Positions 1 to 64,000 of a DNA stretch of 64,000 nucleotides are shown piece by piece (the first letter of the stretch is position 1; each line of letters starts with the position of its first letter). The stretch is taken from positions 1,240,001 through 1,304,000 of the forward strand of contig NZ_JABBGB010000002.1 in NCBI RefSeq assembly GCF_012927185.1, given 5' to 3'. The stretch comes from Pseudoflavitalea sp. G-6-1-2 (GTDB lineage: Bacteria; Bacteroidota; Bacteroidia; Chitinophagales; Chitinophagaceae). Position numbers and translations under genes: made by a program. The notes under the pieces are model-generated. The model was not told the DNA's origin and ran no database searches. It saw only the letters and a list, made by a program, of their open reading frames with translations.

Positions 1-1
1 A

Positions 2-1423
2 CTCAACACCAACGGCACCGGTAAAGACGCTTATTTCGGGAACGTATTCGCCAAAGCGAATATGACGCTGAAGGGCCCGCTGGCTGATATGAAAATGGAC
101 ATCAAAGGCGAACCCGCTGACAGTTCCAAAGTGTATATCCGTTCTACATCCTCACGCGAAAGCGGACAGGCAGACTTCATCGTATGGAAAGTCTACGGTC
201 GTGAAATGCAGCCGGAGAAACAGTTTCAGGAGAGTAACCTCACGGTATCGCTCGATATCACCGCCAATAACCTGGCCAATATGTACGTGATAATGGATGA
301 GCTTACCGGCGATATCATCCAGGCTAACGGACATGGCAACCTGAAAATAAAGGCGGGTACCAGTGGCGATTTCACCATCCTTGGCCGCTTCGATATCGAC
401 AGAGGAAATTACAATTTCAGTTTCCAGAGCTTCCTGCGCAAACCATTCAAACTGCGCGAAGGTGTGGGCAACTATATTCAATGGAAGGGCGATCCCTATG
501 ATGCGGATTGCAAGATCGATGCGGAGTATCATGCGGAGAACGTGCGTTTCAGCGATCTCGGTCTCGATCAGTTTTCGCTGGCACAGGGAAGCACGGGCGT
601 GAACAACGCCGTGAAGAAATATCGTGGCGAAGTGATAGTGGTGGCCAACCTCACGGAGAAGCTCATGCGTCCGAAGATCAAATTCACCATCGAGCTGCCG
701 CAGGGAAGCGCGCTGAAGAACGATCCGGATGCACTGGCCATTCTGCAGCGCATACAGAACGACGAGAACGAATTGAACAAACAGGTAGCTTTCCTCATTG
801 TGTTCAACAGCTTCGGCCCCCTGCAAACCGGCAGCCAGAGCGGGTTGGGCAATATCGCGTTTGAAGGTGTGGTGATCGGAAGCATCTCCGGAATGGTGTC
901 TGGAGCACTCAGCAAATGGAGCTCCAATATCTTCCAGAAGATATTCAACGATAAGAGCATCAAGGTAAACTTCAATGCCCAGTTGTACAGCGGGTACAAT
1001 CTGGTGGATGGTTCGGACCGGAACCGCATCAACTACGACCGAAGTAATCTCAACCTCAATATCGGTAAGAGCTTCCTTAATGAGCGGCTCACCTTTACAT
1101 TTGGCAGCGCCCTCGATTTCGGATTGAGCAGTGAGCAGGCGCAGGCCACTAAGAACCTGCAGTTCCTTCCTGATATCACTGCAGAGTGGAAGATCAGGCA
1201 GGATGGAAAACTGGTGCTCACTTTCTTCTACCGCGATTCCTATAATTATCTAACTGGTTCGGGCGTAGGTGCAAGGCAGAACCGTTCGGGTGCGAGCATC
1301 AGTTACCGCCGCGACTTCGACAAGATCGATGAACTCTTCAGAGGTGAGCGGAAAAAGAAACCAAAGGCAGCGGCTGCGCCTCCGGTAGTTCCTCCCCAAA
1401 AAGACAGCGCCGGAGCTAATTAG
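2..1423 (+). CDS. tamB: TamB-type translocation/assembly module, C-terminal part (5' end outside window)
   Basis: The frame is open from the left edge, so this is the last 473 residues of a longer protein. The sequence is a run of amphipathic beta-strand segments like the C-terminal TamB domain (formerly DUF490), including the stretch GVGNYIQWKGDPYDAD and a beta-rich end, then a basic and proline-rich tail. TamB is an inner-membrane-anchored periplasmic beta-helix protein that works with BamA/TamA-type proteins in outer-membrane assembly and lipid traffic; that role is taken from the family. The gene is convergent with ribBA, 41 bp away. The family call is fairly firm, but the full length and start cannot be judged here. 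Confidence 0.82.
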   Translation, partial: LNTNGTGKDAYFGNVFAKANMTLKGPLADMKMDIKGEPADSSKVYIRSTSSRESGQADFIVWKVYGREMQPEKQFQESNLTVSLDITANNLANMYVIMDELTGDIIQANGHGNLKIKAGTSGDFTILGRFDIDRGNYNFSFQSFLRKPFKLREGVGNYIQWKGDPYDADCKIDAEYHAENVRFSDLGLDQFSLAQGSTGVNNAVKKYRGEVIVVANLTEKLMRPKIKFTIELPQGSALKNDPDALAILQRIQNDENELNKQVAFLIVFNSFGPLQTGSQSGLGNIAFEGVVIGSISGMVSGALSKWSSNIFQKIFNDKSIKVNFNAQLYSGYNLVDGSDRNRINYDRSNLNLNIGKSFLNERLTFTFGSALDFGLSSEQAQATKNLQFLPDITAEWKIRQDGKLVLTFFYRDSYNYLTGSGVGARQNRSGASISYRRDFDKIDELFRGERKKKPKAAAAPPVVPPQKDSAGAN

Positions 1424-1432
1424 CACCGGCGC
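1407..1432 (+). terminator. GC-rich hairpin spanning the tamB stop codon
   Basis: GCGCCGG (1407-1413) pairs with CCGGCGC (1426-1432), and the palindrome GCTAATTAGC around the stop codon fills the loop. There is no clear T-run after it, so it may only stabilise the mRNA end between the convergent tamB and ribBA genes. Confidence 0.4.
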
Positions 1433-1464
1433 GGCAATTACTTGTTGAAGTATATGGGAGGATG

Positions 1465-2673
1465 TTATCCTTTCAAGATTTCATGTCCGAGTTTATCCCG
1501 TTTTGTTTGCAGGTATTTTTCGTTGTGCACGTTAGGCTCAACTTCGATGGGTACAGCTTCTACTACTTCGAGGCCATAACCCAGCAGTCCTGCGCGTTTG
1601 CGTGGGTTGTTGCTCATCAGTTTCAGCTTGGTGATGCCGAGTGAGCGAAGCATTTGTGCACCGATGCCGTAATCGCGTTTGTCCATCGGGAAACCGAGGT
1701 GGAGATTGGCTTCAACGGTGTCCATGCCGTTTTCCTGCAACTTGTAGGCTTTGAGTTTATTCATCAGACCGATGCCTCTGCCCTCCTGGTTCATGTAGAG
1801 GATGGCACCTTTTCCTTCTTTCTCTACCATCGACATGGCAACATGCAGTTGTTCGCCGCAATCGCAACGGAACGATCCGAGGATATCGCCGGTAAAGCAG
1901 GATGAGTGCACACGCACCAGCACGGGTTCGTCTTTCTCCCATGTTCCCTTGATGAGGGCCAGGTGCTCGGCATTGCTGCTTTTGTCGCGATACGCCACCA
2001 GTTTGAAATGACCATATTTGGTAGGCATGTCTACACGCACCACTTCTTCGATCAGCGAATCGGTTTTGAGGCGATACTCGATCAGGTCTTTTATGGAGAT
2101 GATTTTGAGATTGAATTTTTTAGCGATCTCCATCAGTTCGGGGAGTCGGGCCATGGAACCATCTTCGTTACAGATCTCAACGAGCGCTCCGCCATAAGGT
2201 GGAGGGAATCCGGCGAGACGGGTAAGATCGGTGGTAGCTTCTGTATGGCCGGCTCTTCTGAGCACACCGCCTTTTTTGGAACGGAGCGGGAAGATATGTC
2301 CGGGACGGGCGAGATCGGAAGGTTTGGTTTTTGGATTCACCAGCGACTGAAAGGTTTTGGCCCTGTCGTGTGCGGAGATACCGGTGGTACATCCGTCGCC
2401 AAGCAGGTCTACCGATACGGTGAAAGCTGTTTCGTGCAAGGCGGTATTGTTGTTCACCATCAGACCCAGTTCCAGCTCATCGCAACGCTCTTCGTCGAGG
2501 GGTGCGCAGATGAGACCACGGCCGTGAGTGGCCATGAAATTGATGAGTTCGGGGGTGATATTGTGAGCAGCCGTGATAAAGTCGCCTTCATTCTCACGAT
2601 CTTCATCGTCCACTACAACTACCAGTTTACCGTTCTTTATATCTTCTATGGCACTTTCAATAGAATCAAGCAT
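1465..2673 (-). CDS. ribBA: Bifunctional 3,4-dihydroxy-2-butanone-4-phosphate synthase / GTP cyclohydrolase II
   Basis: This 402-residue protein has the two domains in the usual order. Residues 1-200 are RibB-like, with [11 protein letters not shown] near residue 22 and the HTEATTDL segment. Residues 205-400 are RibA-like, with the zinc-binding cysteine pattern [15 protein letters not shown] and the segment QEGRGIG. Together the domains supply both entry reactions of riboflavin synthesis, from ribulose-5-phosphate and from GTP, in the cytoplasm. The gene stands alone here, convergent with tamB. A -7 box lies 15-22 bp before the ATG, so the mRNA leader is only about ten bases and leaves no room for an FMN riboswitch. 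Product confidence is very high. Confidence 0.97.
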
Positions 2674-2687
2674 ACCCTAAATTTTTG

Positions 2688-2695
2688 CAAAGTTA
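2688..2695 (-). promoter_or_regulatory. ribBA promoter -7 box
   Basis: Read on the minus strand, this is TAACTTTG, a full match to the Bacteroidota -7 consensus TAnnTTTG, 15 bp upstream of the ribBA start codon. No convincing -33 TTTG was found at the expected distance. Confidence 0.6.
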
Positions 2696-2935
2696 CTAAT
2701 AAAACATCCTACACAGAAGAAGGTTCGCAGGATGCGCTGATAAGGATAAATCGTTGACCGCAATGGTTGGATGGAGGCAGCAAATTGCCATGATTGCCTG
2801 TCTTTTATTACGGATAAGCCAGTGCGGGGATTGTATAAGTACTTGTATTTAATGGTGTTTGGGTAGTTTTTCGTAACCGCAGAGGGGTGTGCATAATGTG
2901 TTAATGGCTTTTTAACACTTGATAATTTTTTCTTT

Positions 2936-2943
2936 TACTTTTG
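2936..2943 (+). promoter_or_regulatory. Promoter -7 box for the Oar-like TonB receptor
   Basis: TACTTTTG matches TAnnTTTG and lies about 220 bp before the receptor start codon, implying a long leader. A TTG at 2919-2921 is a weak -33 candidate with short spacing (14 bp). Confidence 0.5.
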
Positions 2944-2956
2944 TCGCCGAAAAGAC

Positions 2957-3039
2957 CCCGGATCCTTATCCAGAAACCTTAGAATCATTGAAAATGGTTA
3001 AGGCCAACCAAAAAGCAAATGCCCTTCGCGGCGGGTTGG
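2957..3039 (+). ncRNA. Candidate structured leader RNA of the TonB receptor gene
   Basis: Three hairpins are packed into the untranslated leader. GGAT/ATCC forms the first, at 2960-2971. The second has CCTT (2977-2980) with AAGG (3000-3003) and AATCATT (2983-2989) with AATGGTT (2993-2999) around a GAA loop. The third has CCAACC (3004-3009) with GGTTGG (3034-3039) and an inner GCC/GGC stem. The second and third hairpins abut with no gap, as if stacked coaxially. The leader starts from a good -7 box and ends 125 bp before the start codon. I do not recognise a known riboswitch class; it could be a cis-regulatory element or an mRNA-stability structure. Confidence 0.4.
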
Positions 3040-3164
3040 TAGCAAATTTCCACTAGATAATCATGCAGTTAAGAGTCGGAATTAATTTAAACATAATATA
3101 ACGCTTGCCGATGAGGTTAAGCAGTGATTGTTTCTTTGCACCCAATTAATAAACACGTCTTAAT

Positions 3165-6100
3165 ATGAGAAGAACTACTCTGTTATTGTTAACCCTGCTT
3201 CTGGTAGGTTTGGGCTTTGAAGGTCTGGCCCAGGTTACTACCAGCAGTATGTCCGGAGTTGTGAAAAACGACAAAGGCGAAGCCCTGGTAGGTGCTACCA
3301 TTACCCTGAAGCACATACCAACCGGAGCATCTTTCAATGTATCTACCAGAAATGGTGGTGTATTCGACATCAACAACATCCCCCCCGGCGGCCCTTATTC
3401 TGTAAAAGTATCTTACATCGGTTTTTCCGATTACACTAAAGAAGACATCAATATTCCCCTCGGTGAGAGATATGACCTGCAGACAACACTGCTGCCGTCC
3501 AATTCAGAACTGCAGGTGGTAACGGTAACAGCTGCCCGCAGAGGTGCAACTGAAAAAACCGGCGCCAGCACCAATATCAGCAACAGGCTGATCCAAAACC
3601 TGCCAAACGTAACACGTAGCCTTGCTAACCTTACACGTATTACTCCCCAGTCTAACGGCAATAGCTTTGCCGGTATGAACAACAGGTATAATAACCTCAC
3701 TATCGACGGTTCACTGTTCAACAACAACTTCGGAAGAGGTGGTGATGGCATGATCCCCGGTGGTGCAGTATCTGCCATCTCTATCGATGCCATCGATCAG
3801 GTTCAGGTGAACATCGCTCCTTTCGATGTACGTCAGGCAGGTTTCGTTGGTAGCGGCATCAATGCCGTAACAAGAAGAGGTACCAATAATATGTACGCTA
3901 CTGTTTACGGATTCTACCGTAATCAGGAATTTACCGGCAAGAAAGTACTTGACAGAAAAGTTGATAATCCCAAACGCTCCAACAAAACTTTTGGTGCAAG
4001 CGTAGGTGGACCAATCATCAAAGACAAATTGTTCTTCTTCGTGAACTACGAAATGGAGAACAGAACGCAGCCTGGTCAGACTTTTGTTTCAAAGAAATCA
4101 GCTGACGACAAAAACCCTAATGCAACTTCAGTGCTGGAATCAGATCTGAAACTGGTTTCGGATTATCTGGTTAACAACTTCAAGTTCAACCCAGGTAAAT
4201 ATGAAGGATATGATTTCGATACAGACAACAAGAAGCTCCTTGCTCGTCTGGACTGGAATATCAGCAGCAGACATCGTCTGACACTTCGTTATACGCAGTC
4301 AGAAACCAATGATGATGATCAGGTCAATGCAGCGAGCACTACTGGTTTGACTGCAGATCGTATCAACAACAGCCGTCGTGGTGGTAAAACCGGCGGTATG
4401 GCTTTCAACAGCTCTAACTTCAAGAACAATGTGAAAGTATGGTCGGGAGTAGCTGAACTGAACTCTAATTTCAGCAACACCTTCTCTAACCAACTGATCG
4501 CTTCTTATACTGACAACGAACTGGAACGTGTTCCTAATTCAAACATGCCTTTCGTTGACATCATGAACAAATCAGATAAGACACAAGTGTATATTTCATT
4601 TGGTACTGATCTGTTCTCTTACAAGAACTCTATCTCCGACAAGGCGCTGAACATTGCTGATAACCTCACCATCAATCTGGGAAGACATACCCTTACAGCT
4701 GGTGTTAGCTATGAGTACATGAAGTTCGCCAACTCATTTACAGGTGCCGGTGGCCCTGCCTACTACCGCTACTCTTCAGTAGATGCGTTCATTGCCGGTG
4801 ATGATCCGATTCACTTTGCAGTTGCTTTCGACCCCAACAACAGATTGGGTATCAAAGTACCTGAAGCTAAGTTTGCTCAGCTCGGCGTGTATCTGCAGGA
4901 TGCATGGACTGTTTCAAACAAATTCAAACTCACTTATGGTGTGCGTCTGGATAAACCATTCTACCCTTACGATCCTCCAAAGAACCCAGCTCTTGAAGCA
5001 CGCAGCTTTAAAGATGTTGACGGAAATATCGAGCACTTCGACGTAAGCAAATGGCCTAAATCCAGAATTCTGGTTTCTCCACGTGTTGGATTTGTGTATG
5101 ATGTAGACGGAGATAAGAAAACCATTGTACGTGGTGGAACAGGCTTGTTCACCGGTCGTATTCCTTTCATCTGGATGGTTAATCAGGTAGGTGACAACGG
5201 TATCGTTCGCGCACTCTTCCAGACTAAAACTCCTGCAGGTTACGATTACAACGCAGACAGAACTACCTATATCCCTGCTAATCCTGATCCGGTTGGAACA
5301 AGCATTCTGTCAGGATCAAGCTTCAGCGCTATCGACAAGAATTTCAAAATGCCACAGGTTTGGAGAACCAACCTGGCGGTTGACAGAAAGTTTGGTGGCA
5401 ACTATACTTTCACTCTGGAAGCGCTGTACACCAAATTCATCAACAACCCATTCTTCCGCAACGCCAACCTGGCTGATCAGTCTGGTGTGATCAATGGTAT
5501 CGACAAACGTCCATACTACAACAATCCGGTTAACAATTCAGCGAACCTGAATACAGACATCAACCAAATGGCGGTGCTGGACAATACCAATAAAGGTTAC
5601 AGCCTTGCGCTGACTGCAGGTGTTCAGAAATCATTCTCCAACAACTGGGAGGCTGGTATCGCTTATACCTACACACTGGCACAGGAAGTTTCAATCGGTA
5701 GCTCAGATCAGTCTGGTTCCGGATGGACTACCAACAACATTGCACGTAACCCAAACATTCCTGAACTGGGTCAGTCTAACTTCTCTGTTCCTCACCGTAT
5801 CGTAGCCAATGGCTCATACAGAGTTGAATATGGCAGTCAGAAGAAATTGGCTACAACGATCGGCCTCTTCTACTCTGCTGCACCGCAGGAACGCTACAGC
5901 TTCCGCTACTCTTCCAACATCAATGGAGACGGCGCAAGCAACGACATCCTGTACATTCCGAAAGATGCCTCTGAGATCAAATTCGTAGAAGGCTTCAAAA
6001 ACAGCAACGGCAACACTTACAGTGCTGCACAGCAAAGTGAGGCATTCTTCAAATTCATCGAAAGCGATAAATACCTGCGTAAACACAAAGGTCAGACCAT

Positions 6101-6461
6101 GGAAAAATATGGCGCTCTGCTGCCATGGTTCCATTCACTGGATATGCGTATTCTGCAGGATTTCCGATTCAAAACCGGAGAGAAAAAACACACTATTCAA
6201 TTCAGCATCGATGTGATCAACCTGCTTAACCTGGTGAACAAAGATTGGGGCTACCGCTACCAATACACTTTCGGAACCTTCCAGGATATGGGCATTGTTG
6301 GTATCGCTTCAAGCAGCAACAACACTGGCAAACTGGTTTATTCACAAGCCAACCCATTGTTCACTTTCGATCCTGAAGCGCCGAAGAAAGCTTACCAGCC
6401 TGCTTACAACACAGGAAGCACCTGGGGTATTCAGCTCGGTCTGCGCTACATCTTCAACTAA
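3165..6461 (+). CDS. Oar-like TonB-dependent receptor with carboxypeptidase-regulatory domain
   Basis: This 1098-residue outer-membrane protein has a signal peptide ending near GLAQ (residue 22). A CarboxypepD_reg-like beta-sandwich follows (about 25-110), then a plug domain (about 115-235) with an Oar-type segment ending VNAVTRRGTNN, and a long beta-barrel finishing in LRYIFN, a typical terminal barrel strand with aromatic residues. Such receptors take up large substrates or peptides using TonB energy; the ligand cannot be inferred. The gene is monocistronic, with a strong terminator at 6495 and a structured leader upstream. No SusD partner is next to it, which fits the Oar group rather than SusC. 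Confidence 0.88.
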   Translation: MRRTTLLLLTLLLVGLGFEGLAQVTTSSMSGVVKNDKGEALVGATITLKHIPTGASFNVSTRNGGVFDINNIPPGGPYSVKVSYIGFSDYTKEDINIPLGERYDLQTTLLPSNSELQVVTVTAARRGATEKTGASTNISNRLIQNLPNVTRSLANLTRITPQSNGNSFAGMNNRYNNLTIDGSLFNNNFGRGGDGMIPGGAVSAISIDAIDQVQVNIAPFDVRQAGFVGSGINAVTRRGTNNMYATVYGFYRNQEFTGKKVLDRKVDNPKRSNKTFGASVGGPIIKDKLFFFVNYEMENRTQPGQTFVSKKSADDKNPNATSVLESDLKLVSDYLVNNFKFNPGKYEGYDFDTDNKKLLARLDWNISSRHRLTLRYTQSETNDDDQVNAASTTGLTADRINNSRRGGKTGGMAFNSSNFKNNVKVWSGVAELNSNFSNTFSNQLIASYTDNELERVPNSNMPFVDIMNKSDKTQVYISFGTDLFSYKNSISDKALNIADNLTINLGRHTLTAGVSYEYMKFANSFTGAGGPAYYRYSSVDAFIAGDDPIHFAVAFDPNNRLGIKVPEAKFAQLGVYLQDAWTVSNKFKLTYGVRLDKPFYPYDPPKNPALEARSFKDVDGNIEHFDVSKWPKSRILVSPRVGFVYDVDGDKKTIVRGGTGLFTGRIPFIWMVNQVGDNGIVRALFQTKTPAGYDYNADRTTYIPANPDPVGTSILSGSSFSAIDKNFKMPQVWRTNLAVDRKFGGNYTFTLEALYTKFINNPFFRNANLADQSGVINGIDKRPYYNNPVNNSANLNTDINQMAVLDNTNKGYSLALTAGVQKSFSNNWEAGIAYTYTLAQEVSIGSSDQSGSGWTTNNIARNPNIPELGQSNFSVPHRIVANGSYRVEYGSQKKLATTIGLFYSAAPQERYSFRYSSNINGDGASNDILYIPKDASEIKFVEGFKNSNGNTYSAAQQSEAFFKFIESDKYLRKHKGQTMEKYGALLPWFHSLDMRILQDFRFKTGEKKHTIQFSIDVINLLNLVNKDWGYRYQYTFGTFQDMGIVGIASSSNNTGKLVYSQANPLFTFDPEAPKKAYQPAYNTGSTWGIQLGLRYIFN

Positions 6462-6494
6462 TAGTTTAGCAATAGCGTAATACAAAAAAGTAAG

Positions 6495-6523
6495 AGCGTC
6501 CCGATTATTCGGGGCGCTTTTTT
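6495..6523 (+). terminator. Rho-independent terminator of the Oar-like receptor gene
   Basis: AGCGTCCCGA (6495-6504) pairs with TCGGGGCGCT (6509-6518) across a TTAT loop, with one G-T pair, and a T-run follows to 6523. Confidence 0.85.
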
Positions 6524-6584
6524 ATTGCACTGTTTTGAACTGAAAAATATTTGAGTAGTTTAGCGAAGCCCTAAATCCATACCC

Positions 6585-7529
6585 ATGAAATTTTTCACCC
6601 TACTGCTTCTCAGCTTTACAGCACTGATCGCTTCATGTGATTCTTCAGGCGTTCCCAATAAGGTTAAAATAAAAAAAACAGCAAAGCACCAGCAGATACC
6701 CGGTACCCGCATTTTCATGGAAATACCGGACGATTTCACCAGCCATCCACGAGAGCTAAGGTTATTTAAGGATAAGCAGACATACATCAACATCTATGAA
6801 ACTGACCGTCTCAACTTTAAGGAGTATCTGGAAATGATGAAGGAAGATGCAGAAAAGAATAAGACGAAAAAAATTCCTTACTATCTCGAAAAGGATTTCA
6901 AAATCGGGAACGACAAAGCCCTCATCCACATTCGAAAAGGCGAAACATGGGAGACGGAATACATACATATGAAATTCGGAAACAAGCAATATATGGTACT
7001 GGCATTTGCCCAAATGCCTGCCGGTAATCTGAAACTAAGAAAGAAGATAATCGACGCCATGCTCTCCATGTATGTAGATACTACCGCCAAAGCAGACTTC
7101 AGCGCATTTGCAGATTTCACCATCGATCTCACGGGTACCGCTCTCCGGTTCGACTGTTATTCGGATAGTAGTTTTTATTATTCACCCGATGGAAAGGGCG
7201 ACACATATTTCGACCCCATGAATACAGATCTCAGGATCCAGAAGATGGATGCTGTAACGAATTTGAAGACCACTGCCGATTCAATGATCATTAAGTTTAG
7301 CAGTGCGCAAAGCGATATGTCCAACAGAAAAGAAAGAAGCTTCGAACTCAATGGCCTGCCCGCCTACGAAATCACTTACGATGCCACTAAAGCTGGTATC
7401 AAAGTGAAAGTATATCAACTGCTCACCGGCAATAAGAATAAAACAATTTGTTTCACAGGGAAAGCTTTTGACAAGGAATTACAGGTGTATGACGATTTCG
7501 TAAAAATTGCCAAAACGCTCAAATTGTAG
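6585..7529 (+). CDS. Predicted lipoprotein of unknown function
   Basis: This 314-residue protein starts with a lipoprotein signal peptide whose lipobox LIASC places the lipidated cysteine at residue 18. The mature part is rich in lysine and shows two halves of similar flavour: residues 30-170 begin with a segment around IPGTRIFMEIPDDF, and residues 175-314 contain an acidic and aromatic stretch before a KTICFTGKAF motif. I do not recognise the family. It probably sits in the periplasmic leaflet of a membrane. The gene stands alone between a terminator on its left and a convergent TetR gene on its right. Confidence 0.7.
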   Translation: MKFFTLLLLSFTALIASCDSSGVPNKVKIKKTAKHQQIPGTRIFMEIPDDFTSHPRELRLFKDKQTYINIYETDRLNFKEYLEMMKEDAEKNKTKKIPYYLEKDFKIGNDKALIHIRKGETWETEYIHMKFGNKQYMVLAFAQMPAGNLKLRKKIIDAMLSMYVDTTAKADFSAFADFTIDLTGTALRFDCYSDSSFYYSPDGKGDTYFDPMNTDLRIQKMDAVTNLKTTADSMIIKFSSAQSDMSNRKERSFELNGLPAYEITYDATKAGIKVKVYQLLTGNKNKTICFTGKAFDKELQVYDDFVKIAKTLKL

Positions 7530-7549
7530 AGGAGTGTAAGAATATCACG

Positions 7550-7577
7550 TGCCTGTTTTTCAGCGGCAGGCATTTTT
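7550..7577 (+). terminator. Terminator between the lipoprotein and TetR genes
   Basis: TGCCTG (7550-7555) pairs with CAGGCA (7567-7572), followed by five Ts. The structure overlaps the last codon of the convergent TetR gene. Confidence 0.65.
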
Positions 7578-8178
7578 ATTTTTGCGTAATTCCATGCAGC
7601 AAGGTATCTGCCAGAAAAGCAAGATGCTTTTCGATGAACGCATAATCATCTTCAAGAAACATTCTGCTGCCGACCGCGCGCATCGCCAGATTGGTGGTCT
7701 TCGCCCAAACCATCATTTCATCCTCACTCATGGGTCTTATTTCTTTCCTCCCTATTCCATAACGGAGAATTTCCTTCAGGATGTTTTCGATATAGCTGTC
7801 GCGCTGCTTCGCAATGTTCTCCAGCAACAAAGGATTTTCGGCAAGGTCTGCACGGAAAATAGAAAACTTATCAGCCTTCTCTCTGATAGAACCTAGAATG
7901 GTGGTATACAATAAACGGACCTTCTCAACCGAAGAATCCACGGAAGCGATCATCTCTTCGGAAAGCGTTCGCTGGTGATCGATATCACGCAACACCACCG
8001 CTTCGAAGATTTCCTCCTTCGTCTTATAATAATAGTACAGGGCGCTCTTGGTTTTGCCAATGGCTTTGGCAATATCTTCCATAGTGGTTTTGCGAAAACC
8101 AAAATGGCCGAAGAGGTCCCTCGCCTTGATCAGAATATCGTCCCTGACGGGATCTTTGGTAATTTGACTATTCGACAT
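7576..8178 (-). CDS. TetR/AcrR family transcriptional regulator (first of a divergent pair)
   Basis: This 200-residue protein has a TetR-type DNA-binding domain at residues 12-60, with FGFRKTTMEDIAKAIGKTK then SALYYYYKTKEEIF. The ligand-binding helical half has no recognisable specificity. It lies 279 bp from a second TetR gene that heads an RND efflux operon. An operator-like inverted repeat, TTTGACT-N13-AGTCAGA, spans its own start codon, and two copies of the same operator lie in front of the efflux operon. The arrangement therefore suggests shared or mutual control of both units. Which of the two TetR proteins binds the sites cannot be decided from sequence. Confidence 0.92.
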   Translation of the reverse strand: MSNSQITKDPVRDDILIKARDLFGHFGFRKTTMEDIAKAIGKTKSALYYYYKTKEEIFEAVVLRDIDHQRTLSEEMIASVDSSVEKVRLLYTTILGSIREKADKFSIFRADLAENPLLLENIAKQRDSYIENILKEILRYGIGRKEIRPMSEDEMMVWAKTTNLAMRAVGSRMFLEDDYAFIEKHLAFLADTLLHGITQK

Positions 8179-8189
8179 ATTTAGTCAGA
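8163..8189. promoter_or_regulatory. Operator-like inverted repeat O1 across the TetR start codon
   Basis: TTTGACT (8163-8169) and AGTCAGA (8183-8189) are separated by exactly 13 bp. The site covers the ATG at 8176-8178 and lies just downstream of the -7 box at 8202-8209 on the minus strand, so a bound repressor would block transcription. Spacing and half-site match O2 and O3 upstream of the efflux operon. Confidence 0.6.
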
Positions 8190-8201
8190 TTGGTATCTAT
8201 A

Positions 8202-8209
8202 CAAAAATA
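8202..8209 (-). promoter_or_regulatory. Promoter -7 box of the minus-strand TetR gene
   Basis: On the minus strand this reads TATTTTTG, a full match to TAnnTTTG, 23 bp upstream of the start codon. Confidence 0.6.
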
Positions 8210-8385
8210 CCGAAAACTCCATCCAGAGTATCATCCGATCACGGAAACCTGGAAGATATTCTGTGTTTCCATTGCGAATTGACCATATTTTAATGATAAT
8301 CAATTAGTAAGACATTTATCAGATAGGGAAGGAAGAATTCCTTCACCCGCATCCACCCTCCTTTTCACTTTTCTCTAACAAACTA

Positions 8386-8412
8386 TTTGACTATTTGAGT
8401 TGATTAGTCGAA
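8386..8412. promoter_or_regulatory. Operator-like inverted repeat O2, distal to the efflux operon
   Basis: TTTGACT (8386-8392) and AGTCGAA (8406-8412) are separated by 13 bp. The site covers the presumed -33 region (TTG at 8400-8402) of the promoter that drives the TetR-RND operon. Confidence 0.6.
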
Positions 8413-8429
8413 TTCAATTACTACTTTTG
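8400..8429 (+). promoter_or_regulatory. Promoter of the TetR-RND efflux operon
   Basis: A -33-like TTG at 8400-8402 is followed after 19 bp by TACTTTTG at 8422-8429, a full -7 box. Both elements lie inside operator-like repeats (O2 and O3). Confidence 0.65.
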
Positions 8430-8452
8430 ACTTTTAAACTAAAATAGTCAAA
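8426..8452. promoter_or_regulatory. Operator-like inverted repeat O3 over the -7 box
   Basis: TTTGACT (8426-8432) and AGTCAAA (8446-8452) are perfect inverted half-sites 13 bp apart, and the symmetry extends two bases outward on each side (8424-8454). The left half overlaps the -7 box TACTTTTG. The centre is 40 bp from that of O2, roughly four helical turns, so both sites face the same side of the DNA. Confidence 0.7.
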
Positions 8453-8457
8453 AGTTC

Positions 8458-9096
8458 ATGGAACAACTTATTCTGGATACAACCTATCAGTGGTTCACGG
8501 CTCAGGGGGTCCAGGCATTTACCATGGATGATATTGCATCCCGCCTCGGCATGTCGAAGAAAACATTGTACCGTTACTTCGTATCGCGCCAGGAACTGGT
8601 AGAGCTGGTAGCAAAAAGACTCGCTGACGATTATGAAGCATCCATGGATGCAGTGGACCAGCAACCCATCGACAGCTTACAAAAACTCCTCGGTTATATT
8701 TCTTCCGTTCTCAAATATTGCAAGAAGGTCAACCCTATTTTCTTTGCAGACCTCCGCAGACATTACCCCATTCAATATGTAGACCTGCAACGCACCATGG
8801 ACAAAAGCCTTGGAGCCCGCATCGTGCGCGTATTGGAAGCGGGCATTCAGGAAGGAACCTTCAGAGGCAATCTTCATCCGCAGCTGGCCATCGCGCTCTG
8901 GCAACAACACGTGGCCACTGATTTTGAATTTGCATCGCAACTCACCAATGATTATTCGAAGGATGAAGTATTCCGTCAGGCTATGTACCTCTTCCTCTAT
9001 GGTGTGGTAGCACCTGCTGCTATTCCTGCGCTGGAAGAAGCCATCAGTCAATTCAATCCCAACGATACAGAACAGCCGCAGCTTTCCATCAGGTAA
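8458..9096 (+). CDS. TetR/AcrR family transcriptional regulator heading the RND operon
   Basis: This 212-residue protein has the TetR DNA-binding domain at residues 5-50, with FTMDDIASRLGMSKKTLYRY, followed by the usual all-helical effector domain. It is the first gene of a four-gene unit with TolC, membrane fusion protein and RND permease genes, 37 bp upstream of the TolC gene. The start codon lies 29 bp after the -7 box, and operators O2 and O3 cover the promoter, which fits autoregulated repression of the pump. The C-terminal effector pocket gives no hint of the inducer. Confidence 0.93.
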   Translation: MEQLILDTTYQWFTAQGVQAFTMDDIASRLGMSKKTLYRYFVSRQELVELVAKRLADDYEASMDAVDQQPIDSLQKLLGYISSVLKYCKKVNPIFFADLRRHYPIQYVDLQRTMDKSLGARIVRVLEAGIQEGTFRGNLHPQLAIALWQQHVATDFEFASQLTNDYSKDEVFRQAMYLFLYGVVAPAAIPALEEAISQFNPNDTEQPQLSIR

Positions 9097-9133
9097 ACTG
9101 CCTCACTAACACTTTCATACTACAATCAAAAAC

Positions 9134-10510
9134 ATGAAACGCTTACACACGCTGGCCTTCAGGAGACCCTGGCTCATTGCGCTGGTACTGCTGGTAACTG
9201 CACCGGCAACACAGGCTCAACAGCTCCCCTCTCCTTTTACATTGAAGCATGCTCTGGAATTTGCACTGGAGCACAAATCGAACGTCAAAAAAGCGAAACT
9301 GGACGAAGAGAACAGTGAATACAAAATTCAGGAAGTGAGAAGCCGCGCGCTTCCGCAGGTAACCGGCAACGGTAGTCTCAACTACAATCCGATTCTGCAG
9401 CTGACGGCCGTTCCCGGTGATCTGGCTGGTCAACCCGGAAAAACCCTGCTGATCCCTTTCGGTCAGAAATGGAACAGCAGCGCCGCTATCGCCGTATCGC
9501 AGAACCTTTTCGATCAGTCGGTTTTTACCGGACTGAAAGCGGCTAAAACCACGCAACAATATTACCAGATCATGGCCCGGCTCACCGATGAGCAAACCAT
9601 CGAACAGGTTGCGAGCAACTATTATCAGGTACTGGTGCAGCGTCAGAAACTGCTGATCATCGATAGCAATATCGCTACTGCCACCCGTGTGAAGAATGTA
9701 ATTGAAGGGCAATACAAAAACGGACTGGCCAAAAAGATCGACCTCGACAGAACACGTGTGAACATCTCCAACCTGCAGGCACAACGCCAGCAATTGCTGA
9801 ATGCCGTACAGATCCAGGAGAATACACTGAAGTTTTACATGGGCATGAATATCGCCACACCACTCGATATCCCTTCTGCCACATTCGACGAGATCCAACC
9901 TTCGATGCAACTCGCCTCTTCCAAACCCGACGTAAAAAATCTTACCGACTATCAGCTGCTTCGCAAACAGCAGGAGTTGCTGCATTTTCAGAAAGATGCC
10001 TACAAAGCTGAATATTATCCTACGCTCTCCTTATCCGGAAGTTACGGCTATCAGGGCGTTGGCAGCAAATTCCCCATCGGAGGCAGCAAGCCCGCCGTTA
10101 ACTGGTTCGATTATGCAACTATCGGCCTGAACCTGAAGATCCCCATCTTCAACGGATTTGCTACCAGAAGCCGTGTGCGTCAGGCAGACATCGAGCTGAA
10201 GAAATTGAAAGAAGACATGGACAATACCGAGCTCGGCCTCGATCTCGCTTACGAGAATGCAAAAGCGCAGCTCACCAACAGCATCATCACACTCAACAAT
10301 CAGAAAGAAAATACTGCACTGGCACAGGAAGTGTACGATAATACCCGCAACAATTACAATCAGGGATTAGCGCCACTCACCGATCTGCTCGATGCAGAGA
10401 ACAGTCTTACCACATCACAAAACAACTATTCATCAGCCCTGCTCGATTACCGTCTCGCAGAGATCCAACTGATCAAAGCGCAGGGAAATTTAAAATCACT
10501 CATAAACTAA
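9134..10510 (+). CDS. TolC-family outer-membrane efflux protein
   Basis: This 458-residue protein has a signal peptide ending at TQAQ (about residue 29) and two long alpha-helical TolC/OEP repeats (about 35-240 and 260-450). The conserved repeat end NNYNQGLAPLTDLLDAEN is near residue 410, followed by the typical NNYSSALLDYRLAEIQLIKA. It forms the outer-membrane channel of the tripartite pump with the next two genes, being 4 bp upstream of the fusion-protein gene. No lipobox is visible. Length and architecture are normal for the family. Confidence 0.95.
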   Translation: MKRLHTLAFRRPWLIALVLLVTAPATQAQQLPSPFTLKHALEFALEHKSNVKKAKLDEENSEYKIQEVRSRALPQVTGNGSLNYNPILQLTAVPGDLAGQPGKTLLIPFGQKWNSSAAIAVSQNLFDQSVFTGLKAAKTTQQYYQIMARLTDEQTIEQVASNYYQVLVQRQKLLIIDSNIATATRVKNVIEGQYKNGLAKKIDLDRTRVNISNLQAQRQQLLNAVQIQENTLKFYMGMNIATPLDIPSATFDEIQPSMQLASSKPDVKNLTDYQLLRKQQELLHFQKDAYKAEYYPTLSLSGSYGYQGVGSKFPIGGSKPAVNWFDYATIGLNLKIPIFNGFATRSRVRQADIELKKLKEDMDNTELGLDLAYENAKAQLTNSIITLNNQKENTALAQEVYDNTRNNYNQGLAPLTDLLDAENSLTTSQNNYSSALLDYRLAEIQLIKAQGNLKSLIN

Positions 10511-10514
10511 CAAC

Positions 10515-11582
10515 ATGAAAAAGATAGTAAAGATCCTTGTGGCGGTAGTGCTTATTGGCGGCTCTCTGGCGCTGATCGCAAGCGTGCTGAACAAGAACAA
10601 GAAGAAGTCAGAAGAGAAAACGCAGCTCGTATCACAGACCAATGCAACAGTTGCCGTGCGGGTGAGCGCTGTTATCAAATCCACACCCGAACTCGATGTG
10701 GTGGCCAACGGGAATTTTGCACCATCGCAGGAACTGAGTTTCTCTGCCGAGAAAGCAGGTCGCGTAGTGAATGTATTGGTGAAAGAAGGAAGTTATGTTT
10801 CAAAAGGACAAACCCTTGCCACCATCCGCACCGAGCAACTGCATGTAGATGTGGCGAGCGCCGAAGCGGCCTACCAGACTGCATTAACAGACTACGACCG
10901 TTACACCAACGCCTTTAGAACAGGTGGCGTAACACAACAGCAGCTCGACAATTCGAAGCTGAATCTCAGCAATGCCAAAGCACGTCTCGAACAAACACGC
11001 ATCAATCTCGGCGATGCCAATATCCGCGCAAGCATCAATGGTATTGTGAATGCGAAATACATTGAGCCCGGTTCTGTGGTAGCAGCAGGTACCAAACTCT
11101 TCGATATCGTAAACGTGAGCACGCTCAAGCTGATGGTGACCGTAAACGAAGCACAGGTTGCCAATCTGCAACTGGGCAAAAAAGTGAATGTAAGAGCCAG
11201 TGTGTATCCCGGTAAAGAATTCACCGGCAATATCACTTTCATTGCTCCGAAAGCAGATGCATCGCTCAACTTTCCGGTAGAGATCACCATCACCAACAAT
11301 GCAGGCCAGCAGCTAAAAGCAGGCATGTACGGAACAGCCGTATTTGATTTTCCTGATCAGGCAGCTACCATCATTGTACCGAGAACTGCATTCGTAGGAA
11401 GTGTTAGCAGCGGTGAGGTTTTCGTAGCAAGCAATGGCGAAGCCAAGCTGAAGAAGGTAACAGCCGGCCGCGTATTCGGCGACAAAGTGGAAGTGATAAG
11501 CGGACTGCAGGAAGCAGATCAGGTGATCATCAGCGGACAGATCAACCTTGCCGATGGCAGCAAGATCACTGTACTGCAATAA
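10515..11582 (+). CDS. RND efflux periplasmic adaptor (membrane fusion protein)
   Basis: This 355-residue protein carries one N-terminal membrane segment (residues 5-23) without a lipobox cysteine. A biotinyl-lipoyl-like half-domain follows, with SAEKAGRVVNVLVKEGSYV then KGQTLATI (about 80-105). After that come a short coiled-coil hairpin, the second lipoyl half (NIRASINGIVNAKYIEPG), a beta-barrel domain and a membrane-proximal domain. It links the inner-membrane pump to the TolC channel. It is 4 bp after the TolC gene and 36 bp before the permease gene, so the three are co-transcribed. The short hairpin is typical of adaptors of HAE1-type pumps in Bacteroidota. Confidence 0.95.
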   Translation: MKKIVKILVAVVLIGGSLALIASVLNKNKKKSEEKTQLVSQTNATVAVRVSAVIKSTPELDVVANGNFAPSQELSFSAEKAGRVVNVLVKEGSYVSKGQTLATIRTEQLHVDVASAEAAYQTALTDYDRYTNAFRTGGVTQQQLDNSKLNLSNAKARLEQTRINLGDANIRASINGIVNAKYIEPGSVVAAGTKLFDIVNVSTLKLMVTVNEAQVANLQLGKKVNVRASVYPGKEFTGNITFIAPKADASLNFPVEITITNNAGQQLKAGMYGTAVFDFPDQAATIIVPRTAFVGSVSSGEVFVASNGEAKLKKVTAGRVFGDKVEVISGLQEADQVIISGQINLADGSKITVLQ

Positions 11583-11618
11583 CCGTTAACCCATTGTTTG
11601 AGTTAAATATTTGATTGA

Positions 11619-14600
11619 ATGAAACTCGCAGAAATATCCATAAAACGGCCATCCCTGGTGATAGTACTCTTTACGATACTCACGCTGGGCGGTCTGTTCA
11701 GCTACAAGATGCTGGGCTACGAACTGATTCCCAAGTTCGATACCAAGGCCATTACCATTGTTACCACCTACCCCGGTGCATCGCCCGGTGAAGTAGAGAA
11801 CACCGTTACCAAAAAAATTGAAGATGCGGTAGCATCGCTCGAAAATATCAAGAAGCTGGAATCGAAATCGCTGGAGAGTGTTTCGCTGGTTACCATCCAG
11901 CTGCAACCCACAGCCGATGCGGATTACGCGCTGAACGATGCGCAACGCAAGATCAACAAGATCCTCAAAGATCTTCCGAAAGATGTTGATCCGCCTTCGC
12001 TCAGCAAATTCTCGCTCGACGATCTCCCTGTGGTTACGCTCTCCTCTTCTGCAAAAATGGAAGAGAAAGCATTCTACGACCTCATCGATAAAAGGGTGAG
12101 TCCTATTCTCAGCCGTCTAACAGGTGTAGCGCAGGTGAACCTTATCGGCGGATCTGAAAGAGAAATTCAGGTGAGCCTCGATGCAGACAAACTGAAAGGA
12201 TATGGCATCTCTGTTCCGCAGGCACAGCAGATGATACTGTCGTCGAACCTAGATTTCCCTACCGGTAACGTGCAGACAAGAGAGCAAAGCATTCTGGTGA
12301 GGTTATCCGGCAAATACAAAACCGTCGATGAACTCCGCAATCTGGTGCTCACTTCCGCAAACGGCATACAGGTAAGGCTTTCAGATGTAGCAGATGTACA
12401 GGATGCACAGAAAGAAGTGAAGAAGATCTCGCGTGTGAATCAGCAGAACTCCATCGCCATCCAGATCATCAAACAATCCGATGCGAATGCCGTGGCAGTG
12501 AGTGAAGAAGTGCAAAAGCAGATTGCTAAGCTCGAAAAAGATTATGCCTCTGTAGGATTGAAACTCGGCATCGCCAACGACAGCTCGGTGTTCACGCTCG
12601 AAGCAGCGGACTCTGTTGTGCATGACCTCCTGATTGCCGTACTGCTCGTGGCTTTTGTGATGCTGTTCTTCCTCCACAGTTTGCGTAACGCCATTATTGT
12701 GATGGTATCGATCCCTGCATCGCTGATCGCCACTTTCATTGGAATGGCGCTTTTCGGATATACGCTCAACCTGATGAGTTTGCTCGGTCTTTCTCTCGTA
12801 GTAGGTATTCTGGTGGATGACGCCATTGTGGTACTGGAGAATATCTATCGTCACATGGAGATGGGCAAGAACCGCGTTCGCGCTTCGATCGACGGAACCA
12901 AAGAGATCGGATTTACCGTAACAGCCATCACACTGGTGATTGTAGTGGTGTTCCTTCCGATTGCATTGAGTACCGGGCTGGTATCGAATATCATCAAACA
13001 ATTCTGTGTGGTGGTGATCATTTCAACCATGCTCTCGCTGCTTTCTTCGTTCACCATCGTACCATGGCTTAGCTCAAGGTTCGGTAAGCTGGAGCATATC
13101 ACCGGCAAGAATATTTTCGGGAAGATCATCCTTCGTTTTGAAGCAGGACTCACGAAGTTCACGCACTGGATCACCGGCATTCTCAAATGGAGCCTTCATC
13201 ACAAACGCGTAACACTTGCGCTGGTACTGGTGCTATTTGTAGGATCGCTGTACATGGTAGGGGGTGGTTTCATCGGATCGGAATTCTTTGCAAAGAGTGA
13301 TCGTGGCGAGTTTCTGGTGCAGATCGAAATGCCCAAGGACGCTGCTGTTGAGCAGACCAACCTGATGACGCAACGCGCCGAAGAATATCTCCGCAAGAAA
13401 CCTGAAGTAGTGGATCTGATCACTACTGTTGGTCAGACAAGTGAAGGTCTCGGTGCAAGCCAAAGCACACCGTACAAATCGGAGATCGATGTAAAACTGG
13501 TAGATAAGAAATTCCGCGCAGATGATTCTTACATCTACGCTGCTAAAATAAAACGCGAGCTGCAACCCATACTCGTTGGAGCAAAAGTAAAGACCATGCC
13601 TGTTGGTATGTTGGGTACAGCTGATAAAGCGCCGCTGGCATTGGTGGTGAGTGCATCCGATCTCGACAGTGCTATGGTGTACGCCAATGCAGCAATGGCC
13701 GAACTGAAGAAGATCAAAGGCGCTACAGAGATCAAACTCACCGTTGAATCTGGCAATCCGGAAATCAATGTGCAGGTAGACAGAGATAAGATGTCTGCAC
13801 TCGGACTTACATTGCAAACCGTTGGTCTCACCATGCAGACAGCGTTTAACGGAAACACCGATGGCAAGTACCGTGCAGGTGAATATGAGTACGATATCAA
13901 TATCCGTTACGGAAGCTTCAACCGAAGCAGCATCGATGATGTAAAGAATCTGGAGTTCACCAACGATAAAGGACAACATATCAAACTGTCTCAGTTTGCT
14001 GATGTGAAAGAAGCATCCGGCCCAAGTCAGCTGGAGCGTAGAGATAAGAGTCCGTCAGTAACGGTGGAAGGACAAACCGTTGGTCGCCCTACAGGTACCG
14101 TGGCAGCTGAATGGCAGAAAGCATTCGAGAAACTTCCCAAACCGATTGGTGTGAACTGGGTTTGGGGTGGCGACATGGAAAACCAGACGGAAGGTTTCGG
14201 TACGCTCGGCATTGCCCTGCTCGCAGCGATACTGCTGGTGTATCTGGTGATGGTTTCTTTGTACGACAGTTTCGTGTATCCCTTTGTGGTATTGTTTTCT
14301 GTGCCGTTATCGTTCATCGGGGCATTGCTTGCATTAGGATTGACCAATAATTCTTTGAACATCTTCACCATCTTAGGCGTTATCATGCTGATTGGTCTGG
14401 TTTGTAAGAATGCGATCATGATTGTGGATTTTGCGAATCATCGCAAGCAGGCAGGTGAGACTACGTTCAATGCACTGATTCAGGCCAACCATGCCAGGTT
14501 GCGTCCGATTCTGATGACTACGATTGCGATGGTGTTCGGGATGTTGCCGATTGCGATAGCATCCGGCCCCGGTGCAGAATGGAAGAACGGACTGGCATGG

Positions 14601-14795
14601 GTGATCATCGGAGGATTGGTGAGTTCATTGTTCCTTACGCTGATTATTGTACCTGTGATCTACGCCATTTTCGATCATTGGATCGATAAAGGGAAGAAGA
14701 AGAAAAAAGAACAACGCACTATAGAAGAATTGATGAATGAAGAGTATGTGGCTACGGAGACAGAAGACGGATTCACTCCGGTGCATGTAGTGTAG
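11619..14795 (+). CDS. RND efflux permease, HAE1/AcrB type
   Basis: This 1058-residue protein has the full RND layout. A first transmembrane helix (about 10-30) begins ISIKRPSLVIVLF. A large periplasmic loop is followed by helices 2-6, with the proton-relay segment VVGILVDDAIVVLENIYRH in helix 4. A second periplasmic loop and helices 8-12 follow, including GLVCKNAIMIVDFAN. The pump uses proton import to expel hydrophobic drugs, detergents or bile-like compounds; the exact substrate is unknown. It ends the operon started by the TetR gene at 8458 and is followed by a strong terminator. No truncation or missing key residue was noticed. Confidence 0.96.
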   Translation: MKLAEISIKRPSLVIVLFTILTLGGLFSYKMLGYELIPKFDTKAITIVTTYPGASPGEVENTVTKKIEDAVASLENIKKLESKSLESVSLVTIQLQPTADADYALNDAQRKINKILKDLPKDVDPPSLSKFSLDDLPVVTLSSSAKMEEKAFYDLIDKRVSPILSRLTGVAQVNLIGGSEREIQVSLDADKLKGYGISVPQAQQMILSSNLDFPTGNVQTREQSILVRLSGKYKTVDELRNLVLTSANGIQVRLSDVADVQDAQKEVKKISRVNQQNSIAIQIIKQSDANAVAVSEEVQKQIAKLEKDYASVGLKLGIANDSSVFTLEAADSVVHDLLIAVLLVAFVMLFFLHSLRNAIIVMVSIPASLIATFIGMALFGYTLNLMSLLGLSLVVGILVDDAIVVLENIYRHMEMGKNRVRASIDGTKEIGFTVTAITLVIVVVFLPIALSTGLVSNIIKQFCVVVIISTMLSLLSSFTIVPWLSSRFGKLEHITGKNIFGKIILRFEAGLTKFTHWITGILKWSLHHKRVTLALVLVLFVGSLYMVGGGFIGSEFFAKSDRGEFLVQIEMPKDAAVEQTNLMTQRAEEYLRKKPEVVDLITTVGQTSEGLGASQSTPYKSEIDVKLVDKKFRADDSYIYAAKIKRELQPILVGAKVKTMPVGMLGTADKAPLALVVSASDLDSAMVYANAAMAELKKIKGATEIKLTVESGNPEINVQVDRDKMSALGLTLQTVGLTMQTAFNGNTDGKYRAGEYEYDINIRYGSFNRSSIDDVKNLEFTNDKGQHIKLSQFADVKEASGPSQLERRDKSPSVTVEGQTVGRPTGTVAAEWQKAFEKLPKPIGVNWVWGGDMENQTEGFGTLGIALLAAILLVYLVMVSLYDSFVYPFVVLFSVPLSFIGALLALGLTNNSLNIFTILGVIMLIGLVCKNAIMIVDFANHRKQAGETTFNALIQANHARLRPILMTTIAMVFGMLPIAIASGPGAEWKNGLAWVIIGGLVSSLFLTLIIVPVIYAIFDHWIDKGKKKKKEQRTIEELMNEEYVATETEDGFTPVHVV

Positions 14796-14852
14796 GAAGA
14801 ATGTACAACCGTTAGGATCAATTTCGGTTGTTGTTTAGGGGTTATAGTTGAA

Positions 14853-14886
14853 GGCCGTTTCCAGGGGTGGAAACGGCCATTTTTTA
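14853..14886 (+). terminator. Terminator of the RND efflux operon
   Basis: GGCCGTTTCCA (14853-14863) pairs perfectly with TGGAAACGGCC (14868-14878) around a GGGG loop, followed by A and six Ts. Confidence 0.88.
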
Positions 14887-14935
14887 TGAAGATGCTTTCT
14901 TTAATGTAACTGTTACCCTCCTGTAATAAAGAAAC

Positions 14936-15751
14936 TCATATAGCTGGATACGCCCACTTCAAAAACGCCGGCATCGCCTTACCCCATGTCTCCACATCAT
15001 GCTTTCCATCGGGTAATTGCAGGTACTTCATATCCTTTCCTTCGAGATATCCTTTGTGCAGCAACTCACGCATCAGATCTATCGTATCATCGATGGTATC
15101 GATCACACCATTTCTGTTGCGGTCTTCTTTCTCATCCTGAGCGCCTACTTCAAAGAAGAATTTCTGTCCGGGATGATACACCCCTTCGCGTATCTGGCGA
15201 TGCATCAGTCTGTCGCGGCGCTCATTGTAATCGCGATCCGATTTATCTTTGCTTCTCCACCACAGCGATCCGCTGAAAACTCCTGCCAGAGAAAACACGC
15301 GTGGATTGTTCCATACAATATCCAACGCACTCAGTGCACCGAGGGAAAAACCAGCAAAGGCTTTCTCTCCGCGGATCATCATCGGATAGTGCCCGCAACA
15401 ATAAGGAAGCAGATCTTCGAGTATGAATTGCTGGTATTGTGGAGCTTTTGAACCACGGCCTTTGAAATCCGGAGAGGAGATCATGCCGTATTCATTGATT
15501 CTGTCTTCACCGCAATGAATGGCCACAATGATAACGGGCCTGATCACATTGGCTTCGTATAATTTATTGAGGATGGTTTCGAGACCGATTGCTTCCATAT
15601 CCTGTCCATCGTTGAGGAAGAGCACGGGAACCGTGCCTTGCGGCGATGTAACGGGAGGAAGATAAATATTGAGCTTAACCGTTCTTTCCAGGGCATCTGA
15701 TGGCAGTGCAATCGTTTCAACAGTTACCCCATTGCTTATAGCTGTATCCAT
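14936..15751 (-). CDS. Alpha/beta-hydrolase esterase (enterochelin-esterase/esterase-D type)
   Basis: This 271-residue protein has the alpha/beta-hydrolase fold of the putative esterase family. The nucleophile elbow GFSLG places the catalytic serine at residue 136, FLNDGQD lies near residue 46, and the likely acid and histidine are near the C-terminus (LPDGKHDVETW). No signal peptide is visible, so it is probably cytoplasmic. It is divergent from an ATP-grasp gene 102 bp away that is followed by a carboxylate-amine ligase. That context suggests it trims or releases an ester or amide product of the ligases rather than acting on a siderophore. The substrate is inference. Confidence 0.82.
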   Translation of the reverse strand: MDTAISNGVTVETIALPSDALERTVKLNIYLPPVTSPQGTVPVLFLNDGQDMEAIGLETILNKLYEANVIRPVIIVAIHCGEDRINEYGMISSPDFKGRGSKAPQYQQFILEDLLPYCCGHYPMMIRGEKAFAGFSLGALSALDIVWNNPRVFSLAGVFSGSLWWRSKDKSDRDYNERRDRLMHRQIREGVYHPGQKFFFEVGAQDEKEDRNRNGVIDTIDDTIDLMRELLHKGYLEGKDMKYLQLPDGKHDVETWGKAMPAFLKWAYPAI

Positions 15752-15758
15752 AACGCGC

Positions 15759-15766
15759 CAAAAATA
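15759..15766 (-). promoter_or_regulatory. Promoter -7 box of the esterase gene
   Basis: The minus strand reads TATTTTTG, matching TAnnTTTG, 7 bp before the start codon, which predicts a leaderless or near-leaderless mRNA. Confidence 0.55.
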
Positions 15767-15776
15767 CGCATTCCGA

Positions 15777-15808
15777 TTTGTTTTTATGGGCCGGTTCCGA
15801 TAAATTTG
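15777..15808 (+). promoter_or_regulatory. Promoter of the ATP-grasp / carboxylate-amine ligase operon
   Basis: TTTG (15777-15780) is followed after 20 bp by TAAATTTG (15801-15808), a good match to the Bacteroidota promoter. An ATG at 15806 in the same frame as the gene lies inside the -7 box, so translation must begin at the later ATG at 15854. Confidence 0.7.
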
Positions 15809-15853
15809 GTTACCACTCTGCCTTTTGCAACCATTATTAAACCCAGCTCGCTT

Positions 15854-16810
15854 ATGAAAAAGATCGGAATTCTCTTCGGGAAAGAACGGACTTTCCCCAT
15901 GGCATTCATCGAAGAGGTAAACAAGAGGCAGGTAAACGACGTAATTGCCGAGCCGGTGCAGATAGATAAAGTGATTCAGGGCGATTGTGACGAGTACTCC
16001 GTTATCATCGATCGCATCTCTCAGGATGTTCCCTTCTATCGTGCCTTTCTCAAAAATGCCGCCATCTGCGGAACGGCCGTTATCAACAATCCATTCTGGT
16101 GGAGTGCTGACGAAAAATTCTTCAACAACTGTCTGGCTACAAAAATCGGCGTACCTGTTCCCAAAACAGTGATCCTGCCATCATTTGAGTTGCCGGCAGA
16201 TACCAGCAACGAGAGTTTCAGCAACCTGGCCTATCCGATGGACTGGCAGGGCATCTTCGACTATATAGGTTTTCCGGCATACATGAAACCCTTTGCGGGC
16301 GGGGGCTGGAAGAATGTTTATCAGGTGCACGACAAGGATGATTTTTACCGCAAGCACAACGAAACCGGACAACTGGTGATGCTGCTGCAGGAAGAAATAA
16401 TTTTTGAAGAGTATTACCGTTGTTACTGCATTGGCGGCAAATATGTACGCATCATGCCGTATGAACCAAGAAATCCGCATCATTTGAGATATGTAAGTAA
16501 CTTCACTCCTTCTGCAGAGCGATTAAAGCTGATGGAAGACATCGTGCTTCGCATCAATCAATTCCTCGGATATGATTTCAATACCGTTGAACTGGCTGTA
16601 AGAGACGGTATACCTTATGCCATCGATTTCTGCAATCCGGCTCCGGATGCGGATCGGCCGAGTGTTGGAGAAGAAAACTTCAACTGGGTGGTGGAAACCG
16701 CCGCCACTTATGCCATCGAAAGAGCTTTGAGCCATCAACCCGGAAGAGACAATCTCACCTGGGGAGAATATTTGAAACGCAGTATAACGAAACAGTTATT
16801 ATCACACTAG
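15854..16810 (+). CDS. ATP-grasp family carboxylate-amine/thiol ligase
   Basis: This 318-residue protein has ATP-grasp features: a central segment YMKPFAGGGWKNVYQV (ATP-binding lysine and glycine loop, about residues 142-157), then LLQEEIIFEEYYRCYCIGG, and near the C-terminus VELAVRDGIPYAIDFCNPAP, where the acidic and Asn residues would bind magnesium. ATP-grasp enzymes activate a carboxylate as acyl-phosphate and join it to an amine. The ATG at 15854 is preferred because the upstream in-frame ATG lies in the promoter -7 box. It is followed after 6 bp by a YbdK-like ligase, so the two probably act in one small peptide-like pathway. The substrates are unknown. Confidence 0.82.
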   Translation: MKKIGILFGKERTFPMAFIEEVNKRQVNDVIAEPVQIDKVIQGDCDEYSVIIDRISQDVPFYRAFLKNAAICGTAVINNPFWWSADEKFFNNCLATKIGVPVPKTVILPSFELPADTSNESFSNLAYPMDWQGIFDYIGFPAYMKPFAGGGWKNVYQVHDKDDFYRKHNETGQLVMLLQEEIIFEEYYRCYCIGGKYVRIMPYEPRNPHHLRYVSNFTPSAERLKLMEDIVLRINQFLGYDFNTVELAVRDGIPYAIDFCNPAPDADRPSVGEENFNWVVETAATYAIERALSHQPGRDNLTWGEYLKRSITKQLLSH

Positions 16811-16816
16811 CACAGC

Positions 16817-17929
16817 ATGTCAAACATCTCATACAATCAATTCACCCTCGGCATCGAAGAAGAATATATGGTGCTGGATCCTGTAACACGTGAACTCAAG
16901 AGCCACGAACAGAAGATCGTAACAGAAGGCCAGAAGGTGATCAAAGACAAAGTGAAGGCCGAAATGCACCAGGCCGTTGTGGAAGTAGGCACCGATATCT
17001 GCGCCAATGTAGATGAAGCCTATAAAGATGTAGCACAACTCCGCAAAACCATCGCCGGCATTGCAGGCGATCTCGGATACCATATCGGCGCCTCAGGCAC
17101 ACATCCTTTCAGTCACTGGGAAAGTCAGCTGATCACCGATCACGTGCGCTACAGCGAGCTGGTGAACGAATTGCAGGAAGCTGCCCGCAGCAACCTCATA
17201 TTCGGCCTCCATGTGCACGTTGGCATGGAAAGCCGCGAAATGGCCAATCATATTGCCAACTCAACCCGTTACTTCCTCCCCCATATTTACGCGCTGAGCG
17301 TGAACTCTCCATTCTGGGAAGGAAGACAAACCGGCTACAAGAGTTTCCGCACAAGGGTTTTCGATAAATTCCCACGAACCGGCATTCCCGAAACCTTCGA
17401 CACTATCGAAGATTACGACAACTACATCAAACTGCTGGTAAAAACAAACTGCATCGACAATGCGAAGAAGATCTGGTGGGATCTCCGTGTGCATCCATTC
17501 TTCAACACGGTAGAGTTCCGCATCTGCGATGTACCGATGACGGTTTCCGAAACCATCGCCATCGCCGCACTCTTTCAGGGAGTATGTGCCAAGATCTACA
17601 AACTGCGCATGCAGAACCTCAACTTCATTCAGTATTCCCGCTCACTCATCAACGAAAACAAATGGAGGGCCAGCCGGTACGGACTGGATGGCCGTCTCAT
17701 CGATTTCGGAAAAGAAGAAGAAGTGAATACGCGCGTGCTGCTCAATGAGCTGCTCGATTTCATCGACGATGTGGTGGATCCGCTGGGAAGCCGCCATGCC
17801 GTGAACTACGTGAGCCAGATTATGGACAACGGCACCGGCGCCGACCGCCAGTTGGCCGTTTTTGATCAGACCAAGAATCTGGTGAGCGTGGTGGATCATA
17901 TCCACTCCCAGTTCCTAGTGGGCTGCTGA
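16817..17929 (+). CDS. Carboxylate-amine ligase, YbdK / glutamate-cysteine ligase 2 family
   Basis: This 370-residue cytoplasmic enzyme belongs to the GCS2/YbdK family. The N-terminal glutamate cluster is GIEEEYMVLDPVTREL (residues 12-27), a central FGLHVHVGM segment is near residue 134, and a later EFRICDVPMT is near residue 233. Family members form gamma-glutamyl or related amide bonds with ATP; YbdK itself has weak glutamate-cysteine ligase activity. It follows the ATP-grasp gene by 6 bp, implying co-translation. The pair suggests synthesis of a short amide-linked metabolite rather than glutathione, because no classical glutathione synthetase is present. Its 3' end overlaps the convergent hydrolase gene by 15 bp. 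Confidence 0.9.
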   Translation: MSNISYNQFTLGIEEEYMVLDPVTRELKSHEQKIVTEGQKVIKDKVKAEMHQAVVEVGTDICANVDEAYKDVAQLRKTIAGIAGDLGYHIGASGTHPFSHWESQLITDHVRYSELVNELQEAARSNLIFGLHVHVGMESREMANHIANSTRYFLPHIYALSVNSPFWEGRQTGYKSFRTRVFDKFPRTGIPETFDTIEDYDNYIKLLVKTNCIDNAKKIWWDLRVHPFFNTVEFRICDVPMTVSETIAIAALFQGVCAKIYKLRMQNLNFIQYSRSLINENKWRASRYGLDGRLIDFGKEEEVNTRVLLNELLDFIDDVVDPLGSRHAVNYVSQIMDNGTGADRQLAVFDQTKNLVSVVDHIHSQFLVGC

Positions 17930-18943
17930 GGTGTTTTTGATGAAATTGATAACGCCGTTCATGAAAACCTGCTGATCGTCCCACATGCTGAGATGGCTTC
18001 CGTTGGGACAGAAAAGGTATTGCCCGTTCTTTACCTGCGTGCTCATCCAGCGCATATGTTCGGGATCCATGGTATCGAACTTCGCGCCTACCGTGAGTGT
18101 GGGAACGATAATCTTCGGAAGATCGGCTTTGCGGTCCCAGTTGGCTAAACGCCCGCCGATACCGAACTCCGAAGGCCCCTGCATCAGCGTATACACAGCA
18201 TTGTTAGCATGTTTGAATGAACGCAGTAATGGTTCCGGCCATTCTTCCAGGCGGCAAACATGCTGCTTGTAGAAATTAGGCATCAGCAATTCGAAGTATT
18301 TCGGATTCTGGAAATCATTGGCCGCTTCGAGACGACGAATGGTATCGAGAATTTTGGGGTCCATTTGTTTGGCGAGCACATTATTTGCGTAGGCTCCGTA
18401 ATCGGGGCAGCTGGCCATCATGTTGCAGATGATCAATCCCTTCAGGTGCTGCTGATGTTTCAGTGCATATTCCATCGCCAGTATTCCTCCCCATGAGTTG
18501 CCGAGCAAAAAGAAATTGCTGCTGTCGAGTTTCAGCGCAGTACGCACCTGCTCTACTTCATCTACAAAACGATCGATGGTCCAGAGACTGCTGTCAGTCG
18601 GCTGATCGGAGTAGTAAGATCCCAGCTGATCGTATTCGTAGAATTCGATTCCTTCTTTGGGGAAGAAACTTTCGAATGCTTCCATGTATTCGTGTGTCAT
18701 GGCTGGTCCGCCGTGAAGCAGCAGTACTTTTATTTTCGGGTTATTGCCGAAACGTTTCGTCCACACTTTGAAAGTTCCTTTGGGTGTTTGGATGGGGATC
18801 ATTCTGATGCCTGCCACCTGTACACCTGTATCACCGGTATTGAAATAATTATCGGAGGATGATGTTGCAGCCTGATCGTTGCAACCGGACAATAACCAGC
18901 CGGTAAATGCCATCAGCATCGTGAGCAGGAAAGCGTTTCTCAT
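17915..18943 (-). CDS. Exported proline iminopeptidase-like alpha/beta hydrolase (lipoprotein)
   Basis: This 342-residue protein has a lipoprotein signal peptide with LLSGC, the lipidated cysteine being residue 21. The mature domain is alpha/beta hydrolase of the proline iminopeptidase group (peptidase S33), with an oxyanion-hole segment LLLHGGPAMTHEY near residue 75 and nucleophile elbow GNSWGG with Ser150. The family releases N-terminal proline or other residues from peptides. Membrane anchoring in the periplasm suggests peptide scavenging, or processing of the product of the neighbouring ligases; the second idea is speculative. It converges with the ligase gene with a 15-bp overlap, so each transcript carries antisense to the other's end. 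Confidence 0.85.
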   Translation of the reverse strand: MRNAFLLTMLMAFTGWLLSGCNDQAATSSSDNYFNTGDTGVQVAGIRMIPIQTPKGTFKVWTKRFGNNPKIKVLLLHGGPAMTHEYMEAFESFFPKEGIEFYEYDQLGSYYSDQPTDSSLWTIDRFVDEVEQVRTALKLDSSNFFLLGNSWGGILAMEYALKHQQHLKGLIICNMMASCPDYGAYANNVLAKQMDPKILDTIRRLEAANDFQNPKYFELLMPNFYKQHVCRLEEWPEPLLRSFKHANNAVYTLMQGPSEFGIGGRLANWDRKADLPKIIVPTLTVGAKFDTMDPEHMRWMSTQVKNGQYLFCPNGSHLSMWDDQQVFMNGVINFIKNTSAAH

Positions 18944-19065
18944 GCGTTTTTGTTTCGTCGAATTTACTCAATTCATTGCAAGGACTTTCGCCGTCCCTCA
19001 AAAAAGAGTACATTCAGCATACCATCGGTTTATCTGATATTTGCATCATACAAAAATTACGCATC

Positions 19066-20697
19066 ATGAGAATTCTCTATGCATTGCCCTTAATGCTATT
19101 CGCCAGCTGTGCGGCTCAGAAAGAAAAGGCCGATCTGCTGGTGCATCATGCCACCATCTACACCGTAGACAGCAGCTTCAGCACTGCCGAAGCCATGGCC
19201 ATCAAAGACGGTAAGATCCTTGAAACCGGCAGCAACGAAGCCTTGCTGAAGAAGTATGAAGCCAAAGACACGCTCGATGCAAACGGACAATTCATCTACC
19301 CCGGTTTCATCGATGCGCATGCACATTTTTATGGATATGGACTCAGCCTTCAAACCGCCAATCTCAATGGCACCGACAGCTGGAAATCCATTCTCGATAC
19401 ATTGACCTCCTTCGCTCAATCGCACAATACCGGCTGGCTGATTGGCCGCGGATGGGATCAGAACGACTGGACCAGCAAAGAATTCCCCAACAACGAAGAG
19501 CTAAACCAACTCTTCCCCGACAGACCCGTGATCCTCGCCCGCGTTGACGGGCATGCCGCTATTGCAAACAAAGCAGCGCTCGATCTCGCCGGCATAAAGC
19601 CCGGCATGAAAATCACGGGAGGAAGTATCGAAGTAGTCAATGGTAAACTCACCGGCATTCTGCTCGACAATGCCATCGATCTGGTAAACAGAAAAATTCC
19701 AGGCGCTACCGAAGAGCAAAGCAAAAAAGGATTGCTCGATGCACAACAGAACTGTTTCGCCATGGGCCTCACCACCATCGACGATTGCGGACTCGATTAT
19801 ACCGATGTAGAAACCATCTACAAATTGCAGCAAAGCGGCGAACTGAAAATGCGGCTTTACGTATTGCTCAGCGATGCCAAACGCAATTACGATTATCTCT
19901 TCAGCAAAGGAAAGATCAAAACAGATCGACTGCATATCCAGGGCTTCAAAGTATATGGTGATGGTGCACTAGGATCCCGCGGCGCCTGCCTGTTGCAGCC
20001 TTACACAGATAAACCGCATACGCATGGATTCTTGCTCAGCGATCCGGCACACTTCGACTCTGTTGCCAATATCATCTACGAAAAAGGATTTCAGATGTGC
20101 ACACATGCCATCGGAGATTCGGGCAACAGAACTATTCTGCACACTTACGGAAAATACCTCAAAGAGAAGAACGATCGCCGCTGGCGCATCGAGCACGCAC
20201 AGGTGGTGAATAAAGAAGACTTCGCGCTCTTCGGAAAATACAGCATCATCCCATCAGTTCAGCCAACACATGCCACCAGCGATATGTACTGGGCAGAGCA
20301 ACGCCTCGGACCAGAACGCATCCGCGGAGCCTACGCATTCAATGATCTGCTTAAACAAAACGGCTGGATTGCACTTGGCACCGACTTCCCCGTTGAAGAT
20401 ATTTCACCGTTCAAAACATTCTATGCCGCAGTTGTTCGCAAAGATGCCAAAGGATGGCCTGCCAACGGATACCAGACGGAGAACGCGCTCACGCGCGAAG
20501 CCACCCTGCGTGGCATGACCATCTGGGCAGCTAAATCGAACTTTGAAGAACAGGAGAAAGGGAGTCTCGAACGCGGTAAACTCGCCGACTTCATCCTGCT
20601 CGATAAAGATCTCATGAAAGCGGAAGAAGCACAATTGCTGCACATCAATGTACAGCGCACGTATCTCAACGGAGAGAAAGTATTCCATCGCAAATAG
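19066..20697 (+). CDS. Exported amidohydrolase, YtcJ-like (lipoprotein)
   Basis: This 543-residue metal-dependent hydrolase has a lipobox FASC that places the lipidated cysteine at residue 15. The catalytic domain shows the metal-binding FIDAHAHFYGYG (HxH), later GDGALGSRGACLL, and the C-terminal LERGKLADFILLDKDL strand of the amidohydrolase composite domain. Members of this YtcJ/NfdA-like branch cleave N-acyl or formamide substrates. The ATG at 19066 is chosen because it begins a clean lipoprotein signal; the frame is open 30 codons further upstream but without signal character. It is divergent from the S33 hydrolase gene. A perfect terminator follows the stop. Confidence 0.85.
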   Translation: MRILYALPLMLFASCAAQKEKADLLVHHATIYTVDSSFSTAEAMAIKDGKILETGSNEALLKKYEAKDTLDANGQFIYPGFIDAHAHFYGYGLSLQTANLNGTDSWKSILDTLTSFAQSHNTGWLIGRGWDQNDWTSKEFPNNEELNQLFPDRPVILARVDGHAAIANKAALDLAGIKPGMKITGGSIEVVNGKLTGILLDNAIDLVNRKIPGATEEQSKKGLLDAQQNCFAMGLTTIDDCGLDYTDVETIYKLQQSGELKMRLYVLLSDAKRNYDYLFSKGKIKTDRLHIQGFKVYGDGALGSRGACLLQPYTDKPHTHGFLLSDPAHFDSVANIIYEKGFQMCTHAIGDSGNRTILHTYGKYLKEKNDRRWRIEHAQVVNKEDFALFGKYSIIPSVQPTHATSDMYWAEQRLGPERIRGAYAFNDLLKQNGWIALGTDFPVEDISPFKTFYAAVVRKDAKGWPANGYQTENALTREATLRGMTIWAAKSNFEEQEKGSLERGKLADFILLDKDLMKAEEAQLLHINVQRTYLNGEKVFHRK

Positions 20698-20713
20698 CAT
20701 TTCATCATGCAAT

Positions 20714-20748
20714 AAAAACGGCTGCATCAAGAGACGCAGCCGTTTTTT
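20714..20748. terminator. Bidirectional terminator between amidohydrolase and phosphodiesterase genes
   Basis: AAAAACGGCTGC (20714-20725) pairs with GCAGCCGTTTTT (20736-20747). T-runs exist on both strands, serving the two convergent genes. Confidence 0.88.
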
Positions 20749-20776
20749 ATTGTAAGCGGTTTCGTTGGAAACGATC

Positions 20777-22087
20777 CTAGAAATTCCAGTCGAACCCGAT
20801 CTTCTTTCTCATCACTTTTTTCGGAAACCTGCTATTGCTGTCTGTAGGTTCGGTGATCTTCAGGCCGAGCAATTTTGCTGCAAGCGCGTATACATCTACA
20901 TTCTGGAAGGTTGGGATGATCTTTCCGGTTTTGATCGATGGCCCCCAGGCTAAAAAAGTGGCGTGCATTTCTTTGTACTGATAGGGATCAAATCCATGTC
21001 GTCCGGGATTTTCTTTTTTGTCGCGGAACTTGAATACGCGTGGAAGCTGTGGCACCAGCACAATATCACCAAGACGATGGTAACGATCGTCGGCAGTACT
21101 GTAGTTCCAGCGCTTAGGTGTTTCATTGAGCAGATAAACATCGTAACCGTCTGCATTGGCTTTCAGTTCACGATACAATGCAGGTACTTTCGATGCATCT
21201 TTCGCATAGATGTGCACCAGCATATCTGTAGGAAGTAGTGTAAAGTTGGTGGTGTCTACGGCAGGAAGTTTGAGCATTCGAGTTGTATCGATCTTCGTCA
21301 TTCCGTGATCGGAAACAAAGATCGTATTCACCGGAAGCTTCAGAGAATCGAGCATGTTTTGCAACTGACCAACTGCATTGTCGATGAGCTGCACCGCTTT
21401 TCCTGTTTCAGGATCATCCGGACCGTATTCATGCCCTGCATGATCCACCTGAGGAAAATACAAGGTGATCATATGCGGACGTTTTTCTTCAGGAAGTGTT
21501 AACCAGTTCTTCACTGCAGCGATGCGTTCGGGGATGGTGATATCATTTCCGAAATGATACCAGTAGCTCGGACGAATGCCCTGGATCGCAGCTTCAGACC
21601 CTACCCAATAAAAACTCGCAGAAAGCATCTGCTGTTTTTCGGCCAGCACCCAGAGTGGTTCGCCGCCATACCAGCTGCTGTCGGTCACTTCTTTGATGAT
21701 GCTCATGGAGTATCGGCGCTGACGGGCGGTATCGATAAAATGATTGTCCACCAATCCGTGATGTGCGGGATACAATCCTGTTGCCAGCGTATAGTGATTG
21801 GGGAATGTAACCGAAGGGAACGACGGCCACATCGACTCTGCACGAACGCCGCCACTGCTCAGTCTTTTGAGATTGGCGGCATTGTACTTATCCATGTAAT
21901 CGTACCGGAAACCATCGGCGGAGATCATGATCACGTAAGGCTTTTGTTGCTGCGATACAGCATTGCTCCTACCCGGTTCTATCTGCTGCGTTGTATCCTG
22001 CTTCCACTTCTTTTCCTGTGCATTTACCGATGCTGCCGATGTCAGCAAACCTATTGCGATCAGACTTCCGGCTAAAAGATTTCTCAT
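20777..22087 (-). CDS. Type I phosphodiesterase / nucleotide pyrophosphatase (ENPP-like, alkaline phosphatase superfamily)
   Basis: This 436-residue periplasmic enzyme has a signal peptide ending near SVNAQ (residue 24). The metal site begins at ISADGFRYDY (Asp58), the NPP nucleophile segment SFPSVTFPNHYTL holds Thr94, and further metal ligands are in PQVDHAGHEYGPDD and FVSDHGMTKI. The family hydrolyses phosphodiester or pyrophosphate bonds in nucleotides or lipids. The start at 22087 gives a normal signal peptide; the frame runs 21 codons further upstream without one. It is convergent with the amidohydrolase gene and divergent from the SGNH hydrolase gene. The exact substrate cannot be assigned. 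Confidence 0.92.
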   Translation of the reverse strand: MRNLLAGSLIAIGLLTSAASVNAQEKKWKQDTTQQIEPGRSNAVSQQQKPYVIMISADGFRYDYMDKYNAANLKRLSSGGVRAESMWPSFPSVTFPNHYTLATGLYPAHHGLVDNHFIDTARQRRYSMSIIKEVTDSSWYGGEPLWVLAEKQQMLSASFYWVGSEAAIQGIRPSYWYHFGNDITIPERIAAVKNWLTLPEEKRPHMITLYFPQVDHAGHEYGPDDPETGKAVQLIDNAVGQLQNMLDSLKLPVNTIFVSDHGMTKIDTTRMLKLPAVDTTNFTLLPTDMLVHIYAKDASKVPALYRELKANADGYDVYLLNETPKRWNYSTADDRYHRLGDIVLVPQLPRVFKFRDKKENPGRHGFDPYQYKEMHATFLAWGPSIKTGKIIPTFQNVDVYALAAKLLGLKITEPTDSNSRFPKKVMRKKIGFDWNF

Positions 22088-22269
22088 GCTCCTGATTTTA
22101 TTGATCAGCAAATATTCAAAAAAGGATCGGGAAACAGGAGTGCTTGCCACTAAAACAGCTAAAAATTAACCCTGCATAATCAGCTTTGCCATCCCAACCG
22201 GATTATCGTAAATTACCTTCCGAAAAGAAAGATTACCGATTATTTAATCATCTTTTTTAAACCCACGTA

Positions 22270-22938
22270 ATGAAGAAGTTACTGAGCAGTTTGCTCTTAC
22301 TCACCATTCTCATGTCATTCACCACATTTCAGACACCGGAACGCATTGTATTTTTTGGAGACAGCATTACACAGCAGGGTGTAAGACCTAAAGGTTATAT
22401 CACCAACATGCAGGAGATGCTGAAAGCAAAAGGTCTCGATAAGAATTATGAACTGATCGGCGCCGGCATAGGCGGCAACAAAGTAACCGATCTCTACCTC
22501 CGTCTCGAAGACGATGTGCTGGCAAAGAATCCCAATACAGTTGTGATTTTCATAGGCACCAATGATGTTTGGCACAAAACCAATCCGGGCACTGGTACCG
22601 ATCCCGACAAGTTCGAGAAATTCTACAATGCCATCATCAAAAAGCTGCAGGCGAAAAATATCAAAGTGGTGCTGGTAACACCGGGCGCTATCGGAGAGAA
22701 GACCGATTTCACCAATGAACAGGATGGGGATCTCAATAAATATGCAGCCATCGTTAGAAAGATTGCGGCCAATAACAACTGTTCACTCATCGATATGCGG
22801 AAGGTTTTTCTCGATTATAATTTGATTAATAATAAGAATAACGAAGAAAAAGGCATCCTCACAACAGACCGCGTTCACCTCACAGATACAGGCAATCAGG
22901 TGGTTGCCGAACAAATGTATAAGCACTTAATTAAATAA
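22270..22938 (+). CDS. Exported SGNH/GDSL-family hydrolase
   Basis: This 222-residue protein has a signal-peptide-like N-terminus (residues 1-20). The SGNH blocks are present in order: block I FFGDSITQQG with Ser32, block II around GAGIGGNKV, block III FIGTNDVWH, and block V DRVHLTDTGN with the catalytic Asp and His. Such enzymes are esterases, including rhamnogalacturonan or xylan acetyl esterases and lysophospholipase-like proteins. It stands alone with a hairpin 18 bp after the stop codon. The substrate is unknown, but carbohydrate ester removal is common in this phylum. Confidence 0.88.
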   Translation: MKKLLSSLLLLTILMSFTTFQTPERIVFFGDSITQQGVRPKGYITNMQEMLKAKGLDKNYELIGAGIGGNKVTDLYLRLEDDVLAKNPNTVVIFIGTNDVWHKTNPGTGTDPDKFEKFYNAIIKKLQAKNIKVVLVTPGAIGEKTDFTNEQDGDLNKYAAIVRKIAANNNCSLIDMRKVFLDYNLINNKNNEEKGILTTDRVHLTDTGNQVVAEQMYKHLIK

Positions 22939-22956
22939 GGCACAACTACTTAACAT

Positions 22957-22995
22957 GCAGGCCGGGTTTTGTTCCAACAACAATCCCGGACCTGC
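22957..22995 (+). terminator. Hairpin after the SGNH hydrolase gene
   Basis: GCAGG-C-CGGG (from 22957) pairs with CCCG-GA-CCTGC (ending 22995), followed by TTTGTT. It is an imperfect but plausible terminator. Confidence 0.55.
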
Positions 22996-23099
22996 TTTGT
23001 TATTTATGGAAGTACCGGTAATTGCCGACAGGAACCCGAAGCGGCCATTGCGGCTATCCGATACGGGCATTACAGCTTTACCTGAATTTCAAAAAAATG

Positions 23100-23107
23100 T
23101 ATGTTTG
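23100..23107 (+). promoter_or_regulatory. Promoter -7 box of the glutamine amidotransferase gene
   Basis: TATGTTTG matches TAnnTTTG and lies 6 bp before the ATG at 23113. An earlier in-frame ATG at 23101 is part of the box itself, so the mRNA is predicted to begin at or next to the 23113 start codon. Confidence 0.6.
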
Positions 23108-23112
23108 CAGCC

Positions 23113-23958
23113 ATGTACAGGAGTGATCACAAACAAATCCGCATTGCAATACTTGATCTCTATGAGGCTCAGGCCAATGAAGGGATGCGCTGTATCCGCG
23201 ATATCCTGCAACAATACAGCCGTCTGCATCAACTTGAACTCGTTTGGGACGAATATGAAGTGCGCATAAAGCAGCAGCTTCCCGATCTCAGTTACGACCT
23301 GTATATTTCCAGTGGTGGTCCCGGTTCTCCTGTAGACAGCGCCGGCACTGAATGGGAAAACAAATATTTCGATTGGATCCATACTGTGGAGCAATACAAT
23401 CAGCTTCCCGGCAATTCTCCTAAGAAGCATGTACTCTTCATCTGTCATTCATTTCAGCTGGCCTGCCGTTACTTTGAAGTGGCGGAAGTAAAACGCAGGA
23501 AGTCAACTGCCTTTGGCGTGTTTCCTGTTCATATGCTGGATGAAGGCCATCAGGAAGCGCTGTTCGCCAATCTGCAGGATCCTTTCTATGCGGTGGACAG
23601 CCGCGATTACCAGGTGGTGCAGCCCAATCACCAGCGTATCCGTCAGCTCGGCGCCTCCATACTCGCCATAGAAAAAGAAAGGCCGCATGTTCCGCTCGAA
23701 CGTGCCATCATGGCTTTCCGCTTCAACGAATATATGGTTGGAACACAGTTCCATCCTGAAGCTGATGCTGCAGGCATGACCATGTATCTGTTGCGTGAGG
23801 ATAAGAAACAAACCGTGATCGCCAACCATGGCGAGGCCAAATGGAGCTCCATGATTGAGCAGCTCAACGATCCCGACAAGATCCGCTACACCTACGCGCA
23901 TGTACTGCCCAATTTTTTAAGTCTGGCCACCGAAGAACTGGTAGGCGTTACTGCCTGA
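23113..23958 (+). CDS. Class I glutamine amidotransferase-like protein
   Basis: This 281-residue protein has a class I GATase fold. It shows an SGGPGS loop near residue 67, a nucleophile segment FICHSFQLA with Cys111, and a TQFHPEAD segment providing the His214-Glu216 pair, so the catalytic triad looks complete. The usual GMP-synthase partner domain is absent, and the protein is about 80 residues longer than a minimal GATase domain. The family either supplies ammonia from glutamine or cleaves gamma-glutamyl bonds. With nearby ATP-grasp and YbdK-like ligases, gamma-glutamyl removal or ammonia supply for an amide product is the likeliest role, by inference. It is followed 60 bp later by a ligase-like gene. 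Confidence 0.82.
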   Translation: MYRSDHKQIRIAILDLYEAQANEGMRCIRDILQQYSRLHQLELVWDEYEVRIKQQLPDLSYDLYISSGGPGSPVDSAGTEWENKYFDWIHTVEQYNQLPGNSPKKHVLFICHSFQLACRYFEVAEVKRRKSTAFGVFPVHMLDEGHQEALFANLQDPFYAVDSRDYQVVQPNHQRIRQLGASILAIEKERPHVPLERAIMAFRFNEYMVGTQFHPEADAAGMTMYLLREDKKQTVIANHGEAKWSSMIEQLNDPDKIRYTYAHVLPNFLSLATEELVGVTA

Positions 23959-24018
23959 TACGGAAGCACCCACTTGCATTTTGCTTTGTGTGCCGTAACT
24001 TTCCGTAAAATCATTTCT

Positions 24019-25212
24019 ATGGTCCCCGGCCTCCGTGAGTTATACAATCAGCAGTTTACACCAGCGCTTTATCAGCAGTTTCTGAAGGATCTGGACAACG
24101 GTTATCCGGGTGCCATCGAATTCCGCGTAGCAGAAACACCGGTATTTGTAGACAAAACATTTGCTGCTAAAATGATCGATGCCTGCGAAAGCATTATCGA
24201 CGTTGTGCTGGAACCAGGATTCACAGAACTCACCGAACGCGCCATACCAGACGCAGAACGGGTTCCCCGCGAAACTAATCATCCCCACATGATCGCCTTC
24301 GACTTCGGCGTTTGTCTCAACGACCAAGGTGAAGCAGAACCACAGCTGATCGAAATGCAGGGCTTTCCATCTCTTTACGGTTTTCAGGTATACATGGCTG
24401 ATAGTTTCAAAAAGAACTTCGTTATGCCAGAGAACTACTCTCCTTTCCTCAACGGACATACCAAAGAATCTTACATACAGGTGCTCAAAGAAGTGATTGT
24501 CGGAGACCTCAATCCGGAGAACGTAATTCTGCTGGAGATCAAACCCGACGAGCAAAAAACGAGAATTGATTTCTACTGCACCCGCGACTATCTGGGCATT
24601 CAGCCAGTCTGCATTACCGACCTCATTCAGGAAGGCCGTGAGCTCTACTACATCCTCAACGGACAAAAAACACGCATACTTCGCATATACAACCGGGTAA
24701 TTTTCGACGACTTACAGGCACAACGTGCTGCCCTCGGTCAATTCCCCGACATCACGCAGGACCTCGATGTAGAGTGGATCACACACCCCAACTGGTTTTA
24801 CCGCATCAGCAAATTCACGATGCCTTTCATTCAGCATCCCTACGTACCCGAAAGTTATTTCCTCAACGAACTGAAACAAATACCGGGCAACCTCGGCGAC
24901 TTCGTACTGAAACCACTCTTCTCCTTTGCCGGACAAGGCGTAGTGATCGATGTAACACCCGAAGACATCGACGCAGTAAAAGATCCCGAAAACTGGATAT
25001 TGCAGAAGAAAGTAAAGTATGCCGATATCATTCCCACACCAGACATACCTGCCAAAGTAGAGATCCGCATCATGTATCTCTGGGAAGACGGCGAAAGCAG
25101 GCCGCAACCCGCCATCAATCTCGCCCGCCTCAGCAAGGGCAAGATGATTGGAGTACGCTACAACAAAGACAAAGAATGGGTTGGCGGAACTGTATCATTT
25201 TTCGAGCGTTAG
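24019..25212 (+). CDS. Conserved ATP-grasp/glutathione-synthetase-like protein of uncertain function
   Basis: This 397-residue cytoplasmic protein is not a family I can name with certainty. Its end resembles an ATP-grasp module: FVLKPLFSFAGQGV near residue 293 (lysine and glycine-rich loop), then ILQKKVKYAD and VEIRIMYLWEDGE, where acidic residues could bind magnesium. An earlier segment, LIEMQGFPSLYG, is also notable. The ATG at 24019 is preferred because a promoter-like TAACTTTC box at 23996-24003 lies just upstream. It follows the glutamine amidotransferase gene on the same strand, so it probably joins the same amide-bond chemistry. An alternative is a ligase that has lost activity. Confidence 0.68.
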   Translation: MVPGLRELYNQQFTPALYQQFLKDLDNGYPGAIEFRVAETPVFVDKTFAAKMIDACESIIDVVLEPGFTELTERAIPDAERVPRETNHPHMIAFDFGVCLNDQGEAEPQLIEMQGFPSLYGFQVYMADSFKKNFVMPENYSPFLNGHTKESYIQVLKEVIVGDLNPENVILLEIKPDEQKTRIDFYCTRDYLGIQPVCITDLIQEGRELYYILNGQKTRILRIYNRVIFDDLQAQRAALGQFPDITQDLDVEWITHPNWFYRISKFTMPFIQHPYVPESYFLNELKQIPGNLGDFVLKPLFSFAGQGVVIDVTPEDIDAVKDPENWILQKKVKYADIIPTPDIPAKVEIRIMYLWEDGESRPQPAINLARLSKGKMIGVRYNKDKEWVGGTVSFFER

Positions 25213-25348
25213 AAAATCCACCAACCCAATAATTTCAGAAAGAAAACAACAAGCAAGTTTTCAGCAGGTATTCTCAGAAAAACAAGCCAACTCTCAGCTA
25301 TTTCGAAGTTTACCTCATTCGATCCCCTTGCCCCCGCAGCGTGCTGAA

Positions 25349-25496
25349 GTGCGCATGGTGTTGTGTTCAGGGCCTTGGAATGTGTTGCACAAAAGTCCGG
25401 CTATATTCTACTGTCCTATCCTACTTGACAAAAGATCATCGGAGCCACAATACTGCCCGGCACATTTCGCGCCCCTGAACACAACACCATGCGCAC
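25349..25496 (+). repeat. R1 palindromic repeat, copy 1
   Basis: A perfect 24-bp inverted repeat (25349-25372 and 25473-25496) encloses a 100-bp core. Inside are AATGTGTTGC (25379-25388) and CCGGCACATTT (25457-25467), whose ATGTG and CACAT parts can pair again. The core aligns along its whole length with two other copies at 55.1-55.5 kb, while the arms differ in sequence. The element lies between the 3' ends of convergent genes and has no coding potential. It could be a transcribed RNA hairpin or a mobile palindromic repeat. The rest of the 25213-25511 interval holds nothing I can identify. Confidence 0.8.
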
Positions 25497-25511
25497 GATA
25501 GCCACGAAACC

Positions 25512-26105
25512 TTATCTTCCACTCCACCAGTCCGGCCGCTGATCCGCATCTTTTTTTCTTGTAACGAAATTTATATTCACCACAAAGTGATCGATCTTAT
25601 ACAACATCTCCAGTTCCACTTTGAATAATTTATACCGTTCGTCAGCAGTCTGGATTTTGAATTCGCTGATCACGAAATCTTTTTCAGTAGCAGGCTCATC
25701 GAAATCACCTTCGAGGTAGTATGCAGATCCATCTACCATTTTGAGTTTGCATTTGTTGAGCTGATTGAAAAGGCGGCGGTATTCTTTGCTCGCATCTTCG
25801 AATTCTTCGGTATGATACATCAGCGCAGCCCAGCTGGCAGTTGTATCGAGACCAGAGTTGTAATGAGCGATGATGCAGGTTTCAGCGCCGGGCAGATTCA
25901 CGGTGGATGCGTAATGCTGCAGTTCTCCTTCCTGCAATACCAGATCTCCGGTAAGGTGTTTGTAGTTGTAAGGGAAGTCACCGAGGATCGCTTCAACGGC
26001 TTTTGAAAAGCCCGGATTCGCAGGATCTTTTTTGAACAGATTCAATTGCGCATGAGCGGTTCCGATAGCCAAAAGGGCTACCGTTAGGGTAGAGATTTTT
26101 TTCAT
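25512..26105 (-). CDS. Exported protein of unknown function downstream of the metal TonB receptor
   Basis: This 197-residue protein has a clear signal peptide ending at GTAHAQ (residue 20). The mature part has alternating strands and helices, a single internal CIIAHYNSG segment, and a basic tail. I do not recognise the family. It begins 35 bp after the stop of the TonB receptor on the same strand, so the two probably form an operon at the downstream end of the copper/metal island. A periplasmic partner of the receptor is possible but unproven. Confidence 0.72.
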   Translation of the reverse strand: MKKISTLTVALLAIGTAHAQLNLFKKDPANPGFSKAVEAILGDFPYNYKHLTGDLVLQEGELQHYASTVNLPGAETCIIAHYNSGLDTTASWAALMYHTEEFEDASKEYRRLFNQLNKCKLKMVDGSAYYLEGDFDEPATEKDFVISEFKIQTADERYKLFKVELEMLYKIDHFVVNINFVTRKKDADQRPDWWSGR

Positions 26106-26140
26106 TGGGTTAGATTTTGCTGTGCAAGTTTATCACTTAT

Positions 26141-28444
26141 TCACAACTTATCACCCGTAATTGTCCACCGTAAACCTACGAATGCCCTGATACCCTGATT
26201 GGGAGCGAATACATAGTTCGGATCGAAGGTGAGACGGTAAGGATTTGGATCACCATTCACACCAACTTTCTGAATTACACCGTTGGCATCTTTTGCAACA
26301 AGTTTATCGAAGGGATCGTGAGAGCGTGCGATGATGAATGGATTGCCTTTTGCAGGCGTCCAGTTAAGCAGATTTTTTATTCCACAGTATACTTCGATGC
26401 TATGTGGCAGTTTTTTGGTGACCTGAATATTCTGAATGCTCCACACGGGGGATGTTGGTTTGCGCGGATCTTCTTCAGAAAGCAAGGGCAGGTCCATCGG
26501 ACCGTACATATTGCCGGTGTAATCGATCGTCCACTCTCCTTTTTTGAATGTGTAGGAAAGCGACCAGTTGGCGCTCCACTTTTCTGTGAGCATCTGACGA
26601 CTGGTGGTTTTGATGCCCGCATTCTTGCTTACGATGCTTACATCCTGAAAAGTGCCGCCTATATGGCCTTTCAGCCCATTGGTGAAACCGAATTCTGTGT
26701 TGAGACTAACACCTTTTGAGACAGAGTAGCCGGTAAGATTGCGATAGATGATCTGTTCGGTGTTGGTAGTGTAATCGGGAATGATGCGATTGGTGAAATG
26801 CGTGTACCATGCAGAGGCATCAAAGTTGACCCAGAAAAATTTTGTGTAGAGTTTTTTTACGTAGTTGAGGTTTACGTTGTAACTGCGTTCGGGTTCGAGT
26901 TCTTCGGGGATCAGCACATCTCTTGCGCCTGTGAGGGCGGCATGATCTTCCGTGAAGATGTTCACAACCCGAAAGCCGGTACCGGCATTGATTCTGATCA
27001 CATCATCGTTGGTAGGATTCCACTTCCATGCGATTCGTGGAGTGAAGATATGACCGTGTACCGGATGATGATCCCATCGCGCGCCGAGCAGTAATTTCTG
27101 CTTGTCGGCAATGCTGATTTCATCCTGCAAAAATATTCCGGGCAAAGGTGTGTGCTGAGGTTTGTTGCGGCCTGTGAGTGTATCGCGGGTGGCGGTGGTA
27201 TTGTCGTCGTAGGCAGTGTAACGGAATACGGCGCCGGCAAGCAGGTCGTGACTGCCGAGACTTTTATCCCAGGTGAGCTGCCCGAATGCAACTTGCTGCG
27301 AGGCATTGAAAATATTGTTGCCGTAGGCAGATCGCTGGATATGAGAATTGAATGACCCGGAGAATAATAACTTTTCGGTTGTTGGTAATTGATAGTTACC
27401 AATGAGTTCTATGCGAGATGTATAGATGCTTTCTGCGTAGAGCGAATCACCGCCGCGGAAGGGTTTGGTCCAGCGGGTATCCCCTCCCCATCTGTCTTCG
27501 TACACATAGCGCACCGCAAGGCTGGCCTGCCGGTTCTGCTGCCGCTCGAAATTGTATTTGTTGAAGATGGCAATTCTGTTTTGCTGGGTTACATCTGTGA
27601 ACTGATCGTGGTTCTTATCGATTCGATTGTTGAAAAGGAAGTAGTTCACGCCGAGAAGGCCGGTTGTTTTTTTCCATGGTTTGTATTTGAGGCCGAGATC
27701 GAAATTGTATTCTTTCCAGGAAGTGGCCATTACATCGGCAGATAGCAGCGGTGCTTTCAATGGATTTTTGGTGATCACGTTGATAAGGCCGCCAATGGCT
27801 TCGGAGCCATACAGAGATGATGCAGGGCCTTTCACCACTTCGATGCGATCTACGAGAGAGTTGGGAATGCCGCTCAATCCGTAAACAGAGCCAAGTGCGC
27901 TCACAATGGGCATGCCATCGATGAGCACCATCGTATAAGGACCTTCAAGTCCGTTGATATGGATATCACCTGTATTGCAGACGTTGCAGTTGAGTTGTGG
28001 TCTCACCCCATTTACCTGTTGCAGTGCATCGAAAATGGTGGGTGTAGGATTTCTGCGGAAGAATTGCGGTGTGTAAACTTCTACGGGAACCGGACTGGCG
28101 GTTTTGGAGACAGCTTTCATGGTTCCGGTAACAACCACGTCGGTAAGTGTTTGAGAACTTGCTTCGAGTAATATGGTGATATGTGAACCTTCGTAAGTGG
28201 TAGTATCAGATTTATATCCGATCCTTGAAATGATGAGTGTTTGGGAACTGGCAGGCGAATTCAGATTGATGAGAAACCTGCCGTCATTTCCTGCGAGCGA
28301 TTTCTTTCCGTTGAAACTGATCACAGCACCGGGCAGTGGTTCGCCGGTGGTTTTATCTTTTACTGTTCCTGAAACGCTGCTATGTTGAGCCATTGCGTGA
28401 ATACTCAGAATACAACCCAGCAGCAGATTTATGCAATATTTCAT
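26141..28444 (-). CDS. TonB-dependent receptor of the metal/copper island
   Basis: This 767-residue outer-membrane receptor has a signal peptide (1-19) and a CarboxypepD_reg-like domain (about 22-100). The plug domain (about 110-225) contains LNCNVCNTGDIHINGLEG, a CxxC pair inside the plug, and ends near GLINVITKNP; a 22-strand-type barrel follows. Its place at the edge of a run of copper genes and the paired plug cysteines suggest a metal or metal-chelate ligand, although siderophore uptake is the common default for this family. The upstream region has a DtxR-like triple half-site. It is the first gene of a two-gene unit with the exported protein downstream. Confidence 0.9.
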   Translation of the reverse strand: MKYCINLLLGCILSIHAMAQHSSVSGTVKDKTTGEPLPGAVISFNGKKSLAGNDGRFLINLNSPASSQTLIISRIGYKSDTTTYEGSHITILLEASSQTLTDVVVTGTMKAVSKTASPVPVEVYTPQFFRRNPTPTIFDALQQVNGVRPQLNCNVCNTGDIHINGLEGPYTMVLIDGMPIVSALGSVYGLSGIPNSLVDRIEVVKGPASSLYGSEAIGGLINVITKNPLKAPLLSADVMATSWKEYNFDLGLKYKPWKKTTGLLGVNYFLFNNRIDKNHDQFTDVTQQNRIAIFNKYNFERQQNRQASLAVRYVYEDRWGGDTRWTKPFRGGDSLYAESIYTSRIELIGNYQLPTTEKLLFSGSFNSHIQRSAYGNNIFNASQQVAFGQLTWDKSLGSHDLLAGAVFRYTAYDDNTTATRDTLTGRNKPQHTPLPGIFLQDEISIADKQKLLLGARWDHHPVHGHIFTPRIAWKWNPTNDDVIRINAGTGFRVVNIFTEDHAALTGARDVLIPEELEPERSYNVNLNYVKKLYTKFFWVNFDASAWYTHFTNRIIPDYTTNTEQIIYRNLTGYSVSKGVSLNTEFGFTNGLKGHIGGTFQDVSIVSKNAGIKTTSRQMLTEKWSANWSLSYTFKKGEWTIDYTGNMYGPMDLPLLSEEDPRKPTSPVWSIQNIQVTKKLPHSIEVYCGIKNLLNWTPAKGNPFIIARSHDPFDKLVAKDANGVIQKVGVNGDPNPYRLTFDPNYVFAPNQGIRAFVGLRWTITGDKL

Positions 28445-28465
28445 GGTTAAACTTCTTGTTTCCTT

Positions 28466-28503
28466 TAAACTTATTTTTAGTCTTGTCTAAATTTCTATTT
28501 AGA
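28466..28503 (-). promoter_or_regulatory. Metal-regulator-like operator and -7 box upstream of the TonB receptor
   Basis: Three half-sites lie in a row: TTTAG (28476-28480), TCTAAAT (28486-28492) and ATTTAGA (28497-28503). The last two form a perfect inverted repeat around TTCT, and the first two form a 16-bp near-palindrome like a DtxR/MntR box. On the minus strand TAAGTTTA (28466-28473) is a -7-like box, so the operator lies directly upstream of it in the promoter. The regulator family is inferred. Confidence 0.5.
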
Positions 28504-28653
28504 TAAATATAATTAAATAGTTCAAGGAGCAAAAAATATTTAGGTAAGAAAAGGAAAGAGATTGATTAAAGTCTGGTGAATGAAAGCTAACTGAATGAGT
28601 TAGAAATGAATGCAAAACAAGACTTATTTCATGGGGAGTCCCCTGTACTTCGG

Positions 28654-28815
28654 GGGTGCCCAGTCGCTCGCGAAGTAAGCCCGTACATTCAGCAACACAG
28701 CATGCCTCCAATCTATTCGGGCACTTGCGAAGCAATTCCGAACATACATTAACACGGTATGCCCCGAATCTGCTTGTGCGCTCGCGAAGCAACCTTCAAC
28801 AAACAACAACACAAC
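28654..28815. repeat. R2 tandem repeat, 57-bp period, three units
   Basis: The sub-motif GCGAAG(C/T)AA recurs with its GAAG at 28672, 28729 and 28786, exactly 57 bp apart, and flanking bases agree partly between units. A degenerate fourth unit may follow near 28843. Because 57 is a multiple of three, the minus strand can be read as 19-residue repeats (a CFASA-type unit), but no start signal or complete gene supports real translation. A 21-bp stretch at 28654-28674 is identical to 59865-59885. The 28445-28958 interval otherwise holds the receptor operator and a terminator. Confidence 0.6.
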
Positions 28816-28894
28816 ATCCTCTCGAAACCATTTGAACAGCCTGGAACAAAACTCTACCATAACTCAACAGGAGTGCTCTTCAAAGCAATTGCCG

Positions 28895-28923
28895 AAAACA
28901 AAAGGCCGGCTAAACAGCCGGCC
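28895..28923 (-). terminator. Terminator of the His/Met-rich outer-membrane protein gene
   Basis: GGCCGGCT (28904-28911) and AGCCGGCC (28916-28923) pair around AAAC. On the minus strand a T-rich tract follows (28895-28903). Confidence 0.8.
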
Positions 28924-28958
28924 CCATTTCCAGTATCGGAAATTGCACATAAAGAATA

Positions 28959-30305
28959 TTACCTCATTAACCCAGGACTCACTCTGATAAACACCTGATA
29001 AGCCCATGGATTCTTCCCATAAATGCCTTGCAATGGTTTTTCAGGAAAGTATAAAGTTGCCTGTGTTCCTATCGAGAAATCGGTTTTACCGATGTTGAAG
29101 ATCTTTCTGTTTACACCGAGTGTAACTGCACTCACCGGGAATTTCCCATCATGGCCATACTTATGTTCGTCGAGCACCAGCTCTTCCGTTGATTTCTCCA
29201 CGAACTCATATTTTCCGTAGATGGCATTCTTCTTCCAACTGAATGCAGATTCTGCGAGGAAAGAATGTTCCTGATGATTCTTGTCTACTCTGTTATATCC
29301 CCATACTGCGGCGGAGTTGAGCATCGCGCCATTGCTGAATCTTTTTGCATGGATCACAGAAGCAGTGGTTCTTTTAACGTCTTCATCGGGATGTAAAGGT
29401 TCAGGACTCTTCACAAAACCCTGAGATACCTGCAGGCTAAGTTCTTTGGTAGGATTATAGCTCAAACGCACTGCCCATGAATCGAAACGCATTTTGTCGA
29501 AATTGTAGCGGTCCTCATCCGGTTCGCGGCCAGTGAAGCTGCTACCTTCGAGTTTGAAGTTCTTGTACCGGACACCAAATGTGGCTACTCCGAAAGTGAT
29601 GTGCGTAGCATCCTGCCAGTGGTGACCAAGTGGCGCATCCGGATTGTAGAGGCTCGATGGACGGTGCATGAAAGCTGTACCACCCAGCGCAGGCTCACCG
29701 GGATAACCGAAGTAACCGAATACATCGAGGTCTTTATTAATGGCATGTGAGTAACCTACAGACAACTCAGCAAACATATCGTGCGGGTGCTGACGATCAA
29801 CAAGTGGCTGGCCTTTCCATGTTTCGCCGGATTGGAAGAGCAGCGGATATCCGTTGCCGCCCATGATAGGACGATCGAAGGAAATCATCGCACTCCAACG
29901 GAAAAGGCCTTTCTTACCTACGGCTGTTTGTCCCATTCCCATCACCCAGTTAGGTGCATCGAATTTGTAGCCACCGCGGCTGCCACTTCTGGCGATGTCC
30001 TGATTATTGTAACGGAGAAAGAGATTGCCGTGAAGCATGTACATCCATTTCTTTGTATGGAACATATATCCGTACATCGGTGCATTATCGGGCAGCCAGG
30101 CCGTACCTGAACCGTTGCGGTTCATGCTGAGATTGCGGCTGAAGGCGTGCGACATAATGGAGGGAGAGGAATGATCCATCTGCATAGTGGTGTCCATTGC
30201 TTTTTTAGCGGGCACCGTATCGCGCTGCATGTTATGGTGCTCGTGTTGTGCAGCAGCACCCAACGCAATCAGATTAAAAAGGGCTATCGGTAAAATCTTT
30301 TTCAT
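28959..30305 (-). CDS. Outer-membrane protein with His/Met-rich N-terminus, copper island
   Basis: This 448-residue protein has a signal peptide ending near GAAAQ (residue 19). A potential metal-binding stretch follows, with HEHHNM and later MQMDHSS (residues 20-55). The remainder is a beta-barrel-like region with many short aromatic strands and a terminal strand QVFIRVSP. I do not know a named family for certain. The His/Met cluster and the position 55 bp after copZ suggest an outer-membrane or periplasm-facing role in copper efflux or storage. The ATG at 30305 is preferred; the open frame extends 17 codons further upstream without a signal sequence. Confidence 0.7.
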   Translation of the reverse strand: MKKILPIALFNLIALGAAAQHEHHNMQRDTVPAKKAMDTTMQMDHSSPSIMSHAFSRNLSMNRNGSGTAWLPDNAPMYGYMFHTKKWMYMLHGNLFLRYNNQDIARSGSRGGYKFDAPNWVMGMGQTAVGKKGLFRWSAMISFDRPIMGGNGYPLLFQSGETWKGQPLVDRQHPHDMFAELSVGYSHAINKDLDVFGYFGYPGEPALGGTAFMHRPSSLYNPDAPLGHHWQDATHITFGVATFGVRYKNFKLEGSSFTGREPDEDRYNFDKMRFDSWAVRLSYNPTKELSLQVSQGFVKSPEPLHPDEDVKRTTASVIHAKRFSNGAMLNSAAVWGYNRVDKNHQEHSFLAESAFSWKKNAIYGKYEFVEKSTEELVLDEHKYGHDGKFPVSAVTLGVNRKIFNIGKTDFSIGTQATLYFPEKPLQGIYGKNPWAYQVFIRVSPGLMR

Positions 30306-30360
30306 TGTTTTAGTTCTTTCTGGTGATTCAATTTTTTTCAGGCATTGGGGCTGCAACTGA

Positions 30361-30573
30361 TCAATGCAGATCGGAGATCTGATAGTTGCCGTATTGTTTC
30401 AACGCTTCCTGGAATAATGGAGTGTTGATATGTTTCTCCATGGTGATGGTAACCTGTGGCGCTTCGCGTTTTACTTCTGCGCTGATTACGCCTGGTACCG
30501 ATTCGATGGCCTTTTTAACATTGGCTACACAGCCTGCACAAGTGATTCCTGATACGTTATAAGAGTGTGTCAT
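30361..30573 (-). CDS. CopZ-like heavy-metal-associated domain copper chaperone
   Basis: This 70-residue protein is a single HMA domain with the metal site GITCAGC (Cys12, Cys15) and the beta-alpha-beta-beta-alpha-beta spacing of copper chaperones. It probably binds Cu(I) in the cytoplasm and hands it to the P-type ATPase encoded 0.8 kb upstream. It is followed by the His/Met-rich outer-membrane protein gene. A terminator-like hairpin at 30684-30722 separates it from the upstream araC gene, so it may have its own promoter. Confidence 0.9.
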   Translation of the reverse strand: MTHSYNVSGITCAGCVANVKKAIESVPGVISAEVKREAPQVTITMEKHINTPLFQEALKQYGNYQISDLH

Positions 30574-30683
30574 TTTTGTTTGTTTTAATACCTCAAAGCT
30601 ATGGCGCCATTCTGCCGGACTGTTGTATGATTATGGCTGCGTTTTATACTTAAACAGAATGTTGGGTACGATGTAAAACAACA

Positions 30684-30722
30684 CACCCCATGCCTGTATC
30701 CTTTCGTCTACGGGATGGGGTG
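30684..30722 (-). terminator. Terminator of the copA-araC unit
   Basis: CACCCCAT (30684-30691) pairs with ATGGGGTG (30715-30722), and CCTGTA pairs with TACGGG inside. On the minus strand the stem is followed by TTGTTTTA. Confidence 0.7.
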
Positions 30723-30768
30723 AGGTAAAAATCAAACGATCGTGGCTGCGATCTGCTATTGAAAGTTA

Positions 30769-31338
30769 TCAGTCTTCACTTACTTCGTCGAGCGGCTTTC
30801 TTTTTTCGCCGCGCAATTGTTTGAAATGGCTGGGGGTGAGTCCGGTTACCTTTTTGAACTGACTGCTCAAATGCGCTACGCTGCTGTATCCCAGCTCGTA
30901 GGCGATTTGGGTGAGGCTCATCTCATCGTACACCAGCAATTCTTTTGCCCGCTCTATTTTCTGCAAAATGAAGAATTGCTCAATGGTAATTCCTTCCACT
31001 TCGGAGAACAGTTTGCTGAGCGAAGAGTAATCGCGGTGCAGGCTGCTGCTGAGGAATTCGGAGAGATTCATTTTCTCCAGCTGATCGGGTTCCTGCACCA
31101 GTTTGATGAGGGTGGTCTTCATGCTTTCGATGAGCTGCGAAGAGCGGTCTCCGATCAGTTCGAAACCGAACTCATTCAGTTTTTGTTCGATCTCGCCCAC
31201 CTGTTGGGCAGACGGTTCATCTTTCAGTTCAACTTCTCCGAGTCGCATCACCATTACATTATGTCCTAGTTTTTCCAATTCCGTTTTCACTACCCATTTA
31301 CACCTGTTACAAACCATGTTCTTTATGTGCAATAACAT
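30769..31338 (-). CDS. AraC-family regulator with metal-binding-like N-terminal domain
   Basis: This 189-residue protein joins an N-terminal segment that looks like a heavy-metal-associated fold (residues 1-70, with HIKNMVCNRC giving Cys10 and Cys13) to a C-terminal AraC HTH domain (about 90-180, with LTQIAYELGYSSVAHLSSQF). The CNRC pair in a chaperone-like context suggests direct metal sensing, which is inference. The ATG at 31338 is preferred because it gives an 11-bp gap to copA; an upstream start at 31365 would overlap the end of copA by 16 bp. It directly follows copA, so it probably controls the copper genes. Direct repeats upstream of copA are the candidate binding site. Confidence 0.82.
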   Translation of the reverse strand: MLLHIKNMVCNRCKWVVKTELEKLGHNVMVMRLGEVELKDEPSAQQVGEIEQKLNEFGFELIGDRSSQLIESMKTTLIKLVQEPDQLEKMNLSEFLSSSLHRDYSSLSKLFSEVEGITIEQFFILQKIERAKELLVYDEMSLTQIAYELGYSSVAHLSSQFKKVTGLTPSHFKQLRGEKRKPLDEVSED

Positions 31339-31349
31339 ACTGAGGGATT

Positions 31350-33584
31350 TTAGAATTTCTGCCATTTCAGTCGCAGAGAGTTGCCGATCACACTCACAGA
31401 ACTGAGTGCCATGGCGGCTCCGGCGATCATCGGGTTGAGCAGGAACCCGTTCACAGGATACAGTATACCCGCTGCCAGCGGAATACCGATAAGGTTGTAA
31501 ATGAAAGCCCAGAACAGGTTCTGACGAATCGCTCTTACCGTGCTGCGGCTCAGTGCCAGCGCTTTCGGGATCTGCTGCAGGTCCGATGAGATCAGGCTCA
31601 TGCCTGCGGTATCGATGGCGATATCCGATCCTTTACCCATGGCGATGCTGATATCAGCCTGTGCCAGCGCCTGCGAATCGTTGATGCCATCTCCTACCAT
31701 CGCTACTACTTTGCCCTGCTCTTGCAGTGATTTCACAAAGTTGGCTTTGTCGGCAGGCAGGGCTTCGGCTTTGAAGTTCTGAATGCCTACCTGTGCTGCC
31801 ACTGCTGCGGCGGTCTGCTGGTTATCGCCCGTGAACATATACACATCGATACCCATTTGCTTCAGTGCTTCCACTGCTTTTTTGGAACCGGCTTTCACTT
31901 CGTCGGCGATGGCCAGAATAGCCAGCACTTCGTTATCCTGCGCAAATACGATCACGGTTTTGGCTTCATTGCTCCACTGGTCGGCGGCTGATCTTAATTC
32001 GGCGGGGATGTTCATGTTATCTTCCTTCGCCATTTTGTAGCTGCCGGCCTTGTAGGTGATGTTGCCGTGCTGAGCCAGAATGCCCTTGCCTGTGATGCTT
32101 TCAAAAGAACTTAAAGTTACAGGAGTTGCATTCCTGTCTTTCAGATATTGTACTACAGCTGTTGCCAGCGGATGTTCGGATTGCTGCTCTGCAGAGAGCA
32201 GGATGTTCTCCAGTTCGGGCTGCATGGGTTTTGCTTCGGACTTCCAGATCATATCGGTTACCACTGGCTTTCCGGCTGTAATGGTACCGGTTTTATCGAG
32301 CACGATGGCATTCACTTTATGACCCAGTTCGAGGCTTTCTGCGTCGCGGATAAGGATGCCATGTTCAGCGCCCTTGCCCACTCCTACCATGATGGCGGTT
32401 GGCGTAGCCAGTCCTAACGCACAGGGACAAGCGATTACCAGTACAGTCACCAGTGCGAGCATTCCATGTGTTACAGCGTTCTCACCGCCTGCAATCACCC
32501 ATACCGCAAAAGCTGCAATGGCAATCACAATTACGATGGGTACAAATATGCCTGCGATCTTATCTACCAGTTTCTGCACGGGCGCTTTGGAGCCCTGTGC
32601 TTCCTGCACCATTTTGATGATATTGGCCAGCATGGTCTCGCTGCCTACTTTCTGTGCTTTGAAACGGAAGCTGCCTTTCTGGTTGATGGTTCCCGTGAAC
32701 ACCTGCGCACCCGCTGTTTTATGAACAGCTACGGGCTCGCCGGAGATCATGGATTCATCCACATAAGATTCGCCTTCTTCCACTATTCCGTCTACCGGGA
32801 TCTTTTCTCCTGATCTAACCAGGATAATGTCTCCGGGTTGCACCTGTGCTGCGGGCACTTCAACTGGTTCTCCGTTCTGAATAATCCAGACTGTTTTCGG
32901 CTGCATGCCGATCAGTTTTTTGATAGCAGCGCTGGTATTGCTCTTGGCTCTCTGCTCCAGCAACTTGCCGATCATGATGAATACGATCACTACTGCGCTG
33001 GCTTCGAAGTACACGTGAGCATGAAGTCCGCGGCTATGCCAGTAATGCGGATTCAGGGTGTTGAACACGCTGAACACGTAAGCGATACCGGTACTGAGCG
33101 CTACGAGGGTGTCCATATTGGCCTTGCCCATCTTCGCCTGCTTCCATGCGTTGATAAAAAAAGATCTTCCGAATACAAACAATACCGGAGTGGTGAGGGC
33201 CCACATGATGTAGTTGCCGTAGGGCATATCCATGAAGATCATGCCGATCACTGCCACCGGTATGGTGAGTAAAGCAGCTGCAAGCGTTTTCTTTTGCAGC
33301 TGCTTATATGATGATGCCTGGATAGCTTCCTGCTTTTCCGTGGCATTCTCTTCGTCGATGATCAGGTCGTACCCGATACTGCGGATCACCTGCTGCATGG
33401 CTGCTGTATCGATCTTTGCGGGATCGAACACCACTTTTACAGAGGATGATGCAAAATTTACTCCTGCCTCCTGAACGCCTTCCTGTGCTGCCAGCATCGA
33501 CTCCACGCTTACTGCGCAGGCTGCGCAGCTCATGCCCGTTACGGGTAACACTTTGCTGATGGTTGATTGTGTTGCGGTTTCCAT
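31350..33584 (-). CDS. copA: Copper-translocating P-type ATPase CopA
   Basis: This 744-residue ATPase has one N-terminal HMA domain with GMSCAAC (Cys20, Cys23) and eight predicted membrane helices. The transport-site CPC lies in VIACPCALGLATPT, the phosphorylation site is DKTGTITAGKP, an HP-type loop contains SEHPLATA, and the hinge is MVGDGINDSQALA. These are the hallmarks of a Cu(I) exporter in the inner membrane. Only one N-terminal HMA is present where some homologues have two. It is followed by the AraC-type gene and preceded by a promoter with direct repeats. The copper assignment follows from the CPC site and the neighbourhood. Confidence 0.96.
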   Translation of the reverse strand: METATQSTISKVLPVTGMSCAACAVSVESMLAAQEGVQEAGVNFASSSVKVVFDPAKIDTAAMQQVIRSIGYDLIIDEENATEKQEAIQASSYKQLQKKTLAAALLTIPVAVIGMIFMDMPYGNYIMWALTTPVLFVFGRSFFINAWKQAKMGKANMDTLVALSTGIAYVFSVFNTLNPHYWHSRGLHAHVYFEASAVVIVFIMIGKLLEQRAKSNTSAAIKKLIGMQPKTVWIIQNGEPVEVPAAQVQPGDIILVRSGEKIPVDGIVEEGESYVDESMISGEPVAVHKTAGAQVFTGTINQKGSFRFKAQKVGSETMLANIIKMVQEAQGSKAPVQKLVDKIAGIFVPIVIVIAIAAFAVWVIAGGENAVTHGMLALVTVLVIACPCALGLATPTAIMVGVGKGAEHGILIRDAESLELGHKVNAIVLDKTGTITAGKPVVTDMIWKSEAKPMQPELENILLSAEQQSEHPLATAVVQYLKDRNATPVTLSSFESITGKGILAQHGNITYKAGSYKMAKEDNMNIPAELRSAADQWSNEAKTVIVFAQDNEVLAILAIADEVKAGSKKAVEALKQMGIDVYMFTGDNQQTAAAVAAQVGIQNFKAEALPADKANFVKSLQEQGKVVAMVGDGINDSQALAQADISIAMGKGSDIAIDTAGMSLISSDLQQIPKALALSRSTVRAIRQNLFWAFIYNLIGIPLAAGILYPVNGFLLNPMIAGAAMALSSVSVIGNSLRLKWQKF

Positions 33585-33603
33585 GATGATAAAATTGATA
33601 CCA

Positions 33604-33611
33604 CAAAATTA
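33604..33611 (-). promoter_or_regulatory. copA promoter -7 box
   Basis: On the minus strand this reads TAATTTTG, matching TAnnTTTG, 20 bp before the copA start codon. Confidence 0.6.
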
Positions 33612-33631
33612 TCACACATCGCCCCCGCGGC

Positions 33632-33664
33632 TGTTACACAATTACCGGAACTGTTTACACAATT
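33632..33664. promoter_or_regulatory. Direct repeats upstream of the copA promoter
   Basis: TGTTACACAATT (33632-33643) and TGTTTACACAATT (33652-33664) repeat with a period of 20-21 bp, two helical turns, as AraC-family activators prefer. They lie at and just upstream of the expected -33 position of copA. The second unit includes the palindrome ACACAATTGTGT (33657-33668). Confidence 0.5.
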
Positions 33665-33670
33665 GTGTGC

Positions 33671-34531
33671 TTAACGCTTCTTTTTCAGCGCATTGAGAAA
33701 TACGTATTCGAAACTTACCTGCAAACGGTTATTGCTCATCCGGTACATATCGCTATGCCTGTTCAGCTCAAAGCGGTAACCGGCATTCAGCTTGGCCGTA
33801 CTGTTGAAAATGAACTGGATGGCAGGGGCCAGATCGTAATAGAAATAGCGCCTGTCGAGACTCTTCTGACCTATCAATTCAGCATACAGGTTCACGTTAG
33901 TTTGTTTGTAACTGGTGTAATGAACCGGGAACAGCAGGTAGCCTGCACTGATGCTGTAATTGAATGCCTGCTCAGGCCATTTCTCAAACACAGGCTGATG
34001 ATGAAAATCAGGATGCAGCAGTTTGCCCGGTGAAGAACGCTGGAATGTGTAGAGATACCCGAAGGTGCCCGACACGGCCAGTTTATCCCAGAGCTGCGTG
34101 AGTATCACACCACCCTGTACACCACTGTTGTCTCCATCGAGACTCAGCTCATCGAAAGCCATTTCGTTACGGCTGTAGGCTGCTTCTGCAAATGCCGCCA
34201 TCCTGAAATGTTTATGCACTTCATCATTGGAAAAGAAACGGTACTTGGTGTAGAGCTTTGCACTTTCCCAACGCAGGTTCTTCGAATACATATCCGAGAG
34301 CGTGGTTGATCCGCGGAGCATCCATTCTTTACTCAGTCCCAGCATGGCTTCGGCCATATGGCGTTGCTCTATCCGATCTGTATGATCCGAACGGAGAAAT
34401 TTGCCCGTATATTTTGTGCTGATGCTTTTTGCCGGCGGATTGGATGCCGGCTCCGAAAACACATACAATTCCTGTGCTGTGAGTGCATGACCTGTCATGA
34501 GCAATATTGCTCCGAATAAAATTCGCTTCAT
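33671..34531 (-). CDS. Outer-membrane barrel-like protein of unknown function, copper island
   Basis: This 286-residue protein has a signal peptide ending near HALTAQ (residue 20), followed by alternating short strands rich in aromatics and ending in a barrel-like QVSFEYVFL strand. The overall look is a small outer-membrane beta-barrel. I do not recognise a family with a known role. It lies 10 bp after an exported HMA-domain gene and before copA, so it is probably the last gene of a four-gene unit (HYC_CC_PP, two HMA proteins, this barrel). A role in copper export or sensing at the outer membrane is inferred from context only. Confidence 0.65.
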   Translation of the reverse strand: MKRILFGAILLMTGHALTAQELYVFSEPASNPPAKSISTKYTGKFLRSDHTDRIEQRHMAEAMLGLSKEWMLRGSTTLSDMYSKNLRWESAKLYTKYRFFSNDEVHKHFRMAAFAEAAYSRNEMAFDELSLDGDNSGVQGGVILTQLWDKLAVSGTFGYLYTFQRSSPGKLLHPDFHHQPVFEKWPEQAFNYSISAGYLLFPVHYTSYKQTNVNLYAELIGQKSLDRRYFYYDLAPAIQFIFNSTAKLNAGYRFELNRHSDMYRMSNNRLQVSFEYVFLNALKKKR

Positions 34532-34541
34532 ATCCCCTGTG

Positions 34542-35087
34542 TTAGATCGTTACGTGATAAACCCTGCTGTTGGCGGGCATTCCGTCCTTACCACAGCAGT
34601 CTGCGGTTTTGCCGGTTTGCACACAGCTCATTTTTGTGTGACCGCTGATTTTTTTGAACTCTTTGTTGCTCAGAAAATCTTTGTCGGCCAGCACGATGGT
34701 CTGTTCACCATTCAGGGTGCGGGGTTGAATATTCAGGAAATGATAGTTCTTTCCGCTGATCTGCACATGGGCATCGTTCTGCACTTTCACGTTATCGAAT
34801 TGCCCGGTTACACTGAGTTTGGCTACAGAGAAACCTGCATCTTCCACGGCCTTCTTCACTTCGTCGAAGTTTACATCAGCGCCGTCTTTGAAGTTGATGA
34901 GAAAGGTAGAACTTTTGATGTCTACGTCGATGTCTTTAACGAAAGGCAATTGCTCCAGTGAGGTGTTGATAGCCTTGGTACACATGGCGCAGGTTAAACC
35001 TGCTGCCTGCAAACCGGCGCTTTTGAATTGCGCCATGCCCGTAAAAGCCAGCAGTGTGGCCACTGCCAGCATCAATAGCTTTTTCAT
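34542..35087 (-). CDS. Exported protein with heavy-metal-associated domain
   Basis: This 181-residue protein has a signal peptide ending at GMAQ (residue 20). An HMA domain with GLTCAMC (Cys33, Cys36) covers residues 24-95, and a C-terminal extension contains further Cys-rich segments (SCVQTG and ADCCG near residues 155-167). The extra cysteines may form another copper site or a disulphide. The periplasmic location of an HMA domain differs from cytoplasmic CopZ. It starts 27 bp after the preceding HMA gene and is followed by the barrel-like protein gene after 10 bp. Confidence 0.85.
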   Translation of the reverse strand: MKKLLMLAVATLLAFTGMAQFKSAGLQAAGLTCAMCTKAINTSLEQLPFVKDIDVDIKSSTFLINFKDGADVNFDEVKKAVEDAGFSVAKLSVTGQFDNVKVQNDAHVQISGKNYHFLNIQPRTLNGEQTIVLADKDFLSNKEFKKISGHTKMSCVQTGKTADCCGKDGMPANSRVYHVTI

Positions 35088-35114
35088 AACAGAATAATTT
35101 AAACGATGGAATGA

Positions 35115-35585
35115 TTAGTTCTTCTTCACTTCAGGCTGCGCTTCTTTATGGCAGGATGCTTTTGCATCGCCTTCCTTGCTGCAGCATGATTTTTCTTCTT
35201 TCTCATTTCCTGCGTTCAGATTCTTTCCGTCTTTTTTAGCGGCTGGTGTTTCGGGTTTGCGGTCGTACTTGCAGCACTCGTGCAGTTTGTCGTATGCTTC
35301 GTTATTGGCAGTGAAATCCTGCGTATCGTAGCCGGAGGCTGCTATTGATTGCTGAATCTTTTTGTTATCGGTGGATTTAGCATCGAAGCTTACTGCGAGC
35401 ACTTTGGTTTCGGTATTCCAGTTAGCTGTGGTGGCGCCACCTGCGATAGCTGCTTTCTCGATGGTTTTCTTACACATGCCACAGTTGCCCCATACTTTGA
35501 TGGTTTCTTTTTTGGCAGTTTGTGCGTTTACAGCGAAAGAGGCGAATAATACGAATACTGATAAGAAGATTGATTGTGCTTTCAT
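35115..35585 (-). CDS. Exported HMA-like protein with Cys-rich tail
   Basis: This 156-residue protein has a signal peptide ending near AVNAQ (residue 22). The HMA-like domain shows NCGMC (Cys35, Cys38) and a KVLAVSFD strand. The tail carries HECCKYD, KSCCSKEG and ASCHKE within a lysine- and glutamate-rich stretch. The tail looks like a flexible metal-binding arm. The ATG at 35585 is used because the 30 codons upstream in frame show no signal character. It lies between the HYC_CC_PP-type gene and the other exported HMA gene, and is likely periplasmic or outer-membrane associated. Confidence 0.8.
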   Translation of the reverse strand: MKAQSIFLSVFVLFASFAVNAQTAKKETIKVWGNCGMCKKTIEKAAIAGGATTANWNTETKVLAVSFDAKSTDNKKIQQSIAASGYDTQDFTANNEAYDKLHECCKYDRKPETPAAKKDGKNLNAGNEKEEKSCCSKEGDAKASCHKEAQPEVKKN

Positions 35586-35656
35586 GATAGAATCAATTAA
35601 ATAATGAGTAATAAAAGTTGTTGCAAACAAAAAATGCGTGTTTGTACAAACTTGTA

Positions 35657-36043
35657 TCAGACTCTGAAAACACAATTGCGGAGATAGACTGGTGTATCGT
35701 GCTGATCCGGTGGATCGTTACCGGAAGGACTTATCTGAACTGCTTTTGCCGGCGCTTCATCGATCCAGACGATTTCGTAGGGGAGGATGGCCACCGGCAT
35801 CTGAAAATTATGGTCCGCTATGGGAACCAGCTGGTGTGCGTCGTCTACTTTCACCAGTTTGTATTCGGTATGACAGCAGCCTTCCCGCTGTTCCGTCATG
35901 CCGCAGAGGCCGCAGGCGTCATGGTCGTCGTAACCATATTCAACGCTGGCGAGTTTGCCCATACAGTAATGGATGTTCACTGTTATCCCGGAGGTAACAG
36001 TTACATACAAAACGGCTAATATGGCAATAACGGCCTTTTTCAT
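35657..36043 (-). CDS. HYC_CC_PP-family protein
   Basis: This 128-residue exported protein has an N-terminal signal or membrane segment (1-20) and three motifs that give the family its name: NIHYCMGK (His25, Cys27), then CGLCG and EGCCHTE near residues 45-60, and DPPD near residue 110. The family occurs in Bacteroidota next to copper genes; its biochemical role is not known to me. The open frame continues three codons further to a TTG, but the ATG at 36043 is preferred, because the TTG lies in the promoter -7 box. It is the first gene of the copper island's upstream unit. Confidence 0.82.
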   Translation of the reverse strand: MKKAVIAILAVLYVTVTSGITVNIHYCMGKLASVEYGYDDHDACGLCGMTEQREGCCHTEYKLVKVDDAHQLVPIADHNFQMPVAILPYEIVWIDEAPAKAVQISPSGNDPPDQHDTPVYLRNCVFRV

Positions 36044-36049
36044 TCCAAA

Positions 36050-36090
36050 CAAAAATACCCGGAATTTTCTTAAAAAGAAACTCCGGGTAT
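36050..36090 (-). terminator. Terminator of the porin gene whose T-tract is also the next promoter
   Basis: ATACCCGGA (36055-36063) pairs with TCCGGGTAT (36082-36090). On the minus strand the T-run reads TATTTTTG (36050-36057), which is also a full TAnnTTTG -7 box, 6 bp before the HYC_CC_PP start codon. The hairpin ends transcription from the porin gene, and the same bases can start the copper unit. Confidence 0.7.
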
Positions 36091-36116
36091 CAATTAGTTG
36101 ATTTTTAACTTTTTGC

Positions 36117-38192
36117 CTAGTTGATAAAGCTCCAGAATATGCCTACCCTGATCTGTAAGCCGGGATAAGGATAGTTGAACGTGGGAATATTGTTATTGGT
36201 GAATGTTCCCGCAGGGAGCTTCAGTGCATTGAGGTTTTCAGCACGGATATAGGCCGTGAATGTGCGGATGCGGAAGTGAATGAAGGCGCTTATATCGGGC
36301 ATCTTCAGTTTGATCTTCGCCGCATTCTGATAAGTATACTGGCCCATCAGCGGAGAATAGTTCTCTGCATTGTAGGCAGTGTAGTAACGGAACTCGACGC
36401 CCATGCTGGCAAGCAGGTTCTTGAATCCGAGATTGCCGTCGTAAGCAAACTGATTGCGTGTAGTAAACAATGGCATGTTAACCGGACCGTCACCTGCACG
36501 CTGCTGCAACACAATCCATGTTCTCCAGTTCCAGTGTTTGGCAACTTTGAATTGCTTCTCGGCTGTGATCTGAAGAATATTGAATGGCGTAGTTGCCTGA
36601 TCGGGCTTGTACATTTCTTTGAAGTACGCCAGGTTGCTGATGAGGTAATAGTTTGCGCTCAGCTTCATTTTGAGGCTGGGTACTATGACAGAACCGAATA
36701 TATTGGTGATGTTCTCTTTGTTGAATGCCGGTTGCGATGGCACACGGTTGAAGCCGCTGTAAAAATCGAATACGAAAGATGGAGTGCGGTTGGTATTCTG
36801 AAATCCCACCTGCAGGTAACCTACTTTTTTGCTGAGCAAGCGTTGCAGGCTCAGGTAAGCGGTGTAGTTGCCGGAGTTCATTCCGTTTACATAAAAATTA
36901 CCGTTGGCTTCGATATCCCATTTCTTGTTCTTCGTTTGGTTGCGGTATTCGCCGTGCAGATAGAGGTTATTGTCTTTTATCCTCCCCCATTTCTGATCGC
37001 CATGCACCGACAGAAAGTCGAGGCTTTCGTAGGCCGCTCCCACTTTGATGAACTGATGCGGGTTTCTTGCATCGGGGAACTGGTAGATGGAGAAATCGTT
37101 GGTGAGCACTTTCCAGTAATCCTGCGTAAACCAGTTGCCGGTTTTCTTGTCTCCGGAGGCCGTATACTGGTTGAAGAAAATATTGTAAACGTTGCTGTAG
37201 TAGGCGCTGTCTGCCACGGCATCTCTGAAACGGTATTTGTAGGTATCGTATCTGATGGTGTGCTCGAGGCGGAGCCTTGGATAGAAAAGTTTTACTACCG
37301 ATGTGTCGTTCACGATCATGGAGTCTTTCTGTCCTATGTCGTATTGCTGACGCATCATGTAAGTGCCGGTGGTAAGAAACGAGCCGGTTCCGATACTGGT
37401 GGTAAAGAAGTTGCGGCTGTTGGGCATATCCGGACCAAGATTAACGGGTATGGTTGAACGTTCCGAGAAGGCAGCGCTATCCAGATAGTTCACGTCGGTT
37501 TTGATACCACCGTTCTCTCCTGCCTGCATTTTGTTTCCCACGATAACGAAGAAGTTCTGGTATCGTTTGTTCTTGCTCTGGTACCAGCTGTGGAAGCGGT
37601 AGTTATTGTGATTGACAGCCTGGTTCTGGAAGAGTCCGGGTGAATTGATGAGCCGGTATTGAAAACCTGCATTCCAGTTGGGTCTGATATTCTGCGTATG
37701 CGTAAGCTGAATGAACTGTTCGGACCTTGCACCCAGCACGTAGTCTGCTTCGGAGAACGGGCGGGTGGTGGTGTAGAACTTTGTTTCTTCTGCGTTATAG
37801 AGATAATTATCCAGTGCGTGGAAACCGGCATCGAATCCGGGTTTCAGCCGGGGAGTGAAGATGAGGTTTCTTGCTGGCGTACCCAGGTTTCCGAGGTTCA
37901 CCGAATGCCAGGGTGTGGGAAAACGTTCGTAGAAATCGGTGATGGAAGAATCGAAGCCGCGCAGCCTGCTGCTGTCGAGATACCTGAAACGGATGGTGAG
38001 TGAATCTTCGAGGCCGGTACGATGAATTACGGAATCTGCTTTGCCGCCTCCACCGCCGCCAAATCCGCCTTGTGCCCTGCGGAGTAATCCGCCCTGGGCT
38101 TCAGCCTGGTTAAACCATCCTGAAAGTATCAACAGTACTGCGATGAATAAATATCTCGTCTTCAAAATATTTCGCCCAGATTTACGGGGCAT
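36117..38192 (-). CDS. Putative porin (large outer-membrane barrel)
   Basis: This 691-residue protein has a signal peptide ending near QAEAQ. A glycine-rich stretch with several consecutive Gly follows (residues 40-50), and then a long barrel with many alternating aromatic strands and a terminal strand QIRVGIFWSF. It matches the putative porin type common in Bacteroidota, for which no substrate is known to me. The ATG at 38192 is preferred over a TTG one codon upstream. It is followed by the terminator that doubles as a promoter for the copper unit, and preceded on the same strand by the purine nucleoside phosphorylase gene. Confidence 0.8.
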   Translation of the reverse strand: MPRKSGRNILKTRYLFIAVLLILSGWFNQAEAQGGLLRRAQGGFGGGGGGKADSVIHRTGLEDSLTIRFRYLDSSRLRGFDSSITDFYERFPTPWHSVNLGNLGTPARNLIFTPRLKPGFDAGFHALDNYLYNAEETKFYTTTRPFSEADYVLGARSEQFIQLTHTQNIRPNWNAGFQYRLINSPGLFQNQAVNHNNYRFHSWYQSKNKRYQNFFVIVGNKMQAGENGGIKTDVNYLDSAAFSERSTIPVNLGPDMPNSRNFFTTSIGTGSFLTTGTYMMRQQYDIGQKDSMIVNDTSVVKLFYPRLRLEHTIRYDTYKYRFRDAVADSAYYSNVYNIFFNQYTASGDKKTGNWFTQDYWKVLTNDFSIYQFPDARNPHQFIKVGAAYESLDFLSVHGDQKWGRIKDNNLYLHGEYRNQTKNKKWDIEANGNFYVNGMNSGNYTAYLSLQRLLSKKVGYLQVGFQNTNRTPSFVFDFYSGFNRVPSQPAFNKENITNIFGSVIVPSLKMKLSANYYLISNLAYFKEMYKPDQATTPFNILQITAEKQFKVAKHWNWRTWIVLQQRAGDGPVNMPLFTTRNQFAYDGNLGFKNLLASMGVEFRYYTAYNAENYSPLMGQYTYQNAAKIKLKMPDISAFIHFRIRTFTAYIRAENLNALKLPAGTFTNNNIPTFNYPYPGLQIRVGIFWSFIN

Positions 38193-38274
38193 CAAATTAG
38201 TGATTAAAATAAGTTTCTCTGTTGCCGGGATCGTTAATTTATTTCAATTAACAGAAAGTTGGCGCGGCAACGGG

Positions 38275-39099
38275 TTAAGGCAGTTTGCCGATCAGCTCAG
38301 TAAAGAGCGTGGTAAGTTTGGGTTCTGCTGCAGCAGCGGCTTCCAGCACCTCTTCGTGCGTGATCACATTATCTTCTTCTCTTATACCTAAATCGGTGAT
38401 CACACTCACAGCCACTACCTGCATACCGGTATGGATAGCCGCAATCACTTCCTGTACGGTGCTCATGCCTACGGCATCGCCGCCGAGGCGGTGGATCAGC
38501 AGGTATTCGGCACGGGTTTCGAAAGTGGGGCCGGTAACGCCGAAGTACACACCCTGCTGCAGTTTGATATTATTGGCAGCGGCGATCTCTTTCAGTTGTT
38601 TCACCAGACCTTTATTGTATGGCTCGCTCATATCGGGGAAGCGGGGGCCGAGTTCTTTTTCGTTTTTGCCGAGCAGCGGATTGATGATGGCGAAGCTGAT
38701 ATGATCGGTGATCACCATCAGGTCGCCCACTGCGAATGCGGGGTTCACGCCGCCGGCGGCATTGGAGATCAGCACCTGCTGAACGCCGAGGAACTTCATC
38801 AGACGGATGGGGAATACTACCTGTTCGGGCGTATATCCTTCATAAAAATGGAAGCGTCCGGCCATGGCCACCACTTTCTTTCCGTTCACTTCACCAAAAA
38901 TTAATCTGCCATGATGGCCTTCCACGGTAGAAACGGGAAAATGGGGGATCTCTTCGTAAGGGATCTCCAGTTCGGCCTTGATATGGGTGGCAAAATTGCC
39001 CAAACCGCTGCCCAGAACGATGCCTACGGTGGGAGTTTGCGTATATCTGGCACGCAGCCAGGCGGTAGTTTCTTCCAGTTGCCGGATGATGTTATTCAT
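38275..39099 (-). CDS. Purine-nucleoside phosphorylase (trimeric PNP family)
   Basis: This 274-residue enzyme carries the PNP signatures GIVLGSGLGNF near the N-terminus, VEGHHGRLIFG, SNAAGGVNPAFAVGDLMVI and TGPTFETRAE, and ends with THEEVLEAA. It phosphorolyses purine nucleosides to base and ribose-1-phosphate in the cytoplasm. The ATG at 39099 is chosen because the -7 box TATATTTG lies only 7 bp upstream; an open frame seven codons longer would begin beyond it. It is divergent from sucC. The substrate range (guanosine/inosine versus adenosine) cannot be told for sure. Confidence 0.93.
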   Translation of the reverse strand: MNNIIRQLEETTAWLRARYTQTPTVGIVLGSGLGNFATHIKAELEIPYEEIPHFPVSTVEGHHGRLIFGEVNGKKVVAMAGRFHFYEGYTPEQVVFPIRLMKFLGVQQVLISNAAGGVNPAFAVGDLMVITDHISFAIINPLLGKNEKELGPRFPDMSEPYNKGLVKQLKEIAAANNIKLQQGVYFGVTGPTFETRAEYLLIHRLGGDAVGMSTVQEVIAAIHTGMQVVAVSVITDLGIREEDNVITHEEVLEAAAAAEPKLTTLFTELIGKLP

Positions 39100-39106
39100 A
39101 GATGCG

Positions 39107-39114
39107 CAAATATA
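39107..39114 (-). promoter_or_regulatory. Promoter -7 box of the purine-nucleoside phosphorylase gene
   Basis: The minus strand reads TATATTTG, a full TAnnTTTG match 7 bp from the ATG, predicting a leaderless or very short leader. Confidence 0.6.
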
Positions 39115-39175
39115 GGTCACTATTCTACTCGTAACATTTGTGTGTTTTCCCTATTTTCGCCAAAAATTTCCCCGC

Positions 39176-40387
39176 ATGAATCTCCATGAGTACCAGGCGA
39201 AAGAATTACTGAAAAAGTATAATGTACCTGTTCAGGAAGGAATTCCTGTCGACAGGGCAGATGCAGCTGAAGAAGCCTATAAAAATCTGAAAGTACAGTT
39301 CGGCAATAACTTCGCCGTGGTGAAAGCACAGATCCACGCCGGGGGCCGCGGTAAAGGCAAGATCCAGGGCACCGAACAACGCGGTGTAGCTGTAGGCAAG
39401 AGCGCTGAAGAGATCAAACAGATCGCCAGCAATATCCTCGGCGGAACCCTCGTGACTATCCAGACCGGACCTGCCGGTAAAACGGTGAACAAGGTGCTGG
39501 TAGCACAGGATGTATATTATCCTGGAGCCAACCCTGTAAAAGAATTCTATCTGTCTATTCTGCTCGACCGTACAAAAGGTCAGAACGTGATCATGTACAG
39601 CACCGAAGGTGGAATGGATATCGAAGAAGTTGCTCACAACACACCAGACAAGATCTTCAAAGAGTGGGTACACGCCAGTGGCGGACTGCTCCCCTTCCAG
39701 GCGCGCAAGATCGCTTTCAACCTCGGTTTGAAAGGCGAAGCTTTCAAGAACTGCGTTAAGTTTGTAACAAACCTGTACAATGCTTACGTAGGGCTCGACT
39801 GCAGCATGCTCGAGATCAACCCGCTGTTCAAAACTTCCGATGAGAAGATCATTGCAGTGGATTGCAAAATGAATCTGGACGACAACTCACTGATGCGTCA
39901 TCCTGACCTGGAAGCACTTCGTGATATCAGCGAAGAAGATCCTACAGAAGTGGAAGCAGGAAAATACAACCTCAACTTCGTGAAACTCGATGGCAACGTA
40001 GGTTGCATGGTTAACGGAGCAGGATTGGCCATGGCCACTATGGACATGATCAAACTGAGTGGTGGTGAGCCTGCGAACTTCCTCGACGTAGGTGGTACCG
40101 CAAATGCAACAACCGTTGAAGCCGGTTTCCGCATCATTCTGAAAGACCCTAAAGTAAAAGCGATCCTCATCAACATCTTCGGTGGTATCGTTCGTTGCGA
40201 CAGGGTTGCACAGGGTGTGATCGATGCGTACAAATCGATCGGCAATATCGAAGTGCCTATCATTGTACGTTTGCAGGGAACCAATGCAGAAGAAGCAAAG
40301 AAACTGATCGAAGAAAGCGGACTGAAAGTTCAGTCGGCCATTCTGCTCAGCGAAGCTGCTGCACTCGTTGGTAAAGCTGTGGCATAA
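39176..40387 (+). CDS. sucC: Succinate-CoA ligase (ADP-forming) beta subunit
   Basis: This 403-residue protein begins MNLHEYQAKELL, the usual start of SucC, and has the ATP-grasp segment HAGGRGKGKI near residue 55 and the later LFKTSDEKIIAVD and GGIVRCDRVAQGV. With SucD it makes succinyl-CoA or ATP in the citric-acid cycle. The ATG at 39176 is preferred over an open frame 12 codons longer because it gives the family's normal N-terminus. No sucD follows; the gene ends at a strong terminator, so the alpha subunit is encoded elsewhere, as is common in this group. Confidence 0.97.
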   Translation: MNLHEYQAKELLKKYNVPVQEGIPVDRADAAEEAYKNLKVQFGNNFAVVKAQIHAGGRGKGKIQGTEQRGVAVGKSAEEIKQIASNILGGTLVTIQTGPAGKTVNKVLVAQDVYYPGANPVKEFYLSILLDRTKGQNVIMYSTEGGMDIEEVAHNTPDKIFKEWVHASGGLLPFQARKIAFNLGLKGEAFKNCVKFVTNLYNAYVGLDCSMLEINPLFKTSDEKIIAVDCKMNLDDNSLMRHPDLEALRDISEEDPTEVEAGKYNLNFVKLDGNVGCMVNGAGLAMATMDMIKLSGGEPANFLDVGGTANATTVEAGFRIILKDPKVKAILINIFGGIVRCDRVAQGVIDAYKSIGNIEVPIIVRLQGTNAEEAKKLIEESGLKVQSAILLSEAAALVGKAVA

Positions 40388-40410
40388 GGCGCGAAAGCGA
40401 CTATATACTT

Positions 40411-40443
40411 AAAAGGTCCGGAGCTGTAAAGCCCGGACCTTTT
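40411..40443 (+). terminator. sucC terminator
   Basis: AAAAGGTCCGG (40411-40421) pairs with CCGGACCTTTT (40433-40443), with no mismatch in the main stem. Confidence 0.88.
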
Positions 40444-40479
40444 GCTTTGTGTCGAACACACGCGTTTCAGCCTATCTTC

Positions 40480-40585
40480 AGCCATTATTCAGCCTGTTTG
40501 CAGCGTTTTTAAAGGGGAAGCCAGCCAGTAATGAGCCATTACGGAGCCATTAATCTGCCCTTATTCAGTGTTTGCCCTCCCCTTT
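40480..40585 (+). repeat. AGCCATTA repeats and nested hairpin after sucC
   Basis: AGCCATTA occurs at 40480, 40534 and 40545. GTAATG (40528-40533) pairs with CATTAC (40537-40542), nested inside AAAGGGG (40511-40517) and CCCCTTT (40579-40585). It lies between the sucC terminator and a convergent gene. No function is suggested. Confidence 0.35.
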
Positions 40586-40645
40586 TTATGAGAGTATATG
40601 CGTTCTCCAATGCCTGATTCCCGCTGATAAGAAACCGGGCGCTCA

Positions 40646-41152
40646 TCAGTTTTCCTGCCCGCTCATCTCCTGCTTCATATACCCAATCACTCCCTCCAGA
40701 TATTTATGGGTTCTGGTGAGCAGCTGATCGTAATGCCTGCCTTTCATTTCAGTAGGTTTCTCTTCGAGTGGAAATTCCGGTGGGCCGCTTCCTCCTCCAC
40801 CTTTGAGGTGTCTTATCGTATAGTAATATCCGTTATCTGAAGGTAATATCACATACTGCATGGCCACGCGTATGTACGAACCCCACATGCTGGTAGGAAG
40901 TTCTATATCCACATACCCATCTGCCACCTGGGCCTGCTTGCCACCTTTCTCTGCAGAATAAATGGTATCCCAGTGCACCAGCAATGGAAGCGTGAAGAAT
41001 TTCTTTGCTCTGAGATTGAGAGAGTCTGTGCCGGCATCATCCTGAGTAACGAACTGAGCATACTCGAACAATCCGGCTGCATTGCGCGGACTCTGTGCCC
41101 AAACCGACAGCGCCGCGCAGCAGATGATGATCAGTAACAGTTGTTGTTTCAT
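40646..41152 (-). CDS. Exported protein of unknown function
   Basis: This 168-residue protein has a signal peptide ending near SVWAQ (residue 20). The mature part includes a glycine-rich HLKGGGGSGPP segment near residue 117 and helical ends. I do not recognise the family. The start at 41152 is preferred because it opens directly with the signal sequence; the frame is open eight codons further upstream. It stands alone, with the sucC region on its left and a possible 30-residue membrane peptide gene (41233) divergent on its right. Confidence 0.65.
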   Translation of the reverse strand: MKQQLLLIIICCAALSVWAQSPRNAAGLFEYAQFVTQDDAGTDSLNLRAKKFFTLPLLVHWDTIYSAEKGGKQAQVADGYVDIELPTSMWGSYIRVAMQYVILPSDNGYYYTIRHLKGGGGSGPPEFPLEEKPTEMKGRHYDQLLTRTHKYLEGVIGYMKQEMSGQEN

Positions 41153-41232
41153 AACAATCGAATGAAGTGTGAACAATATCTGGCATAGTTTTCGTCAAGG
41201 CACAGCTATCTGATACTTCAATTAATTATTGT

Positions 41233-41325
41233 ATGAACGACGGTGCATACGCTACACGCGTATTTTTTGGATTACTGCTGGTGAGTTACATTTTGCTATA
41301 CGGTCTGCTGGTACTGGTGAGCTAA
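41233..41325 (+). CDS. Candidate 30-residue single-pass membrane peptide
   Basis: A short open frame encodes MNDGAYATRV and then a hydrophobic stretch (FFGLLLVSYILLYGLLVLV) of about 19 residues, a good transmembrane helix, ending in SER-stop. It occupies an otherwise empty gap and its last four bases overlap the 3' end of the convergent SprT-like gene. No strong ribosome-binding site or -7 box is visible, so expression is uncertain. Such short membrane peptides are often missed by gene callers; conservation in relatives would be the test. Confidence 0.35.
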   Translation: MNDGAYATRVFFGLLLVSYILLYGLLVLVS

Positions 41326-41951
41326 CCTGCGTTGCTGAGTTCCTTTACTTCGTAGATGGGACTGAACAGATAGAGTTTTCCTGTTTTTACTTCGATGCAC
41401 TGATATCGCTTGCGGAGTTTCTTTCCTTTCCGGAAGATCCTTCCTTCTCCGATATCGAATAACTGGCCTTCCTGCAACTGTTCTACCATCACTACTCCCT
41501 GCTGTCTGGGATCGTAGTTTTTAAGGATGCGCATCAGGTTTTCGTCGGCGCAGCTACTGGCGGGCAGATCGTGCATAGACTTTTGCAAAGCCTGCTCCAC
41601 GTCGGCCGGGAACAGCTGCTTTCCCATGAAATCTTTCAGCAGCATAGCGTACAGGGCTTTCCATTCTTTACCGTGACTCTGAACACGGTTTCCATATTGA
41701 ATAAATGTTACCAGGTGGGCAAGCTCATGAATGAGGGTAATGAGAAATGAAAATGGATTGAGATTGCCGTTTACACTGATACGATGGGTTTTATAGAGGG
41801 TGGCATGGCGGTAGTCGCCCAAAATGGACTTCCTTTCGCGGGTGATGGTTAAGTGAACCCTGTACTGTTGCAGGTATTCGAGCACCCTTGGTACCGCTGC
41901 CGGCGGAATGAATTGTTGCAGATACTCCAGCGGAGCTTCCTTCTTAGACAT
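41322..41951 (-). CDS. SprT-like zinc metalloprotease
   Basis: This 209-residue protein contains HELAH (His75, Glu76, His79), the zinc-binding site of the SprT/Spartan fold, and a C-terminal basic region. Spartan-type proteins act on DNA-protein crosslinks, but bacterial SprT roles are poorly known. It overlaps the preceding membrane-protein gene by 8 bp, so the two are translationally coupled. The length is normal for this type in Bacteroidota. No signal peptide is seen; it is probably cytoplasmic. Confidence 0.85.
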   Translation of the reverse strand: MSKKEAPLEYLQQFIPPAAVPRVLEYLQQYRVHLTITRERKSILGDYRHATLYKTHRISVNGNLNPFSFLITLIHELAHLVTFIQYGNRVQSHGKEWKALYAMLLKDFMGKQLFPADVEQALQKSMHDLPASSCADENLMRILKNYDPRQQGVVMVEQLQEGQLFDIGEGRIFRKGKKLRKRYQCIEVKTGKLYLFSPIYEVKELSNAG

Positions 41952-42351
41952 TCTTCTTTTGTTGCTTACTCAGTTTCATCAGTATGGCCACTTCTACAAA
42001 GGTGTAGAGGAAATAGAGGAACATACATCCAAATACAGCGCCTTTGCTAACGCCTTTTTTTACAGTTACAATATACACAAAAGCCGTGATGAGGCAGATC
42101 ATCATTTTAAGAAACATGCCTCCGTAAATCATGCGCAGAAATACCTGCACATTGTTGTTGCGAAGCGACTTGTAGTACAGCAGAAAAGAAGCGAGGGTCG
42201 CAAAAAAGAGAATCACATTGCCTACGATCATTACGTTAACACTGATGCCCCAGCTTTCAAAAGTGCTGCGAAGGGTCAGCAGCAGCGCTGTGGAAATAAC
42301 AAAAATAACAGTGATGGGCAAAAATGATCTGGAAACGGATGTTGGTTGCAT
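41944..42351 (-). CDS. Small four-helix membrane protein of unknown function
   Basis: This 135-residue protein has four predicted membrane helices (about residues 10-30, 38-58, 72-95 and 100-125) and a lysine-rich C-terminus. I do not recognise a characterised family. The ATG at 42351 lies 4 bp after a perfect -7 box TACCTTTG (42356-42363), so an upstream open frame that begins before the box is excluded. The gene overlaps the SprT-like gene by 8 bp and follows the bactofilin gene in the same direction, which suggests an envelope role. Confidence 0.75.
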   Translation of the reverse strand: MQPTSVSRSFLPITVIFVISTALLLTLRSTFESWGISVNVMIVGNVILFFATLASFLLYYKSLRNNNVQVFLRMIYGGMFLKMMICLITAFVYIVTVKKGVSKGAVFGCMFLYFLYTFVEVAILMKLSKQQKKNV

Positions 42352-42355
42352 ACTA

Positions 42356-42363
42356 CAAAGGTA
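42356..42363 (-). promoter_or_regulatory. Promoter -7 box of the small membrane protein gene
   Basis: The minus strand reads TACCTTTG, an exact TAnnTTTG match 4 bp before the ATG. The transcript is likely leaderless. Confidence 0.6.
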
Positions 42364-42431
42364 CAAAACAGAATCACAGCAGCACCACATCTCCGGTACT
42401 GCTGTGCAGTAATATTAAATGAAGTAGAAAT

Positions 42432-42881
42432 TTATGCCTGGGCAGCCAGTTTCTCGGTCTTCTTGTCGGCCAGTCCGTTGGAGCTTACCGACATGGCAGG
42501 CTTCTCCGTTCCGGTCATATGACACTGGCCATTGAAATTGGCGCTGGGTTCGATCTGCAGTTTGGCTGCATGCAGGTTACCCTGAACCTGAGAGCCGCCT
42601 TTCAGCTGAAGCAGTTCTTTTACGCGGATGGTGCCGGTTACCCTTCCCATGATATCGGCCTGCTGACCATTGATATCTCCGGTTACGGCTCCGTTTGAAC
42701 CGATCACTACCTTGGCTGTGCAATTTACATTGCCTTCGAGGTTGCCATCGATTCGGATATCACCTGAGCTGTTGATATCACCTTTCAGTGTAGTGCCGGC
42801 AGCGATAATGGTGGCGCCGGTTGCGGGGGTTGAGGGTTTTTGTTCCATTTGGTTTTCGGATTTGGATTTGCTATTGAACAT
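42432..42881 (-). CDS. Bactofilin family cytoskeletal protein
   Basis: This 149-residue protein has a bactofilin (DUF583) core of short beta-helix repeats (about residues 25-125), with segments such as GTTLKGDINSSGDIRIDG and GNLEGNVNC, flanked by unstructured ends. Bactofilins polymerise into membrane-associated filaments that shape the cell and place peptidoglycan enzymes. It begins 12 bp after the upstream membrane-anchored gene, which resembles the N-terminus of the M23 peptidase often paired with bactofilins. Length and core are typical. Confidence 0.93.
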   Translation of the reverse strand: MFNSKSKSENQMEQKPSTPATGATIIAAGTTLKGDINSSGDIRIDGNLEGNVNCTAKVVIGSNGAVTGDINGQQADIMGRVTGTIRVKELLQLKGGSQVQGNLHAAKLQIEPSANFNGQCHMTGTEKPAMSVSSNGLADKKTEKLAAQA

Positions 42882-42893
42882 ACGATATCGGTT

Positions 42894-43289
42894 TTAATCG
42901 TCAATTGTTTCGGGTTTGGGAATATCGAGGGCTGTAGTATCACGGTTAACGGTTACGTTACCCTGTAAAACGTTTTTTACGTTCTCCAGGTATTTATCCT
43001 TGTACTGCATCGCATTTTCAAGCGAGTCGGTTCTCACCTTCAGCTCTCTCAGTTCGCGGGTTGCATTCACATCGCCATAACCCGGAATATACATCCGCAG
43101 GGGCGTGAACACAATCAGCGCTACTGTTAAACCTGTCAGCAGCACAAATATTGTGCTGAGTACAATATAAACGCTCAATCTTGATAATTTGAAAGTTACC
43201 ACCTCTTCGTATGTATCATCGTTCATCACTACCAGGCGGTAGCGATTCTGCAAGCGCTTCAGGGTGGAATTGGCATCGAATTTGGCCAT
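42894..43289 (-). CDS. Short membrane-anchored protein resembling the N-terminus of bactofilin-linked M23 peptidases
   Basis: This 131-residue protein starts with a basic N-terminus containing RYRLVVMNDDTYEE, followed by one transmembrane helix (about 40-62), a conserved-looking FTPLRMYIPGYGDV and a short coiled-coil. From memory, the same N-terminal layout occurs in longer M23 (LytM) peptidases next to bactofilin genes in other Bacteroidota, but the peptidase domain is absent here and the frame ends cleanly. It may serve as a membrane adaptor for the bactofilin encoded 12 bp downstream. No frameshift remnant of a peptidase was found in the next 12 bp. Confidence 0.72.
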   Translation of the reverse strand: MAKFDANSTLKRLQNRYRLVVMNDDTYEEVVTFKLSRLSVYIVLSTIFVLLTGLTVALIVFTPLRMYIPGYGDVNATRELRELKVRTDSLENAMQYKDKYLENVKNVLQGNVTVNRDTTALDIPKPETIDD

Positions 43290-43427
43290 ACACAGGATTT
43301 CTCTTGGCTTTAAAGGTAATAGTTTAGAATGAATTGACTGCTAACCCGTGAACAAAAAAAATTAGGCTTATCTTTAAGTAATTAATTAATTCTCTATTCG
43401 TTATTAAGGATTTAGTTTGCGTTATCA

Positions 43428-46400
43428 ATGAAGGCATTATACCGGTTAACCATCATAATCAGCTGCTGCTGCTTCCTTCATCAGGAACTGGCCGCCCAGG
43501 CATGGTCTTTCAATCTGAAAAAACCTGCCAAATATGAGGACAAAAAACTTCCTTCCGAAAAAACGGAAGAAAAGAAATTTACCCTCTGGCGGAAGTTCAC
43601 CCAAAACGGTGTAACCAAATTCAACTGGCATTTCAACGCCAAAGAAAGGCTGGCCCAGTTGCTCGAAAGAGCCAAGCTCGCACACCGCGACGATTACAAC
43701 AAACTCCTCTCCTTCTATAATTACGACCTGGAAACAACTGCAGCGGATCAGGATTTAGACTCGGTTCTCTACAAAGCTAATGCCGGTATTCTCATTCACG
43801 ACCTCAGAAACAGCTGGATCGATAATTTATATATGATTCTCGGTCAGGCTTTCTACTTCCAGAAGAATTTCGACACCGCCTATTTCACCTTTCAATACAT
43901 CAACTACGCCTTCGCTCCCAAGGAGAAGGACGGATACGATATTCCCATCGGCAGCAACGCTTCCGAAGGAGGCAACGCATTTACCATCTCTACCAAAGAG
44001 AACCGCACCCTCGCTCAGAAAGTATGGAGCAGGGCGCCCAGCCGCAACGAGTCTTTCATCTGGCAGGTGCGCACACAGATTGCCAAAGACGAAATGCCCG
44101 AAGCTGCGGGGCTGATCGAAACGCTTCGCCATGATCCTTTCTTTCCTGCACGCCTTCATCCATCACTCGAAGAAGTGCATGCCCTCTATTTCTATCAGCA
44201 ACAGATGTACGACAGTGCAGCGGTGCATCTCGAACTCGCGCTCGAAAATGCCGGCAACAGAGAAGAGAAAGCTCGCTGGGAATACCTCATTGCGCAGCTC
44301 TACGAAAGATCGGACAAACATGCGCAATCAGCCGACTTCTACAACCGTGTAGTGAACCATACACTCAATCCGGTACTGGAAGTGCATGCGCGCCTCAACA
44401 GCATCCGCCAGCAAAAAGGAGACGATAAAATAATCAATGAAAATATCGAAGCGCTGGTGAAAATGGCGCGCAGAGAACGCTACCGCAATTACCGCGACAT
44501 CATTTATTTCACAGCCGCACAGATCGAACTGGAAAGAAGCAATTTCGATGGAGCCAAACAACTGCTGCTTATCGCTACCCGCTTCAAAAATCCGGAAACC
44601 GCCAGCGACGTCAATTCCAGAGCATGGATGCAGCTCGGCGATATTGCTTACGGCGAAAAGAAATATGCAGAAAGCAAGAACTTCTACGATAGTGTAACCA
44701 TCCCCGACCTGCACCCGCTGGGTATCGAAGCATTCGCCAACCGAAGATCCAAACTGGCCACACTGGTAGATCAGGAGAACATCATTTCCAGACAAGACAG
44801 TCTGCAGAAACTCGCCGCTCTTCCCGAAGCAGAACGCAATGCTTTTGTAAAAAAACTGGCCCGCCAGCTCCGCAAGAAACAGGGATTGAAAGACGAGGAA
44901 GAGAACTTCGGTGCCGCTTCGCAGAACCAGGCGATCGGCCTCAATAAAGACAACAATGCACCTGCCCCGGATCTCTTTGGCAGCAGCAATGAAAAAGGTG
45001 AGTGGTACTTTTACAATTCATCGCTCAAATCGAAAGGATTCACTGCTTTCCGAAGCAGATGGGGCAACCGCAAAAACGTGGACAACTGGCGGAGAGCCGC
45101 TGCCATGCAGCAATCCGCGGGCAATGCCCCAGGCAACGACCCCAACAATACCGGCGATCTTTCCGCGAACAACGGAAATGCAGCTACCGACGAAAACTCA
45201 GCCATTTCTTTCGATGGCCTGATGAAAAATATCCCGCTCACAGAACCGCAATTGAAAGTCTCTCTCGACTCCATCGAAGCAGCGGAACTGAAACTGGGCA
45301 TCCTGCTGCAGGAAGGTTTTGAAGATTACTACTCTGCTATCGATGTGCTGGAACATTTCCTCCAGCGCTTCCAATACAGCGAAAACAAAGCCGAAGCATT
45401 ATATCATTTGTATTATTGCTACCTCAAAACAGGTCAGCAGCCCAAAGCCACTTCAATAGCGCAAACGCTGAAGCAGCAATATCCCGGCTCCGACTTTGAG
45501 AAGAAGCTCAGCCATCCCGATGGCGATCCTAAGAGCAATGCCGAGAAAGTAGCCGCCACTCGCAAGTACGAGAACATTTACAATCTCTTCATCGAAGGCA
45601 ATTTCAACGAAGCGCTCACGCAGAAAAAAGCCGCCGACAGCATCTATGGAACCAATTACTGGACGCCCCAGCTGCTCTATATCGAAAGCGTTTATCATAT
45701 CCATGCCCGTCAGGATGATACCGCCAAAGTTGTACTGGGACAGATCGTAAGTCTCTACAACGGTACGCCCATGGCTGCCAAAGCACAGACGCTGATAGAT
45801 GTATTGGGAAGAAGAAAAGAAATTGAAGATTATCTCACCAACCTGAAAATCGAAAGACCGAAAGACGATAGTCTCGCACTGCCTTCCGACGAACTGGCTG
45901 TGGTGAAACCGGCGATCAAACCTGAGCCGCCGAAAGTTGAAGAACCAAAGAAAGAGGAAGAAGAGAAACCTATTGCAGATAAAGACTACTCATCCACTAA
46001 GATCAAAGGACAGAAAGAACCTGCGAAAGGAAAAGATACCATCTCCATCAAGCCAGGCGTAGCGCCAAGTACGGCCATACCCGGACTGGTGAAGAAAGAG
46101 CTTCCTTACATCAATCCGCTCGATACCCTGCATGTGAACTACGACGCAGAATCAGCAGGTAAAAAATCTTATGTGCTCGATCTGCACACCAAATATGCGG
46201 TAGCCATTGTGCTCACCAAAGTAGATCATGTGTATGTAACCGAAGCGCGCAACGCCTACAACCGTTACAACAAAGAGAAGTTCTACAATAAGCCGATCAG
46301 CATTTCCAATGAAGTAGTGAACGACACTGTGAAACTGGTAGTGATGCAAAGCTTCGAGAACGCAGCCGTTGCACTGGATTATCTGGATAAAGCCCGCAAA

Positions 46401-46547
46401 GCGGCACCGGTTGAAATCCCCTGGCTGCCAACCAGCAAATACAATTTCATTATCATCACCAATCCGAACCTGGAACTGCTGAGAGAGACCAAAGATGTGG
46501 AAGCCTACAGAAAATGGCTGGCTGAATCCTTCCCCGGACGATTCTAA
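43428..46547 (+). CDS. sprE: PorW/SprE-type protein of the type IX secretion system
   Basis: This 1039-residue protein has an N-terminal signal with a cysteine cluster (SCCCF, residues 12-16). Several TPR-like repeats (about 120-470 and 640-760) follow, with the distinctive segment WYFYNSSLKSKGFTAFRSRW near residue 525, a mark of SprE/PorW proteins, and an acidic/lysine-rich region about 830-880. SprE/PorW is a periplasmic lipoprotein needed for type IX secretion and, in gliding species, motility. The gene ends in a hairpin and is followed by a PBP1A gene. The family call rests mainly on the mid-protein segment and the length. Confidence 0.85.
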   Translation: MKALYRLTIIISCCCFLHQELAAQAWSFNLKKPAKYEDKKLPSEKTEEKKFTLWRKFTQNGVTKFNWHFNAKERLAQLLERAKLAHRDDYNKLLSFYNYDLETTAADQDLDSVLYKANAGILIHDLRNSWIDNLYMILGQAFYFQKNFDTAYFTFQYINYAFAPKEKDGYDIPIGSNASEGGNAFTISTKENRTLAQKVWSRAPSRNESFIWQVRTQIAKDEMPEAAGLIETLRHDPFFPARLHPSLEEVHALYFYQQQMYDSAAVHLELALENAGNREEKARWEYLIAQLYERSDKHAQSADFYNRVVNHTLNPVLEVHARLNSIRQQKGDDKIINENIEALVKMARRERYRNYRDIIYFTAAQIELERSNFDGAKQLLLIATRFKNPETASDVNSRAWMQLGDIAYGEKKYAESKNFYDSVTIPDLHPLGIEAFANRRSKLATLVDQENIISRQDSLQKLAALPEAERNAFVKKLARQLRKKQGLKDEEENFGAASQNQAIGLNKDNNAPAPDLFGSSNEKGEWYFYNSSLKSKGFTAFRSRWGNRKNVDNWRRAAAMQQSAGNAPGNDPNNTGDLSANNGNAATDENSAISFDGLMKNIPLTEPQLKVSLDSIEAAELKLGILLQEGFEDYYSAIDVLEHFLQRFQYSENKAEALYHLYYCYLKTGQQPKATSIAQTLKQQYPGSDFEKKLSHPDGDPKSNAEKVAATRKYENIYNLFIEGNFNEALTQKKAADSIYGTNYWTPQLLYIESVYHIHARQDDTAKVVLGQIVSLYNGTPMAAKAQTLIDVLGRRKEIEDYLTNLKIERPKDDSLALPSDELAVVKPAIKPEPPKVEEPKKEEEEKPIADKDYSSTKIKGQKEPAKGKDTISIKPGVAPSTAIPGLVKKELPYINPLDTLHVNYDAESAGKKSYVLDLHTKYAVAIVLTKVDHVYVTEARNAYNRYNKEKFYNKPISISNEVVNDTVKLVVMQSFENAAVALDYLDKARKAAPVEIPWLPTSKYNFIIITNPNLELLRETKDVEAYRKWLAESFPGRF

Positions 46548-46556
46548 AATACTCGC

Positions 46557-46595
46557 AAATCTGTCAGTTTACCCTTTCCGTAAACTGACAGATTT
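46557..46595 (+). terminator. Hairpin terminator after sprE
   Basis: AAATCTGTCAGTTTAC (46557-46572) pairs perfectly with GTAAACTGACAGATTT (46580-46595). No long T-run follows beyond the stem. Confidence 0.7.
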
Positions 46596-46635
46596 AAAGC
46601 ATTAACAATATTTTACGCATTTTCGCGGATCGCCT

Positions 46636-46678
46636 TTGCACCTGAAACCGTTTGATATATCTTTCGGGTGCAATTTTT
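46636..46678 (+). terminator. Second hairpin with T-run, upstream of the PBP1A gene
   Basis: TTGCACCTGAAA (46636-46647) pairs with TTTCGGGTGCAA (46662-46673) with one T-G pair, and five Ts follow. It lies 51 bp before the PBP1A start codon. It may be a second terminator for sprE or an attenuator for the next gene. Confidence 0.6.
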
Positions 46679-46728
46679 GCTTTGAAGTAGCAACCCTGAT
46701 AGCAGATTAAAATGTTAATTTTCTTTAT

Positions 46729-49140
46729 ATGACCCGAGCAGTACGGATCTTTTGGCGCATCTTTTTATACGGAACACTGGCAGTGATACTGCTGCTGGTG
46801 CTGATCAATTTCGGAGTATTTGGTAAAATGCCTTCACTGGCCCAGCTGGAAAACCCATCCATTACGCTGGCTACCGAAGTATTTGCCGACGACGGTACTC
46901 CGATGGGAAAATATTTCCGGGACCGCGGCAACCGCAGCTACGTGAAATACGGAGACATCTCCAAACACGTGGTGGATGCACTGGTGGCCACAGAAGATGA
47001 ACGCTTTTACGATCACTCCGGCATCGACGGCAGAAGCCTTTCGCGCGCCATTCTGAAACTGGGCCGCGACGGTGGTGGCAGTACCATCACACAGCAGCTG
47101 GCGCTGAATATGTTCGACAGCCGGGCTACCAATATCTTCCTCCGCATCATTCAGAAGATAAAGGAGAATATCATTGCCATCAAACTGGAGCGCAACTTCA
47201 CCAAACAGGAGATACTGGCGCTCTATCTCAATACCGTTTCGTTCTCGGATAACGTTTACGGCATCCGCAATGCATCGCGCACATTCTTTTCAAAAGAACC
47301 GGATCGCCTCACCGTTCCCGAAGCAGCAGTACTGGTGGGCATGCAGAAAGCAACATCCACTTACAATCCACGCACCAACTACAAACTGGCATTCGACAGA
47401 AGAAATACGGTGATCGATCAGATGGTGCGCAACAACTATCTCAGCGCAGCATCTGCAAATGATATGAAGAAGGAACCCATCCGTCTCAACTACAATAAAA
47501 TGGATGAGAACAATGGTATCGCTCCTTACTTCCTCGATGTGCTCCGTGGCGATCTCAAAGCATGGTGCAAAGAGAACAAGAAAGAGAACGGAGAACCTTA
47601 TGATCTCTATGCAGATGGTCTCCGCATCTATACCACCATCAATCCACGCATGCAGCTCTATGCAGAAGAAGCGGTGGCCAAACACCTGCCTGTGCTGCAA
47701 CGCGCACTCAGCCGCCAGCAGAACATCAAATCCGATGCTGTATGGAAAGGAAAGGAAAAAGTGCTGGAAGCAGCCATGAAAGCCAGCGACCGCTGGGATA
47801 ACATGAAGAAGGAAGGCATGAGTGACGATGAAATCCGCAAGAGCTTCAACACCAAAGTGAGCATGAAAGTGTTTGCCTGGAATCCGAAACGTGAGAAAGA
47901 TACAGTGATGTCGCCACTCGATTCTATCAAGTATCATCACGAAATGGTGCAGACTGCCTTTATGGTAACCGATCCTCAGAACGGACAGGTGAAAGCATGG
48001 GTAGGCGGTATCGATTTCAAGAACTACAAGTACGACCACGCCAATCTGAGAACCAAGCGTCAGGTGGGTTCATCTATCAAGCCCTACCTCTATGCGCTGG
48101 CAGTGGAAGAATACGGATTCACACCCGAAACACAGTGTGAAGCCACCCAGCAATATTTCCCTGGCTTCGGTTATGTGCCTGCAAAGAATCGTGGCAAAAC
48201 CGGCACCCGCACCATGGCGAGCGGATTGGCCTGGTCTGTGAACGAAGTAGCGGCGTACATTATCAAGCAGACAACTGCTCAGCGTTTTGCGGAGTTTCTG
48301 AAGCAGATCAATATTCCAACGAAAGTAGATCCCTACCCCAGTATTGCACTGGGTTCCTGCGACCTGAGTTTGTTTGAAATGATGTGGGGTTACTCCATGT
48401 TCCCAACAGGCGGCTTCTCAGCAAAGCCCGTATACATCACCCGCATTGAAGACAAGAATGGACATATACTGGCCCGCTTCGATACCGATCGCAAAGAAGT
48501 GATCAGTCAGGCTACCGCCTACACCATGGCTCGCATGATGCAGGGCGTAACCGACTTCGGTACAGCAGCCGGCCTCCGTTCACGTTTAGGCGTAGCCGAA
48601 ATGGGCGGTAAAACAGGTACCACCAACGATAACTCCGATGCATGGTTCATGGGGTATACGCCTCAGCTCCTCGCCGGTGTTTGGATTGGTTGCGACGATC
48701 GTTTCATCAGACTCGACAATGGATTGGGAGAAGGTGGACAGGCTGCACGTCCTATCTGGGAGTATTTCTTCCAGAAAGCATTTGCAGACAAAACACTGGG
48801 GCTCGACAGATCAGCCAAGTTTGTACAGCCGGAGAATATGAAAACCGAAAGCTTCTACGACTACTACAATATCATCGATAAAACACCACCTCCGGGTGCA
48901 GAAGGCGAGAATGTAGGAAGCGGCGGTGCAGATGATTTCCTCGGAACACCGGATACGCAGAACATCCCTACAGAATCGAAACAGGCGATGGAAGAGCAGA
49001 AGGTATTGCAGGAAGCCACTAACGCAAAGAATCAGGTGCCTGTAGAGAAGAAAGAAAATGCAACGCAGCCAAAGCAGGAAGAAAAGAAGAAGCCTGGATT
49101 CTTCAAACGCATCTTCGGAGGAAAGAAAGACAAAGAGTAA
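46729..49140 (+). CDS. Class A penicillin-binding protein (PBP1A-like, transglycosylase/transpeptidase)
   Basis: This 803-residue peptidoglycan synthase has one N-terminal membrane helix (about 8-30). The glycosyltransferase domain (about 60-230) shows ATEDERFYDHSGIDG and GGSTITQQLALN. The transpeptidase domain (about 330-690) shows the SxxK-type GSSIKPY, SxN as WSVNE, and KTGTTN. A lysine-, glutamate- and proline-rich tail (750-803) lies in the periplasm. It polymerises and cross-links peptidoglycan. All catalytic motifs are present. The 180-bp gap to sprE holds two hairpins. A perfect palindromic terminator follows the stop codon. Confidence 0.96.
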   Translation: MTRAVRIFWRIFLYGTLAVILLLVLINFGVFGKMPSLAQLENPSITLATEVFADDGTPMGKYFRDRGNRSYVKYGDISKHVVDALVATEDERFYDHSGIDGRSLSRAILKLGRDGGGSTITQQLALNMFDSRATNIFLRIIQKIKENIIAIKLERNFTKQEILALYLNTVSFSDNVYGIRNASRTFFSKEPDRLTVPEAAVLVGMQKATSTYNPRTNYKLAFDRRNTVIDQMVRNNYLSAASANDMKKEPIRLNYNKMDENNGIAPYFLDVLRGDLKAWCKENKKENGEPYDLYADGLRIYTTINPRMQLYAEEAVAKHLPVLQRALSRQQNIKSDAVWKGKEKVLEAAMKASDRWDNMKKEGMSDDEIRKSFNTKVSMKVFAWNPKREKDTVMSPLDSIKYHHEMVQTAFMVTDPQNGQVKAWVGGIDFKNYKYDHANLRTKRQVGSSIKPYLYALAVEEYGFTPETQCEATQQYFPGFGYVPAKNRGKTGTRTMASGLAWSVNEVAAYIIKQTTAQRFAEFLKQINIPTKVDPYPSIALGSCDLSLFEMMWGYSMFPTGGFSAKPVYITRIEDKNGHILARFDTDRKEVISQATAYTMARMMQGVTDFGTAAGLRSRLGVAEMGGKTGTTNDNSDAWFMGYTPQLLAGVWIGCDDRFIRLDNGLGEGGQAARPIWEYFFQKAFADKTLGLDRSAKFVQPENMKTESFYDYYNIIDKTPPPGAEGENVGSGGADDFLGTPDTQNIPTESKQAMEEQKVLQEATNAKNQVPVEKKENATQPKQEEKKKPGFFKRIFGGKKDKE

Positions 49141-49153
49141 AATGATTCAGCAT

Positions 49154-49193
49154 AAAAAGAGCGGCCCGGCAGATCTGCCGGGCCGCTCTTTTT
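49154..49193. terminator. Bidirectional terminator between the PBP1A gene and the surface protein gene
   Basis: A perfect 40-bp palindrome is centred at 49173/49174; the stem contains GAGCGGCCCGGCAGA. T-runs exist in both directions, serving two convergent genes. Confidence 0.92.
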
Positions 49194-49230
49194 TTTATCG
49201 GTCATACTCTTGAAAAGATGCACTTCTGCA

Positions 49231-50661
49231 TTACTTCTTAGCTTTCTTCAGTTCTTCCATATCGCGCTTCAATTGTTCGATCACAGATAAAGTAACTTTT
49301 TCACTGGCTTTCATCTGCTCTATCTGTTTTTGTTGTTCGATGATGTAAAGCGTCATCTCTTCTACCTTCTTCAGCAACGTAACCTGTGTTTCGCCAACGT
49401 CAGCGCCATTCTTTTCAATTTCAGCAGCAGTGGGCACTTCAGGCAGGTGTTTGTTCTTTCTGATGAAGGCTTCCACTTCTTTCAGTGAAGGCAGTTTGTA
49501 GTCGTCAGCAAAAACATAGTCCGCCCATCCTGTAGCCGTGATCTTTACTTTTTTAGCATATACATCACCATTTACTGCCAGCATACCGCGGGGAGCTGCA
49601 GTACCGATAGTTACACTGCCATCAGCTTTGATGCGCATTTTCTCGGTGTTATTGGTAATGAAAGGAAGGTCGAAATTATCGGTAGTCCCGAAATTTTTTA
49701 TGGCTCCTACAGTAGCGCCATCCAGCGTCCACGAATTGGCGCTGCCACCGATTCCGGCTGCATCGCGCCATGCGAGGTTGCCATTGACGTCGGATACGAT
49801 CACTCGTGCAGGCGTGGTGTTCTCGGTGAGCGTTTCAAACTTGATGGTTCCTTTTACATGAAACATGGCTCCGGGAGATGAAGTTCCTACCCCTATCGCT
49901 CCATTAGGGTTCACTCTGAAGCGTTCTACGCCGGCAGTCCACAATGTTACCGGACCTCCGCACATTACCTGAGACAGGCTTGCGTCTGTACCCCATGAAA
50001 GTTTGGAACCCCCAGTTTTACTGAGCAGCAAATTTGCGTGAGTGGTATCACCATAAAGAATATTATTCACTGTGGCATTACCATTCACATGCAGTTGGGT
50101 TGCGGGGTTAATTGTATTGATACCTACTCTTCCCGTACTGGTAATGCGGATGGATTCCTGATCAACAGTCGCATTTTTAGAGAAGAAAGAAAGACCCCAG
50201 TTGTCGTTATTCGTAAAAACTGCTCCCATACCATAGAACTGGCCGGTTGTTCCATTAGTATAGAAGCCATATTTTTCACCATGGCCTATTTTGAATCCCT
50301 GATAACCGTTAATAAAAGCACCATAGACTCCGGCAAACCAAATTTTTCCCTGGGTTCCTGTACTTGTACCCCCAAGCCTAAAATATGATTGAGGATTGGT
50401 GTTACCGAAATAGGTTTCAAAACCCGCAGATGCTTTGATGGTAGTGTTATACCCGGCCTGATAGATCTCTGAATAATACATAGGATTACTCAAACGGATA
50501 AGGGTTGCATTACTGGTATCATGAATATGAAGGTCGGCAAGCGGAGTGGTAGTACCGATACCTACTTTACCGGTAGCTGGCCATGGATTGGTATTCTGAG
50601 CGATCAAACCTGCACATGGGATGGCGGATAAGGCGGCCATCACAAAAAATTGTTTCAACAT
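49231..50661 (-). CDS. Exported fibre-like protein with C-terminal coiled coil
   Basis: This 476-residue protein has a signal peptide (1-21). Repeated short units with a G-(I/V)-(G/N)-T-x-x-P pattern follow (about residues 33, 185, 260 and 355), each continuing into LHV/FHV/LAV-NG. The conserved end includes KLPSLKEVEAFIRKNKHLPE and a long Lys/Glu coiled coil (about 425-476). This layout is common in Bacteroidota surface proteins called tail-fibre-like; the name does not imply a phage, and no phage genes are nearby. I infer a trimeric cell-surface fibre. No T9SS C-terminal domain is visible, so the export route past the periplasm is unclear. Confidence 0.75.
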   Translation of the reverse strand: MLKQFFVMAALSAIPCAGLIAQNTNPWPATGKVGIGTTTPLADLHIHDTSNATLIRLSNPMYYSEIYQAGYNTTIKASAGFETYFGNTNPQSYFRLGGTSTGTQGKIWFAGVYGAFINGYQGFKIGHGEKYGFYTNGTTGQFYGMGAVFTNNDNWGLSFFSKNATVDQESIRITSTGRVGINTINPATQLHVNGNATVNNILYGDTTHANLLLSKTGGSKLSWGTDASLSQVMCGGPVTLWTAGVERFRVNPNGAIGVGTSSPGAMFHVKGTIKFETLTENTTPARVIVSDVNGNLAWRDAAGIGGSANSWTLDGATVGAIKNFGTTDNFDLPFITNNTEKMRIKADGSVTIGTAAPRGMLAVNGDVYAKKVKITATGWADYVFADDYKLPSLKEVEAFIRKNKHLPEVPTAAEIEKNGADVGETQVTLLKKVEEMTLYIIEQQKQIEQMKASEKVTLSVIEQLKRDMEELKKAKK

Positions 50662-51010
50662 TTCTGATTAGTTTAAGGAATTTAGGCGAATTGAGCAGCG
50701 TAATATAATTGTTCTCTATATTATCATCAATTTCATTTAGTAAGTGTGCAGTCTTTTTTCATTTTTGTGTGGGAAAATATTGCAGGATTTCATTCATACC
50801 ACAAACCCTGCAGTTGATAGGTTCATTCCGGTAATGCATCACCATCAAAGAAGCAACATCCTCTCAAACCCGCTCCCATAGCCAATTTCATCGACTCTCC
50901 GGATCAGCCGTTCATTACAGCCTTTCATCCATTTATTATTGCATACGATCAAAATACTCCGCGTTCCACCAATGTATTTGGGTAAATTAGAATTCTAAAA
51001 ACAGTACAAC
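50662..51010. other. Intergenic region between divergent surface-protein and DUF2911 genes
   Basis: This 349-bp divergent gap must contain the promoters of both neighbours, but no full TAnnTTTG box with good spacing was found. A short stretch near 50852-50872 (GAAGCAACATCCTCTC) resembles part of the third R2 unit at 28786-28830 and could be a decayed remnant. Nothing else was recognised. Confidence 0.5.
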
Positions 51011-52120
51011 ATGAGAAGGCCTTTACTTATCTGCTCTGCCCTGCTCTGGGCATCTGCTGCATTTTCACAACTCATCACCACTCCCGAAGGCGGCAACAAA
51101 AAAGCGATGGTTGGAGAACGCATCGGCATCACCGATGTTACCGTTCACTACGACCGTCCCGGTGTAAAAGGAAGAGACGGCGCCATTTACGGCAAACTGG
51201 TATACGAAGGTTTTGCCGATCTCGGTTTTGGTTCCAGCAAAGCTGCTCCCTGGCGCGCAGGTGCCAATGAAAATACCACCGTTGAATTCTCCACCGATGT
51301 GAAAGTAGAAGGCCAGCCGCTTCCCGCCGGCAAATACGGATTCTTCATTGCATATGGCCCCAACGAAAGCACTGTGATCTTCTCAAAAAACAGTACATCG
51401 TGGGGCAGTTTTTTCTATGATCCGAAAGAAGATGCACTTCGTGTAAAAATAAAACCAGTAGCCAATGACCACAGTGTGGAATGGCTGCAATATCAGTTCA
51501 TCAATCAAACCGAAGCGGGCGCCACGCTTGAACTGGCATGGGAGAAACTGCGTTTCCCCCTCCGCATCGAAACAGATTTGGTGAACCTGCAGATTGCTTC
51601 CTTCAGAAATGAACTGCGTGGTGAGAGAAGTTACAATCCCGGATGGCAATCTTACAACCAGGCCGCCACTTATTGCCTCACCAACAATACCAATCTCGAC
51701 GAAGGGCTTCGCTGGATCGATTACGCTCTCACCGGCATGTACGTGGGTGTAAAGAACTTCCCCAACCTCAGCGTGAAAGCACAGCTGCTGGAAAAACTCA
51801 ATCGCGGTGAAGAAGCGAAAGCGATTATGAAAGATGCACTCTCTCTCGGCACTTCCGACGAACTGCATAACTATGCGAGATTGCTGGTGCAGGAAAAGAA
51901 ACCGAAAGAAGCTTTCGATGTATTCAAATTGAATTACGATCGCAGTCCAAATACATTTACCACCAATGTTGGTCTGATGCGCGGCTACTCTGCGCTCGGC
52001 AATTACAAAAAAGCATTGGAGTATGCGAACAAAGCATTACCGCAGGCAACGGATAAAACCGTTCAGAAAAACATTGAATGGTACATCAAACTGCTCGGAG
52101 ACGGTAAAGACATGAATTAA
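51011..52120 (+). CDS. DUF2911 domain protein with TPR-like C-terminus
   Basis: This 369-residue exported protein has a signal peptide ending near AAFSQ (residue 20). A DUF2911 domain (about 25-180) follows, with DVTVHYDRPGVKGRDGAIYG and PLPAGKYGFF as landmarks. The C-terminal half (about 200-369) has repeated helical pairs like tetratricopeptide units. The function is unknown; the family is widespread in Bacteroidota and periplasmic or outer-membrane associated. It stands alone with a long perfect-arm hairpin after the stop codon. Confidence 0.85.
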   Translation: MRRPLLICSALLWASAAFSQLITTPEGGNKKAMVGERIGITDVTVHYDRPGVKGRDGAIYGKLVYEGFADLGFGSSKAAPWRAGANENTTVEFSTDVKVEGQPLPAGKYGFFIAYGPNESTVIFSKNSTSWGSFFYDPKEDALRVKIKPVANDHSVEWLQYQFINQTEAGATLELAWEKLRFPLRIETDLVNLQIASFRNELRGERSYNPGWQSYNQAATYCLTNNTNLDEGLRWIDYALTGMYVGVKNFPNLSVKAQLLEKLNRGEEAKAIMKDALSLGTSDELHNYARLLVQEKKPKEAFDVFKLNYDRSPNTFTTNVGLMRGYSALGNYKKALEYANKALPQATDKTVQKNIEWYIKLLGDGKDMN

Positions 52121-52147
52121 ATTTCCATGAAATAGTCACCTGTTTCA

Positions 52148-52196
52148 AAACGGGATAGGATCTTTTGCAGAAAACCTGCGGGGATCTATCCCGTTT
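52148..52196 (+). terminator. Terminator of the DUF2911 gene
   Basis: AAACGGGATAG (52148-52158) pairs with CTATCCCGTTT (52186-52196), with an inner GCAG/CTGC hairpin. Moderate T content follows. Confidence 0.75.
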
Positions 52197-52403
52197 CCTT
52201 TTGTGAAAATGATCGTCTATTTTACAGACGTCATAAATGCAAATCCCGCTAAACCTTACCGCCACAGCATTTCAGCGGATGCAAAATCGCCACACTTTTA
52301 ACATCCACTGTATCTGCATCATCAAACAAAAGCTTACAACCATTCGTTATAAATACTGAAAAACTATAACGAATAATACTTCGCACCGATTCAGCTTTGT
52401 ACG

Positions 52404-52434
52404 TTTGTGTATCGGAAACAAAACCTTATTTTTG
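52404..52434 (+). promoter_or_regulatory. Promoter of pfkA-pyk
   Basis: TTTG (52404-52407), 19 bp of spacer and TATTTTTG (52427-52434) form a canonical Bacteroidota promoter about 90 bp before pfkA. The rest of the 52197-52523 gap holds no recognised feature. Confidence 0.75.
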
Positions 52435-52523
52435 AACCTCATTTCGCAAAAACGTAGAAAGTTTTTAACGATTTCTATCTCTTTTTGGAAGATTAATAAC
52501 AAACTGCTAATAGAATTAAATTC

Positions 52524-53507
52524 ATGGCAAAGAAGGTCTCGAAAATCGGAGTTCTAACTTCCGGTGGCGATTCTCCCGGTATGAATGCCGCCATCCGTGC
52601 TGTTGTGAGAACGGGTCTGTATCATGGGCTGGAAGTATTTGGCATCATGCGCGGCTATGCCGGCATCATTGAAAACGATATTGTTCCGATGCACTCCCGC
52701 AGTGTGGCCAATATCATTCAGCGTGGCGGAACGGTGCTGAAAACAGCCCGTTGCAAAGAGTTCCTTTCTCCCGAAGGCCGTCAGAAAGCCTACAATAACC
52801 TGAAAGCCCTGGGCATCGACGGCCTGGTAGTGATCGGTGGTGATGGTTCTTTCCGCGGCGCCGATATCTTCAGCCGCGAATTCGATATCCCCTGCATCGG
52901 ATTACCCGGAACCATCGATAAAGACATTGCGGGAACCGATTTCACCATCGGTTTCGATACAGCTGTAAACACCGCTGTTGAAGCCATCGATAAAATCCGC
53001 GATACCGCAGACGCACACGACCGACTCTTCATCATCGAAGTGATGGGCCGCGACGCCGGCTATATCGCCCTCCATAGCGGCATCGCAACAGGAGCTGAGC
53101 ACATTCTCATCCCCGAACGCAAAACCGATATCGAAGAACTGATTGTATCACTGCAGGAAAAAGAAAGACGCAAGAAACTCGTGAACATGGTGGTGGTTGC
53201 CGAAGGCGAAGAATTCGGCGGCGCCAATGAACTGGCTAAAGTGATCAAAGAAAGACTTCCATCGGCAGACACACGCGTTTGCATACTCGGACATATTCAG
53301 CGCGGCGGATCTCCTACCTGCATGGACAGGCTGATTGCCAGCCGCATGGGCTACGCAGCCGTGGATTGCCTCATCGAAGGCAAACACAATGTAATGGTAG
53401 GCATCGTAAACAACCGCCTTCAGTACACACTGCTCGAAAAAGCCGTGAAAAGCAAACAACGCATCGGTGAAGACTGGATCAAGATGGTGAAGATCCTCGC
53501 CAGCTAA
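52524..53507 (+). CDS. pfkA: ATP-dependent 6-phosphofructokinase
   Basis: This 327-residue cytoplasmic enzyme shows the nucleotide-binding GVLTSGGDSPGMNAAIR (about 9-25), the GGDGSFRGA loop, the catalytic segment PGTIDKDIAGTD, and HIQRGGSPT. All are marks of bacterial PfkA, the committed step of glycolysis. The Gly in GGDGS after the second glycine pair fits ATP rather than pyrophosphate use. It is followed 43 bp later by pyk, so the two key glycolytic enzymes are co-transcribed from a canonical promoter. The length is normal. Confidence 0.97.
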   Translation: MAKKVSKIGVLTSGGDSPGMNAAIRAVVRTGLYHGLEVFGIMRGYAGIIENDIVPMHSRSVANIIQRGGTVLKTARCKEFLSPEGRQKAYNNLKALGIDGLVVIGGDGSFRGADIFSREFDIPCIGLPGTIDKDIAGTDFTIGFDTAVNTAVEAIDKIRDTADAHDRLFIIEVMGRDAGYIALHSGIATGAEHILIPERKTDIEELIVSLQEKERRKKLVNMVVVAEGEEFGGANELAKVIKERLPSADTRVCILGHIQRGGSPTCMDRLIASRMGYAAVDCLIEGKHNVMVGIVNNRLQYTLLEKAVKSKQRIGEDWIKMVKILAS

Positions 53508-53550
53508 CCCCGTAACATATTTGAACAAGGTGAAAATCTAAACTAAACAA

Positions 53551-55044
53551 ATGGCTAGAGACATTACTAAATATCTGCATGGCGAAATGAACAAAGCCGC
53601 AGGTAAGGACCATAGCACCCATCGTACAAAGATTGTAGCTACTGTTGGTCCGGCTTGCGACACATACGAGAAGTTGCTCGAACTGGTGAAAGCAGGTGTT
53701 AACATCTTCCGTCTGAACTTCTCTCACGGAAGTCAGGAAGATAAAGCGAAGATCATCGGCTTTATCCGTGAGATCAATAAAAAAGAACCCTACAATATTG
53801 CCATCCTCGGCGACCTTCAGGGACCAAAACTCCGTGTTGGTGAAATCGAGAACGGCGCACTGCCCATTGTTCCCGGCGACATCCTCACTTTCTCTTCCAA
53901 AGAAAAAGTAGTAGGCACCAAAGAAAGGATCTACGTTTCTTATCCAAACCTCCACGAAGATGTTGAGATCGGCAACAAAATCCTCATCGACGATGGCAAG
54001 CTCGAAGTAGAAGTGGTAGACGTTACCAAAGACGGCGATGTAAAAGTGAAAGTAACGTATGGCGGTACTCTCCTTCCCAAGAAAGGCGTTAACCTGCCCG
54101 ATACCCGCATCTCACTGCCATCCATGACCGAAAAAGACATTGCCGACCTGGCTTTCATCATCGAGCAGGAGCTCGACTGGGTGGCACTTTCATTCGTTCG
54201 CAAAGCAGAAGACATTGTAGACCTCAAGAAAAGGCTTGCAGAAAAGAATTCAAAAACCAAAGTGATCGCCAAGATCGAAATGCCTTCGGCACTGGTTGAT
54301 CTCCGCAATATCATTATCGAATCGGATGGTGTGATGGTTGCCCGCGGCGACCTCGGTGTTGAGCTGCCGGTAGAGAAAGTACCTATGGCGCAGCGCGACA
54401 TCATCCGCAAATGTATCCACCGCGCCAAACCCGTTATCGTAGCTACCCAGATGATGGAGAGCATGATCGACCGCGTAAAACCAAACCGCTCCGAGATCAC
54501 AGACGTAGCCAATGCCGTTCTCGAAGGCGCTGACGCAGTAATGCTCAGCGGCGAGACTGCTACCGGCAAACATCCTCCCCTCGTTGTGGAAACCATGCGC
54601 AAGATCATTCTCGAAGTGGAAAGAACCGAATACCGCTACAACCGCGAAGACGATCTCAAACCACAGCCTCACTCTCCCAGCTTCCTCAGCGATGCAGCCT
54701 GTTACAACGCCTGTAAGCTGGCCGACGACACACAGGCTGATGGCCTCATTGGCATGACGCAGAGCGGCTACACAGCCTTTATGCTCAGCAGCTATCGCCC
54801 GAAAGCGCCTCTGTATATTTTCACGAAGGAACGTTCTCTGGTGAATCAGCTGAGCCTCAGCTGGGGCGTACGTGCCTTCTTTTATGATGAAGAAGAAAGT
54901 CTGGATGAGATCATCCACGACCAGCATAAGATCCTTAAAGAGCGCGGATTTGCGAAAACAGGAGATGTTATCGTTAACACAGGTTCTACCCCAGTAAAGG
55001 AGCACCTGCCTACCAACGTGATCAAGATCACAAAGATAGTCTAA
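53551..55044 (+). CDS. pyk: Pyruvate kinase
   Basis: This 497-residue enzyme contains TKIVATVGPACDTYE at the start, ILGDLQGPKLRVGEI, the active-site KIEMPSALVDL with the conserved lysine, VARGDLGVELP, and ATQMMESMI. It converts phosphoenolpyruvate and ADP to pyruvate and ATP at the end of glycolysis. The C-terminal regulatory domain (about 370-497) is present. The gene follows pfkA by 43 bp and ends at a perfect terminator, so pfkA-pyk is a two-gene operon. Confidence 0.97.
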   Translation: MARDITKYLHGEMNKAAGKDHSTHRTKIVATVGPACDTYEKLLELVKAGVNIFRLNFSHGSQEDKAKIIGFIREINKKEPYNIAILGDLQGPKLRVGEIENGALPIVPGDILTFSSKEKVVGTKERIYVSYPNLHEDVEIGNKILIDDGKLEVEVVDVTKDGDVKVKVTYGGTLLPKKGVNLPDTRISLPSMTEKDIADLAFIIEQELDWVALSFVRKAEDIVDLKKRLAEKNSKTKVIAKIEMPSALVDLRNIIIESDGVMVARGDLGVELPVEKVPMAQRDIIRKCIHRAKPVIVATQMMESMIDRVKPNRSEITDVANAVLEGADAVMLSGETATGKHPPLVVETMRKIILEVERTEYRYNREDDLKPQPHSPSFLSDAACYNACKLADDTQADGLIGMTQSGYTAFMLSSYRPKAPLYIFTKERSLVNQLSLSWGVRAFFYDEEESLDEIIHDQHKILKERGFAKTGDVIVNTGSTPVKEHLPTNVIKITKIV

Positions 55045-55066
55045 GCATAGACGTGATGAAATACAG

Positions 55067-55092
55067 ATCCGGTGCAGCATGCTGCACCGGAT
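55067..55092 (+). terminator. Terminator of pfkA-pyk
   Basis: A perfect 26-bp palindrome (ATCCGGTGCAGCA and its complement) is followed by six Ts. Confidence 0.92.
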
Positions 55093-55124
55093 TTTTTATT
55101 GTAGCTGTTGCTTTTGTTTTTACC

Positions 55125-55276
55125 GGCCGCAAAGGGATATGAGAATCCGTCTGAAAAATGTGCCGGACAGAGTTGTATCTCCGATAGACTTTTGTTGGGA
55201 GGATGGAACAATAGAATATATTTCAAAGCCTGTGCAACACATTTTAAGGACGGGATTATCATATCCCATTGCGGCC
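55125..55276 (-). repeat. R1 palindromic repeat, copy 2 (reverse orientation)
   Basis: Arms 55125-55151 and 55249-55276 are inverted with two mismatches and one extra base. The core, read on the minus strand, aligns with copy 1 and copy 3: GCAACACATT at 55234-55243 and AAATGTGCC at 55156-55164 are the reverse of the blocks in the other copies. Its arms are related to but not the same as those of copy 3, and the changes keep the two arms paired. It lies just after the pfkA-pyk terminator. Confidence 0.8.
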
Positions 55277-55390
55277 TGACCGCTGATTGTGCAGATTTTC
55301 AGCACCTTTGCTTTGGGGCTGATCGTTAAGTAACGTTGCCCAACAACCGCTCTCAGACGGAAACCCTTACGCAGTTGCACATGCTGTAAC

Positions 55391-55548
55391 CGGGCAGCAA
55401 TGGGTGTGAGCAATCCAGGCCTTAAAATGTGTTGCGCAAAAGCCTGGTTGTATTCCGCTGCCCAATCCGGTCCCATACCAGTTGATCTGTGATTCTACAC
55501 TGCCGGGCACATTTTTCAGCCGGATTGATCACAACCCTTTGCTGCCCG
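55391..55548 (+). repeat. R1 palindromic repeat, copy 3
   Basis: Arms 55391-55416 and 55522-55548 are nearly perfect inverted repeats; the core shows AATGTGTTGC (55426-55435) and GGCACATTT (55506-55514). It points towards the cutC gene end, in the opposite orientation to copy 2. The 114 bp between the copies (55277-55390) has no recognised content. Confidence 0.8.
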
Positions 55549-55570
55549 TGCATATCAATCACAACAATTG

Positions 55571-56317
55571 TTATACAGCCCTTAACTCTTCGAGTGTTCT
55601 TTTGATCTCTTCTGCATCTGCCATGAACACATCTCCGGTATCTCTGATCTCCGGATTCTGATACGTAACGGCAGATTGAATCAGCTTCTTCGCTGATGTA
55701 TGAAATTCGTTTGCACCCGTTGCCTGTTTCAGTGCACGGATATTCGATGCCCGCACACCCGCTCCCGGCATGATGATGATGCGGCCATCGGCCTGCTCAA
55801 TCAGTTGCTTCAGCAACGCAGCGCCCTGCGGCGCAGTAGGCTGATGTCCGCTGGTGAGTATTCGCTCGCATCCGCAGCCGATCAGCTCTTCGAGCGATTG
55901 GAATGCATCGGGCGTACTGTCGAACACCCGATGACAAGTCACCTGCATCGGCCATGCCCATTCAACGATGCGCTTCATGCCATCGGTATCGATTCGTCCG
56001 TCTGCAAGCTGCACTCCGGTGGAGATGCCTTCGCAGCCGATGGATTTGCACAACAGAATGTCGTGACGCATAATGCGCCACTCATTATCATCATATAAAA
56101 AATCTCCGCCGCGCGGACGGATGATCGGATACAATTCTATGCTCAGTTTTTCACGCGTAAGCTTCAATGCGCCAGCACTTGGCGTGATGCCACCTTCAGG
56201 CGCACTGGCACAGAGTTCTACGCGTGCAGCTCCCGCCTCCTGTGCAATAATGGCCGACTGAATATTGTATGCACAGATCTCCAGCACCGAGCTGGTTATT
56301 GTTTGTTCTACTTCCAT
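55571..56317 (-). CDS. cutC: CutC family protein (copper homeostasis-type TIM barrel)
   Basis: This 248-residue protein has a TIM barrel of the CutC family, with ARVELCASAPEGGITPS near residue 31, YPIIRPRGGDFLY near residue 62 and VTCHRVFD near residue 124. The family was linked to copper tolerance in bacteria, but that role is disputed, and this copy is 19 kb from the copper island. It overlaps the glycosylasparaginase gene upstream by 10 bp, which suggests a shared transcript with enzymes of nutrient breakdown. Length is normal. Confidence 0.93.
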   Translation of the reverse strand: MEVEQTITSSVLEICAYNIQSAIIAQEAGAARVELCASAPEGGITPSAGALKLTREKLSIELYPIIRPRGGDFLYDDNEWRIMRHDILLCKSIGCEGISTGVQLADGRIDTDGMKRIVEWAWPMQVTCHRVFDSTPDAFQSLEELIGCGCERILTSGHQPTAPQGAALLKQLIEQADGRIIIMPGAGVRASNIRALKQATGANEFHTSAKKLIQSAVTYQNPEIRDTGDVFMADAEEIKRTLEELRAV

Positions 56318-57309
56318 TTGCTTTCTGCTTCGTAAATTTTTTCTTCTTTATTGCTCTTCACAGAATAGGTGAATCCTTTCTGCAATGCATATGCGCCGTA
56401 TTGTCCTTTTTTGTTGATCGCCAGAAAGCCCACCTGAATGGTCTTCGCTTTTTCTGGATTGCGCTTGATAAGCCGCTCTACCGCTGCTTTACAGGCCTCT
56501 TTGGGATTGTACCCCTGACGCATCAGCTCTACTACAAGATGTGAACCAACAATGCGGATCACTTCTTCTCCAACTCCTGAGGAAGTGGCTGCACCTACTT
56601 CGTTGTCTACATACAATCCCGCTCCGATGATCGGTGAATCTCCTACCCTGCCGCGCATTTTGAATGCCATGCCACTGGTGGTGCAGGCTCCGCTGAGATG
56701 GCCTTTCGCATCCATCGCCAGCATGCCGATAGTATCATGATTGTATGGCCCTCCGGGAAGATTTTTTGCATTCTCGATATTCATCACCGGCTCATACTTC
56801 GATTCTTTCAGCCATTCTTTCCAGGCTTTCTCCGATTCGGGGGTGAGCAGGTTTTCTTTCTGAAATCCGTTGGCCAGCGCAAACTGCAGAGCGCCATCTC
56901 CGATGAGTACAACGTGTGGTGTTTTTTCCATCACCAGCCTTGCCACCGCAATGGGATGAACGATGTGCTCAAGTCCCATCACAGATCCGCATCTGTATTG
57001 TTCATCCATGATGCAGGCATCGAGCGTAACATGCCCTTCACGATCGGGCATGCCGCCATATCCTACAGTATGATTATTGGGATCAGCTTCGGGGATCTTC
57101 ACACCTGCTTCTACTGCATCGAGTGCAGATCCGCCACTGCCAAGGGTTTTCCAGGCTTCGGCATTGGCTTCCTTACCAAAATCCCAGGTGGAGATCACAA
57201 TGGGATCGTTGATTACAGGTGAATGATTTGCTGCGAATAGATTTTTCCCTGCGAGCGCAGCAACTGATGCGGCGGCAGAACGAAACAGGAATTTCCTGCG
57301 TGTACTCAT
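56308..57309 (-). CDS. Glycosylasparaginase (N4-(beta-N-acetylglucosaminyl)-L-asparaginase)
   Basis: This 333-residue Ntn-hydrolase has a Tat-like signal with STRRKFLF. A beta-subunit start at HDTIGM follows, where Thr193 becomes the N-terminal nucleophile after autocleavage. The alpha part includes GSGGSALDAVEAG, and the beta part includes GDSPIIGAGLYVDNEVGAA. It removes asparagine-linked N-acetylglucosamine from glycopeptides, probably in the periplasm. Enzymes of this type are known from flavobacteria. It is the middle gene of an NTF2-like, glycosylasparaginase, cutC unit, overlapping cutC by 10 bp. Confidence 0.92.
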   Translation of the reverse strand: MSTRRKFLFRSAAASVAALAGKNLFAANHSPVINDPIVISTWDFGKEANAEAWKTLGSGGSALDAVEAGVKIPEADPNNHTVGYGGMPDREGHVTLDACIMDEQYRCGSVMGLEHIVHPIAVARLVMEKTPHVVLIGDGALQFALANGFQKENLLTPESEKAWKEWLKESKYEPVMNIENAKNLPGGPYNHDTIGMLAMDAKGHLSGACTTSGMAFKMRGRVGDSPIIGAGLYVDNEVGAATSSGVGEEVIRIVGSHLVVELMRQGYNPKEACKAAVERLIKRNPEKAKTIQVGFLAINKKGQYGAYALQKGFTYSVKSNKEEKIYEAESKWK

Positions 57310-57339
57310 GTGATGTTTTTTATGATCTGTGGACGATGT

Positions 57340-57825
57340 CTATTGTCGGTTCTCCATAAACTGACGGAGACTTTTCTTTGCTTTCTTTCTGATGGGATTC
57401 TGAATAAATCCGCTCCATCCCAGCAACAGGCCAGGTAACCCCAATGCCTGCTTGCTCCATTTGTATAAATCGAAGCTGTCCATATGTTCGATGAACAGCC
57501 CATCCCTGAAACGGAAATCTGCTTCCACAACATTGATCACTTTTCTGCCTGTACCTGTGAAAGTGTACTCGGCTACCCATCGGCAGGAGCCGTACTCTTC
57601 GTCTTCATTCAGTTTTTCAGAATCAAGATTGCTGACTGTTACACGAAGATCTGTTGCACGCTTGCAGAGCATCTCCCACATGGCTTTCACTTCTTCAAAG
57701 TTCAGGTTCTCGAACACAGGATCGTAAAAGATCACATCGGGATGATAACATTCCGCCATCGTCCGGTAATCGCGCCTGTTGAGTGCCGCATAAAAGTTTT
57801 CTATCAATTGTTCGTACCGTTGCAT
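57340..57825 (-). CDS. NTF2-like/SnoaL-fold protein
   Basis: This 161-residue protein has the small alpha+beta cone of the NTF2/SnoaL superfamily: helices at the N-terminus with NFYAALNRRDYRTMAECY, then beta-strands with HPDVIFYDPVF and later EADFRFRDGLF. Such proteins range from isomerases to binding domains; no catalytic role can be read here. It is first in a unit with glycosylasparaginase (30 bp downstream) and cutC, and is divergent from the S15/CocE hydrolase gene. Confidence 0.85.
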   Translation of the reverse strand: MQRYEQLIENFYAALNRRDYRTMAECYHPDVIFYDPVFENLNFEEVKAMWEMLCKRATDLRVTVSNLDSEKLNEDEEYGSCRWVAEYTFTGTGRKVINVVEADFRFRDGLFIEHMDSFDLYKWSKQALGLPGLLLGWSGFIQNPIRKKAKKSLRQFMENRQ

Positions 57826-57888
57826 ACATTTCCGGGGATTATCTTGGTCAACTTAGCTATTTTTAGGCCACTAAAAATACGGTTTACC

Positions 57889-59793
57889 ATGAGAAAATAT
57901 TTAGCTCTGATCATTGCCTCTTGTCTGGCTCAGGCAGGGCTTGCGCAACAGTTTGCGCAGGACTCCACCTGGATCCTGAACAATTATACCAAAAAAGAAT
58001 TTCAAATCCCCATGCGGGATGGTAAAAAACTGTTTACCAGCGTATATCTTCCGAAAGATGCTACAGAAAAGCATCCTATCCTCTTCACCAGAACGCCTTA
58101 CACGGTTGCACCTTACGGAACGGCCTTCAGTCCCCGCCTCTGGATGCTCGATTACCGCTACTTCGCGCGCGAGAACTACATCATTGTGTTTCAGGATGTA
58201 AGAGGAAGATGGATGAGCGAAGGCGAATTTGTGGATGTTCGTCCGTTCAATGCCAATAAGAAAACCAATGATGAAATCGATGAAGCCAGTGATACGTACG
58301 ATGCCATCGACTGGATGGTAAAGAACCTGCCGGACAACAACGGCAATGTAGGCGTGTTCGGCACCTCCTATCCCGGTTTCTATTCTACCATGGCCGGACT
58401 CAGCGGCCACCCTGCACTCAAAGCAGTGAGTCCGCAGGCGCCTGTTACAGACTGGTTCCAGGGAGACGATTTCCACCATAACGGCGCTTTCTGTCTGATG
58501 GATGCATTCGCATTCTACGTAACCGCAGGCTTCGGACATCCGCGTCCACAGCCCACTACAGCACGTCCGAATGTAACACTCAAACTTCCTAAGAACGACA
58601 ACTACGAAACTTACCTGCGCATCGGTGCACTGAAGAATTTCCTTGCACTCACCGGCGACAGCATTCAGTTCTGGAAAGATATGTTCGCACATCCAAACCG
58701 CGATGCATTCTGGGAAGCACGTGATGCCCGCAACTCACTGCAACATTTCCCTGCAAACACTGCATCGCTTGTGGTAGGTGGCACCTACGATGCAGAAGAC
58801 TGCTTCGGTGCATGGAGAACATACGAAGCCATCGAAAAGAAAGCAAAGAACAACAATAAGGTAGTGATGGGGCCCTGGTATCATGGGCAATGGATGATGC
58901 AGGATGGCGACCATCTCGGCCATGTTCGTTTCGGCGACAACACTTCACATTATTATCAGAATCAGATCGAGATCCCTTTCTTCAACTATTACCTGAAAGG
59001 AAAAGGCGATATCTCTCATATACCCGAAGCATCCGTGTATTTCACAGGAGCCAATGAATGGAAGAATCTGCCGCAGTGGCCGGTAGCGGAGAAAAAAGAT
59101 CAGCCGATCTACCTGCAGGAGAGCGGATTGCTGAGCTGGAGCAAACCCACGGCCAAAGCCAGTTTCAGCGAATATGTGAGTGATCCTAAAACACCGGTCC
59201 CTTACACGGAAGATATTCATTACACACGCACGCGCGATTACATGACGGACGATCAGCGTTTTGCTGCACACCGTTCGGACGTACTCACTTTTCAAACACC
59301 TGTGCTCGAAAACGACCTCACACTCGGCGGGACAGTAATTGCCGATCTGCTCGCCAGCATCACTACCACCGACGCAGATTTTGTGGTGAAAGTGATCGAT
59401 GTATTTCCTGATGATTTCAAATACCCAGGTTTTGTAGACAATACCAGCCGCACAGCAGGTACGGGCGATTATCCAATGGGAGGTTATCAGATGCTGGTTC
59501 GTGGCGAGATCATGCGCGGCCGCTTCCGCAACAGTTTTGCAACACCCGAAGCATTCAAGCCAAACAAAGTGGAACGCGTGAAATTCGAACTGCCCGACAT
59601 AGCACATACTTTCAAAAAAGGCCATCGCCTGATGATCCAGATCCAAAGCAGCTGGTTCCCGCTGTTCGACAGAAACCCGCAACAGTTTGTAGACATCTAC
59701 AAATGCAGTGATGCAGATTTCAAAAAAGCGAACATTAAGATCCATCACGATGCCGCAAACAGCAGCAGCATTATTCTGCCTGTAATTCCTTAA
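57889..59793 (+). CDS. CocE/NonD-family S15 hydrolase (X-Pro dipeptidyl-peptidase-like)
   Basis: This 634-residue exported enzyme has a signal peptide (1-20). An alpha/beta hydrolase domain follows, with the nucleophile elbow GTSYPG (Ser160) and the segment DVRGRWMSEGEF. The C-terminal jelly-roll domain contains VERVKFELPDIAHTFKKGHR. The family includes X-Pro dipeptidyl-peptidases and acyl esterases; the exact specificity is unknown. The ATG at 57889 is preferred because it begins a signal peptide; the frame is open 135 codons upstream, but that stretch overlaps the divergent gene. A strong terminator follows. Confidence 0.88.
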   Translation: MRKYLALIIASCLAQAGLAQQFAQDSTWILNNYTKKEFQIPMRDGKKLFTSVYLPKDATEKHPILFTRTPYTVAPYGTAFSPRLWMLDYRYFARENYIIVFQDVRGRWMSEGEFVDVRPFNANKKTNDEIDEASDTYDAIDWMVKNLPDNNGNVGVFGTSYPGFYSTMAGLSGHPALKAVSPQAPVTDWFQGDDFHHNGAFCLMDAFAFYVTAGFGHPRPQPTTARPNVTLKLPKNDNYETYLRIGALKNFLALTGDSIQFWKDMFAHPNRDAFWEARDARNSLQHFPANTASLVVGGTYDAEDCFGAWRTYEAIEKKAKNNNKVVMGPWYHGQWMMQDGDHLGHVRFGDNTSHYYQNQIEIPFFNYYLKGKGDISHIPEASVYFTGANEWKNLPQWPVAEKKDQPIYLQESGLLSWSKPTAKASFSEYVSDPKTPVPYTEDIHYTRTRDYMTDDQRFAAHRSDVLTFQTPVLENDLTLGGTVIADLLASITTTDADFVVKVIDVFPDDFKYPGFVDNTSRTAGTGDYPMGGYQMLVRGEIMRGRFRNSFATPEAFKPNKVERVKFELPDIAHTFKKGHRLMIQIQSSWFPLFDRNPQQFVDIYKCSDADFKKANIKIHHDAANSSSIILPVIP

Positions 59794-59817
59794 TCATAGC
59801 GAGGACGTTGTCCTGAT

Positions 59818-59860
59818 AAATAAATTGGGGCTGACCTTTTGAGTCAGCCCCAATTTATTT
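59818..59860 (+). terminator. Terminator of the S15 hydrolase gene
   Basis: An 18-bp perfect stem (59818-59835 and 59843-59860) containing GGGGCTGAC / GTCAGCCCC is followed by T-rich sequence. Confidence 0.88.
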
Positions 59861-59864
59861 TCGC

Positions 59865-59926
59865 GGGTGCCCAGTCGCTCGCGAACCAATTTGCACCTTG
59901 CATCCAACCCGTCGCCCGCGAAGCAA
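59865..59926. repeat. R2-related repeat, second locus
   Basis: The 21 bp at 59865-59885 are identical to 28654-28674, and a second GCGAAGCAA lies at 59918-59926, 37 bp after the first GCGAA. This is a shortened or decayed R2 copy, again beside a gene end. Confidence 0.55.
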
Positions 59927-59974
59927 TCCACCATTTTATTCTCAGGGTTGACCCCGAAGAAGATTACCTTATAA

Positions 59975-60008
59975 CAAAAAAAAGTGGCCGTCCCGAAAAA
60001 GGACAGCC
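59975..60008 (-). terminator. Terminator of the SusD-like gene
   Basis: GGCCGTCC (59986-59993) and GGACAGCC (60001-60008) pair with one mismatch. On the minus strand a run of eight Ts follows. Confidence 0.75.
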
Positions 60009-60070
60009 TGACTTACCCTATTGATCGTTTGGTCTAAGGTTATAGAACTATTCTGAAATGAACATCAAAA

Positions 60071-61678
60071 CTATTTGTTCCACCATACACGGGTACCTGC
60101 ATTATCGTCTCCATCGAGGACTTTCAATGCACTCTGATACCCTGCCTGATTGGCTTCGCGTTCAGAGATCACAAATGGAACGCGTTTGATGAATTGTCCG
60201 TTAGGAATTACGCCACCACTGTTATTGATCACAACAGGGAAGATCTTTGGAAAACCTGTACGGCGTTGTTCTGCCCATGCTTCACCAGATTCAGGGAAGG
60301 TAGCGATCCATTTCTGAGTGATGATGCGCTCCAGCTTTACAGCTTCAGGAGCAGCGTCGTCCCACTTCGGAGTGATGGTGCTGAGGATCGGGTTGCCGGC
60401 ATTAACATCGTTCGCAGGGTTTTTAGGATCCACATATGGTCTTGGTGTAGCGTTGCTGTTCAGATAGGCGGTCAGTTCTGAAGCTGCAACACCCCACTGG
60501 GAGAAGCTGAGTTTGATACCATTTTCGTATGCTTCTTTTACAGTGCTTACACCTGCATCCGTCCATCCGCGCAGTTTAGCTTCGGCACGCAGGAACCATG
60601 TTTCAGCAGCCGTCATCAGTGGCATTTTAGTGCCCAGCGGTGCAATGGAAGAGAATTTGGTATACTCGTTTCCGGTGATGGTGATACCACTGCGGATGCC
60701 TCTGTACTGACCTGCAAAATCAGGATCCGTAGCGGGCAGGAAATACTTCTTCATTCTCGGATCTGCATATCCATTGAGGAAAGATTCCATGGATGCATTC
60801 ATTCTGATATTACCCCAGCCAATGGCAATGATCTCGATTGGATTGGTGATGGTCTTACTGTTGATGATAAAATCCTGCGCATTTGTTTCGAGCAGTCCGT
60901 ATTTGTTGCCCAGCGCTTTCTCTCCTTCCGTTTTTGCTTTGGCAGGATCGATTTTCGCAATCCTGTTGGCGAGACGGAGGCGGGTGGAATTGAGCAGACG
61001 CATCCAGTTGTCGAAGCTTCCGTTATAGGCGAGATCGTTCACACCATAATCGTTCTTGAAACCTTCGGGATTGGCGAGCTGCTTGTCTACAAACGGCGCC
61101 AGTTTTGTTTGTGCATCATCCAGATCTTTGAAGAAAGCATAATAAACGTCTTTCTGACTTTCATATGTTACACTTCCGTCTGAATTGATCTTGGAGAAAT
61201 TGTTGTACACAATTGGGCCGTAGGTATCTGTGATGCGGTGCATGCCCACTACTTTCAGCAATAATGCCCATGCTTCGAACTGAGGAAGATTGTCTTTTGC
61301 TGCACGGTTTGCGATGGCTTTCAAAGGAGCCATTACAGCGGCGTAAGCAGTTACCCAACCGGTATTGTTCCACTCATCGATCATCGCATAGTTGGTGTTG
61401 TTAACATTGCCTGCAAATGCATTGGGCGTCATCATAAATCCAGACCAGATATCGGAGCCGAGGTTTTTACCACGCTGATATTGCCAGTCGGGAGCGTATT
61501 GGTGGATGTTCAGCTGAACCTGGGCAAATTGTTTGAAATCACCTGCCAGGTCTTCTTCGCTGAGTCCGTATGGGTCGGTATTGATCGATTCAAACCTTTT
61601 GGTGCAGGAAGCGATCGTAATGCTGCATCCGGCAACCACCCACAAAAGAGCTTTATTGAATGTAAGCTTGCGTTTCAT
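60071..61678 (-). CDS. SusD/RagB-family nutrient-binding outer-membrane lipoprotein
   Basis: This 535-residue protein has a lipoprotein signal with lipobox IASC (Cys25) and a helix-rich SusD/RagB fold (TPR-like, about 40-530), with WALLLKVVGMHRITDTYGPI as a typical SusD segment. SusD proteins sit on the cell surface as the lid of the SusC transporter and bind oligomeric nutrients. It begins 27 bp after the SusC gene on the same strand and ends in a terminator. No glycoside hydrolase, peptidase or regulator is seen in the remaining window, so the substrate is open. Confidence 0.95.
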   Translation of the reverse strand: MKRKLTFNKALLWVVAGCSITIASCTKRFESINTDPYGLSEEDLAGDFKQFAQVQLNIHQYAPDWQYQRGKNLGSDIWSGFMMTPNAFAGNVNNTNYAMIDEWNNTGWVTAYAAVMAPLKAIANRAAKDNLPQFEAWALLLKVVGMHRITDTYGPIVYNNFSKINSDGSVTYESQKDVYYAFFKDLDDAQTKLAPFVDKQLANPEGFKNDYGVNDLAYNGSFDNWMRLLNSTRLRLANRIAKIDPAKAKTEGEKALGNKYGLLETNAQDFIINSKTITNPIEIIAIGWGNIRMNASMESFLNGYADPRMKKYFLPATDPDFAGQYRGIRSGITITGNEYTKFSSIAPLGTKMPLMTAAETWFLRAEAKLRGWTDAGVSTVKEAYENGIKLSFSQWGVAASELTAYLNSNATPRPYVDPKNPANDVNAGNPILSTITPKWDDAAPEAVKLERIITQKWIATFPESGEAWAEQRRTGFPKIFPVVINNSGGVIPNGQFIKRVPFVISEREANQAGYQSALKVLDGDDNAGTRVWWNK

Positions 61679-61705
61679 AATTTTTTAGTTGCGTTGGTTA
61701 ACAGA

Positions 61706-64000
61706 TCAGAATCCTACTTTAAGGTTAAGACCTAAGCTGCGTGTAGCCGGTAATCCGAAAACATCGATACCCTGCAGTCTGTTGCCAGTGCTCATCGATA
61801 CTTCAGGATCGAATGGTGCATCGCGTTTCAGGAAGAACAGGTTATGACCTACAACAGAGAGGCTGAGATCTCTGATTCCTTTCCATTTCAGCGGTACTAC
61901 GTAGCCGAGAGATACTTCTCTCATGCGGATGGTAGTAGCATCATAGAGATAGAATTCACCGATACCGTTTCTGCCGCCGATAGCGCTGTACCATTTCTGT
62001 GCATCTACTTTGCCAGACCAGTCTTTCCCATCAGTGAGCGTTCCGGAAACATCCACACCACCTGCATCGCGGGCATTGCCTGCGTTTTTGCTGAATCCAT
62101 TCAGATCGAGTTCAGCTTGTGTAAGGCTCATCACCTTGCCACCGAATCTGCCATCGATGAGGAACGAAAGGGTGAATTGTTTGTAGCGGAAGTTGTTGCT
62201 CCATCCTGCTGTGAAATCCGGATTGGGGTTGCCAACGATCTCACGTGTTTTGCCATCGTCGCGGATAGGAAGCTTGGTATCTTTATCCAGCAGTATCTTG
62301 CCATTCTCAGCTTTCTTCGCAATAAATGAAATGATGTCTCCATAGCTGCCACCTTCGCGAACTACTGTTCCGAATGTGTTATCGAACGGAGCCAGCAGAA
62401 ACTGACGGATGGTACCAGGTGCACTGTTCACTCCTTCAGCTTTGAGGTTTACCACTTTGTTCTTGTTGGTAGCGAAGTTCACAGAGGTATTCCACTCGAA
62501 ATCTTTCTGCTTCACAGGCGCTGCATTCACCATGATCTCCCATCCTTTGTTCTGGATATGACCCAGGTTGAGGAAGAAGGTGGTGAGCCCCGATACGGCC
62601 GCTGCTGTTGTTTCAAAATACTGATCGTAGTTGTCGTTCTTATAGTAAGTAACGTCCACACCTAAGCGACCATTCAGGAAACGCCATTCTGTACCGAATT
62701 CCAGCGATCTGTTGTCTTCGGGTTTCAGCACTTTTCCGGGGAAAGGCGCCTGCACCACAATTACAGGAAGACCGGTTTGCGGATCGATGGTATAAGCAGG
62801 GCGGTTGGATGCGAATGCACGAACACTGTTACCCACCTTTGCATAAGAGCCTCTTACTTTGGCCAGATCAACAAAGGATGGAAGTTTCAGCAGATCGTTC
62901 AGCACCACGGTTGCACCAGCTGAATAATAAAGGAAGCTGTTGCTGTTGGTGTTGGAGAGGGTCGAAGACCAGTCGTTACGCGCTGTAAGATCAAGGAAGA
63001 GGAAGTCTCTGTAACCAAGTGATGCACTTCCCAGCACAGACTGTGTTTGATATCTTACCACAGACTGATTGCGGTTGGAGTTGGTTCCAAGCACATTCTG
63101 CAGGCTGAATACATTGGCGATGCTCAGACCTGTACCTGTTCCGTTCATATCTTTTGCACGATAAGAATCCACTACTGCGAGATCATTTACGCGGGCATCG
63201 TTGATAACACCGCCGAATGTTGCATTGAGGGTGAGATCCTGACTGAGCTCTTTGTTGAAGAGCAGGAGGATATCGCCATAGGCTACTTTGTCTTTGCCTC
63301 TGCTCCATATGTAACGGCCATTCGCATCTGCAATGGAGTTGTGCGTACTGGCGTAGTAACGGCTTTCGTAATCATCCACCGCAAGGTCGTAGTTGCCACG
63401 GGCCTGCACGGAAAGCCATGGAGCCAGTGTGTATTTCAGCGACAGCGATGTGAATGCACGGTCGCGGCTGTCGTCGCGTGTATTGCGGTTGAGGATCCAG
63501 TAAGGGTTCTGAGAGAAGTCGTTCCCCTGCTCATCCGTTTCGTAGTTTACATTCCACCAGTTGTGTACATAGAGTCTGCGTTTGGGAGACAATACTTCGA
63601 ACTGATTTTTGTAGCTGGCGAAATCGAGGTTTCTGGGGAAATAGTACAGACCGATCTGTGGGTTGTTGTAGAAACCAGACACAGGGCGGTTATGCGCCGA
63701 CTGTTTGGTGAGGGTTACAAATCCATCGACACTCAGTTTCTCATCGAAGAACTTTGCAGTTTCTCTGAAAGTAAATGTGTGACGATTGAATTTTGCTGTT
63801 GGAATAACCCCTTTATTGTCGGTATTGCTGTAAGAGAAATAAGTCTGTGCTTTATCGTTACCTGCTGTAAGGGTAAGGCTGTTGATCCAGGTTACTCCTG
63901 TTTTGTAGAAGTCGCTGGTGTAATCGCCTTTACCGTTTTTGGCGCCCCATCCGTCCTGATCACCGGCTTTGCCCTGACCATAACTGAACTGAGCTTCGGG
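61706..64000 (-). CDS. SusC/RagA-family TonB-linked outer-membrane transporter (5' end outside window)
   Basis: The frame is open to the right edge, giving the last 764 residues; the signal, carboxypeptidase-like domain and plug lie beyond the window. The visible part is a SusC-type barrel with many aromatic strands, SLSVVGHNLFFLKRDAPFDP near the end, and the terminal LGLNLKVGF strand. With the SusD partner it imports oligomers using TonB energy. The gene pair order SusC then SusD is normal. A pair without visible enzymes may serve peptides or glycans digested by products encoded elsewhere. Confidence 0.95.
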   Translation of the reverse strand, partial: PEAQFSYGQGKAGDQDGWGAKNGKGDYTSDFYKTGVTWINSLTLTAGNDKAQTYFSYSNTDNKGVIPTAKFNRHTFTFRETAKFFDEKLSVDGFVTLTKQSAHNRPVSGFYNNPQIGLYYFPRNLDFASYKNQFEVLSPKRRLYVHNWWNVNYETDEQGNDFSQNPYWILNRNTRDDSRDRAFTSLSLKYTLAPWLSVQARGNYDLAVDDYESRYYASTHNSIADANGRYIWSRGKDKVAYGDILLLFNKELSQDLTLNATFGGVINDARVNDLAVVDSYRAKDMNGTGTGLSIANVFSLQNVLGTNSNRNQSVVRYQTQSVLGSASLGYRDFLFLDLTARNDWSSTLSNTNSNSFLYYSAGATVVLNDLLKLPSFVDLAKVRGSYAKVGNSVRAFASNRPAYTIDPQTGLPVIVVQAPFPGKVLKPEDNRSLEFGTEWRFLNGRLGVDVTYYKNDNYDQYFETTAAAVSGLTTFFLNLGHIQNKGWEIMVNAAPVKQKDFEWNTSVNFATNKNKVVNLKAEGVNSAPGTIRQFLLAPFDNTFGTVVREGGSYGDIISFIAKKAENGKILLDKDTKLPIRDDGKTREIVGNPNPDFTAGWSNNFRYKQFTLSFLIDGRFGGKVMSLTQAELDLNGFSKNAGNARDAGGVDVSGTLTDGKDWSGKVDAQKWYSAIGGRNGIGEFYLYDATTIRMREVSLGYVVPLKWKGIRDLSLSVVGHNLFFLKRDAPFDPEVSMSTGNRLQGIDVFGLPATRSLGLNLKVGF

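Follow-up and report, generated by a model that had tools for sequence, protein, structure and literature searches.

The three palindromic repeats in the 64,000-nucleotide stretch of Pseudoflavitalea sp. G-6-1-2 DNA analysed here (the window) all belong to a family of DNA repeats of about 150 nucleotides that form hairpins, and the best reading of this family is that it is a new one of BIME/REPIN-like paired palindromic repeats with a reversed architecture, old and still constrained. The initial annotation had placed the copies at 25349–25496, 55125–55276 (reversed) and 55391–55548, and all three were found there. The same repeat sites can be traced across species, with a slowly changing stem, clean compensatory changes and a genome-specific core, and such traceable sites make an old question testable, namely whether repeats of this kind are only selfish relics or have a structural job in the chromosome.

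Copy 1 is a solitary repeat on the plus strand (25349–25496; covariance-model match 25343–25500, 142.2 bits), in which the 5′ outer arm (25349–25372) is followed by a CCTT internal-loop word (25373–25376) that is strongly conserved across the family, by the 5′ side of the inner stem, GGAATGTG (25377–25384), and by a loop at 25385–25460 with a TTGCAC head, an ATCCT middle block and a tail running from CATCGGAG to CTGCCCGG. The 3′ side of the inner stem, CACATTTC (25461–25468), and the 3′ outer arm (25473–25496) complete the hairpin, which ends 15 bp short of the stop of the convergent ORF 25512–26105. Copies 2 and 3 form an inverted pair whose 5′ sides are separated by a 109-bp spacer (55281–55389). 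Copy 2 (55125–55280, minus strand, 126 bits) has its 3′ end towards the end of a pyruvate-kinase gene, and the 3′ end of copy 3 (55390–55548, plus strand, 125.2 bits) lies 22 bp from that of a cutC-like gene. The arms had been described as complementary within each copy, and they pair at 24/24 positions in copy 1, at 22/24 (92%) in the 24-nucleotide arms of copy 2 (55125–55148 and 55253–55276) and at 14/15 (93%) in the outer arms of copy 3 (55391–55405 and 55534–55548), which has further inner pairing. Degenerate forms of an upstream motif, GTTGCACNTTCAGCG, lie at 25327–25341 (plus strand, 4 mismatches), 55281–55295 (minus strand, 3 mismatches) and 55374–55388 (plus strand, 4 mismatches), the motif having been derived from the same copies in which its occurrences were then counted. 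Compared with 200 dinucleotide shuffles, folding was strong for copy 1 (z −9.5 and −9.4 for the two strands) and copy 2 (−7.0 and −7.7; folded minus its first 3 nucleotides), and weak for copy 3 (−1.7 and −2.1; folded minus its last 8 nucleotides). ORF coordinates agree that both loci lie between the 3′ ends of convergent genes: copy 1 between 23974–25212 (+) and 25512–26105 (−), neither of which had a Pfam match, and copies 2 and 3 between 53551–55044 (+, pyruvate kinase) and 55571–56317 (−, CutC).

Throughout the family, each copy of about 150 nucleotides consists of locus-specific arms of about 25 bp that pair with each other, the CCTT internal loop, strongly conserved between paralogues, an inner stem and a C-rich loop. 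The Pseudoflavitalea sp. G-6-1-2 genome (G000) has 59 detected copies, among which 7 of the 10 pairs of the inner helix have changes on both sides. The plus-strand loop is G-poor, C exceeding G in 57/59, 56/56 and 34/34 copies of three genomes, and a GYTGCAC-type motif occurs in the spacer at the 5′ side of many hairpins. In the copy flanks inspected, no T run stood out downstream of the hairpin. Insertion behind intrinsic terminators was hinted at by single loci but was not supported by a count, terminator-like hairpins between stop codon and copy being found at 4/39 loci in G000 and 4/39 in G004 versus 6/72 controls.

Further copies in relatives had been proposed as a test of the family, and three of five congeners, Pseudoflavitalea rhizosphaerae among them, carry 55–71 each (71 in G001, 63 in G002 and 69 in G004), while none were detected in the congeners G003 and G005 or in the genomes of other genera that were searched. 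The core pattern occurred in 27 stretches of genome contigs, 19 of them from Pseudoflavitalea rhizosphaerae (7) or MAG BIN25 (12) and the other 8 in unrelated records, which we took as chance; viral contigs gave no exact match, leaving phage carriage without support. A 400-kb palindrome scan for a third hairpin family in G003 yielded two weak palindromes, against none in one shuffle, and is weak evidence of absence, since on the window the same detector recovered copy 1 but, instead of copies 2 and 3 as separate units, one cross-pair between them. Among the matches listed in an open-access literature search we found no description of the family. RepRanger, according to the available text of its report (PMC12306157), limits palindrome loops to 11 nucleotides, so that this repeat would go unreported by it.

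Neighbouring copies are arranged in a strict geometry. In all 55 cases from three genomes (20/20 in G000, 23/23 in G004 and 12/12 in G001) they were inverted head to head in the order minus, plus, and any mechanism will have to account for so unusual a rule of mirror-image pairing. The orientation of the genes does not dictate it, since inverted pairs also occur away from convergent genes, where 11 of the 20 two-copy loci of G000 lie; some pairs are 0.7–1.9 kb apart and enclose other ORFs. Copies turn their 3′ side towards a gene 3′ end in 40/59, 42/55 and 27/34 cases in the three genomes. Placement between convergent genes, noted for both window loci, is an enrichment in the family as a whole (20/39 G000 loci versus 25/116 background ORF pairs, p = 0.0009) and not a rule, nearly half of the G000 loci (19/39) lying elsewhere. 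The counts of pair order, placement and loop composition, and the orthologue rate comparison below, exclude L248, L185 and L127, each on the strand opposite a stronger match, and L112, which repeats L073.

Comparison of sites between genomes indicates that movement is old, since positions are mostly common to G001 and G004: 17 of 22 loci are shared, or 16 of 21 without L233, a G001 locus that was retrieved via that very site. For G000, 11 of 39 loci have any match, and 9 were counted as shared with G004; L059–L063 (50–59% identity) was not counted as orthologous, and L041–L072, a match in G002, stands outside the nine. At 9/9 shared sites inspected, the core type was genome-specific, G000 having one type and G004 the other. 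Three tested sites are without the repeat in G003 and G005, and one of them also in G000, which we infer from the narrower distribution to reflect insertion rather than loss; such empty sites are what a MITE or other non-autonomous transposable element would leave. At two of these sites each of the six congeners has either both hairpins or neither, except for one truncated copy in G004. The third has both hairpins only in G004 and one in each of G000 and G001, a poor fit to a simple two-hairpin unit; the G002 contig ends there. Paired copies within one locus share stretches of sequence. Two G000 loci share about 3 kb at 91%, the shared stretch stopping at the outer edge of the hairpin or no more than about 13 bp from it; this is a single case of duplication, and no second copy was found at its other end. 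On checking for target-site duplications, the flanks were too diverged to read and no donor transposase was found.

We then compared rates of change in 26 orthologous copies of G001 and G004. The arms had changed at 106/1636 sites (6.5%), the upstream flank at 369/1915 (19%), the loop, nearly as fast, at 332/2126 (16%), and the downstream flank at 168/1472 (11%), only 1.8-fold above the arms. Thus the arms evolve more slowly than the upstream flank (Fisher p = 2e-30) and the loop (p = 7e-19), with the reservation that sites are not fully independent, and CCTT and the inner stem change even less than the arms (24 of the 26 copies, two without the anchor having been dropped). The conserved core with changing arms described in the initial annotation therefore applies between paralogues only; between orthologues it is the arms that are slow and the loop that is fast.

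Covariation of the arms above phylogenetic background, likewise proposed as a test, was evident in both comparisons. Across copies, 93.5% of arm cells were paired in the model-fitted alignment, compared with 63.9% after shuffling and 34–47% in slid registers. Between orthologues, 16 of 17 two-sided arm changes kept Watson–Crick pairing, where 0.8 would be expected, and since these orthologues come from two species, shared ancestry among paralogues is removed as a cause. The arm covariation thus exceeds phylogenetic background: the two sides of the hairpin changed together in evolution, which suggests that the hairpin itself has been preserved. Part of this covariation could stem from events in which one arm was corrected from the other.

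On these observations we propose that the basic unit would be a mirror-image pair of hairpins of about 150 bp each, whose 5′ sides face each other across a spacer usually 50–550 bp long, single hairpins probably being units whose partner was lost or eroded. The unit may have spread to many intergenic positions by copying in the clade's ancestor, most likely via a single-stranded hairpin handled by a putative enzyme, and would later have passed on mostly vertically, as is seen at the shared sites. The genome-specific cores suggest that copies within each genome are kept similar by copying or conversion, and the observed slower change and covariation suggest that selection has kept the hairpin. 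We give this explanation as a whole, an anciently copied, dispersed BIME/REPIN-like palindromic DNA repeat with a two-hairpin unit and a kept hairpin, an even chance of being right. Of the possible present roles, the likeliest, which we put forward tentatively and at less than even odds, would be to set a structural boundary behind the 3′ ends of genes, chiefly as DNA.

Whether the hairpin acts as DNA or as RNA bears on the claim that compensatory arm change reflects selection on an RNA or DNA hairpin. Among the 45 one-sided changes between orthologues, 10 gave G·T, 10 A·C and 25 other mismatches, showing no wobble preference, and because of these counts we favour DNA over RNA; of the original claim, the covariation stands, but it does not establish selection on an RNA. 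Over all aligned arm positions G·T and A·C were again equal (87 versus 88), and wobble makes up about 1.4% of pairs. However, isolated helix mismatches showed an excess of G·T over A·C (32 versus 10, p = 0.0009; 45 versus 19 under a laxer rule), suggesting that it is the plus strand that folds, with which RNA would likewise be compatible. Model-fitted alignments gave 26 versus 8 and 15 versus 3, counts that are possibly biased because the model rewards G-U, and repetition on strand-symmetric alignments had a mixed outcome. A structured RNA family would have its plus strand transcribed, either outwards from the spacer or through read-through, and folded, the C-rich loop being read by a protein such as Rho and the pair shielding convergent genes from each other's antisense transcripts. 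The C-rich, G-poor plus-strand loop, the enrichment at convergent sites, the CCTT word conserved among paralogues and the little change of CCTT and inner stem between orthologues would all fit this reading, as would the G·T excess; yet one-sided changes and arm positions overall are without wobble preference, the copies have no Rfam match (window 25000–56000, E up to 1), the loop, where a protein would bind the RNA, changes at almost the rate of the upstream flank, and 19 of the 39 G000 loci lie outside convergent ORF spacers. We consider it rather unlikely.

A bolder version of the DNA-level boundary is a little less probable still: a new class of chromosomal element whose private, locus-specific stems would be kept between species by paired changes, which would occur as head-to-head pairs only and act behind gene ends as a DNA-level boundary (a cruciform, a protein-bound hairpin or a topological stop), and whose core would be rewritten genome-wide in each species. 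Another rival, a decaying relic without function, would have template switching keep the arms alike by correcting one from the other, so that covariation would need no selection. One-sided mismatches of every kind do occur; in one orthologue count, a single copy (L242:3033–3184) holds 4 of the 13 two-sided Watson–Crick changes, as a correction event could give; one G004 site has a truncated copy; and stretches are common to the paired copies of a locus, which conversion would produce. But unbiased correction should, we reason, leave the neutral substitution rate, yet change in the arms is 3-fold lower than in the upstream flank, and lower again in CCTT and the inner stem; we consider a relic improbable.

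With REP, BIME and REPIN repeats the family has in common a large number of intergenic copies, units built as inverted pairs, a bias towards gene 3′ ends and the spacers of convergent genes, and compensatory hairpin changes. According to the accessible text of PMC3733652, in many families most units are near neighbours with opposite orientations, and repeats are found mostly between unidirectional or convergent ORFs. Unlike the 20–40-bp palindromes of REP, BIME and REPIN, members of the present family are about 150 nucleotides long, with arms of about 25 bp round a long loop; the architecture is reversed, arms varying between loci while the core is shared; no linked RAYT gene was found; and the arms are conserved per locus between two species. 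ERIC, which we take to be the same as RU-1, is palindromic and is not known to have either a fixed head-to-head arrangement of pairs or paired arms specific to each locus. By description, the family also resembles the ERIC/RU-type enterobacterial repeats, which the text available of PMC2759123 presents as small (103–168 bp), mobile-looking, intergenic and MITE-like, and, as a repeated family with a common foldable stem-loop, the bacterial stem-loop sequence families of PMC2267715, the main text of which, as far as accessible, has no word beginning Bacteroid and thus no sign that the phylum was covered.

That the repeats, though unusual, are genuine REP/REPIN elements belonging to a RAYT (TnpA-REP) transposase of the genus is the least probable reading, since, although the RAYT model NF047646 matches in all six congeners (E up to 0.001; over the cut-off in G003 and G004 only) and a second RAYT-like protein of G004 keeps the tyrosine (YVHENP), each repeat is about 150 and not 20–40 nucleotides long, and no copy lay within about 1.5 kb of nine Y1_Tnp loci (model R1 only, E up to 10) or eight RAYT-like loci (model R2 only, E up to 5). 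The presence patterns are mismatched, RAYT-model matches occurring in 6/6 congeners and the repeat in 4/6; Y1_Tnp and REP_Tyr_transpos matches are found in all six, equally in G003 and G005, which have no repeat, and G003 also has a protein with the tyrosine (YVHQNP). The RAYT-like protein of about 200 amino acids common to all six reads HIHENP, where a published table gives YIH[QN]NP for RAYT subclass 2.6, so that its catalytic tyrosine seems to be lost. No transposase or other enzyme was linked to copies at the loci examined, and a link to RAYT/IS200, which these loci do not support, stays only among the rival readings. In G000 the Y1_Tnp gene is flanked by ORFs that by appearance resemble DAHP synthase and dehydroquinate synthase.

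The repeats constitute a real and constrained family of paired hairpins that is limited to the genus. The three copies in the window, at 25349-25496 (plus strand), 55125-55280 (minus strand) and 55390-55548 (plus strand), lie where the initial annotation had placed them, and the arms of copy 1 are, as it had claimed, fully complementary, with 24 of 24 arm bases paired. Used as a DNA query, copy 1 gave 17 further matches in its own genome (G000), including the reverse complement of the query itself; 38 other genomes gave no match. A covariance-model search of relatives, proposed at the outset, did yield further copies: model R1, built from 19 copies, found 59 copies in G000 and, among 150 candidates scored per genome, at least 71, 63 and 69 copies in the congeners G001, G002 and G004, respectively, counts which may be low; with 81 candidates scored and a stricter E-value the counts were 55-60. 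R1 found no copy in the congeners G003 and G005 (150 candidates scored in each) and none in 31 genomes outside the genus. With a second model, R2, matches among 117 genomes were confined to this genus under strict filters and 25 scored candidates per genome, and a search for the core pattern matched Pseudoflavitalea rhizosphaerae KACC 18655 and one Chitinophagaceae MAG.

Read 5' to 3' on the plus strand, a copy consists of the 5' arm, CCTT, inner stem, loop, inner stem, a short internal loop and the 3' arm. Immediately 5' of the arm, many G000 copies carry a motif resembling GTTGCACNTTCAGCG (33/59 copies with at most 3 mismatches versus 0/59 after shuffling), which is weaker in alignment A4, consisting mostly of relatives' copies (6/30 versus 0/30). 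The core, the shared region inside the arms, occurs in two types with a similar loop middle: the first, with a TTGCAC head and CTGCCCGG tail, accounts for the majority of G000 cores, and the second, with a AAGCGAAGAAGC head and CGCGCCGGTT tail, for 28 of 34 sampled copies of G001, G002 and G004, as sorted by eye, and for two G000 copies.

Neighbouring copies are arranged (-,+), with their 5' sides facing, in 20/20 cases in G000, 23/23 in G004 and 12/12 in G001. The arrangement extends to loci between tandem or divergent genes, which make up 11 of the 20 two-copy loci of G000; convergent contexts surround 20 of 39 G000 loci versus 25 of 116 background ORF pairs (p 0.0009, both from simple ORF calls). 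Spacers measure 50-351 bp in 20 G000 pairs and 71-987 bp in 20 G004 pairs, three additional G004 pairs having about 0.7, 1.6 and 1.9 kb, and by eye a block around GTGAYGCACTCTTTCCCCATCC is common to some 8 of the 20 G004 spacers. In G001, G002 and G004 one and the same ORF of ~190 aa, presumably resembling a RibD/dihydrofolate-reductase-type protein, lies between pair members. When locus L187:2206-4079 was compared with L252, the G004 pair spacer held two additional ORFs, of 346 and 124 aa, the corresponding G001 spacer being about 430 bp.

The initial annotation had proposed a selected RNA or DNA hairpin. In alignments fitted to the model, paired cells made up 93.5% in the 59 copies versus 63.9% after shuffling and 34-47% in slid registers, with two-sided change in 486 cells versus 127 shuffled, and 93.1% versus 59.9% in 34 copies from relatives. 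Comparison of orthologues is a stronger test than these. Of 22 G001 loci, 17 could be aligned with a G004 locus among the 34 sampled (16 of 21 leaving out the locus fetched through that very site), giving 26 orthologous copies, in which changed sites numbered 106/1636 in the arms, 5/208 in the CCTT region, 73/516 in the motif region, 332/2126 in the loop, 369/1915 upstream and 168/1472 downstream. When 680 Watson-Crick arm pairs of G001 were read in G004, with no conditioning on G004, 17 had changed on both sides, 16 of them being Watson-Crick, against 0.76 expected if the sides were independent, and 45 on one side (G.T 10, A.C 10, other 25). Thus, the arms are slow-changing and co-varying, and their one-sided changes lack the preference for wobble pairs that an RNA would be expected to show, although isolated helix mismatches over all copies, which are non-independent, are G.T 32 versus A.C 10. 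For the proposed hairpin, covariation of the arms is borne out, and an RNA function is possible, not favoured.

Flanking genes of 9 of 39 G000 loci are shared with one of the 34 sampled G004 loci (both flanks in seven), and at these nine sites the two genomes carry opposite core types; one additional G000 site matches a G001 site. Of the five G001 loci that had no counterpart among the sampled G004 loci, two were tested, and both have copies in G004. Three sites are empty of the repeat in G005 and G003, whose spacers there are short; one of the three also lacks a copy in G000, and at one both hairpins were seen in G004 only. The shared sites and the empty sites in G003 and G005 fit a spread of the family in the common ancestor of G000, G001, G002 and G004, which would have been followed by mostly vertical descent with homogenisation inside each genome. 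Two G000 loci (L237:15652-18634 and L238; C2, C3) have in common a ~3-kb segment of 91% identity, one end of which lies at, or at most about 13 bp from, the outer edge of a hairpin; the other end is near a 48-bp palindrome. Its 288-aa ORF had no family match over the cut-off, and its 128-aa ORF is weakly SymE-like (E 0.049 in Pfam and 0.002 in NCBIfam, neither reaching the cut-off).

In layout the family resembles BIME/REPIN, known paired palindromic repeats; however, as far as testable, it fails their defining size and their linkage to RAYT, the TnpA-REP transposase, and we therefore do not file it under them. Matches to Y1_Tnp, the IS200-type transposase family, and to RAYT models occur in all six genomes; no repeat copies were found near the examined genes of either kind, nor a donor enzyme among them. 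A 142-aa Y1/IS200-type ORF of G000 (L104:1468-1896), with similar ORFs of 142 aa in G001, G002 and G004, is flanked by ORFs resembling DAHP synthase and dehydroquinate synthase and has FIGRQ at the place of the YI..NQ motif in a literature table. In a RAYT-like protein of ~200 aa present in all six congeners (L275, L276, L277, L278, L279, L280), HIHENP replaces the tyrosine motif, which suggests that the catalytic tyrosine was lost, yet the protein long retained; a further, tyrosine-bearing RAYT-like protein occurs in G003 and G004 (L273, L274). Elsewhere in the window, at 49078-49250, sub-threshold Rfam matches to L20_leader surround the end of an ORF stopping at 49140, the plus-strand match scoring 37 bits (E 0.0006) and the minus-strand one less, and this region is perhaps a terminator-like palindrome.
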